DNA from: Nguyenibacter vanlangensis
GTDB taxonomy: Bacteria > Pseudomonadota > Alphaproteobacteria > Acetobacterales > Acetobacteraceae
Direction: 5' to 3'
DNA: 33,713 nucleotides
Assembly (NCBI RefSeq): GCF_013376155.1
Contig: NZ_JABXXP010000006.1
Location: forward strand, 1-33,713
Below, in pieces: positions 1-33,713 of this stretch. The notes beneath the pieces were generated by a model. That model saw only the letters and a list, made by a program, of their open reading frames with translations. It ran no database searches and was not told where the DNA came from. How positions within the stretch are numbered: the stretch's first letter is position 1; every line of letters starts with the position of its first letter. Both the position numbers and the translations under genes were made by a program.

Positions 1-381
1 CCGCGCAACCACCTGCTCAGCGAGGACCGCTCGGCCGGCGGCGGCGACGACCAGATCGGCAGCAGCGGCGTCAACGCCTATCTGTGGCGCGGCGCGATCG
101 ACACGCTGTCCTTCATGCCCTTCTCCTCGGCCGACGCCGTGGGCGGCGTGATCCTGACCGACTGGTACACCCCGCCGGCCACCCAGAACGAACGCTTCAA
201 GATCACCGCCTATATCCTGTCGCGCAACCTGCGCTCGGACGCGATCCGCATCTCGGTGTTCCGCCAGGTCTTCGCCGACGGCCAATGGACCGACACGCCC
301 GTCGCGCCCAACGTCGTCTCCGACATCACCTCCCGGATCCTGACGCGCGCGCGCCAGCTCCGCGCCGACGGCGGCAAGTAA
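1..381 (+). CDS. DUF3576 domain-containing (lipo)protein, 3' part
   Basis: The reading frame is open from the window edge to TAA at 379-381, so only the C-terminal 126 residues are present and the start lies outside. The text carries the pattern I associate with DUF3576 proteins: NAYLWRGAIDTLSFMP, then GGVILTDWY, NERFKITAYIL and a final DAIRISVFRQ stretch. DUF3576 proteins are usually small alphaproteobacterial envelope lipoproteins of unknown function; the signal peptide would be upstream and cannot be seen. The gene lies 70 bases before leuS on the same strand, and this DUF3576–leuS–lptE–holA order is, as I recall, common in alphaproteobacteria. Family assignment is by remembered motif only. 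The molecular role is unknown. Confidence 0.8.
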   Translation, partial: PRNHLLSEDRSAGGGDDQIGSSGVNAYLWRGAIDTLSFMPFSSADAVGGVILTDWYTPPATQNERFKITAYILSRNLRSDAIRISVFRQVFADGQWTDTPVAPNVVSDITSRILTRARQLRADGGK

Positions 382-451
382 GCCGCCCGTCCCGTTCGAC
401 CATAAGCCTCGACTATAAGATAAGGGGCCGCTCCGCCCCCGGACCGCAGAC

Positions 452-3064
452 ATGACCGAGAATACGCCCGCCTCCTACGATTTCCGCACGGCCGAGCCGC
501 GATGGCAGGCGGAATGGGACCGAGCGGGCGCCTTCGACGTCCCCGACGTCCCCCCCGCCGACCGCCCGAAATATTACGTGCTCGAGATGTTCCCCTACCC
601 GTCGGGACAGCTCCACATGGGTCATGTCCGCAACTACACGCTGGGCGACGTGGTGGCGCGCTACAAGCGCGCCCGCGGCTATTCCGTGCTCCATCCCATG
701 GGGTGGGACGCGTTCGGCCTGCCGGCGGAAAACGCGGCGCGCGAACGCGGCGTCCATCCCCAGACCTGGACGCTGGACAATATCGCCGCGATGCGCGGCA
801 CGCTGAAGCGGCTCGGCTTCTCCTTCAACTGGGACCGCGAGATCGCCACCTGCCTGCCCGACTATTACGGCAAGCAGCAGAAGCTGTTCCTGGACATGCT
901 GCGCGCCGGCCTGGTCGAACGCCGCGAAAGCTGGGTCAACTGGGACCCGGTGGACCATACCGTGCTGGCGAACGAACAGGTGGTCGACGGCCGCGGCTGG
1001 CGCTCGGGCGCGCTGATCGAAAAGAAGCAATTGTCGCAGTGGTTCCTGCGCATCACCAAATTCGCGCCCGAACTGCTCGACGGCCTGTCCCACCTGCCCC
1101 GCTGGCCCGAGCGCGTGCGCGCCATGCAGGAACGCTGGATCGGCCGCTCGGTCGGCGCACGGGTCCGCTTCGCGCTGCACGCCCCCCCGCCGGGCTTCGA
1201 TACCGACCTGGATTCGGTCGAAATCTTCACCACCCGTCCCGACACGCTGTTTGGCATGTCCTTCCTGGCGGTCGCGGCCGACCATCCCCTGGCCGCCAAG
1301 GTGGCGCAGACCAATCCCGACGCCGCCGCCTTCATCGCCGAATGCCGCCGCCTGGGCACGTCCGAGGAAGCGATCGAAACCGCCGAGAAGCGCGGCTTCG
1401 ACACCGGGCTGCGCGTCGCGCACCCCTTCATGCCCGATCGCAGCTTCCCGGTCTGGATCGCCAATTTCGTGCTGATGGAATACGGCACCGGCGCAATCTT
1501 CGGCTGCCCCTCCGGCGACCAGCGCGATCTCGATTTCGCCAATAAATACAATCTGTTAGTCACGCCGGTCATCCTTCCGCCGGGCGCTGAAAACACAACT
1601 TTCTCCATAACGGATAAAGCCTGGGACGGCGACGGCACCCTCATCAATTCCGGCTTCCTCGACGGCCTCGACAGCACCACCGCCAAAGCCGAAGCCATCG
1701 CCCGCCTCGAAGCCATGGGCGTCGGCCGCGGCGTGGTCAATTGGCGCCTGCGCGACTGGGGCATCTCCCGCCAGCGCTACTGGGGCTGCCCGATTCCCGT
1801 CATCCACTGCCCCGCCTGCGGCGCGATCCCGGTCCCCGACGCGCACCTGCCCGTCGTCCTGCCGGAAGACGTCACGTTCGACCGCCCCGGCAACCCGCTG
1901 GACCATCACCCGACCTGGAAACACGTCGCCTGTCCGAACTGCGGCGCCGACGCGACGCGCGAGACGGACACGTTCGATACGTTCGTCGACAGTTCGTGGT
2001 ATTTCGCGCGCTTCACCGCCCCGCACGCCGCAACCCCCACGGTGCAAGGCGCCGCCGATGGCTGGCTGCCGGTCGATCAATATATCGGCGGCATCGAGCA
2101 TGCGATCCTGCACCTGCTCTACGCCCGCTTCTTCACCCGCGCGATGCATGAAACCGGCCATGTCGGCCTGAACGAGCCGTTCAACGGACTGTTCACCCAG
2201 GGCATGGTGAACCACGAAAGCTATCGCGACGCCGACGGTCAATGGCTGTATCCGGACGAGGTCGAACGCACCGCCGACGGCGCAAAACGCCGCGACACCG
2301 GCGCACCCGTCACGATCGGCCGCGTCGAGAAAATGTCCAAATCCAAGCGCAACACGGTGGCACCGGTCGCGATCATCGAACGCTTCGGCGCCGACACCGC
2401 GCGCTGGTTCGTCCTGTCCGACAGCCCGCCGGACCGCGACATGGAATGGACCGAGGCCGGCGTGTCAGGGGCCGCACGCTTCCTGCAGCGTTTGTACCGC
2501 ACCGTCCGCCAGGTTGCCGAAACGGTCCCGGCGGCGAACGCCGTCATTCCCCCCTCGGCGGCAGCCGACGCATTGCGCCGCACCACCCACCGCACCATCG
2601 CCGCGGTAACCGAGGCGCTGGAAGGCTTTGCGATCAATGTCGCGGTGGCGCGCCTGCACGAGCTGACATCGGCTCTGGCCGATTCCGAACGCGCCGCGCA
2701 AGACGAAGGCATGGACCATGCCCGCCGGGAAGCCGCATGCGCGCTCTGCCTATTGACCGCGCCTATGGTCCCCCATCAGGCGGAAGAGATGCTGGCCCTG
2801 CTGGAACCCGGACAAGCACCCGCGGTCAACCGCGCCTGGCCGATCGCCGAGCCTGAATTGCTGGTGGCACGCCAGGTCACGATCGCGGTACAGATCATGG
2901 GCAAGTTACGCGGAACCGTGGACGCCGCGCCGGACGCTCCAGCCGATGACGTCATCACGCTGGCCGAGAACGAACCCAACGTCGCACGGCTTCTGGAAGG
3001 CAAGCGTATCGTCAAGCGTATCCATGTGCCGAACCGGATCATCAATTTCGTAGTCGCGGGCTGA
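452..3064 (+). CDS. leuS: Leucyl-tRNA synthetase (class I)
   Basis: The enzyme charges tRNA-Leu with leucine in the cytoplasm, using ATP. At 870 residues it has the normal bacterial LeuRS length. The class I nucleotide-binding signature appears as HMGH at residues 55-58 inside [14 protein letters not shown], and the second signature KMSKS is at 627-631. The inserted CP1 editing domain is visible through its threonine-rich motif TTRPDT at 260-265. Two CxxC pairs near residues 453-500 (CPACG and CPNCG) look like a zinc-binding insertion. The C-terminal anticodon-binding and tail domains are intact. The ATG at 452 is the first sensible start. lptE begins 4 bases after the stop, so leuS, lptE and holA probably form one transcription unit. 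Confidence 0.98.
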
Positions 3065-3068
3065 CCGA

Positions 3069-3818
3069 ATGAATGGCTCCTTCCGCCTCCGCCCATCCTC
3101 CCCTTGCCGTGCAGCCCGCACGGGGGTTGTGGCTGCGGCCGTTCTCGGACTGGGCGGATGCGGGTTCCAGCCGCTTTACGGATCATCCGATACCCATCCG
3201 ATGGCCGGAGGCACCATTCCTCAGAAGCTGCAGCAAGTTTATGTCGCCAGTATCCCCGAACGATACGGGCAGGAATTACGGCTGTTCCTGCAGCAGGACA
3301 TGGCCGGTGCGGAGGCAGAGAATCCCAGTCTCTACACGCTTCGCGTCAGTTCCTACGTGATGAACGAGGCCATCGACATCCACCAGGACAACACGTCCGG
3401 CCGTACGCGGGCTACCGCCCATGCACACTGGGCACTCTACACGGTCGCCCCCAGCCCAGTGCTGCTGACGCAAGGCGATGCCCAGACGGTAGACGGCGAG
3501 AACGAGACGTTCGAACAATATTTCGCCCAAAACCTGAACCAGGCGACCCTGGGGCGGCGTGTTGCCAATACGATCGCCGATCGCATTACCCAACAGGTGG
3601 CGATCTGGTTCCGCACCCACGCTCAGCCAGCGCAGCGCGTGGCGGCGCCACGCCCCGTCTATATCGATCCGACGGTCATGCCGAATTCGAACAATGACTT
3701 CCCCGCGCAATCGGTAGGCGAGGACGGCATGCCCGCAGTCGCTATCGGCCGTTCTCAGCCCAACCCATCCGGCGCATCAGACGCCGAACCGCAAAACGGG
3801 ACGATCAACAGCCAGTGA
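3069..3818 (+). CDS. lptE: LPS-assembly lipoprotein LptE
   Basis: LptE is the outer-membrane lipoprotein that plugs the LptD barrel in the last step of lipopolysaccharide transport. The protein opens with a basic stretch, a hydrophobic signal core and a lipobox ending in LGGCGFQPLYG. Cys31 would be lipidated, and GCGFQPLYG is the usual start of mature LptE. The rest shows the expected alternating pattern of a small alpha/beta protein, and the C-terminal ~60 residues are Pro/Asn/Ser-rich and probably disordered. At 249 residues it is slightly longer than E. coli LptE because of that tail. It starts 4 bases after leuS, and its stop overlaps the holA start, which suggests translational coupling. 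Confidence 0.92.
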   Translation: MNGSFRLRPSSPCRAARTGVVAAAVLGLGGCGFQPLYGSSDTHPMAGGTIPQKLQQVYVASIPERYGQELRLFLQQDMAGAEAENPSLYTLRVSSYVMNEAIDIHQDNTSGRTRATAHAHWALYTVAPSPVLLTQGDAQTVDGENETFEQYFAQNLNQATLGRRVANTIADRITQQVAIWFRTHAQPAQRVAAPRPVYIDPTVMPNSNNDFPAQSVGEDGMPAVAIGRSQPNPSGASDAEPQNGTINSQ

Positions 3819-4831
3819 AGATCGACGCCCGCTCGGTCGCGCGTATCCTGCGTGAACCTGGTGCATTGCGTGCCATCCTGCTGCACGGCGACGACATCGG
3901 CCTGATCCGCGAACGCGCCCGCCAAGCGGCGACGGCTATTGCGCCACAGTTGGACGACCCGTTCCGTGTCGTTATTCTAGACCGCGATGCGCCAGAAAGG
4001 CTTGAAGAGGAAATCTTCGCCCTGTCTTTGACCGGCGGCCGCCGAGTCATCTGGATTCGCGAAGGCGGCGATTCCCTAGCCAACCCACTGAAAACCAGCC
4101 TGTCCCAGTCGTCGGATACGCTAGTCGTCATAGAAGCCCCCGGCCTGGCTGCACGCTCGCGTCTGCGCAGCCTGATCGAAGCCCATGCGCAATGCGCCGC
4201 GATCGGCTGCTATCCCGAGGAAGGACGCGCACTGGAAGCGTCAATCCGCCAGATGCTGGCCGAGGAAGATATCCGCATCAATCCCGACGCGCTTGCATGG
4301 TTTGCCAGTCAATTGGGCCCCGACCGCGCCGCCACACGGGGAGAGGTCGAGAAGTTGGTGCTCTATGCCGGCCGAGGCGGCCAGCTTTCACTGGACGATG
4401 TTCGGGCCTGCATCGGTGACGCAGCGGGAGTCTCACTTGAGGACGCAGCCTTCGCCGCCACTGTGGGCGATCGGGCCGGCGCCGATCTAGCGATCGAGCG
4501 TGCATTGGCCGAGGGAACGAGTCCGATTGCGATTGCACGTGCTTTACTATCGCACCTGCACCGGCTGCGCCGCGCCCGCATTGCCATGGATGGCGGTCAA
4601 AGCCGCGCAGACGCCATGCGCGCTCTGCGTCCTCCCGTCTTTTTCAAGCGCACCGAAGCGTTTGGCCAGGCCCTATCATTGTGGACTACCGACCGGCTGA
4701 TGGAGGCCGCCATGCAAACCCTGGCCCTTGAGCGAGACTGCAAGCAAACCGGCGCACCGGATCTGACTCTCTGTCGACGCCATATCGCCCGTCTGGCGTC
4801 GACCGCCAGGCTGCCGCGCCGCGGACGCTAA
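3815..4831 (+). CDS. holA: DNA polymerase III subunit delta
   Basis: HolA is the delta subunit of the clamp loader, which opens the beta sliding clamp during replication. The 338-residue length matches the family. The N-terminal part (HGDDIGLIRERARQ, then DDPFRVVILD) is the degenerate AAA+ domain, and IWIREGGD is typical delta text. The C-terminal collar domain follows, with FKRTEAFGQAL and a closing leucine-rich helix. The start is a GTG at 3815 whose bases overlap the lptE stop (GTGA), a coupled arrangement that supports this choice over later starts. Placement directly after lptE is frequent in Proteobacteria. Confidence 0.93.
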   Translation: MKIDARSVARILREPGALRAILLHGDDIGLIRERARQAATAIAPQLDDPFRVVILDRDAPERLEEEIFALSLTGGRRVIWIREGGDSLANPLKTSLSQSSDTLVVIEAPGLAARSRLRSLIEAHAQCAAIGCYPEEGRALEASIRQMLAEEDIRINPDALAWFASQLGPDRAATRGEVEKLVLYAGRGGQLSLDDVRACIGDAAGVSLEDAAFAATVGDRAGADLAIERALAEGTSPIAIARALLSHLHRLRRARIAMDGGQSRADAMRALRPPVFFKRTEAFGQALSLWTTDRLMEAAMQTLALERDCKQTGAPDLTLCRRHIARLASTARLPRRGR

Positions 4832-4854
4832 TGCTTCCTACGGTCGCACGACGC

Positions 4855-4883
4855 TTGCCCTCACCTCATCGATCGGCTACAAA
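4855..4883 (+). promoter_or_regulatory. Probable sigma-70 promoter of the tRNA-Arg gene
   Basis: TTGCCC at 4855-4860 and TACAAA at 4878-4883 are separated by exactly 17 bases. Each matches 4 of 6 consensus bases for -35 and -10. Transcription would begin about 4889-4891, only a few bases before the mature 5' end of the tRNA at 4895, as is usual for tRNA promoters. This is pattern matching only. Confidence 0.5.
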
Positions 4884-4894
4884 AAACCAAGTGT

Positions 4895-5194
4895 GTCCGC
4901 GTAGCTCAGCAGGATAGAGCACAGGATTCCTGGTTCAAATTGGGCGTCATGACGGGAAACCCCATGACGGATCCGCTCAAATTCGGGGAACGCTCTGACC
5001 GTGCGTCGTGCCAATCCCGAGCCAAGCCCGGCTTTGCCGGGACGGTGTAGAGACTGGACGGGCGGCGCCTGTCGGCCTTTGGGCCTATGGCGAAGGGACA
5101 GTCCAGACCACGAACGCCATCACCGATGGCGGCGGTGAAAGCCGAAGTGGGATGAATCCTGGGGCCGTGGGTTCGAATCCCGCCGCGGACACCA
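4895..5194 (+). tRNA. tRNA-Arg (anticodon CCU), split by an intron
   Basis: The two exons are 4895-4931 and 5155-5194. Joined, they give a full cloverleaf. The acceptor stem is GTCCGCG with CGCGGAC. The D arm is GCTC/GAGC. The anticodon stem is CAGGA/TCCTG around the loop TTCCTAA, with anticodon CCT at 4929-4931. The variable loop is GGGCC, and the T arm is GTGGG-TTCGAAT-CCCGC. A73 and an encoded CCA end the gene at 5194. The intron sits directly after the third anticodon base, the site known for group I introns in bacterial tRNA-Arg(CCU) and tRNA-Ile(CAU). This tRNA reads the rare AGG codon. It is easily missed by gene finders because of the insertion. Confidence 0.95.
4932..5154 (+). ncRNA. 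Group I self-splicing intron (IC3-like) in tRNA-Arg(CCU)
   Basis: This 223-nt intron lies between anticodon base 36 and base 37. The 5' exon ends in U (4931) and the intron ends in G (5154), as group I rules demand. P1 can form between exon CCU plus GGU and the internal guide ending in GGG at about 4941-4944, with the required U·G wobble at the splice site. P2 is a clear hairpin, CGTCATG...CATGACG, with a GAAA loop. P7 can form between GACTG (5052-5056) and CAGTC (5099-5103). Core stretches such as CAAATTCGGGGAA, GAGCCAAGCC and GGTGTAGAGACTGGACGG closely resemble my memory of the Azoarcus tRNA-Ile intron. No homing endonuclease is encoded. Introns at this position are established in Agrobacterium tRNA-Arg(CCU). 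Confidence 0.93.
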
Positions 5195-5231
5195 CACTTT
5201 CTTCAAAGTGTTCTGCTGTTATTTGTTTTTT
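5194..5231 (+). terminator. Probable terminator of the tRNA-Arg gene
   Basis: A 7-bp stem, ACACTTT / AAAGTGT (5194-5200 with 5205-5211), has a CTTC loop. It is followed after about 10 bases by the T-rich run ATTTGTTTTTTG. The stem begins at the last base of the encoded CCA. The T-run is a little far from the stem, so this is a moderate call. Confidence 0.45.
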
Positions 5232-5400
5232 GATGTCGGCATCGCGCCTTAGTGTAACCGTTTCTCGGCGCAAAAAAGCCGGTGATCGAGGCGTTTCTCC
5301 GTGGACACACAGGACGGAAGCTGTTTTGGTCAAATCAAGTGTGACGACGGCAACGCCTCTGAGGTATTTATGGCGGTGAGTTGGAGAGTTGGCTGACGCC

Positions 5401-6015
5401 ATGAACATTCAAAAAAAAAACAACGTCTGCTCGCCGGTCCGACTGTTTGACAATCCCTGGCTCGAACGACTGACTTTCATTTCGTTTACGACTTTCCTGG
5501 CCGTATGGTTGCCGATCGTGTTGACGGTCTGCATCGGCGCAATATGGCATGCACGCTCCATGTCATCGTTTATCGCGCTCGGCCTTCTCGGGCTGATGAC
5601 ATGGTTTTTGTTCGAATATTGCGTGCATCGTTTTCTTTTTCATTTCAAAGCCAGAACTCCAAAAGGAAAAACGTTCATATTCCTAGTGCATGGCAACCAC
5701 CACGCCCAACCGAACCACCCGTTGCGAAGCCTGATGCCCTTCGGCGCCTCGCTTCCCCTGGCCGTGGTCCTTGGAGCGCTGGTCGTCGGAGCTGCCGGTC
5801 TGGAACACGGGCTCGATTTCCTGTCAGGTTTCCTGGCGGGCTATGTCTGTTATGACGTGACGCACTACGCATGCCATCATTTCAAGGCTCAGAACAAGAT
5901 CTTCATGATGATCAAGCGTCATCATTTGCTTCATCATTATCAAGACCCAGACATGAATCACGCGATTTCACTGCCCATTCTGGATAAGATATTCTTCACG
6001 CTTCATAAAAAATAA
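5401..6015 (+). CDS. Fatty acid hydroxylase superfamily (FA2H/Scs7-like) membrane enzyme
   Basis: This is a di-iron membrane hydroxylase. Its histidine boxes are HRFLFH (76-81), HGNHH (97-101), HYACHH (155-160) and HHLLHH (174-179), in the order and spacing of the PF04116 superfamily. The text YDVTHY...HH and HHxxHH resembles eukaryotic fatty-acid 2-hydroxylase (FA2H/Scs7) more than sterol desaturases. Membrane segments lie near residues 25-48, 56-72 and 115-150. A role in 2-hydroxylating acyl chains of sphingolipids or lipid A is plausible, because acetic acid bacteria make 2-hydroxy fatty acids; this is inference. ATG 5401 is preferred; a GGAG lies 14 bases upstream, and an in-frame TTG at 5389 is the alternative. 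An A10 run occupies codons 4-7, and gain or loss of one A would end translation early. Confidence 0.82.
   Translation: MNIQKKNNVCSPVRLFDNPWLERLTFISFTTFLAVWLPIVLTVCIGAIWHARSMSSFIALGLLGLMTWFLFEYCVHRFLFHFKARTPKGKTFIFLVHGNHHAQPNHPLRSLMPFGASLPLAVVLGALVVGAAGLEHGLDFLSGFLAGYVCYDVTHYACHHFKAQNKIFMMIKRHHLLHHYQDPDMNHAISLPILDKIFFTLHKK
5411..5420 (+). repeat. A10 homopolymer tract within codons 4-7 of the hydroxylase
   Basis: Ten consecutive A bases follow ATGAACATTC. Deleting one A leads to TGA at what is now 5481-5483 (codon 28 of the shortened frame). Adding one A leads to TGA after CCGACTGTT. Both were read by hand. The tract is therefore positioned like a phase-variation switch. Confidence 0.85.
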
Positions 6016-6053
6016 ATAGAAACCACGACGCAACGCCATAAGCCCACACATTG

Positions 6054-7235
6054 ATGACCACGAACGTCGACCCCGATTCTCTCATATGGCTCGACGGACG
6101 CAATTATGGCCGAAAAGGCGGAACCGGTGTTGCGACATACGCCACGGCGCTTGCCGACGCTCTTGTCGCGATGAACATGCCCCCGTCCATCCTGCTGGAA
6201 CAGGAAGAACCTGCCCGCTCTTCCGGGCGTACGACGCCCCTGCCCCTTCTGCGGGCACTCCACGCACGACCGACCGTGCGGCGCCTCGGTCCCACGTCGC
6301 TGCTCAGCCGTGATCTATATCGAAGCGCCCATGTCCATTTCGGATTGCGCCGCCGTTTCATGCCACTGCGCACGCCACATCCGCCGCGAATGATCCATTG
6401 GACCTATCCCCTTCCTCTGCATTTGGAGGGGGCCCTGAACATAACCACCATCCATGACCTGATCCCTCTCACTCATCCGCACCTGACCGGCATCGACTCC
6501 AAGCGCTTCCGGCGGCTGATCAACGAAGCCGTCACACGGGCGGATGCGATCATTACGGTTTCGGAAACCGTCAGGCGGCAAATCATCGAACGGCTGGGCA
6601 CCTCTCCCGACAAAATCACAAATCTGTCTCAGCCCGTGGAATTTTCGACAGATCAATTGACCCAAATCGCCGGGGTCCCCCCGATCGCCGCGGACGGGGC
6701 GTTCATCTTTGTCGGACGCATTGAGGCGCGCAAGAATATCGACCGCCTGCTGAAGGCACATGCCCGGTCGAGAACGCGCACGCCGCTCATCCTGATCGGG
6801 CCCGATGGGGATGACGCTCCGGACCTGTCATCCCGTGCTCCGACAAGCACCGTCATTCGTATTCCATGGATTGACCGGATCGGTCTGCTGCGCACGCTCA
6901 TGGGGGCCAAGGCTCTTCTGTTCCCGTCCCTTGCGGAGGGCTTCGGCCTTCCTATCCTCGAAGCGATGGCGCTTGGCACGCCCGTCATGACGTCGCGGGG
7001 CGGAGCAACGGAGGAAATCGGGGGCGATGCCGCGCTGCTGGTCGATCCGTATGATATCGATGCCATGGCGGACGCAATCGCGCGGCTGGATACGCCCACG
7101 AAAGACGGCGGCCTGCCGCGGTCCCTGATCGCCAAGGGACATGCACGCCGCAGAGCGTTCTCTCGAGAGAATTTCCGCAACGCGCTCGGCACGTTCTATC
7201 GACAAATCGGCTTCGATCGCGATGCAGGCCAATGA
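6054..7235 (+). CDS. GT4-family glycosyltransferase
   Basis: This is a retaining GT-B glycosyltransferase that would transfer a sugar from a nucleotide donor to the growing surface polysaccharide at the cytoplasmic face. The N-terminal acceptor domain has the glycine-rich GGTGVATYATAL. The donor domain has FVGRIEARKNIDRLL and the E-x7-E motif in EGFGLPILEAMALGTP, followed by TSRGGATEEIGGDAALLVDP. There is no membrane segment. Length is 393 residues from the ATG at 6054; a TTG directly before it is a less likely start. It is a paralogue of the gene at 13312-14625, sharing HWTYPLP, HDL(I/V)PL and the terminal DPYD block. Sugar specificity cannot be read from the sequence. Confidence 0.88.
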   Translation: MTTNVDPDSLIWLDGRNYGRKGGTGVATYATALADALVAMNMPPSILLEQEEPARSSGRTTPLPLLRALHARPTVRRLGPTSLLSRDLYRSAHVHFGLRRRFMPLRTPHPPRMIHWTYPLPLHLEGALNITTIHDLIPLTHPHLTGIDSKRFRRLINEAVTRADAIITVSETVRRQIIERLGTSPDKITNLSQPVEFSTDQLTQIAGVPPIAADGAFIFVGRIEARKNIDRLLKAHARSRTRTPLILIGPDGDDAPDLSSRAPTSTVIRIPWIDRIGLLRTLMGAKALLFPSLAEGFGLPILEAMALGTPVMTSRGGATEEIGGDAALLVDPYDIDAMADAIARLDTPTKDGGLPRSLIAKGHARRRAFSRENFRNALGTFYRQIGFDRDAGQ

Positions 7236-7262
7236 ATTATTGATCAAACATGAGCCGTTTCG

Positions 7263-8708
7263 TCAGGCCATTCTACCCATCACCAAATCCAAGATCAGAC
7301 GATGCAGTTCCGCCGGGGTCAGCGCTTGTTCGCAAGGCTCCGCGCGGCGGCAATCCCCTCCGGAGCGCAGGACGACATACGGGGTGCCGCGCTCTTCGCC
7401 CGGAGAGAGCATTCCCCGGATAGACGGCCGGTGATCCCCAAAGAAAACCAGCAGATAGCTGCGCCCCGTCTTGTCCAATGCCGTCCGCAGTTCGTCCAGC
7501 ATCCGGTCGCTGTTCGCAAGATGGCCAAGATAGGACGCCAGCGATTCACGCGCGCTGCGTCCCGGCCACGGTCCATGATTTTCCATCGTGACGGCATAGA
7601 AGAAAGACGGTTCCGTGGCCGTCTCAACAAGATGGCTGAGATAAGCCGCCACCGCCCGATCTTCGGGATAGGGCATGGCCGGGGACGCTACGTGGGGAAA
7701 CGCCTCTCGTCCGGCGACCTGAGAAAAGCCGATCCACGGCATGAGCCGGTCGCGGCGATAGAACGAGAGCGCGTGAGGGTGCACGAAAAACGTCCGATAG
7801 CCCACTTTGCTCAATCTATAAGGGAGAGCATATGCACGATCCCGCATTGCCGTCAGAAACGGATCATAACGGCGGAAACCCAATTCTTCTTCTGACCGCC
7901 CGAACAGCAATCCATATTCGGTTCGCATCGTATAGGCGCCGAAGCCGCTGACCAGGAGGTCCCCCTGGAAATCCGCATCGCGCCGTGCCCGCTCAAGCCC
8001 CGGTAACCGCATCGCCCGGTCGACCGCCGGGATCGGCAACCTGGTTGGATCCGCAAAGGATTCACACTGCACGACCACCACGATCTCTGTCGATGGTCGC
8101 TGCCCATGGTCGGCATCGCCGTGTTTCCCGTCACCGGGCGACGCCATGTCGGCCTGCCCCAGCCAGCGTCGCCAATAAAGAAACAGTATCGCCGGCAATC
8201 CCATGCGCACGATATCGGCCCTGAGATCAGGGATCGGCGCAAGCTTCTCCTCGGGGATCAGGGCCAGCGCGACCACGGAGAGCAGGAAGACCGCCAGCCC
8301 CTCCAGATGCGGCCGAAGCGCAAGGTTTACGGCACGGATCAGCAGTGCCGCGCCGACCGGCAGGGCCAGCAGAAAACCCAGCTTTAAATAGCCGGGCAGA
8401 GCGAAGGCGTAGAATTGAGGCGCCTTCAGCAGGTTCAATCCCGCGACGATATCGGAGAAGACCACGGGCTCGCCCAACAGCGCAACCTTGATCCTTGAAC
8501 CGACCCGAACCGCGACGAGCAACAGAATGCTGACGGCGCTTCCGACCGAGGATGCCCCCGTCACCGCAAGTCCGGCCGACCAGAATATCGCGCAGATCAG
8601 GCAATCGATGATCAGCCGCCAAACCAAGAACCGTCCCGCCCTCAGGCGGGTCCCGAACAGCTCCACGAAACAGAATATGACGGCGGTACAAAAAAAAGCC
8701 AATGCCAT
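7263..8708 (-). CDS. LTA-synthase-like membrane sulfatase-fold enzyme (probable phosphoglycerol transferase)
   Basis: The N-terminal ~170 residues hold about five hydrophobic segments. The extracytoplasmic domain belongs to the alkaline phosphatase/sulfatase superfamily, close to LtaS and OpgB. Expected metal and catalytic residues are visible: Glu216 in VQCESF, a nucleophile candidate Thr260 in YTMRTEY (aligning with the catalytic Thr of LtaS), and Asp425-His426 in FFGDHRP. Such enzymes move glycerol phosphate (or phosphoethanolamine) from a phospholipid onto a glycan outside the inner membrane. The frame runs up to a TTG at 8885, but the ATG at 8708 is the first ATG and precedes the first membrane helix, giving 481 residues. 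A T8 run lies in codons 4-7. The gene is convergent with the GT4 gene and divergent from kpsC. The substrate is inferred from neighbouring glycerol-phosphate genes. Confidence 0.82.
   Translation of the reverse strand: MALAFFCTAVIFCFVELFGTRLRAGRFLVWRLIIDCLICAIFWSAGLAVTGASSVGSAVSILLLVAVRVGSRIKVALLGEPVVFSDIVAGLNLLKAPQFYAFALPGYLKLGFLLALPVGAALLIRAVNLALRPHLEGLAVFLLSVVALALIPEEKLAPIPDLRADIVRMGLPAILFLYWRRWLGQADMASPGDGKHGDADHGQRPSTEIVVVVQCESFADPTRLPIPAVDRAMRLPGLERARRDADFQGDLLVSGFGAYTMRTEYGLLFGRSEEELGFRRYDPFLTAMRDRAYALPYRLSKVGYRTFFVHPHALSFYRRDRLMPWIGFSQVAGREAFPHVASPAMPYPEDRAVAAYLSHLVETATEPSFFYAVTMENHGPWPGRSARESLASYLGHLANSDRMLDELRTALDKTGRSYLLVFFGDHRPSIRGMLSPGEERGTPYVVLRSGGDCRRAEPCEQALTPAELHRLILDLVMGRMA
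8690..8697 (-). repeat. Homopolymer tract (A8 on +, T8 in the coding strand) near the start of the phosphoglycerol transferase
   Basis: Eight identical bases fall in codons 4-7 after the chosen ATG at 8708 (reading ALAFFC). As in the hydroxylase gene, slippage here would shift the frame at the very start of the protein. Confidence 0.75.
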
Positions 8709-8789
8709 CAGATCATATCCACGAAGTTGACGTAACGAAATTCTTGCATTTTTATTTTTCTGCGATGACTGCCATACATAAAACTGTCC

Positions 8790-8795
8790 TATAAT
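8790..8795 (+). promoter_or_regulatory. Consensus -10 box TATAAT upstream of kpsC
   Basis: A perfect TATAAT lies in the 188-base divergent gap between the phosphoglycerol transferase gene and kpsC, about 100 bases before the kpsC start. No good -35 box is found at 16-18 bases upstream, so an activator or another sigma determinant may be needed. This is motif evidence only. Confidence 0.35.
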
Positions 8796-8896
8796 AATTC
8801 CGGTCGCAGGTCGACTGATGGGCCGGGGCTTGCATTCGTGGCGGCTTGGGCCGATCCTGATTCGAATATGACCCGCACGGCGCAAAGCGAAAAACG

Positions 8897-10678
8897 ATGA
8901 TCCCCCTTCCGTCCGGGGCGAACATGGCGTTGTCAGTCCTCTATCCGCGCGAAGGCTTTCTCCGTGCGCCGCCTTTCACTGCGAACGTGCCTCCGCTCTC
9001 AGTACCCTGTCACACGGGCCCCGAAGCCGATTCGGTCAGCGTCGTGCCGCCGGAGCTCGCCGCGACGATCTGCCAGGCCCGGATCGGCGGCAGTTTCTGG
9101 GCCCCTCGCCCTTCGTTCGGCCGCCCGATCATCCTGGCACTGTGCTCCCGCGTTTCGGCGCAAGCCGCAGAACCGTTCGTAAGCGGCCTTATGCGCCGCT
9201 TCCCGGCGCAGGCACTCCTGCTGGTGACCGCGGCGGCCAACCATGGCGCGCGCCGTCTTGCGCGACGGACCGGCATCGCCGAAATCCTGCTGCCCGCCGA
9301 CCCGCACGGCCTTCTGGATCACGCGGAAGAAATCCATCAACTGGGTCCGGGGGATATCGCCATCCTCGGCGCGCTGCGCGGGCTGCCCACCCGCTGGTAT
9401 GCACGCCCCCAGGATACGGACGGACATGTCCTGACCAGCCAAGACATCCGAACGGGCCTTGCCCAAGCCTGTCGCTATGTCGACCCCTTCACCGGCATGC
9501 CGGCGACTCTGGCGGCGACGATCGATCTTCTGCTGCTTTGGAAAGATATTCTGACCCAGAATCGGAAGATCGCCCTGTGCGGCGGCATGTCGCTATGGAA
9601 ACGCCGGCGGATGGCCCGCTTCTTTTCGTCCGCGCCCGGGCATCCGCCATTCGGCAACCGTGTTTCCGCCGCCGTCAGGGCGTCTCTCGCCCATGGTGGC
9701 ACGCAAGCGATCGCGGCTTGGGCCACGCGTATTCCACATCGGCTGGAAACCACGATCCGCCGCGAGGAAGTGCCCCTTTGGCGCGTCGAGGACGGGTTTG
9801 TCCGTTCGGTGGGACTGGGCAGCGATCTCAGAACGCCCGCATCGATCATCCTGGATAAGCGCGGCATCTATTACGACCCGCGTCAGCCCAGCGATCTCGA
9901 GCATATCCTGGCCACCACGCTGTTCGACGATCGGATCAGGCAACGCGCGCGAACGATCATCGACCGTCTGATTCGTGATGGAATATCGAAATACGGGCGT
10001 AGCGCGGGTGGCGGCTCTCGCCCCGATTGGCCAGCGCAAACCAGCCGCACGGTGATTCTGGTACCGGGCCAGGTCGCCGACGATCTATCGGTCCGCTGCG
10101 GCGGCGGCGAGATCCAAGGGAACCTCGCGCTGCTTCAAGCCGTTCGGGAACGCAATCCCGCCGCATTCGTCATTTACCGACCGCATCCGGATGTCGATGC
10201 CGGACATAGGGAGGGACGACTGGACGACGCCATCATTCGCCGATATGCCGACCATGTCAGCCGCGGGGGAGCGATCACCGCGGCCGTGAGTCATGTCGAT
10301 GAAGTCCATACGCTGACGTCGCTTGCCGGTTTCGAGGCTCTGCTGCGCGGGGTCAAGGTCGTCACCTATGGCGTGCCCTTCTATGCCGGCTGGGGACTGA
10401 CGATCGACAGGGGGATTATTCCCGCCCGGCGGAACAGGACGCTGACAATCGAGGAACTCGCCGCGGGCACCCTGCTGATCTACCCGCGCTATCTGGACCC
10501 GGTGACGGAACTGCCGTGCCCCTTGGAGACGTTACTTTCTCGTCTCGGTGACGAAAAATTGTGGAGGCCGACCCCGCTGATGCGCGTACGCCGTTTGCAG
10601 GGACGCATGAAAACGCTGATCGCCGCGGGCCGACGGCGCCAAGCATATAAAAATCAAGGATCGGAACGGCCGGCATGA
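8897..10678 (+). CDS. kpsC: KpsC-like capsule Kdo transferase, apparently with one catalytic module
   Basis: KpsC extends the poly-Kdo linker that joins group 2 capsules to their lipid anchor. Residues ~200-590 match the linker and C-terminal module of E. coli KpsC as I remember it: YVDPFTG, LCGGMSLWKRR, WRVEDGFVRSVGLGSD (295-310), LDKRGIYYD, LVPGQVADD, YRPHPD (427-432), HTLTSLAGFEALL (471-483) and PFYAGWGLT. E. coli KpsC is about 675 residues with two such modules. Here the first ~190 residues contain no second EDGFxRS or FEALL copy, so the N-terminal module looks lost or replaced. The start is ATG 8897; ATG 8924 is an alternative. The stop overlaps the kpsS start (ATGA), so the pair is coupled. 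No Kdo biosynthesis genes are in the window. Confidence 0.88.
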   Translation: MIPLPSGANMALSVLYPREGFLRAPPFTANVPPLSVPCHTGPEADSVSVVPPELAATICQARIGGSFWAPRPSFGRPIILALCSRVSAQAAEPFVSGLMRRFPAQALLLVTAAANHGARRLARRTGIAEILLPADPHGLLDHAEEIHQLGPGDIAILGALRGLPTRWYARPQDTDGHVLTSQDIRTGLAQACRYVDPFTGMPATLAATIDLLLLWKDILTQNRKIALCGGMSLWKRRRMARFFSSAPGHPPFGNRVSAAVRASLAHGGTQAIAAWATRIPHRLETTIRREEVPLWRVEDGFVRSVGLGSDLRTPASIILDKRGIYYDPRQPSDLEHILATTLFDDRIRQRARTIIDRLIRDGISKYGRSAGGGSRPDWPAQTSRTVILVPGQVADDLSVRCGGGEIQGNLALLQAVRERNPAAFVIYRPHPDVDAGHREGRLDDAIIRRYADHVSRGGAITAAVSHVDEVHTLTSLAGFEALLRGVKVVTYGVPFYAGWGLTIDRGIIPARRNRTLTIEELAAGTLLIYPRYLDPVTELPCPLETLLSRLGDEKLWRPTPLMRVRRLQGRMKTLIAAGRRRQAYKNQGSERPA

Positions 10679-12000
10679 TGATATCGCGATCGACATCGGG
10701 CAAAAGCACGCCACGCCGCTTTCTGCTGCTTCAGGGTCTGATGGGGCCGCTGTTCCGCCGGATCGGCATTGCGCTACGGGCAGCGGGACACGAAGTCCAT
10801 AAAATAAATTTCAATGGCGGGGACAAGCTGTTCTGGCGCCTCGGCGGCGATATCGATTATCGCGGCGATCTCGGCCGCTGGCCGGATTTCGTAGCACAGG
10901 TCATCCACCGCCACAACATTACCGACGTGCTGCTGTTCGGCGATTGCCGTCCCCTACATCGCTCGGCCATCGCGGTCTGCGGCAGGCTGCATATTCCCGT
11001 CCATGTCTTTGAAGAAGGATATATCCGTCCGGACTGGGTTACCCTGGAACTCGGGGGGGTGAACGGGCATTCCACCCTGCCGCGCGATCCCGACTGGTAT
11101 CGCACGCAGGCAGCCTTACTGCCGCCGGCCCCCGTCAACAATCCGGTGCCGTCATCCTTCCGCCGCCGCGCATCCGAGGCGGTTGCCTATAACGCAGCCG
11201 ATATTCTGTCCCGCTGGTATTTCCGTCACTGGAACGACTATCGTCCCTGGCATCCCTGGCGCGAGGGAATCAGTTGGCTGCGCCGCCTGCGCCAGCGCGA
11301 CGCCGCCCAGGCCCGCACGGCCGAAACGATCGCGGAAATCGATCGTTCGGGACGGCCCCATATGTTGTTTCCGCTTCAGTTGGACGCGGATGCGCAGGTG
11401 CGCCTGCATTCGCCGTTTCGCAACATGGAAGAGGCTATCCGAGAGGTCATCGGCAGCTTCGCGGCGCATGCGCCGGCGGATCTGTGGCTGCTGGTCAAAG
11501 AGCATCCGCTGGATAACGGGATGCGCGACTGGCGTGCGCTGGTAACCGACCTCGCGGCCCGTGCCGGGGTTGGCGACCGGGTGCGCTATCTCGAAACCGG
11601 CGACATCGCGCTGCTGGTCCGGCCGGCCAAGGGCGTGGTCACGATCAACAGCACGACCGGCACCCTGGCCCTGGCGTCGAACGTTCCCGTCATCACCCTG
11701 GGCGAAGCGGTCTATGATATACGCGGCGTGACCCATCAGGGCAGTCTGGCGGAATTCTGGAACAATCCTGAACAGCCGGACGCGGCGACCTTCGCCGCGT
11801 TCTGCCGCGTTCTGATCGATCGATGCCTGATAGCCGGCGGATTCTTCTCGGAAAAGGCGTTGTCCACGGTGGTCGCGGGCGCCGTCGAGCGGATCGAGCG
11901 GGCCACATACCGCACGCGCGCCGAAGGCCTCTCCAGCGCCGTCCCGCTGGAATCAGAAACGGCCCGCATCGAACGTGTCGTCATTCGCAGCGCTGGCTGA
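10675..12000 (+). CDS. kpsS: KpsS-like capsule polysaccharide linker Kdo transferase
   Basis: KpsS adds the first beta-Kdo to phosphatidylglycerol in the linker of ABC-exported capsules, on the cytoplasmic side. Family hallmarks visible are FLLLQGLMGPLFRRI near the N-terminus, INFNGGDKLFW, VLLFGDCRPLHR, the conserved EEGYIRPDWVTLE (from residue 113), LLVKEHPLD and, near the C-terminus, TINSTTGTLAL with TLGEAVYD. The 441-residue length is slightly above the E. coli protein. It starts on the ATG overlapping the kpsC stop. Together with kpsC it indicates that the final glycan is built on a Kdo-lipid acceptor, assuming the linker chemistry is the canonical one. Confidence 0.9.
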   Translation: MMISRSTSGKSTPRRFLLLQGLMGPLFRRIGIALRAAGHEVHKINFNGGDKLFWRLGGDIDYRGDLGRWPDFVAQVIHRHNITDVLLFGDCRPLHRSAIAVCGRLHIPVHVFEEGYIRPDWVTLELGGVNGHSTLPRDPDWYRTQAALLPPAPVNNPVPSSFRRRASEAVAYNAADILSRWYFRHWNDYRPWHPWREGISWLRRLRQRDAAQARTAETIAEIDRSGRPHMLFPLQLDADAQVRLHSPFRNMEEAIREVIGSFAAHAPADLWLLVKEHPLDNGMRDWRALVTDLAARAGVGDRVRYLETGDIALLVRPAKGVVTINSTTGTLALASNVPVITLGEAVYDIRGVTHQGSLAEFWNNPEQPDAATFAAFCRVLIDRCLIAGGFFSEKALSTVVAGAVERIERATYRTRAEGLSSAVPLESETARIERVVIRSAG

Positions 12001-12022
12001 GCGTACCGGATCGTTGCACGCC

Positions 12023-13291
12023 ATGCTTCCCATCTTTCTAGATGTCTCGCGCCTCCTGTCCCGCGCCGGGGCGTCCGTTCCCACGGGCATCGACCGGGTC
12101 GAAATCGAGTACGCTACCTTTCTGCTGGACGCCTATCCGCAGCAGACGCATTTCGTCGCCTATCATCCGATCGCCGGCCTTTCCCATCTTCCGTTCCAGC
12201 GCACCGCTTCATTCGTGCGGGACCTGGCGAATATCTGGCAGCATGGCGCGTCCCAGGCCGCTTCCATGATCTGGCGGGCCCGCCGCCTGCTGCATCGCGC
12301 GCCGCTGGAGCGGCGGCCGGGGCCGGCCGGCGGGGTCTATCTTTTACTGTCTCACCATCATTTGATACAGACCGGCGCCATCGAACGGTTCATCGCCCGG
12401 TCCGGACTGCGTTTCGTGCCGATGGTCCACGACCTGATCCCGATAGAATTTCCCGAATACGCGCGGCCCCGCGAACCGGCGCGCCACACAAGGCGCATCC
12501 GCACGGTCGCGCGCCTGGCCGACGGCGTCATCGTTCCGTCGGCCTATGTCCGGGACGGGCTGCGGCCCTTCATGACGGAACAAGGCAACGACCGGCCGAT
12601 CGAGATCATCCCTCATGGCTTGCATATCCATGTCGCCGCACAACCAGCCGCCGCCACGGCGTCTCGAGACGATCCGCCTTATTTCGTCTGTCTCGGGACC
12701 ATCGAGCCCAGGAAAAACCATCTTCTGCTGCTCAATATCTGGCGCCGCCTTGCCGAGACGCATGGAACGCGCGCGCCGAAACTGATCCTGATCGGCAAGC
12801 GCGGCTGGGAAAACGAAAATATCATCGACATGCTGGAACGCTGCCCCGCCCTGCAGAATCTGGTTGAAGAGCACGGTTCGGCGTCGGACCGCGACGTCGC
12901 AACATATCTTTCGCGCGCGCGCGCGCTCCTTCTCCCGTCCTTTACCGAGGGGTACGGTCTTCCGCTCGTCGAGGCCCTGGCACTGGGCGTGCCATGCATC
13001 TGCTCGAACGTCCCCGTGTTCCGTGAAGTCGCCGGCGACAGCGCGACCTATATCGATCCTATCGACGGGCCAGGCTGGCAGGCCGAGATCGAACGCAGGA
13101 GTTTCGAACGTCCTGCCCTCGGATCGTCCCCTCCTCCGCCCGAACGCATCAGCCGCAACTGGCATGATCAAGCGGCCCGGGGCGTCGCCTTCGCCCTCGA
13201 CATCGCCGCGGAGCAGAGCGATCACCACGCCCGCGTCGCACTATCTCCTACGCGATTTCCCCGGCTTGTACGGGTTGCTGACCCGGTTTAA
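12023..13291 (+). CDS. GT4-family glycosyltransferase (PTGIxRV subgroup)
   Basis: The N-terminus reads IFLDVSRLLSR followed by PTGIDRVEIEYA, a signature it shares with the two large glycosyltransferases at 18393 and 20784 (PTGIQRVQI). The donor domain has CLGTIEPRKNH, LILIGKRGWENEN and the E-x7-E motif in EGYGLPLVEALALGVP, then VFREVAGDSATYIDP. It is soluble and likely acts on the cytoplasmic glycan intermediate. ATG 12023 gives 422 residues and avoids overlap with kpsS; an in-frame GTG at 11975 would overlap kpsS by 26 bases. Neither has a strong ribosome site. The C-terminal ~60 residues look poorly conserved. Donor and acceptor are unknown. Confidence 0.87.
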   Translation: MLPIFLDVSRLLSRAGASVPTGIDRVEIEYATFLLDAYPQQTHFVAYHPIAGLSHLPFQRTASFVRDLANIWQHGASQAASMIWRARRLLHRAPLERRPGPAGGVYLLLSHHHLIQTGAIERFIARSGLRFVPMVHDLIPIEFPEYARPREPARHTRRIRTVARLADGVIVPSAYVRDGLRPFMTEQGNDRPIEIIPHGLHIHVAAQPAAATASRDDPPYFVCLGTIEPRKNHLLLLNIWRRLAETHGTRAPKLILIGKRGWENENIIDMLERCPALQNLVEEHGSASDRDVATYLSRARALLLPSFTEGYGLPLVEALALGVPCICSNVPVFREVAGDSATYIDPIDGPGWQAEIERRSFERPALGSSPPPPERISRNWHDQAARGVAFALDIAAEQSDHHARVALSPTRFPRLVRVADPV

Positions 13292-13311
13292 CTTTGCGAA
13301 ATTGATATGTG

Positions 13312-14625
13312 ATGGTTAGCACCCCTATTCGCGTCGGTATCGACGGCTTCAACCTGGCCCTGCCGCGCGGCACGGGTGTCGCGACCTATGCCCGCACGCT
13401 CAGCCGCTGCCTCACGGGTATGGGGCATAAGGTCGATGTTCTTTACGGCATGAACATCACGCACCGTATGTCGACCGACTTGCGAGAAGTCATCTTCTTC
13501 GACTCGCTGGGCCAGGAGGTCCCGAGCAAGCGCACCAAGCTCTTCTCGTCCCGGTGGTGGCGGGAACGCCGGGGCGATCTGGCCGGCTATGACGCCGTGC
13601 CGATTCCGCTTTCCGGTCGGGTCGACGCGCGCGGCTTTACTGCGCGCATGCCGGCCCATGACCGCCTGCTTAACGTTCCCGAATTGTTCCACAGGGCTGC
13701 GCTACATTACCGGTACGCGCGCCGCTTCACGACGGTACGAATACCGGATCCGCCGGCCATCATGCATTGGACCTATCCGCTGCCCATTCGCGTCACGGGC
13801 GCGCTCAATATCTACACGATGCATGATCTAGTTCCCTTGCGCCTGCCCCATACGACTCTCGACAACAAGAGCTATTACTTCCGGCTCATCAAAGATCTCT
13901 GTATTCAAGCGGACGGCATCTGCACCGTATCGGAGGCATCCAAATCCGATATTGTCGATTTCTTCCCGCAGGCCACCCCGAAAATCCACAATACCTACCA
14001 ATCGATCGCCCCGGACCATAAGATCCTCGAAAAGGCCGAAACCGAGATCGCCCGGGAAATTCATGGTGCGTTCGGCCTGGAGATGGACTCCTATTTCCTC
14101 TTCTTCGGTTCGTTCGAGCCGAAGAAAAATATCGGCCGTGTCATCGAAGGCTTCCTTGAATCCAAAAGCAGCCGCTGCCTGGTTCTGGTCGGGGCCATGG
14201 CATGGAAATCCGAGCAGGAACTGCGCTTTCTGGAACGCGGCATCCAGTTGGGCCGTATCGTCAAGATCGACTATCTGCCCGAAAGCCTGCTGGGCGCGCT
14301 GATCCGCGGCGCGCGGGCCGTCCTGTTTCCTTCCCTCAGCGAGGGATTCGGCCTGCCCGTCCTGGAAGCGATGGCTTTCGGCACGGCGGTCCTGACCTCG
14401 CGCGAAGGGGCGCCGCGCGAAGTCGCAGGCGAGGACGCGCTTCTGGTCGATCCGTACGATACGGCCGCCATAACCGACGGAATCGACCGGCTGGATCGCA
14501 ACGATGCGCTGTGCACCAGGCTGGCGGCGGCCGGGCCAAGCCGCGCAGCCCTATACGATATGGACCACTATGCGCGCCGGCTGGGAACGATGTATGACAC
14601 CGTCCTGAAGGCGGCCAAGCGGTGA
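13312..14625 (+). CDS. GT4-family glycosyltransferase, paralogue of the gene at 6054
   Basis: Residues RGTGVATYARTLSR near the N-terminus form the acceptor-domain glycine loop. HWTYPLPIRVTGALN and MHDLVPLRLPH match the 6054 gene nearly word for word. The donor domain carries FFGSFEPKKNIGRVIEGF and EGFGLPVLEAMAFGTAV, with DALLVDPYD near the end. A GTG at 13309 directly precedes the ATG at 13312; ATG is taken. The stop overlaps a possible GTG start (14622) of the export lipoprotein frame, so transcription with that gene is likely. The two copies may add similar sugars or recognise similar acceptors; that is inferred from similarity alone. Confidence 0.88.
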   Translation: MVSTPIRVGIDGFNLALPRGTGVATYARTLSRCLTGMGHKVDVLYGMNITHRMSTDLREVIFFDSLGQEVPSKRTKLFSSRWWRERRGDLAGYDAVPIPLSGRVDARGFTARMPAHDRLLNVPELFHRAALHYRYARRFTTVRIPDPPAIMHWTYPLPIRVTGALNIYTMHDLVPLRLPHTTLDNKSYYFRLIKDLCIQADGICTVSEASKSDIVDFFPQATPKIHNTYQSIAPDHKILEKAETEIAREIHGAFGLEMDSYFLFFGSFEPKKNIGRVIEGFLESKSSRCLVLVGAMAWKSEQELRFLERGIQLGRIVKIDYLPESLLGALIRGARAVLFPSLSEGFGLPVLEAMAFGTAVLTSREGAPREVAGEDALLVDPYDTAAITDGIDRLDRNDALCTRLAAAGPSRAALYDMDHYARRLGTMYDTVLKAAKR

Positions 14626-14663
14626 CTTTCCTCCCTGGAACCGAGCGGTTAGAAACAAACGCG

Positions 14664-15890
14664 ATGAAACCCGATCGCCCCCCCGCCAAGGCCGTACGGC
14701 TGGCGACGTTGACCTGCGCCCTTGCCCTGCTGACCGGCTGCAGCGCCATGCCGTCCAGCGGCCCGGTCGAATCCGACATCCTGAGCGATGCCAAATCGCC
14801 GGCGACCAATACGCTGGGCTATCGCATCGTCAACGTGACGCCATCGGTGATCGACGCGCTGGCCACGGACCAGCCCCCGCCGCTGAACACGCTGATCGAA
14901 ACCGCCACGGCGGCGGATGCGGCCGAACGTATCGGTCCTGGGGATACGTTGCAGGTCTCGATCTTCGAACTGGGTAGCAGCCTGTTCGGCGGCGTCGGCG
15001 GAGGCACCGGTTCGGGGGTCGCCACGCAGAGCACCGGCAGCCAGTCCATGGGCAGCGTCGGGCCCCTGCCCGCCGTCAGCGCCGACAATCTGCCGCCGAT
15101 CGTCGTTGACGCCACCGGTACCGTCGACATTCCATATGTCGGCCGTCTGCAAGCCGCGGGCCGCACGCCCGCGCAACTGGCCACAGCGATCCGGGGCGGG
15201 TTGCATGGCCTGTCGCAGAACCCCCAGGTCCTGGTCCGCATCGCGAATGATATCGCAAACCAAGTAGTCGTGGGCGGGGAAGTCCGCAAACCCGGCCGCC
15301 AGGAATTGACCCTGGCCCACGAACATCTGCTGGACATGATCGCCATCGCGGGCGGCGAGGCCCGCCTGCCGCAGGATCTGCAGGTTTACCTGACCCGTCA
15401 CGAACGGACAGGCTCGGTCGCCCTGACGACGCTGGAAAACGACCCGCAACAGAATGTGGCCCTCGTGCCCGGCGATCGCATTCAGGTCACGTATCAGCCG
15501 AAGACCTATTCGGTATTCGGTGCGACATCGAAGGTTTCGGTCGTCCCCTTCCCAATTTCGCAGCTCAGCCTCGCCGAAGCGGTCGCGGGGACGGGCGGTC
15601 CATCGGACGATCGCGCGGACCCGAACGCCGTGTTCCTGTTCCGGTATGAAAAGCCGGAAGTCGCCACACGCCTGGGCCTGCCCGTGCGCCCGGGCGCGGC
15701 GGTCGCCCCTGTGCTCTACCAACTGGATATGATGAAGCCGACAAGCTATTTCATCGCCCAGCATTTCGCGATGCACGACAAGGATCTGATCTTTATCGCC
15801 AATGCAAAGCTTAATAAATTCTACAAGTTCTTCAATCTGTTAAGCACACTGGTTAGCCCGACCATGTCTGCGGCTTATCTCGCGAAATAG
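14664..15890 (+). CDS. Outer-membrane polysaccharide export lipoprotein (Wza/KpsD/CtrA class)
   Basis: This protein would form the outer-membrane exit channel for the capsule. From ATG 14664 it has a signal peptide with lipobox LLTGCSAMPSS, giving lipidated Cys26. A Poly_export domain begins near residue 88 (IGPGDTLQVSIFELG), interrupted by a Gly/Ser-rich insert (~108-140), and resumes with VDATGTVDIPYVGRL. SLBB-type repeats follow (VVGGEVRKPGRQELT; YSVFGATSKVSVVPF). At 408 residues it is the size of CtrA/BexD, and smaller than KpsD. A longer frame starts with GTG 14622 overlapping the upstream GT stop, but the 14664 start gives a normal signal peptide. It is the last gene before a 400-base gap. 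Confidence 0.9.
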   Translation: MKPDRPPAKAVRLATLTCALALLTGCSAMPSSGPVESDILSDAKSPATNTLGYRIVNVTPSVIDALATDQPPPLNTLIETATAADAAERIGPGDTLQVSIFELGSSLFGGVGGGTGSGVATQSTGSQSMGSVGPLPAVSADNLPPIVVDATGTVDIPYVGRLQAAGRTPAQLATAIRGGLHGLSQNPQVLVRIANDIANQVVVGGEVRKPGRQELTLAHEHLLDMIAIAGGEARLPQDLQVYLTRHERTGSVALTTLENDPQQNVALVPGDRIQVTYQPKTYSVFGATSKVSVVPFPISQLSLAEAVAGTGGPSDDRADPNAVFLFRYEKPEVATRLGLPVRPGAAVAPVLYQLDMMKPTSYFIAQHFAMHDKDLIFIANAKLNKFYKFFNLLSTLVSPTMSAAYLAK

Positions 15891-16291
15891 AAATATTCAT
15901 TATTATTTGAATTACGTCGCGATCAGGCGATTCTGCCTGATCGCTTGACGACGCCCGGCAAAATAACAATTTGAAACACTTCCGCTGAATCGATGTTCAG
16001 TGGCGCCGTAACGTCAAATGGCCCTTAATGTTACAAATTATTGCATTTCCTCTGGGGGGTTTAAAATTGGGATAAATACTTCTTTGAATAATAAAGTGAT
16101 TTTAATTTTTTAACACTCAAATCAAAAAATAATTACTTATTTTATTACTCCACGTGAGCACATACAAATTATTATTAATGAACATTCCACAAATTACTTC
16201 AATAAATCTTGTTGTTGCCTGACCGGATAAAATATGTGACAAATTTATTAAGATTTTGAGACATCCACATACGGGAACGGATTAAGGAGTT
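15891..16291. other. AT-rich non-coding gap between the export gene and tagD
   Basis: About 400 bases hold no convincing gene. Two hairpins lie just after the export gene (15919-15944 and 15982-16003). Beyond them is strongly AT-rich DNA with TTA/AAT runs up to the AAGGAG ribosome site at about 16284. The base composition changes here from GC-rich to AT-rich and stays low through the next genes. A promoter for tagD is expected, but I could not find a convincing -35/-10 pair. Confidence 0.6.
15919..15944 (+). terminator. Strong hairpin after the export lipoprotein gene
   Basis: A perfect 10-bp inverted repeat, GCGATCAGGC with GCCTGATCGC around a GATTCT loop, lies 28 bases after the stop codon. 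No T-run follows, so it may terminate weakly or protect the 3' end. A second, 8-bp hairpin is found at 15982-16003. Confidence 0.5.
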
Positions 16292-16729
16292 ATGAGAACG
16301 ATCATCACATATGGAACATTCGACCTGTTTCATGTGGGTCACATTCGCCTGCTTCGCCGCGCCCGCGCTCTTGGTGATCGTCTTTTTGTCGGCATCTCGA
16401 CCGATGAATTCAATGCCCAGAAAAATAAGCGCTCGATAAATGATTTCATGGCGCGCTGCGAAATAGTTTCGGCGTGTCGCTTTGTTGACGGCGTATTCGC
16501 GGAAGAACATTGGGATCAAAAATTATCGGACATTACCAGATTGTCGGCAGATATATTTGCAATGGGCGACGATTGGACAGGCCGCTTTGATGATCTTTCA
16601 CGATATTGCTCAGTCGTGTACCTGCCGCGAACTGAGGGAGTTTCGACTACACAGATTCGAAATATTATCTCACAGAATTCTTTAATGGCCACCGAACCAT
16701 GCCGTCCCCTAGATATGTATTGTGATTAG
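16292..16729 (+). CDS. tagD: Glycerol-3-phosphate cytidylyltransferase (TagD-like)
   Basis: This enzyme makes CDP-glycerol from CTP and glycerol 3-phosphate, the activated donor for glycerol-phosphate polymers. The 145-residue protein has the nucleotidyltransferase signature YGTFDLFHVGH with H14 and H17, and RTEGVSTT at 113-119, the CTP-binding motif typical of TagD rather than of sugar or pantetheine relatives. MGDDWTGRFDD is also TagD-like. An AAGGAG ribosome site stands about 6 bases before the ATG. The gene starts the AT-rich block, and a TagF-like gene follows 122 bases downstream on the same strand. In Firmicutes this is a teichoic acid gene; in Gram-negatives it is known from some capsule loci that contain glycerol phosphate. 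Confidence 0.93.
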   Translation: MRTIITYGTFDLFHVGHIRLLRRARALGDRLFVGISTDEFNAQKNKRSINDFMARCEIVSACRFVDGVFAEEHWDQKLSDITRLSADIFAMGDDWTGRFDDLSRYCSVVYLPRTEGVSTTQIRNIISQNSLMATEPCRPLDMYCD

Positions 16730-16851
16730 GCGAAAAAACCGCAAAATATTCCAGATACATATTTTTAGACATCATTTATATGATACCACAAAATCATACA
16801 AATATATCCTGTAAAAGAAAAATTTTACAATAGACATCGAGGTAAAGGCCT

Positions 16852-18132
16852 GTGAGCAAGCAACATGCGGAAATCTGCTTTGTCGCTTTCGAGGAAAAAG
16901 ACTTGATGAGTCTTCTTCCGATTTATAATTCCGTCCGCATTCATCGGCCTGACGCGCGATTGTTCACCATAGGATTTGATCGCGGATACGCCGACAGTGC
17001 GCTTTCGTTTCTGTTCGGCGCGACGTTTCCAATAATCATCGCGGCTTCGCCTGGATCCGTAACAAATTGGCTAGAGATCATTCGCCCCAGATGGAGTTAT
17101 CACCTCATCGGTATCGAACATGGAGTATCGCCATTCAAAAAATTTACCTATAGCGATGCTTTTCTTTGTTACGATGATTATTTCGCGCCCAGCATCCTAT
17201 GGAAAGAACGATTGGAACGCCTGTATCCATCGAGAAGCACGCGTTTTCACCTGGGTGGGTATCCCAAAGCGAATCAATTCATTTGCCTCGTTCCCGACGA
17301 AGCGCGAAAAGACATTCTACCGCCGATACCGTATGACGTAGTCGTATTTTCATGGGGCCTCAAAGAAGAGGCTCTCTTTTCTCTTCCAGACAGGGATAAT
17401 GTCATATATCTGCTTCATCCTGCTCAGGTCGAATTTTCACGGCCTTATCCTTTTAAAAGGTCTCGCGTCATAATATCGTCTCTCGAAAATACTACATCCA
17501 TACTCTCCAATGCCGACAGGGTATTTGGAGACATATCTTCTATGACTTTCGAGATTTCTCAGTCAAAAAAGACTTATCTTATAATAGATAGATCACTTTA
17601 TATCGAAGACTACGACATAGACGACAGTATAATGGATCCCGCATCAGATAGATTTGCATATGTACCCGAAACCGATTTTAAAATTGATTCGACTTTCATC
17701 CTGGACAAGGCACTTCTGATTGCTGCCCTTCACGGAGATCCTCTGATAAACACCCGCCCACTCAATGATAATTTTCTGATCGAGACCATAATTTGCCCGA
17801 TGCAAGAAGACCTTTGCACAAAGGGAATTCTGTCAATAGCGGAGGGGCGGGAGCGGATAATGGCCGAGGAAAAAGCACCCCATCATCAAGAAGCCGCGAT
17901 CGAATTTATACAACACGCATATCGTCTGATTCTGGGCCGAGAGCCGGACCTGGACGGTCTTCGTCATTATTTAACCAAACTCAATACGTCTTCGTCATCA
18001 GCACTTTCTGGCGGGCTGGAAATTCTCTTGGAACTCGCTCAAAGTGACGAAGCTATGCAGCGGCCAGTTACGTTTCGCGATGCATGGCCGAAACTGATGA
18101 TTGGTACCGATCCCCGCTATGAGACTCGATAA
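16852..18132 (+). CDS. TagF-like CDP-glycerol glycerophosphotransferase with C-terminal DUF4214
   Basis: Residues ~1-330 look like a GT-B teichoic acid transferase. Visible signatures are IEHGVSPFK (His90-Gly91), YLLHPAQ and VFGDISSMTFE (Asp227, Ser229-Ser230, Glu234), comparable to HG, HP and DYSSxxFD in TagB/TagF. Residues ~351-405 match the DUF4214 pattern, FIQHAYRLILGREPDLDGLRHYL, a small helical domain seen in surface and polymer-associated proteins. The start is GTG 16852, with GAGGTAAAGG just upstream. Its place behind tagD makes CDP-glycerol the likely donor. Overall similarity to TagF is weak, so a different phospho-polyol or a related GT activity remains possible. No membrane segment is seen. 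The composition is AT-rich compared with kpsC/kpsS. Confidence 0.7.
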   Translation: MSKQHAEICFVAFEEKDLMSLLPIYNSVRIHRPDARLFTIGFDRGYADSALSFLFGATFPIIIAASPGSVTNWLEIIRPRWSYHLIGIEHGVSPFKKFTYSDAFLCYDDYFAPSILWKERLERLYPSRSTRFHLGGYPKANQFICLVPDEARKDILPPIPYDVVVFSWGLKEEALFSLPDRDNVIYLLHPAQVEFSRPYPFKRSRVIISSLENTTSILSNADRVFGDISSMTFEISQSKKTYLIIDRSLYIEDYDIDDSIMDPASDRFAYVPETDFKIDSTFILDKALLIAALHGDPLINTRPLNDNFLIETIICPMQEDLCTKGILSIAEGRERIMAEEKAPHHQEAAIEFIQHAYRLILGREPDLDGLRHYLTKLNTSSSSALSGGLEILLELAQSDEAMQRPVTFRDAWPKLMIGTDPRYETR

Positions 18133-18138
18133 CGAGTC
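18123..18138 (+). terminator. Small hairpin over the stop codon of the TagF-like gene
   Basis: GACTCG and CGAGTC form a 6-bp stem around ATAA, which contains the TAA stop (18130-18132). No T-run follows. The remaining 250 bases up to the convergent gene show nothing that I can support. Confidence 0.3.
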
Positions 18139-18392
18139 GTTCGTGGAATGGACAATTGACGCAATGACATTGATAAGATGGTCGATTTTCGTTACTTCGA
18201 TTCGAATCTTGGAACGGCTCGCATCAAGAGATCAAATAACTCGAAAATCAGCAACAGCTTCAGTTACTCCAGTGCATCGCCCTTGAAGAGCCTTGGGCGG
18301 GCTTCTTGCTCACCCGCTATGATACATGACCTTCTCAGCCTACCGTCATCCAGTTTTTCGCTATTGCTTCTACCAATCCGAAATATCCAACA

Positions 18393-20741
18393 TCAAACCC
18401 AATGCCGTATGCGGTTCTTTGCAAAGGCGTCGGCATGTTCAAGCTTGTTATTCGTCACTGCTTCAAGGAAATCCAGCCTGTCACGGTGATCATGTTTGTT
18501 AGAAACACAGAAACCCAAGACGAAAACACCAGCGGAATAGCGCTTAGGGCTCCCTCCGTGATCCATTACGATAATCTCGGAATCAAGGGAGCAAATTTCA
18601 AAGCATGCGCAGCGTTTCGAATCAACATCAACGTCGAACACAGCCCACATTGCCTGTCCCGGTTTCAACATACCAGAGAAAACAATATCCGTTTCTGTAT
18701 AGATTGAAAAAAAAGACTCCTTTGAATCCAACCCTCGTACATGCAGAAAGACTCGTGCAACCGGAAACGCAAGGTTTGGAACACAGAGTTCGGCAAGACC
18801 AGGTTTAATGCGGCAGCCTCTTGGATCGGGCCACAGCCATCCATTACCGACACGATACATTTCGCCACTAGCGATTCCATGCCAGATACTGCGATCACGA
18901 TGCAGATTGACTGGGACATAACATCCCTCAAGCGCTTTAGGAAACCGATCATAAAGCGACTTCTTACCAGCCTGCACGCTATCAGAAAAAGTGACGATTT
19001 CGCCCATCATTTTCTGCCAAGTCGTCACGTTGTAGTACTTCGCGATCCGTTGTTCCAAATGGGTCCTAAACGCCGCATCGACAAGTAACTTCTCCGCTTT
19101 TTCAATGAAATCTGTGATATTACCGCTTTCAAACACCACGCCATACCCGGCCGCCGCCTCTACCAGAGAAGAATTATCAGCAACCAACGGTACCCGTCCA
19201 TAAGAAAGAGATTCCGTAATCGGCAACCCCCAACCCTCGTAATGGCTTGGATAAACAGTAAAAAGACTCAAACTGTAAAGACTCTTGAGCTCGAGATCGC
19301 TCGCCCGGTTAATAAAGACGATCTTGCTACTGAGCGACGGGTCATCCGCGATCACGGACATCGCTCGGTCGTTCAACCAACCGAGTTTACCGACACAGAC
19401 AAGTGGTGGAACGGCGGCGGCACCATTCTTCTTTACGAGAGCCTGCCAGACTAGAAACGCGGCTTCGTGGTTCTTACGCGCCTCAATCGTCGAAACGAAT
19501 AAAACATAACTGCGAGCCCGCAGACCCCACTTTTCGATGAGCGCGGCATGCGGGAGCGTGCCCTCTGCATCATCACTGGAGAAGCTAGCGTTGAGCGGTA
19601 TCGTTGCAACATCTCGCTCGATCAGCGGATGACCCATGACATGAGCCACATAGGCCAAATCACGCGTCGTCGAAGCCGAGTTAGTTATGAATGCATCGGC
19701 GTGAAAAAATACCCCTACAAGCCACGTATTATAGTCTATAGTGACTCCATCTACGCAATATTGGGGTTTGATCGCCGGTATGAGATCATGAACATATGAA
19801 ATAAAAGTGATATTGCGTTCTCGCTTAAGATTGCGAATCGCAAGAAAATAATTATACATCCACCACGATGTGCCCAGGTTTATTACGATCGCACCGTACG
19901 GCGGCAGATAAGGTCGCGAGAAAGGAATACTCCCAAAAAATTCGTCTCGCGCCGCCACCCAGGCCTCATGATCATCGCTTTTGCACAATGTTGCCAGCAA
20001 CATGAACGTTGAATGGTCGAGATAAATAAAATGCTCTATGCCATCAATAAAGAAGAAAATCTCAGTACGATTGGCGAAATTCGTAACAGCTTCCGCTATA
20101 ACCTCGATCTGGACGCGCTGAATACCTGTCGGGAATTTATTGTGTCGAAAATGCGCAATTAAATCACTAACGTCAAAACTGAGCACGGTCTCAGTTGAAG
20201 TAAGCTGGGCATTTGTCTCTCTGTTCTGAAAATGGGTAACAGTCGCTCTAGACGTCTTACTCTGCTGCAAGAACACACCAAGCGACGGACGCACAGCAGC
20301 GATTTCATGCTCCACGTGAACCGACACGTCATTAAACCAAAAAGCAGATTTGTAAGCCTCGATCGCGTTTTCGAAATCACCATCATGGGCTAGCCAGCGA
20401 CCAAGATGCAAGTAGCATTCGCCTTTTGAGGGATCAAGTGCAAGAGCGGTCCGGTACGCCGTAAGCCCATGCCTGCGATCGCCGATTTCATTGAGCGCGT
20501 GCCCGAGTTGAATCCAGACATGCGCGAGTGACCCATCGATTGCTACTGCATCCCTAAAATGCCGAGCCGCGGTACCCCAGTCGCCCGCATCCCGTGCGGC
20601 ATTGCCCTGCTTCATTTTCTGATGAAGGGCTTTAGAGACCCAGACACCGCCCGACTTATAGAATTTCTGCGTCCGGAATCGTGTAATAGCACTCACGACC
20701 AATCTCATTTTTCGCCAATCTCGCGCCGATTCAACATCCAT
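18393..20741 (-). CDS. TPR–GT4 glycosyltransferase fusion with C-terminal accessory domain
   Basis: Three parts are visible in 782 residues. Residues ~45-150 form about three tetratricopeptide repeats (AARHFRDAVAIDGSLAH, LTAYRTALALDPSKGECY, AIEAYKSAFWF). Residues ~165-600 are a GT4 enzyme starting with FDVSDLIAHFRHNKFPTGIQRVQIE and carrying FVSTIEARKNHEAA, EGWGLPITESLSYGRVP and VADNSSLVEAA. The last ~150 residues form a beta-rich domain with VGNGWLWPDPRG, shared with the 20784 gene. The TPRs may bind partner proteins or control chain length; this is inferred. ATG 20741 follows a duplicated GGAGGACACATG; ATG 20708 (MRLVV) is another possible start. The gene converges on the TagF-like gene. Confidence 0.85.
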   Translation of the reverse strand: MDVESARDWRKMRLVVSAITRFRTQKFYKSGGVWVSKALHQKMKQGNAARDAGDWGTAARHFRDAVAIDGSLAHVWIQLGHALNEIGDRRHGLTAYRTALALDPSKGECYLHLGRWLAHDGDFENAIEAYKSAFWFNDVSVHVEHEIAAVRPSLGVFLQQSKTSRATVTHFQNRETNAQLTSTETVLSFDVSDLIAHFRHNKFPTGIQRVQIEVIAEAVTNFANRTEIFFFIDGIEHFIYLDHSTFMLLATLCKSDDHEAWVAARDEFFGSIPFSRPYLPPYGAIVINLGTSWWMYNYFLAIRNLKRERNITFISYVHDLIPAIKPQYCVDGVTIDYNTWLVGVFFHADAFITNSASTTRDLAYVAHVMGHPLIERDVATIPLNASFSSDDAEGTLPHAALIEKWGLRARSYVLFVSTIEARKNHEAAFLVWQALVKKNGAAAVPPLVCVGKLGWLNDRAMSVIADDPSLSSKIVFINRASDLELKSLYSLSLFTVYPSHYEGWGLPITESLSYGRVPLVADNSSLVEAAAGYGVVFESGNITDFIEKAEKLLVDAAFRTHLEQRIAKYYNVTTWQKMMGEIVTFSDSVQAGKKSLYDRFPKALEGCYVPVNLHRDRSIWHGIASGEMYRVGNGWLWPDPRGCRIKPGLAELCVPNLAFPVARVFLHVRGLDSKESFFSIYTETDIVFSGMLKPGQAMWAVFDVDVDSKRCACFEICSLDSEIIVMDHGGSPKRYSAGVFVLGFCVSNKHDHRDRLDFLEAVTNNKLEHADAFAKNRIRHWV

Positions 20742-20766
20742 GTGTCCTCCGACATGTGTCCTCCGA
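20739..20766 (-). repeat. 14-bp tandem duplication of ribosome site plus start codon
   Basis: CATGTGTCCTCCGA occurs twice in a row (20739-20752 and 20753-20766). On the minus strand this reads TCGGAGGACACATG twice, so Shine-Dalgarno and ATG are both doubled. The outer ATG (20755) opens a 16-codon frame ending in TGA at 20707-20705, which overlaps an internal ATG of the TPR-GT gene. Confidence 0.85.
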
Positions 20767-20783
20767 TAACGTTTCGATGGAGC

Positions 20784-22601
20784 TCATTTGACACAGAGTA
20801 AATTTTTTACCTTTTTGTATTTTAACGTATCGAAAAGGTTTGCTTCAATGAAGTCCGTGCGCGCATTCGCATTGTCTTTATCAAAGACGTATACGCCGCA
20901 AACACCGACCGAAATAGCGCGAGAATGGCGCGTTACCGGATCAGTCGTAGTTTCAATTTCACTCGAATAAATGTAAATTTCTAGTGGCTTCCCCGCGATA
21001 TCTTCATCAAAATCTAAGAAACACCAAGCCACCTCATCAGGATTAAGGCGAAGCGCGACAGACGACCCCGCTATATTGGCTGAAACCGTCACTTCACATT
21101 GGGAAGATGGAATTCCTTTGAGCTGAACCGAAATCCGGTCGCATGGCTGCGCGGTGGTAAAGGCAAGCCTCGCCCCGGTGCCACGTGTCCAGCTACCGAA
21201 ATCCTCAAGACGGTGCCAACCCGAACCTGCACGCAGCACCTCCGCCGAAGTGAGTTCGCTCGAAATCTGTAATTTCCTATTGCGATTGAATGCGTAGTAA
21301 GCTGGCTCGAGCACGGGCTCAATCTTTTTGGTCTTCTCAGCGCCCTTTTGAACAGATTCGGCAAACGCCAGAACTTCTTGGCCGATCGTTTTCCATGTAC
21401 GAGATTGGAAATTTTCCGCAATGCGCTGTTCCAGCGCAGCTAATCGTCTTTTGTCCTTGAGCAGAGAGAGAAGTTTTTCCTCAAAATCATGGTTCGATCC
21501 TGTGCGATAAGTGACAGTCAATCCTTGCCCAGCTTCCGGCAAAGAGGAATTATCCGCCGTAACGCAAACCTTGCCATAGCCAAGCGACTCCGTAATCGGC
21601 AGCCCCCAGCCTTCATAATAACTTGGATAGATCGTAAATAGGCAGGATGAATAAAGTGCCTCAAGCTCCTCATCGCTAACACTCTCAATATAGGCAATAT
21701 ATTTTTCAGCCTCGATAAACGCATTTAACTTATCTAAGAAAAAATGACTTTCGAAGCCGCGCTTTCCGACAATTACAAGCTTAGGAATCTTTAGATAAGG
21801 ATTGTTACGAATCAGGTTCTGCCAGACATCGAGCGCTCCGGCTTGATTTTTGCGGGCTTCGACCGTCGAGACGAAGAAAACGAATTTTCTGGGCTCAATC
21901 CCCGCTCGCCTGAAAAGACTCGCGGCCGCCGTCATAGACACAGGTGCAACCCGCTTTTCGGCAGCCAGATGCACGACACACACGTCAGCCGACGAGATAC
22001 CACCGTTCAACTCCGCCGCAAGAGCGAGGAAATCTTTCTTGCTAGATTCCGAAACGGCAAAATATCGGTCCGCATGTTGCACAACGCCCATAAACCAATC
22101 AATGAATTCATGGACAAGTTCATGTGCGCAAAAGCGTGGCGTTACAGCGGGAATCACATCGTGGATGAACGGAATGTAATAGATATCGCTCTTTTTTTTC
22201 GCTTCCCGAATATGCATGAAATAATTAGGAAGCCACCAAGAGGTACCGATGTTGATCAAGACAGACCGCATCGGAAAAGCATCAATTTTTGCCGCCACTG
22301 CTTCTTGACGCAGCACTGATACCTCACGACGCCATGCTATATCCCGCGCGTCGGAACCGGTCAAACTGAGCGTGCACACCTGCATAAAGCGATCAGGATC
22401 TACCGAAAACCAGCCATTCTCCTCCTCCAGAAAGCGGCAAAGCCCAATTCCTGCTCTCTCGTCACCCGAGAGAAGTGACAGGATAACGCTGATCTGGACC
22501 CGCTGGATCCCCGTAGGAGTCCGGTTGTCAGGAAAGTAGCCAAGGAGATCAGATACATCGAACCAAACTGTTCTTTGAAACTCTTTCATGTCACTAGCCA
22601 A
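20784..22601 (-). CDS. Large GT4 glycosyltransferase with C-terminal accessory domain
   Basis: This is a close relative of the downstream TPR-GT protein but without TPRs. The N-terminus reads WFDVSDLLGYFPDNRTPTGIQRVQI. INIGTSWWLPNYF, FIHDVIPAVTPRFC, FVSTVEARKNQAGAL, EGWGLPITESLGYGKV and ADNSSLPEA all have counterparts in the neighbour. The last ~170 residues hold AGSGWHRLEDFGSWTRG, which recalls a beta-sandwich domain (DUF7024-like) found in some glycan enzymes; this naming is tentative. TTG 22601 has GAGG 7 bases upstream and is used here; ATG 22589 is the alternative, giving 601 residues. An A8 run in the coding strand (22192-22199) encodes KKK. It likely forms an operon with the TPR-GT gene, 42 bases apart. 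Confidence 0.86.
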   Translation of the reverse strand: MASDMKEFQRTVWFDVSDLLGYFPDNRTPTGIQRVQISVILSLLSGDERAGIGLCRFLEEENGWFSVDPDRFMQVCTLSLTGSDARDIAWRREVSVLRQEAVAAKIDAFPMRSVLINIGTSWWLPNYFMHIREAKKKSDIYYIPFIHDVIPAVTPRFCAHELVHEFIDWFMGVVQHADRYFAVSESSKKDFLALAAELNGGISSADVCVVHLAAEKRVAPVSMTAAASLFRRAGIEPRKFVFFVSTVEARKNQAGALDVWQNLIRNNPYLKIPKLVIVGKRGFESHFFLDKLNAFIEAEKYIAYIESVSDEELEALYSSCLFTIYPSYYEGWGLPITESLGYGKVCVTADNSSLPEAGQGLTVTYRTGSNHDFEEKLLSLLKDKRRLAALEQRIAENFQSRTWKTIGQEVLAFAESVQKGAEKTKKIEPVLEPAYYAFNRNRKLQISSELTSAEVLRAGSGWHRLEDFGSWTRGTGARLAFTTAQPCDRISVQLKGIPSSQCEVTVSANIAGSSVALRLNPDEVAWCFLDFDEDIAGKPLEIYIYSSEIETTTDPVTRHSRAISVGVCGVYVFDKDNANARTDFIEANLFDTLKYKKVKNLLCVK

Positions 22602-22724
22602 TATGTCGCCTCGCGCTCATTTAACCTAAAAGAGAACGGCCTAAAAGAGAGGATATGTGATAACGCCCAAGATAAGCCCGTGTCATTTTCGCCCTTCTCA
22701 CGCTACCGGAAGGACGCTGCAACA

Positions 22725-24182
22725 CTATCTTGATGTCCCCTCGCCTGCCGCTCCTCCCCAGGCCGGGATGAAATGTACCTTTCTTTTCGCGTCACGTAGA
22801 ACCAGACACCCGCTTGCGCCCGGCAACGAGCCGCATTGGGAAGTGTCGGCGGTCCAGATCAGCGGTAAGTCGACACGTCTAGCAAGGAACGTCGCCGCAT
22901 CATCAGACAGAACATGCTCCTTCCCATGCATGGGGCCATTGTAATTGCCTTCAAAATCATCGCCAATCAGCATGATTTCAGATGCTGAGGACAACGCGTT
23001 GAAACCATAACCACCAGTTCCACCTCGTCCGTTCTGGCGGAATTGCGTGCCCGAATAAGTCTGTCGCATCATAGAGACATCATGCACGCCATCTCCCCTA
23101 GCATTGAAGATCGTCCCGCCCGAAAAAACAAGATGACCCCGCACCGCCTTGTCGAGCTGGAGATTAGAGGTGGCCGAGGACGCGATCCAACTGCCTGCAA
23201 ATGAAATATAGAGGTCGCCTGCATTACCCTGCGTGTCGTTAACCTCAACACCTGCGCCTGACGCGGAACTGTCAATGAAGCAACCCGAGGCAAAGAATAG
23301 TTCGCGGTTTGTTACCCTAACGAGGGCGTTATCTATCAAAACATTTGTGCCGTTACCAATGATGTCCGTGCCGGGCCCACAGACGAACCCACCCAATCCA
23401 CCACCGATATGCACACCAATTCTCGGTACAATACGGGAATCAGTAGGCCCGATCTTCCAACCCAACAGCGAAAAATCCGCCGAGCCGAGCCTTCCTCCAT
23501 TAATACGGAAAGCGTCATTCTGACCGACGGCATAGCTTTGCCCCCAAGTCGCAATAAAATCCACCTCATCGAACCACACACCGTTCCAAAGTTTTCCATT
23601 GCCCTCCTGGCCATCAAGAACGATGTTTCCGACAGCCGAGCGCACCATCCCCCGCACATGCAATGCGGTTCCCGCACTCATCCTTGTATTCGACGCTATG
23701 CGGAAGTCGTGTAACGACCAGTTCTTCTGCGGGCTGACCCCATCTCCGATCGTCAAAAGATCAATCTGCGAGTCATGACCCATATAGAGAAAAGTCGTTG
23801 CATACGGCCCCGCTCCATGCAGATCGACATGATTAGCCTGCACCCCACCCGGATTGGCTAGCGGAGCAGTAAACACACACACGCCTGCTGGCGCCTCGAG
23901 TTCGACATCCGCCGGCATCCCAGCCGCATTCGCCAGCCATTTGTTGATCGCTTTTGTATCGTCCGTCACTCCATCACATTTCGCACCATAAGACAGGAGC
24001 GAAATCTGACGATTCACGTTCAAGCCTGTCGCGGTACCGCCATTGATCATCGGTGCCGTAAGACGGCTGTGCGCTAGCACTTGACCAAGGCCCTCCTTGT
24101 CAGACATTGTCCCCTGCTGTGCATAAGCCGAGGTAATCAGCATACCGCCCAATAGTCCCAAAATGGAAAATCTGAGTGCCAC
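22725..24182 (-). CDS. Secreted right-handed beta-helix protein (pectate-lyase-3-like)
   Basis: The 485-residue protein begins with a signal peptide (LLGGMLITSAYAQQ, cleavage after AYA). Near residue 62 is SLLSYGAKCDGVTDDTKAIN, the classic entry of the Pectate_lyase_3/GH28-related beta-helix family (PF12708). Gly/Asn-rich repeats with short strands follow for ~350 residues. Such proteins in capsule or exopolysaccharide loci, and in phage tail spikes, often bind or cut polysaccharide. Periplasmic or extracellular trimming of the locus product is a plausible role, but no catalytic residues can be named. GTG 24182 is preferred because GGAG lies 7 bases before it. It is on minus, ahead of the two large GT genes (124-base gap), so all three may be co-transcribed. 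Confidence 0.78.
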   Translation of the reverse strand: MALRFSILGLLGGMLITSAYAQQGTMSDKEGLGQVLAHSRLTAPMINGGTATGLNVNRQISLLSYGAKCDGVTDDTKAINKWLANAAGMPADVELEAPAGVCVFTAPLANPGGVQANHVDLHGAGPYATTFLYMGHDSQIDLLTIGDGVSPQKNWSLHDFRIASNTRMSAGTALHVRGMVRSAVGNIVLDGQEGNGKLWNGVWFDEVDFIATWGQSYAVGQNDAFRINGGRLGSADFSLLGWKIGPTDSRIVPRIGVHIGGGLGGFVCGPGTDIIGNGTNVLIDNALVRVTNRELFFASGCFIDSSASGAGVEVNDTQGNAGDLYISFAGSWIASSATSNLQLDKAVRGHLVFSGGTIFNARGDGVHDVSMMRQTYSGTQFRQNGRGGTGGYGFNALSSASEIMLIGDDFEGNYNGPMHGKEHVLSDDAATFLARRVDLPLIWTADTSQCGSLPGASGCLVLRDAKRKVHFIPAWGGAAGEGTSR

Positions 24183-24407
24183 TGAAAGTCTCCAGGAACA
24201 CAGGCGGTCCCATTTGATCGTCCAGGTTGAGAGATAGTTACTGGCTTTCTAACTCATAGGGGAAGGCGGTAACAATCTTATTCCGTCAGTGGCATATGGT
24301 CGAGAACCGAGTATGGACGAAGCCATCCTTATCCCGACGAGATTTCTAAAAAAATCAGGACGATTCAGTTTTTTTGAGCGGACATTGTAGAATGGAGGCA
24401 CATCCTG

Positions 24408-25319
24408 GTGAACGACGATCTTTCTATCAAAGGCGCCTCCTCCTCCACGCGGCCACCCCGGGCGTCCGGCGCAGGGCGCCGCGCACGGTCCCTTCACAAA
24501 AACCATGGCCCGATCCTCGCGCTTCTCGACAAACTTACGGGAGACGATGGCGAAGCGACGCTCGGCAGACTGATGCAGCAACCCGAATGCATCGATTCCC
24601 TGGCTGCTGAAATTGCCTCCGGCGCCTCCATTGAAAGAATTCGCAAGCGCGCCCTCACTCTCGACACGATGATTTCCGAATTGGTGGAAGCCGATTTCGC
24701 TTATGTCGGGCTGCCGAAAGAAGCACGCGACTGCGATTTTCGGACTGGCTTCGAGACCTATCTCCGTCCTGTTCTTGGCAAACGTGCGCAAGGCTTCGCG
24801 GCAATCTTTGAGAGATTGGACAGGCATACTCGCCCGTTCATCGTTGAAACTGGCAGTCTCCGCATCCCTGACAACTGGGAAGGGGACGGACAGAGCACAT
24901 TTCAATTCGACTGGTATGCCCGCACACGCCATGGCTCCGTCTTCACGATAGATATTAACCCGGCCAGTATCGACAGCGCTCGCAGGGCATGTAGCGGCAC
25001 CACCAGCACGATACTCAATGATTCCGTCGCGGCACTCCATGCCCTTGGTTCGGTCGCCGGCCGGCCGGCGGCGCTGATCTATCTCGATTCATTCGATCTC
25101 GACCTTGAAAATCCGGTACCAAGCGCAGTGCATCATGCGATGGAGGTCATGGCGGCCCGGCGCCTGATCGGTGAAGGGACTATCATCTGCGTAGATGATT
25201 TCGACGTACCTCCCCTCGGTCAAGGGGGCAAGGGGCTGATCGTAGACCAATTCATGTCCTCCATCGGAGCCGAAGTGGTATATTCGGGATATCAGAAAGT
25301 ATGGCAATTGTCCGGATAA
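24408..25319 (+). CDS. Class I SAM-dependent methyltransferase-like protein
   Basis: Residues ~140-300 resemble a Rossmann methyltransferase of the Methyltransf_24 type. FIVETGSLR with GDGQST fits the SAM-binding loop, FTIDINPASIDSAR the acidic end of strand 2, ALIYLDSFDLD the strand-4 region, and GTIICVDDFDVPP a later acidic motif. The N-terminal ~130 residues are helical and not recognised. In polysaccharide loci such proteins often methylate sugars or cap chains. GTG 24408 has GGAGG 9 bases upstream. The gene is divergent from the beta-helix gene, and a 225-base gap with A7 and T7 runs separates them. It precedes the phosphomannomutase gene by 128 bases. Assignment to a methyltransferase is reasonable, but the substrate is unknown. 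Confidence 0.72.
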   Translation: MNDDLSIKGASSSTRPPRASGAGRRARSLHKNHGPILALLDKLTGDDGEATLGRLMQQPECIDSLAAEIASGASIERIRKRALTLDTMISELVEADFAYVGLPKEARDCDFRTGFETYLRPVLGKRAQGFAAIFERLDRHTRPFIVETGSLRIPDNWEGDGQSTFQFDWYARTRHGSVFTIDINPASIDSARRACSGTTSTILNDSVAALHALGSVAGRPAALIYLDSFDLDLENPVPSAVHHAMEVMAARRLIGEGTIICVDDFDVPPLGQGGKGLIVDQFMSSIGAEVVYSGYQKVWQLSG

Positions 25320-25447
25320 CAACCATAACAAACTCTCCGGTCTGCGGCGCAAGATTTTTTCGTTTCCATGCCGGGATCAGAAGCGGCCTTTCCTCTTGGC
25401 CTAAAAATGCCGACTTAACTGCGACTTTTTGAAAGATATCCCGCCTT

Positions 25448-26926
25448 ATGAAAATAGCCGAGTGGATGAAGCAATCCGGCGTTGCCTTCGGGACCAGTGG
25501 CGCTCGCGGTCTTGTTGCTGCCATGACAGATGCCGTGTGCTTTGCCTATACACAGGGATATCTGCGCCATCTTGCGGCACTTGGTGAATTTTCGCCCGGC
25601 ACCCCGGTTGCAATTGCGGGAGATCTGCGTCCCAGTACGCCACGTATCGTGCGGGCTTGCGTCGCCGCCATCCGCTATGCGGGGGGCGAGCCGGTCTTCT
25701 GCGGTTTCGTCCCGACGCCCGCGCTGTGCCTGTATGCCTTCGCACGCGGATGGCCTTCGTTGATGGTCACCGGCAGCCATATCCCGGCAGATCGCAACGG
25801 CATCAAGTTCAACCGAACGCGCGGCGAATTCCTCAAATCCGATGAGGCCGCCATGCGTACGCAGGATGCCATGCTGCCCGACGGGTGGTTCGACGCGAAC
25901 GGCGCATTGGTCGGGTCCGTCGATCTGCCCGCCATGACCGATGTCGTCCCTGATTACATAGCGCGCTATCGCGACTTTTTCGGCTCCGGTGCGCTGTCGG
26001 GCTTGACGTTAGGCGTCTATCAGCATTCCGCCGTTGGTCGCGACGTGTTAGTACAAATCGTCGAGGCCCTTGGCGGCGAGGCTGTCCCGCTGGGCCGGAC
26101 AGACGATTTCATCCCGGTCGATACCGAAGCCGTTCGTCCGGAAGATGGCATGCTGGCACGTGAATGGGCATGCGACGGCACGCTGGATGCCATCATGACC
26201 ACGGATGGCGATTCCGATCGCCCCCTTCTGGCCGATCGCAATGGATATTGGCTCCGCGGCGATGTGCTCGGCATCCTTGCAGCACGTTTCCTTGGAGCGG
26301 CGGCTGTCACGACACCCGTCAGCAGCAATACGGCATTGGAAAAATCCGGCTTTGCCGTCAATGTCCGCCGTACCCGCATCGGCTCCCCCTTTGTCGTGGC
26401 GGCAATGACCGACGCCGCCGAAGCCGGGCTGGTTCCTTCTGTCGGTTACGAAGCCAATGGCGGCTTTCTACTGGCAACCGATATAAAGCAAGGCAATCAG
26501 ACACTTCGCGCATTGCCGACACGCGATGCAGTACTACCGATGCTTTGTGCCCTTGTGGCCGCGCATCGGCACGGTCAGGATCTAGCCGCGCTCGTCAACA
26601 CCCTTCCGCCGCGTTTTACGCTCAGCGACCGCCTTGTGGATATGCCAACCGCCCAAAGCCAGGCCGAAATCGAAAAGCTCAGCCGCCATCCGGCGCAGGG
26701 GGCAGCGGAACTGGGATTCGTTACCGTTTGCGGCGATCTTGCTCATACCGACGAAACGGATGGACTTCGCATGACTTTTGCAAGTGGCGAAATCATCCAT
26801 TTGCGCCCGTCCGGCAATGCGCCGGAGCTACGCGTCTATGTCGAAGCCGATACTCCGGAACGTGCCGCGAAACTGTTAAAGGTAGGAATCCCGGCCGTCA
26901 GTATCTGGAAAAATCTCGCAAATTGA
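25448..26926 (+). CDS. Phosphomannomutase / phosphoglucomutase family enzyme
   Basis: The enzyme interconverts hexose 6- and 1-phosphate, normally mannose for GDP-mannose supply. All four alpha-D-phosphohexomutase signatures are visible. FGTSGARG is near the N-terminus. The phosphoserine loop is TGSHIPADRNGIK with Ser110. The metal loop is DGDSDRP, with Asp253, Asp255 and Asp257. The sugar loop is GYEANGGF, and RPSGNAPELRVYVEA is the C-terminal phosphate-binding site. The serine loop has IPADRNG where many homologues read NPxxYNG; this is a subgroup feature. The 492-residue length is slightly long. The ribosome site is weak. Location inside the locus suggests a dedicated supply of mannose-derived donors (mannose, fucose, rhamnose-like). 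Which hexose is used cannot be decided here. Confidence 0.88.
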   Translation: MKIAEWMKQSGVAFGTSGARGLVAAMTDAVCFAYTQGYLRHLAALGEFSPGTPVAIAGDLRPSTPRIVRACVAAIRYAGGEPVFCGFVPTPALCLYAFARGWPSLMVTGSHIPADRNGIKFNRTRGEFLKSDEAAMRTQDAMLPDGWFDANGALVGSVDLPAMTDVVPDYIARYRDFFGSGALSGLTLGVYQHSAVGRDVLVQIVEALGGEAVPLGRTDDFIPVDTEAVRPEDGMLAREWACDGTLDAIMTTDGDSDRPLLADRNGYWLRGDVLGILAARFLGAAAVTTPVSSNTALEKSGFAVNVRRTRIGSPFVVAAMTDAAEAGLVPSVGYEANGGFLLATDIKQGNQTLRALPTRDAVLPMLCALVAAHRHGQDLAALVNTLPPRFTLSDRLVDMPTAQSQAEIEKLSRHPAQGAAELGFVTVCGDLAHTDETDGLRMTFASGEIIHLRPSGNAPELRVYVEADTPERAAKLLKVGIPAVSIWKNLAN

Positions 26927-26941
26927 TTTCTTGAAAAGATC

Positions 26942-26968
26942 GGGGTCAGCCCGTGATAAACTGACCCC
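26942..26968. terminator. Bidirectional hairpin between the phosphomannomutase gene and kpsT
   Basis: GGGGTCAG and CTGACCCC form a perfect 8-bp stem around an 11-base loop, between convergent genes. On the minus strand it is followed by GATCTTTTC, a short T-run, so it may end kpsEMT transcription. On plus, ATTCTTATG follows. Confidence 0.55.
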
Positions 26969-26983
26969 ATTCTTATGCAACAG

Positions 26984-27011
26984 ATTGATTTGACTATATT
27001 GATTTGACTAT
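26984..27011. repeat. 14-bp tandem repeat at the kpsT stop codon
   Basis: ATTGATTTGACTAT occurs twice in direct succession (26984-26997 and 26998-27011). The second copy contains the kpsT stop (TAG on minus, 27010-27008). Confidence 0.8.
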
Positions 27012-27676
27012 AGCGCCTCGTATCGCTCGACCGCATCAGCGACACTTGCGCACATGTTCAGATGGCGATCATGCAACAATGCCCCCGTATCGCAATGCTC
27101 CCGGATAAATCCCATGTCATGGGACACGATGATCAGCGACCGGTCAGACCGTTTTCCAAACAACTCGTCCTGACAACGTTGCAGAAAACGGGCATCCCCT
27201 ACCATGATCACTTCATCGATCAGATAACAATCAAACTCGATGACAATCGAAAGCGCGAAGGCCAGGCGTGCACGCATGCCGGAAGAATAGGTCTTAACCG
27301 GTTCGGCCAGTTGTTTTCCCAACTGGGCAAAATCGTCGACGAAGACACGGGTACTGACATAATCCAAGCCATATATCCGACAGATGAACCGCAGATTATC
27401 CAGCCCCGACAGGCTGCCCTGGAAAGCACCGCCGAACGCCAAGGGCCAAGATACGCTCATTGTTCGTTCGACACGGCCCGATGTCGCAATCTCAACACCG
27501 CCGATAATCTTGATCAGCGTCGATTTTCCCGCCCCGTTGCGCCCGACGATGCCGAGTTTGCGCCCTTTTTCGATCGTGAAATTGATGCGCTCCAACACCT
27601 GCCGCACGCCGCGATGAACGGGAAACGTCTTGCAGATATCCACACATCGAACCATGGGGCGAGCGATATGCGCCAT
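27008..27676 (-). CDS. kpsT: Capsule ABC transporter ATP-binding protein KpsT
   Basis: This is the nucleotide-binding subunit that powers export of lipid-linked capsule through KpsM. From ATG 27676 it has 222 residues, the normal KpsT length. Walker A is GRNGAGKST at 45-53. The ABC signature appears as YSSGMRARL, and Walker B reads CYLIDEVIMVGD. The switch histidine is in IIVSHDM. ATG 27676 lies 2 bases after the kpsM stop (TGATATG), which supports this start; an upstream in-frame codon at 27706 would overlap kpsM by 29 bases. It is the last gene of the kpsE-kpsM-kpsT operon on minus. Confidence 0.95.
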   Translation of the reverse strand: MAHIARPMVRCVDICKTFPVHRGVRQVLERINFTIEKGRKLGIVGRNGAGKSTLIKIIGGVEIATSGRVERTMSVSWPLAFGGAFQGSLSGLDNLRFICRIYGLDYVSTRVFVDDFAQLGKQLAEPVKTYSSGMRARLAFALSIVIEFDCYLIDEVIMVGDARFLQRCQDELFGKRSDRSLIIVSHDMGFIREHCDTGALLHDRHLNMCASVADAVERYEAL

Positions 27677-27677
27677 A

Positions 27678-28508
27678 TCATTGAACCACGATATGGCGGC
27701 GCGCACGCAAGGTCAGGGACAAACCGATCAAAAGAAGAACGAACGTAATCCAGCCATCATAAAAAATATCGTAATGCGCATGGGCGCTGTCACCGAACTG
27801 CCCTTCTCGAATCATCTCGATATTGTCAACGCTCGGTGACAGCAAAATGGCGCTCTGCCACCGAGGCGGCAACCAATCGACCATCATGAAGGCACCGGAG
27901 AAAGGAAGAGAAAGATAGGAAAAAATGTTAATACTTTTCTCAATCAGTTCAGACATTTCACTTAGGGCCGCGACGAGCAATGCCGTTGCAAGACTGAACA
28001 AACAATGGAAGCCCAATCCAAGATAGAGCATCCCGTAATTTTTTGGCGGTTCCATATAACCCAGAAACCATGCTCCCAGAAAAACCAGGAATCCCGCACC
28101 AAGCGCGCCCATGATTTCCAGAATTGTACGAGCCAATATGATATCAAGCGGCGTCACCTGCCGGTGGAACAGCAGGCTGCCATTCGATTGGAACGCAAAG
28201 ACCGCCCGGCCAAGACAGTGCCGCCACATGGTCAGCGGTACATAACCCGTCAGGACGATCGCCGTCGTCGGCAGGTTATGTTCGTGCGAATTCCGTATCG
28301 CGGTCCAGGCGATCGCCACCCCCGCACAGAACAGGATCGGCTCTCCGATCACCCATAGGAAACCGATATTTTCTCGCCCATATCGCGTGTGCATCTCGCG
28401 AAACAGCAGGGCGCCGATCACCCGGCACTGAAGCATGAACAATCCGAGCAGCGACGACGATCGGCGATCGTGCTGGGGCGAGGCCGAAACCTGACGTTGC
28501 GCCGCCAT
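27678..28508 (-). CDS. kpsM: Capsule ABC transporter permease KpsM
   Basis: KpsM is the inner-membrane channel for capsule export. The 276-residue protein has about six membrane segments (near residues 45-70, 80-100, 125-150, 160-185, 195-215 and 248-266). Typical ABC-2 polysaccharide permease text is present: REMHTRYGRENIGFLWVIGEPIL near the N-terminus, a TGYVPLTMWRH loop, and SPSVDNIEMIREGQFG before the last helix. ATG 28508 overlaps the kpsE stop (TGATG); a GTG directly upstream at 28511 is also possible. The stop is 2 bases before kpsT, so the three genes are tightly coupled. Confidence 0.93.
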   Translation of the reverse strand: MAAQRQVSASPQHDRRSSSLLGLFMLQCRVIGALLFREMHTRYGRENIGFLWVIGEPILFCAGVAIAWTAIRNSHEHNLPTTAIVLTGYVPLTMWRHCLGRAVFAFQSNGSLLFHRQVTPLDIILARTILEIMGALGAGFLVFLGAWFLGYMEPPKNYGMLYLGLGFHCLFSLATALLVAALSEMSELIEKSINIFSYLSLPFSGAFMMVDWLPPRWQSAILLSPSVDNIEMIREGQFGDSAHAHYDIFYDGWITFVLLLIGLSLTLRARRHIVVQ

Positions 28509-29698
28509 CACGTAATCTGGTGCTCGCGCGCGCCGCTGATCAGTAGCAGGCCCATTGCATACACCCCCAATCCCGTGGCGAACACGATGAGTATATCCGC
28601 GACCGAATGCGGATATTCCGGATAATCCGGCAGATCCGGCTTTGCGATCTCATCGAGATATAATTGCTGGCGGTCGGCCTGCGCCCTGGCGGTTTGCAGA
28701 CTGACGGTCGCCGCCGCCAGTTCGCGTTCCGCGATCTCTCGCTGGACCGTCAGATCGTCATAGGCCGTGATCTTCGGCACCAGCGACGTATCAGGGCCGG
28801 TAATGCCCTTGTTGGCCCGCGCGATCTCGTCCTGCAGCGCCTCGACCCGATGCTGATACACCGGCAACAGCGGGCTGTTTGGCGCCGTCCTGGTCACCTG
28901 CGCGATCTGCAGCTTGGCCGCCACCAGCATGGCCTTGAGCTGATCGATGTCCTGCAACATGGGGACCGACTGCTTCAACGGGTCCAGAAGCCCTTCCTTG
29001 TTGCGATAGGCCGCGAATGCCAGTTCGATACGCCGGATCTTGTCTTCCGCCTCGGTCACCTCTTTTTGGGACGACGCGATCATGTTCCGACGCTGCCGCT
29101 CGTTCATCTCATTCACCAAGCGTTCGCCGGCGCCGATCAGCGCGCGGCCGATCCGCTGGGAATCCTGGGCCGAGAACGTGCGGACCGTAAGGTTCGAGAT
29201 ACCGGTTTCGGTGTCGAGTTCGGCAATCACATGATTCTGATAATATCTGAAAAAATGCTCGAACGTCCTACCGCGGTAAAACGCGGGGAAACGTGCGATG
29301 AAATCCGCATCCGGACGGTCGAAGGCCGCGCGAAGGTTTTGCGTCTCGATCAGCGTGCGCGCCGCGTCGCGCGACATCATGTAGGTCTGAACGGCGTACG
29401 TGTCCTCATTGCCGCCGCCACCGCCTGACCCCACCTGCTGAAGCAGGCTGCCGAACATGCTCGGCGCCTGCACCCCCGGCCCCCGCACTACGAAATAGGC
29501 ATGGGACACATACTGAGGTGAGGCGATAAAGGCATAATAGACAGCCGCCAGGACCGTGGGCAGTACGACCACCAGATTGAGCCCGGGGCGCTTGCATACC
29601 CAATCGGCCAGTTTGCCGACCGGTGATACCTGACGTATCGCGCGTTGCGGTACCGCCTCACGCGCTGCAATATTGGCTTCGACCATACCCGCGTTCAT
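28508..29698 (-). CDS. kpsE: Capsule export inner-membrane protein KpsE (PCP family)
   Basis: KpsE links the KpsM/T transporter to the outer-membrane channel across the periplasm. It has an N-terminal membrane helix near residues 40-60, a periplasmic body with long coiled-coil helices (roughly 195-360; QKEVTEAEDKIRRIE, ARANKG, EIAERELAAA) and a C-terminal helix near 370-390. YPEYPHSVADIL before the last helix is the family's proline-rich motif. The frame is open up to a TTG at 29833, but the ATG at 29698 has GGAAGG suitably upstream and gives 396 residues, close to the usual ~380; ATG 29806 is a longer option. A short Gly5 stretch follows the first periplasmic segment. It is the first gene of the export operon. 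Confidence 0.92.
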   Translation of the reverse strand: MNAGMVEANIAAREAVPQRAIRQVSPVGKLADWVCKRPGLNLVVVLPTVLAAVYYAFIASPQYVSHAYFVVRGPGVQAPSMFGSLLQQVGSGGGGGNEDTYAVQTYMMSRDAARTLIETQNLRAAFDRPDADFIARFPAFYRGRTFEHFFRYYQNHVIAELDTETGISNLTVRTFSAQDSQRIGRALIGAGERLVNEMNERQRRNMIASSQKEVTEAEDKIRRIELAFAAYRNKEGLLDPLKQSVPMLQDIDQLKAMLVAAKLQIAQVTRTAPNSPLLPVYQHRVEALQDEIARANKGITGPDTSLVPKITAYDDLTVQREIAERELAAATVSLQTARAQADRQQLYLDEIAKPDLPDYPEYPHSVADILIVFATGLGVYAMGLLLISGAREHQIT

Positions 29699-29912
29699 GC
29701 CCCAAGCCCTTCCGAAAGGCAAACCATACCCCCAGTGCGGTCCGGGAGAAAAGGACGCGATCCGCTTGCCCTCACGTCGTTCATCCACCCCGGTCTTCAT
29801 CTTCATGACATGAGTGCATGTGCTCGTGTCCAAATTATGAAATCCGGTCCGCCTCTGGTCACGGACTCATAAGCGGGACGGAAGCGCGCCCGTCCTTGCC
29901 GAACGGCCGTCC

Positions 29913-30128
29913 CTAACGCGACAGATCGATCTCCACCGTATCGTCTCCCGAGTGCAGCCGCCTGATCTCATCACATGCCGCGATCCAGTATCGGGCTTTG
30001 GCGGCATCGCCATCGACGCGCGCCTCATCCAGGTGCGTCTGGGCGATGGCCAACGCGGCATCGCCGTAGCGGGCGTACAAATCGCCCGCTGTTGCTTCAG
30101 GACGAGATTCCACGCCTTCCTCCCGCAC
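29913..30128 (-). CDS. Small conserved protein of unknown function (71 aa)
   Basis: The short protein reads LYARYGDAALAIAQTHLDEARVDG in pieces, then ARYWIAACDEIRRLHSG. It is helical and alanine-rich, with third-position GC use typical of real genes here. I recall similar small proteins with an ARYGDxALxIAxxR start in other alphaproteobacteria, but know no function. It may start at ATG 30128. A longer frame on the same strand (29867-30205) has Arg/Pro-rich shadow-like composition and is not preferred. It lies between kpsE and the VOC gene and is probably not part of the capsule locus. Confidence 0.65.
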   Translation of the reverse strand: MREEGVESRPEATAGDLYARYGDAALAIAQTHLDEARVDGDAAKARYWIAACDEIRRLHSGDDTVEIDLSR

Positions 30129-30240
30129 GATACCGATTGCCGATTCCTCAAATTTGGGATCGGCCTGTATCTACGCAAGAGGGGTTCCTCCCCCCGATCC
30201 GGCATGTCATTAAGAAAGCTTGTTTGCCGAGGACGTCTCC

Positions 30241-30633
30241 ATGATCGATGGGTTGCACCATGTTGCCATTATCTGTTCGGATTATGGCCGATCCAAGGAT
30301 TTCTACACACGCATCCTCGGCCTGCCGATCATCCGCGAAACCTACCGTGCCGAACGCCAGTCCTGGAAATGCGACCTGGCGGTTGGCCAGGCCCAGATCG
30401 AATTGTTTTCCTTTCCCGCCCCGCCCCCTCGCCCCTCGAGGCCCGAGGCCCGAGGCCTGCGCCACCTGGCCTTTGGGGTGCGCGACCTGCGGGCCGCGGT
30501 GCGCAGACTGGAGGAAGCCGGGATCGAGGTCGAGCCGGTGCGCCACGACACTCTGACCGGCCGCGATTTCACCTTCTTCGCCGACCCCGACGACCTGCCG
30601 CTGGAACTGTACGAACTCGCCCCCGGGGGCTAG
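30241..30633 (+). CDS. VOC-family metalloenzyme (glyoxalase-like, YaeR/GloA2 type)
   Basis: The 130-residue single-domain protein shows the paired beta-alpha-beta-beta-beta layout of the vicinal oxygen chelate family. Predicted metal ligands are all in place: His7 in LHHVAI, Glu54 in QIELF, His75 in LRHLAF and Glu122 in LELYE. The text YGRSKDFYTRILGLPII and FADPDDLPLELYE resembles YaeR-like proteins. The reaction is unknown; these are often annotated as lyases or detoxifying enzymes. ATG 30241 has GAGG 8 bases upstream, which favours it over a frame extended to 30220. The stop codon lies inside a long inverted repeat shared with the convergent neighbour. Confidence 0.88.
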   Translation: MIDGLHHVAIICSDYGRSKDFYTRILGLPIIRETYRAERQSWKCDLAVGQAQIELFSFPAPPPRPSRPEARGLRHLAFGVRDLRAAVRRLEEAGIEVEPVRHDTLTGRDFTFFADPDDLPLELYELAPGG

Positions 30634-30679
30634 AGCAGACCCCCGTTCAAACGGAATCGGTTGAACGGGCGCCGCTCTA
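30631..30679. repeat. Interrupted palindrome covering both convergent stop codons
   Basis: TAGAGC (30631-30636) pairs with GCTCTA (30674-30679), and CCCGTTCAA (30642-30650) pairs with TTGAACGGG (30661-30669). The outer arms contain the TAG of the VOC gene and the TAG of the minus-strand gene. It may work as a two-way terminator. The shape recalls short palindromic intergenic repeats that are common in alphaproteobacteria. Confidence 0.8.
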
Positions 30680-30886
30680 AGCCGGCGTCGCCGCCAAGCC
30701 GACCCGGCGGCTGCGGAACAGGCCCGCGGCGATCTGTCGGGCCTCTTGCAGCGAGGACATGATCTGTCCGTTCAGCGGGCGCAGCCATTCATGGATGGCA
30801 CGGAACACGCGTGCGCCGTCGCGGCGGGACTGAATGACGACCCCGACGAAGACGCCGTCGATCTCGACGATTTCGGATTTGAACAT
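30677..30886 (-). CDS. Small conserved protein of unknown function (69 aa)
   Basis: The protein starts MFKSEIVEIDGVFVGVVIQ, a compact beta-strand pattern, followed by a helical stretch (FRAIHEWLRPLNGQIMSSLQEARQIAAGLFR). I recall similar small proteins in Acetobacteraceae, but no function. A GAGGG motif lies about 10 bases before the ATG at 30886. The stop is inside the palindrome shared with the VOC gene. No signal peptide or membrane helix is seen. The 166 bases upstream of it hold nothing I can name. Confidence 0.65.
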   Translation of the reverse strand: MFKSEIVEIDGVFVGVVIQSRRDGARVFRAIHEWLRPLNGQIMSSLQEARQIAAGLFRSRRVGLAATPA

Positions 30887-31052
30887 AGCCGAATTCCCTC
30901 GTGCTGAAGCACGCGATCAAGGGCCCGGAAGCGTGCCCTGTCCCGTCGGCCGGGCCGGCGGAGACACCGGCTGCTATGCACACTCTCCCGCGTCGAGACA
31001 ATAACAGGACGGCGAAGACTTGATGACATCCCCATGACAGGGCCCGCCGGAT

Positions 31053-32018
31053 TCACCTGCTCCAAAACGTGCGATGGCGGCGGAATTTACGCCAGCGCAG
31101 GTGCGCGTCCCGATGAACGGCGATCTGATGGCCACATAAAAAACCCGTGACCGCCCCCAGCATGTGCTGCAGCCGCGCATCGTCCTCCGCCCCTTCGCCG
31201 AGTCGCGCCAGCAGATAGCGCGTGGTCAGCACGTCACTGTCCATTCCCAGGACGTCCTGCAATGCCGACAGCTTCTTGATGAAATCCTTCGTCTGGTCCG
31301 AATCCGCATACAGCCCGCGGAAGAACTCGGCGGTATAGCGCAGCTTCTTCAGGGCCACGCGCAGCCGGTGCCTGTCCTGGGGCGGCAGCAGGGCGAAATC
31401 CCGTCCGGCACGCAATGCCTTGCGGTGCAGCCGCTCGAGGTGACGCGCGGAAAAATCGATCGCCGGTTCCTGCAGCGAATCCTGCGCCATGGCCGCCAGG
31501 GGCGCGACCCACAGCTCGCCCTCGACCATCTGGTCCAGGATGGTCTGGAGTTGTGCAGCGTCCTGCCCCGTCAAAGCCTGCCGCGCCTGGGCATAGGCCG
31601 ACCGGCGCATCGGTTCCGCGCGCGGCGCCAGCGTTTTCGTTGCATCCAGGTCCATCAGCCCGAGCGGCTGGAGGTTGGGCAGCGTCGTCATCAGGAGGAC
31701 GTCCCAGTTGCGGGCGTCGCCCACCGCCTTGGCCAGGACCTTGGCATGGGCCGAGACGCCCTCGAGCACCACGTTGGGATTGTCGCGCCGCAGCAGGCGG
31801 GTCAGGACGCGGAATCGCCGCAAGGCGACGCGCACCTGGTGCACGCCTTCGGCATTGCGGCCGTCGATCGCGACCGGGACGTTCGCCGCCAGATGGTCGC
31901 GGAGGATCGTGACGATCCGCCCGGCCGCGACGCGGATCGTATCGTCATGCGCGAGCAGGACCGGCGCGCTGCGGTGGCTTTCGGGCATGTCGGTCGGGAC
32001 GTGGTCGGGCAGGCTCAT
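31053..32018 (-). CDS. CHAD domain-containing protein
   Basis: CHAD proteins are all-helical and rich in conserved His and basic residues; family members bind inorganic polyphosphate. Two halves are visible. HQVRVALRRFRVLTRLLRR is the first signature helix, and HRLRVALKKLRYTAEFFRG the matching helix of the second half, the duplicated pattern of the fold. Helix LSALQDVLGMDSD is also characteristic. The 321-residue protein has no CYTH phosphatase domain, so it is a stand-alone CHAD. A role in polyphosphate granules or phosphate storage is inferred from the family. It is flanked by unrelated genes in the opposite orientation and is probably monocistronic. Confidence 0.9.
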   Translation of the reverse strand: MSLPDHVPTDMPESHRSAPVLLAHDDTIRVAAGRIVTILRDHLAANVPVAIDGRNAEGVHQVRVALRRFRVLTRLLRRDNPNVVLEGVSAHAKVLAKAVGDARNWDVLLMTTLPNLQPLGLMDLDATKTLAPRAEPMRRSAYAQARQALTGQDAAQLQTILDQMVEGELWVAPLAAMAQDSLQEPAIDFSARHLERLHRKALRAGRDFALLPPQDRHRLRVALKKLRYTAEFFRGLYADSDQTKDFIKKLSALQDVLGMDSDVLTTRYLLARLGEGAEDDARLQHMLGAVTGFLCGHQIAVHRDAHLRWRKFRRHRTFWSR

Positions 32019-32196
32019 GACGATGCCTCACTTCATCCGGCGCGATGACGGTGTATGGAATCGCAAAGCGCGGGATGCGCGAAAAAGTTGGGATTTCATG
32101 GATTCCAGGGCGATGGCCATCGAGCCTGTTGCCTTGCCGGGTCGGAGATAGTGGGATATTTTGTTTGGTTTCGCATGACGAAAGGCTTATTTCCCG

Positions 32197-33243
32197 ATGG
32201 TCGAGACGCTGCAGCAGTTCGCCAGCGACAATTATGCCGGCATCTGTCCCGAGGCGCTGCGCGCGATGGAGGATGCCAATCGCGGGTCGGCCCAGGCCTA
32301 TGGCGACGACCCGTGGACCCAGCGCGCGGCCGAGGCGTTCCGTGCGGCCTTCCAGGCCGATTGCGAGCTTTTTTTCGTCTTCAACGGCACGGCCGCCAAC
32401 TCACTGGCGCTGGCGTCGCTGTGCCAGTCCTATGAAAGCATCATCGCCGCCGATATCGCCCATGTGGAAACCGACGAATGCGGCGCGCCGGAATTCTTTT
32501 CCAACGGCGCCAAGATCCTGGTCGCGCGGACCGAGAACGGAAAATTGACCCCGGCGGCGATTCGCGGCTTCGCGCTGGGCCGGACCGACATCCATTTCCC
32601 CCGCCCGCGGGCGGTGACCATCACCCAGCCGACCGAGACCGGGCAGGTCTACAGCCTGGAGGAGATCCGCGCCATCGCCGCGGCCTGCCGCGAACTGGGG
32701 CTGAAGCTGCACATGGACGGCGCGCGCTTTGCCAACGCGGTCGACAGCCTGGGCTGCACCCCCGCCGAGATGACCTGGCGCGCCGGCGTCGACGTGCTGA
32801 GCTTCGGCGGCACCAAGAACGGCATGGCGGTCGGGGAGGCGGTGATCTTCTTCGATCGCGGGCTGGCCGAAGGGTTCGATTACCGCTGCAAGCAGGCCGG
32901 GCAACTGGCCTCGAAAATGCGTTTCCTGTCCGCGCCCTGGGCGGTGATGCTCGAAACCGGCGCCTGGCTGGCGCATGCCGCCCACGCCAACCGCAGCGCC
33001 CGGCATTTCGCCGGCCAGGTCGTCGGGCTGCCCGGCATCGAGATCCTGTTCCTGGTGGAAGCCAATGCGGTGTTCCTGAAAATGCCGGCGGAGGTGACCG
33101 CCGGCCTGCGGGCGCGGGGCTGGAACTTCTATACCTTCATCGGCGACAGCGCGCGGTTCATGTTCGCCTGGGATGCCGATCGCAGCCGCATCGACGCGCT
33201 GGCGGCCGATCTGCGGGCACTGACCCAGGATGCCGCCGGCTAG
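32197..33243 (+). CDS. ltaE: Threonine aldolase family PLP enzyme (beta-eliminating lyase)
   Basis: Low-specificity threonine aldolase splits L-threonine or allo-threonine into glycine and acetaldehyde. The 348-residue protein has the fold-type I order: NYAGICPEAL near the start (DNYAGxxP-like), FVFNGTAANSLAL, HVETDECGAPEFF, MDGARFANAV with the PLP-binding Asp, and FGGTKNG with the Schiff-base Lys207. Residues after 240 form the small domain. The start is ATG 32197, preceded by AAAGG about 11 bases away. The stop overlaps the convergent PhzF stop within CTAG. Other beta-eliminating lyases of this family are possible, but the sequence looks like a typical LtaE. Confidence 0.88.
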   Translation: MVETLQQFASDNYAGICPEALRAMEDANRGSAQAYGDDPWTQRAAEAFRAAFQADCELFFVFNGTAANSLALASLCQSYESIIAADIAHVETDECGAPEFFSNGAKILVARTENGKLTPAAIRGFALGRTDIHFPRPRAVTITQPTETGQVYSLEEIRAIAAACRELGLKLHMDGARFANAVDSLGCTPAEMTWRAGVDVLSFGGTKNGMAVGEAVIFFDRGLAEGFDYRCKQAGQLASKMRFLSAPWAVMLETGAWLAHAAHANRSARHFAGQVVGLPGIEILFLVEANAVFLKMPAEVTAGLRARGWNFYTFIGDSARFMFAWDADRSRIDALAADLRALTQDAAG

Positions 33244-33713
33244 ATCGTCACCCGTCCTTCGATGGTGGTGACGACGGTGCCGCCGACCCAGATTTCGCCC
33301 GCGTCGCTGGTGATGGCGATGCGCCCCCGGCGCCCCAGCACCGTCCCCTGCCGCGCGACATAGGACGGGGGCGCCAGGCCCGCGCCGATCATCCACATGG
33401 CCAGGCTGGCGTTCAGGCTGCCGGTGACGGGGTCCTCGACCCCGTCCGGGCCGCCGGTGAAGGCCCGTACCTCGAACAGCGCGTCGTCGCGGTCGAGGGC
33501 GGTGTCGAACGGCGCGACCAGCCCGACCTTGAGGTCGCCCAGTGCCGCGTAATCGGGCCGCACCGACAGCAGTTCCGCGCGGCTGCGCAGCATGACGGCG
33601 ACCCAGCCCGGGCCGTTGTCGGCCCAGTTCGAAGCCCGGATGGAATCGGGCGGCAGGTGCAGTCCCCGCGCGATCGCCGCCAGCACATCGGCCTCGACCG
33701 CGCCGGCCCGGCG
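33240..33713 (-). CDS. PhzF-family isomerase-like protein, C-terminal part
   Basis: Only the last ~157 residues are present; the frame is open to the window edge, so the start lies outside. FEVRAFTGGPDGVEDPVTGSLNA is the hallmark of the second half of PhzF-fold proteins (diaminopimelate-epimerase-like barrel), and GRRGRIAIT with IWVGGTVVTTIEG is the usual C-terminus. PhzF makes phenazine precursors in pseudomonads, but most homologues act on unknown small metabolites, and no other phenazine genes are seen. Its TAG stop shares two bases with the threonine aldolase stop. Confidence 0.87.
   Translation of the reverse strand, partial: RRAGAVEADVLAAIARGLHLPPDSIRASNWADNGPGWVAVMLRSRAELLSVRPDYAALGDLKVGLVAPFDTALDRDDALFEVRAFTGGPDGVEDPVTGSLNASLAMWMIGAGLAPPSYVARQGTVLGRRGRIAITSDAGEIWVGGTVVTTIEGRVTI

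Follow-up and report, generated by a model that had tools for sequence, protein, structure and literature searches.

A capsule locus of the ABC-transporter-dependent (group 2) kind spans about positions 5389–29833 of the 33,713-nucleotide stretch of Nguyenibacter vanlangensis DNA analysed here (the window), and the gene content supports a predicted KpsC/KpsS-type capsule with a CDP-glycerol pathway encoded in a type-specific cassette. This form of locus is found in many Acetobacteraceae, here carrying one particular capsule type. In the reading that we prefer, to which we give a probability of a little over 0.4, the cassette would set the capsule type, a tagD-tagF gene pair within it would add glycerol-3-phosphate side groups to the polymer, and an LtaS-like enzyme would act separately.

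Organization of the capsule locus

The group 2 genes are complete in the window (KpsC, KpsS, KpsD, KpsE, KpsM and KpsT types), with both Kdo transferases, the KpsM, KpsT and KpsE components and an outer-membrane export protein all present; the NCBIfam matches to the KpsS, KpsM, KpsT and KpsE families all lie under their curated cut-offs. The features are listed below, together with their relationships to G388, a complete genome of the same species, and to the genus mate G300.

5389–6015, + strand: fatty acid hydroxylase/sterol desaturase family protein, locus edge, shared arm (PF04116, E 4e-14; 99% identical in G388)
6051–7235, + strand: GT4 glycosyltransferase a, shared arm (98% in G388)
7263–8885, − strand: LtaS/GacH-like predicted phosphoglycerol transferase, shared arm (PF00884, E 7.7e-20)
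8897–10678, + strand: KpsC-like Kdo transferase with a single Capsule_synth module (PF05159, E 3.8e-42; PDB 6mgd, E 6.4e-66)
10675–12000, + strand: KpsS-like Kdo transferase (PF05159, E 3.8e-76; NF050054, E 6.6e-83, under its cut-off)
11975–13291, + strand: GT4 glycosyltransferase b, shared arm (Pfam and G388 comparison)
13309–14625, + strand: GT4 glycosyltransferase c, shared arm (Pfam and G388 comparison)
14622–15890, + strand: KpsD/Wza-type polysaccharide export protein (Poly_export, E 2e-17; SLBB)
15889–27015, no strand: type-specific cassette, without counterpart at the corresponding place in G388 (blastn)
16292–16729, + strand: TagD, predicted CTP:glycerol-3-phosphate cytidylyltransferase, cassette (TIGR01518; PDB 1coz)
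16852–18132, + strand: distant TagF-like putative transferase with C-terminal DUF4214, cassette (profile-profile comparison, motifs)
18393–20741, − strand: TPR and GT4 glycosyltransferase (TPR-GT4), cassette (Pfam; 73% homologue in G300)
20784–22601, − strand: GT4 glycosyltransferase e (GT4e), cassette (Pfam; 82% homologue in G300)
22725–24182, − strand: pectate-lyase-like protein, predicted exported, cassette (PF12708, E 2.8e-5, under the Pfam cut-off; hydrophobic N terminus; 52% homologue in G300)
24408–25319, + strand: 303-residue open reading frame without Pfam match (in G042, a 68% homologue lies about 7 kb from the capsule exporter)
25448–26926, + strand: phosphoglucomutase/phosphomannomutase family protein (PF02878/79/80, PF00408)
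27008–27706, − strand: KpsT-like ATPase, shared arm (best NCBIfam match TagH, under cut-off; 90% in G388)
27678–28511, − strand: KpsM-like permease, shared arm (Pfam; NCBIfam under cut-off; G388)
28508–29833, − strand: KpsE-like inner-membrane protein, shared arm (TIGR01010, E 4e-78, under its cut-off)

The initial annotation had named the kpsC/kpsS-like genes, five GT4 genes, the kpsE, kpsM and kpsT genes, an outer-membrane export protein, a TagD-like cytidylyltransferase and an LTA-synthase-like enzyme. All of these identifications are retained, with the GT4 genes at 6051, 11975 and 13309 and, on the minus strand, 18393 and 20784, the minus-strand kpsE, kpsM and kpsT at 28508, 27678 and 27008, and the export protein at 14622–15890 by its Poly_export domain.

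When the window is compared with G388 by blastn, positions 1–15888 match at 98% identity and positions 27016–33713 at 90%, with no colinear match to positions 15889–27015. The identity stops inside the kpsD stop codon, with the break at 15888, and the stop codons of kpsD and kpsT are each no more than 10 bases from a cassette end. The locus is thus composed of an exchangeable region between conserved arms, and because G388 has both arms but another cassette between kpsD and kpsT, only the cassette is type-specific. The G388 cassette contains dTDP-rhamnose-type and insertion-sequence genes (named from their translations), and also encodes TPR-GT2 and GT2/GT4 enzymes. Three of the five GT4 genes, as well as the LtaS-like gene, had been put forward initially as support for glycerol phosphate, but they lie in the part that is common to different capsule types.

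The set of KpsC/S/D/E/M/T-type genes and the exchangeable central region are shared with the group 2 loci of E. coli and Neisseria, but the window differs from these in having export genes at both cassette ends, and in that its shared arms include the genes for the LtaS-like protein, the fatty acid hydroxylase and three GT4 enzymes. A single Capsule_synth module is present in the KpsC-like protein, in place of the two of E. coli KpsC. KpsE-like matches are present in all 14 genus genomes searched, counting that of the window; one of these matches is weak (26% identity). A gene of the sterol desaturase family is also located at the equivalent place in an Acidisoma plasmid.

The TagD-like and TagF-like proteins

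The TagD-like protein can be assigned to the glycerol-3-phosphate cytidylyltransferase (TagD/GCT) family by sequence match, scoring 152.7 bits with TIGR01518 against a cut-off of 165.4, and matching PDB 1coz (GCT) at E 2.8e-43; its relative in genome G286 passes the cut-off with 165.5 bits. Among 16 genomes tested with TIGR01518, matches of 152–165 bits are confined to the three carriers of the TagF-like protein, and five have no match at all. The remaining matches score 44–52 bits, lie mostly in frames of about 500 residues (range 367–1111), and are read as HldE type.

The relationship of the 16852 protein to TagF, claimed in the initial annotation, is far less direct, and shows only in a profile comparison and in motifs, not with Pfam PF04464, NCBIfam or a PDB sequence search. 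The protein is 426 residues long and single-domain, and its Pfam match is restricted to the C-terminal DUF4214 (E 1e-6). None of the three family members matches Glyphos_transf (PF04464) at E up to 10, and the 16852 protein itself matches neither NCBIfam at E up to 0.01 nor PDB sequences at E up to 1. Pfam gives no glycosyltransferase or TPR match in it, so that TagF and glycosyltransferase domains are not combined in one polypeptide; a PF04464 search of the window's own genome gave no match. HMMs built from members of the TagF family proper (three models) score the 16852 protein at E 0.9 to 43, among the noise of 497 other open reading frames and 600 shuffles.

A three-member profile of the TagF-like family was compared with six PF04464 domains (six of seven strong genome-search matches, one short fragment being dropped) under a local alignment setting with shuffled controls. 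The score is 34.8 over 258 columns at an HHalign probability of 26%, and none of 101 shuffled controls reaches it, the best scoring 26.0; against KpsS and GT4 sets the family profile is at noise. Under an earlier alignment setting the score was 19.9 (probability 9.8%), with a control of the PF04464 domains against the GT4 set at 20.0, whereas, with the same six domains, two sets of weak PF04464 relatives (eleven of 13 weaker matches) reached probabilities of 98% and 84%. Residues kept in all three members are H90-G91, Y137-P138-K139, H189-P190, D227-x-S229-S230 and E234, and include two histidine motifs. In our own mapping onto the reference residues given in the parts of PMC11666461 available to us, Arg542 is replaced by Lys and Asp652 by Glu, and Arg607 is not conserved. 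The family is conserved over three genera at 40–43% identity. A motif pattern matches two of the three members and none of the 497 open reading frames or 600 shuffles, although it was written after the sequences had been seen and is post hoc, not evidence; an AlphaFold2 model from two sequences (pLDDT 41, pTM 0.26) is uninformative. Because the profile beats its shuffled controls and both histidine motifs are kept, the label of a distant TagF-like protein appears fair but weak, and membership of the TagF family, which depends on a single comparison of a three-sequence profile, is weakly indicated.

Distribution of the tagD-tagF pair

A search of related genomes, as the initial annotation had suggested, found the pair at full length in three of 397 sampled Acetobacteraceae genomes, namely the window's, ESL0709 (G061) and G286. 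In all three, TagD is directly upstream of the TagF-like protein. In ESL0709 and G286 no capsule gene was seen closer to the pair than about 15 kb, the capsule genes being on another contig. KpsC/KpsS-type genes are present in all three carriers compared with 73 of 200 genomes of the family sample, though three cases are few. Outside the family no relatives other than the window's own were found in 385 genomes of the class, 180 of the phylum, plasmids or viral contigs; of two pattern scans of genome contigs, the first was empty and the second recovered ESL0709 only.

The GC content of the pair is lower than that of its flanks in each of the three genomes (45 vs 62–65%, 41 vs 48–52%, and 35 vs 54–55%). 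The adjoining GT4 genes are also GC-poor, at 49%, which means that a low GC content is not peculiar to the pair within the window cassette. The genus mate G300 encodes both cassette GT4 enzymes (82% and 73%) together with the pectate-lyase-like protein, but tagD and tagF were not found in it by sequence and TIGR01518 searches. Overall, tagD-tagF is a rare two-gene unit that appears to move independently from genome to genome. In G300, the homologues of the two cassette glycosyltransferases have as neighbour a GT34-like gene with a possible DUF4214-like N terminus (E 0.06, against 0.36 for the best shuffle), which is only suggestive.

An LtaS/GacH-like enzyme linked to capsule genes

The LtaS-like protein has about five membrane helices predicted from hydropathy, followed by a Sulfatase-family catalytic domain, and its two PDB matches at E up to 0.01 are the phosphoglycerol transferase 5u9z and GacH 5wcx (E 2.7e-5 and 2.8e-5). 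Residues E275, T319, D484 and H485 are present in all 22 aligned LtaS-like sequences, and among these conserved residues are what we take to be the catalytic threonine and the metal ligands. In this arrangement the protein resembles GacH, LtaS and OpgB, of which GacH decorates a streptococcal wall polysaccharide, but it differs in that its gene is oriented divergently from kpsC in many capsule loci of Acetobacteraceae.

The gene adjoins kpsC or kpsS in 23 of 30 family loci examined, and among the 73 genomes of the family sample that carry KpsC/KpsS-type genes 37 have it, compared with two of the 127 that do not. Because of this last difference, we suggest that phosphoglycerol transfer may be part of how capsules are assembled in roughly half of the family members that bear them. 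The LtaS-like gene was also considered as a marker of a glycerol-phosphate capsule type and rejected, as both capsule types of the species have it; lying in a shared arm, and by kpsC or kpsS in so many loci, it is uninformative on the capsule type encoded here.

Models of capsule assembly

From what is known of the family, a Kdo linker would be built on lipid by KpsS and KpsC, the polymer would be extended in the cytoplasm, and export would proceed via KpsM, KpsT, KpsE and KpsD. The capsule type would be determined by the cassette (15889–27015), with the backbone most likely made by its two GT4 enzymes (18393 and 20784). TagD would supply CDP-glycerol, from which the 16852 protein most likely moves sn-glycerol-3-phosphate to sugars of the growing polymer, so that the side group would be added in the cytoplasm. 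The LtaS/GacH-like enzyme is probably active outside the inner membrane; irrespective of capsule type, phosphatidylglycerol would be its source of phosphoglycerol (sn-glycerol-1-phosphate). The initial annotation had proposed a Kdo-anchored capsule with glycerol phosphate either in the backbone or as side groups; the group 2 locus with a predicted CDP-glycerol pathway stands, and we favour the side group over a teichoic-acid backbone, because G388 has a different cassette, G300 keeps both GT4 enzymes without the pair, and two pairs stand alone. This placement draws on a single genus mate and on two copies that stand alone; another, unrecognised enzyme could be used in G300, and the isolated pairs could have a different glycan as their target.

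Capsules containing glycerol phosphate have been described in Actinobacillus, Neisseria and related pathogens. The TagF-like group 2 polymerases CslB, Cps1B, Cps3D and Cps7D, in the parts of PMC5974469 available to us, resemble the window in having TagD-type and TagF-like components in the type-specific region of a KpsC/KpsS locus, but join the TagF-like domain to a GT-A or GT-B domain, mostly with TPR, in one polypeptide whose domains work in trans. A split polymerase, in which the TagF-like protein and one cassette GT4 enzyme would make a poly(glycosylglycerol phosphate) backbone, would be in keeping with these polymerases, with the joint presence of TagD, the TagF-like protein and TPR-GT4 in the cassette, and with a 30% match to TPR-GT4 in the capsule region of G286. 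We nonetheless consider it unlikely, in that the 16852 protein is single-domain and much diverged, with a DUF4214 in place of any glycosyltransferase or TPR match and with the GT4 enzymes separate, G300 retains those enzymes and not the pair, and in the other two carriers the pair is away from the capsule loci, and nowhere in the capsule region of G061 (40 kb) is TPR-GT4 or GT4e the best match. A role like that of CpsA of Actinobacillus pleuropneumoniae, priming the Kdo linker with glycerol-3-phosphate for a polymer itself without glycerol phosphate, seems somewhat less probable still. CpsA, as presented in the available parts of PMC11666461, is a PF04464 enzyme of the TagF-family type located in a type-specific region with a CDP-glycerol-making enzyme, and the 16852 protein is likewise single-domain, beside TagD and in such a region; however, it has no PF04464 match, no LicD-family partner (CpsC, PF04991) was found at E up to 0.01 among 20 proteins scanned from 5389–32018, nor in the 24408 open reading frame, and a priming enzyme would not usually be expected to occur on its own, away from capsule loci.

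The copies that stand alone, in two of three genomes, could indicate that the target of the pair is a different surface glycan, such as LPS, and that its place in a capsule cassette is accidental; we regard this as slightly less probable again, given the position of the pair in the window and the KpsC/KpsS-type genes of all three carriers, few as these are. Least probable of all is that the 16852 protein is unrelated or decayed and not a glycerol-phosphate transferase, as could be argued from the absence of family matches beyond DUF4214, the non-significant HMM searches, the low HHalign probability and the uninformative structure model. Against it are the conservation over three genera with motif residues kept, the constant TagD neighbour, and a profile signal that exceeds shuffled controls with the TagF family but with neither KpsS nor GT4.

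An extension of the side-group reading, which we offer as speculative and improbable as a whole, is that Acetobacteraceae capsules would receive glycerol phosphate of opposite stereochemistry from two sources, with a standing LtaS/GacH-like enzyme of many capsule loci working outside the inner membrane to add sn-glycerol-1-phosphate taken from phosphatidylglycerol, a mobile tagD-tagF pair adding sn-glycerol-3-phosphate from CDP-glycerol inside, and DUF4214 serving as a docking module that brings exchangeable decorating enzymes to the capsule. The possible DUF4214-like N terminus encoded by the GT34-like gene of G300, a genome without the pair, would be in keeping with such a module.

If the side-group reading is true, the occurrence of the pair both inside a capsule cassette and alone in Acetobacteraceae would show how such a decoration spreads, and the TagF family would be extended to a branch missed by Pfam. 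The link of the LtaS/GacH-like enzyme to capsule genes is the more general point, and may matter more than the pair.

Organization of the capsule locus

The capsule locus spans approximately positions 5389-29833 in the window annotation, between a LeuRS gene and a CHAD-domain gene, and is real and complete; the window is itself a complete contig of an incomplete genome (3.9 Mb, 1307 contigs, 87.6% complete). The genes are, in order:

Left part
fatty acid hydroxylase
GT4a
LtaS-like protein, minus strand
KpsC-like protein (8897-10678)
KpsS
GT4b
GT4c
KpsD
Middle
TagD
16852 protein, 426 residues (16852-18132)
TPR-GT4, minus strand
GT4e, minus strand
pectate-lyase-like protein (22725-24182), minus strand
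303-residue open reading frame without a Pfam match
phosphoglucomutase/phosphomannomutase
Right end
KpsT, minus strand
KpsM, minus strand
KpsE, minus strand

At the edge of the locus (5389-7235) the fatty acid hydroxylase/sterol desaturase gene lies beside GT4a, and on an Acidisoma plasmid (L128, 9598-13528) the hydroxylase/desaturase gene is accompanied by genes for an SDR and a class I/II aminotransferase; together these genes could reflect a capsule-linked lipid pathway of sphingoid type. Only one Capsule_synth module is present in the KpsC-like protein, preceded by about 230 residues without an above-cut-off Pfam match, whereas E. coli KpsC has two modules, and thus the Kdo linker may differ from that of E. 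coli. In NCBIfam the KpsT-like ATPase matches best to TagH, a teichoic acid exporter subunit (127 bits, with the cut-off at 320), which we rejected as a sign of a teichoic-acid type because the gene is 90% identical in the same-species complete genome G388, which carries another cassette.

An exchangeable central cassette

Blastn against G388 gives 98% identity for positions 1-15888 and 90% for 27016-33713; nothing in between aligns colinearly, and the break points fall within 10 bases of the kpsD and kpsT stop codons. The corresponding 18.6 kb of G388 contain dTDP-rhamnose and insertion-sequence genes (read from translations), together with TPR-GT2 and GT2/GT4 enzymes. As judged from these alignments, the locus is a cassette system in which only 15889-27015 is type-specific, since the arms are shared and the middle of G388 is different. 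A kpsE match is present in 14 of 14 genus genomes searched, the window's own included, and twelve further genus loci were compared, three of which (G123, G277 and G364) are short at contig ends.

Several features of these loci deserve mention. Transposase-like genes (read from translations) lie near both ends of the G388 cassette (L041-L043), a possible route of cassette exchange. Pectate-lyase-like genes of the beta-helix type recur in the capsule cassettes of the genus, in the window, in L070 (11643-13349) and in L061 (1873-3363), the gene of the genus mate G042 being named from its translation only. Several capsule genes of the G286 locus (L076-L077) give split matches, reflecting assembly error or decay.

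The tagD–tagF pair

The identification of TagD is well supported at the sequence level, with a match to PDB 1coz (E 2.8e-43) and a TIGR01518 score of 152.7 bits, under the 165.4-bit cut-off. Among 16 genomes, TIGR01518 scores of 152-165 bits occur only in the window's genome, G061 (Acetobacteraceae bacterium ESL0709) and G286; five have no match, and the other matches, including second ones in G061 and G286, score 44-52 bits in frames of 367-1111 residues, mostly about 500, which we read as HldE type.

Full-length relatives of the 16852 protein are found in these same three of 397 sampled Acetobacteraceae genomes, the window's own included; 14 genomes match the protein, 11 of them at the DUF4214 end only. 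There is no match in G388, and no relative besides the window's own among 385 class or 180 phylum genomes. The TagF-like gene of G061 and that of G286 each directly follow a TagD gene, whose product shares 66% and 57% identity, respectively, with the window's TagD. In both genomes the pair stands alone within the approximately 15 kb read on each side, near MFS and 5-aminolevulinate-synthase-like genes in G061 and carotenoid-type and copper-ATPase-like genes in G286 (neighbors named partly by Pfam, in G061 only, and otherwise by reading translations). The GC content of the pair is lower than that of its flanks in all three carriers, and is also low (49%) in the window cassette GT4 genes beside it.

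Relationship of the 16852 protein to TagF

None of the three members has a Pfam match beyond DUF4214 at E values up to 10. For the 16852 protein, PDB searches gave no relevant match, HMMs built from TagF-family members gave E values of 0.9 to 43, and an AlphaFold2 model from two sequences had a pLDDT of 41. A first profile comparison gave it a probability of 9.8%, with 98% and 84% for two sets of weak PF04464 relatives. When the three members are compared locally with six strong PF04464 domains, the score is 34.8 across 258 columns (HHalign probability 26%); none of 101 controls (100 column shuffles and one reversal) reaches it, the highest being 26.0. Against seven weaker PF04464 relatives the score is 25.4, with one of 101 controls higher, and for a further set of weak relatives, for KpsS and for GT4 the profile is at noise (51, 41 and 31 of 101 controls reach the score).

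The alignment pairs HG, GYPK/GxPR, HP and GDxSS/TDYSS. Key residues described for CgoT include H479, G480, T481, P482, R542, A573, R607, H609, S647, S648 and D652 (PMC11666461); by our mapping, both histidines and the two serines are kept, Arg542 is replaced by lysine and Asp652 by glutamate, and Arg607 is not kept. The low HHalign probabilities would also fit an unrelated or decayed protein that is no glycerol-phosphate transferase, but with a profile score above all 101 controls and the histidine motifs we consider this improbable, if slightly less so once those probabilities are weighed. The TagF-like label given initially is retained in a weaker form, as a putative distant single-domain TagF-like protein that falls outside PF04464 on the curated criterion.

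Elsewhere in the family, 10 of 200 genomes have PF04464 matches at E 0.001 that are genuine or borderline (six over the cut-off); the window's own genome is not among them. Weak PF04464 relatives in open frames of 460-522 residues (L078, L081, L083 and L084) come from four Acetobacteraceae genomes, ESL0709 among them.

The LtaS-like gene

A phosphoglycerol transferase and GacH are the only two solved sequences that match the LtaS-like protein with E no higher than 0.01, and E275, T319, D484 and H485 are present in all 22 aligned sequences (the window's and those of 21 of 29 other loci). At E 1e-10, relatives occur in 39 and Capsule_synth genes in 73 of the same 200 family genomes, 37 having both by our count over the two lists; the LtaS-like gene is thus present in 37/73 genomes with Capsule_synth and in 2/127 without (G118 and G177; Fisher p 1.4e-17, ignoring relatedness). 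Of 40 match places, the best 30 (L098-L127, with window 7263-10678 among the loci; flanks of up to 1.5 kb each) were compared: kpsC is adjacent and divergent in 19, the window being one; four more have a same-strand kpsS, four more another capsule-locus gene, and L120, L124 and L125 have none within these flanks. On plasmid NZ_CP126995.1 of Acidisoma sp. PAMC 29798, the gene of an 'LTA synthase family protein' is located between those of a pair of 'capsular biosynthesis proteins' and the exporter genes. Because of this linkage to capsule genes, we reject the LtaS-like gene as a marker of the glycerol-phosphate type, for which it had initially been taken as support, and reassign it to the shared part. 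Its divergent position beside kpsC suggests that capsule assembly may include a phosphoglycerol step, perhaps a separate one that takes place outside the inner membrane.

Glycerol phosphate as backbone, primer or side group

A kps capsule in the Acetobacteraceae is not new in itself, since an Asaia genome paper names WcbC, KpsE, KpsS and KpsC (PMC6317953). In the literature searched, no glycerol-phosphate capsule is described for the family, and there was nothing on glycerol phosphate together with teichoic acid in acetic acid bacteria, DUF4214 with glycosyltransferase, KpsC with phosphoglycerol transferase and capsule, LTA synthase family and capsule in Alphaproteobacteria, or single-domain KpsC or poly-Kdo in Alphaproteobacteria.

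In the known TagF-like capsule polymerases, a single polypeptide is described as carrying both a TagF-like and a GT domain, in most cases along with TPR (PMC5974469), whereas the 16852 protein has one catalytic region and DUF4214, without a GT match. The PF04464 primer CpsA is described with a LicD-type partner, CpsC (PMC11666461); in contrast, no LicD protein is found among the 20 window proteins scanned. In the genus mate G300, the region beside the exporter encodes counterparts of the two cassette GT4 enzymes (82% and 73% identity) as well as one of the pectate-lyase-like protein (52%), and a search of that genome found no tagD or tagF. The same two glycosyltransferases adjoin a GT34-like gene in G300 (PF05637, E 4.8e-4, below cut-off), and the N terminus of its product is the best non-TagF match to the DUF4214 HMM, although weak (E 0.06). 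The cassette GT4s without the pair in G300, and the stand-alone copies elsewhere, favor the pair being an add-on decorating unit, as far as these few cases go; against a side group, the G286 capsule region has a 30% match to TPR-GT4.

The proposal of a Kdo-anchored capsule with glycerol phosphate in its backbone or side groups is plausible as to glycerol phosphate, with its position narrowed to probably a side group. We put the probability at about 0.43, lowered slightly on account of the low HHalign probabilities of the 16852 protein (26% and 9.8%), that the best overall explanation applies: a type-specific cassette whose tagD–tagF pair would add side-group glycerol phosphate, with a separate LtaS-like step.
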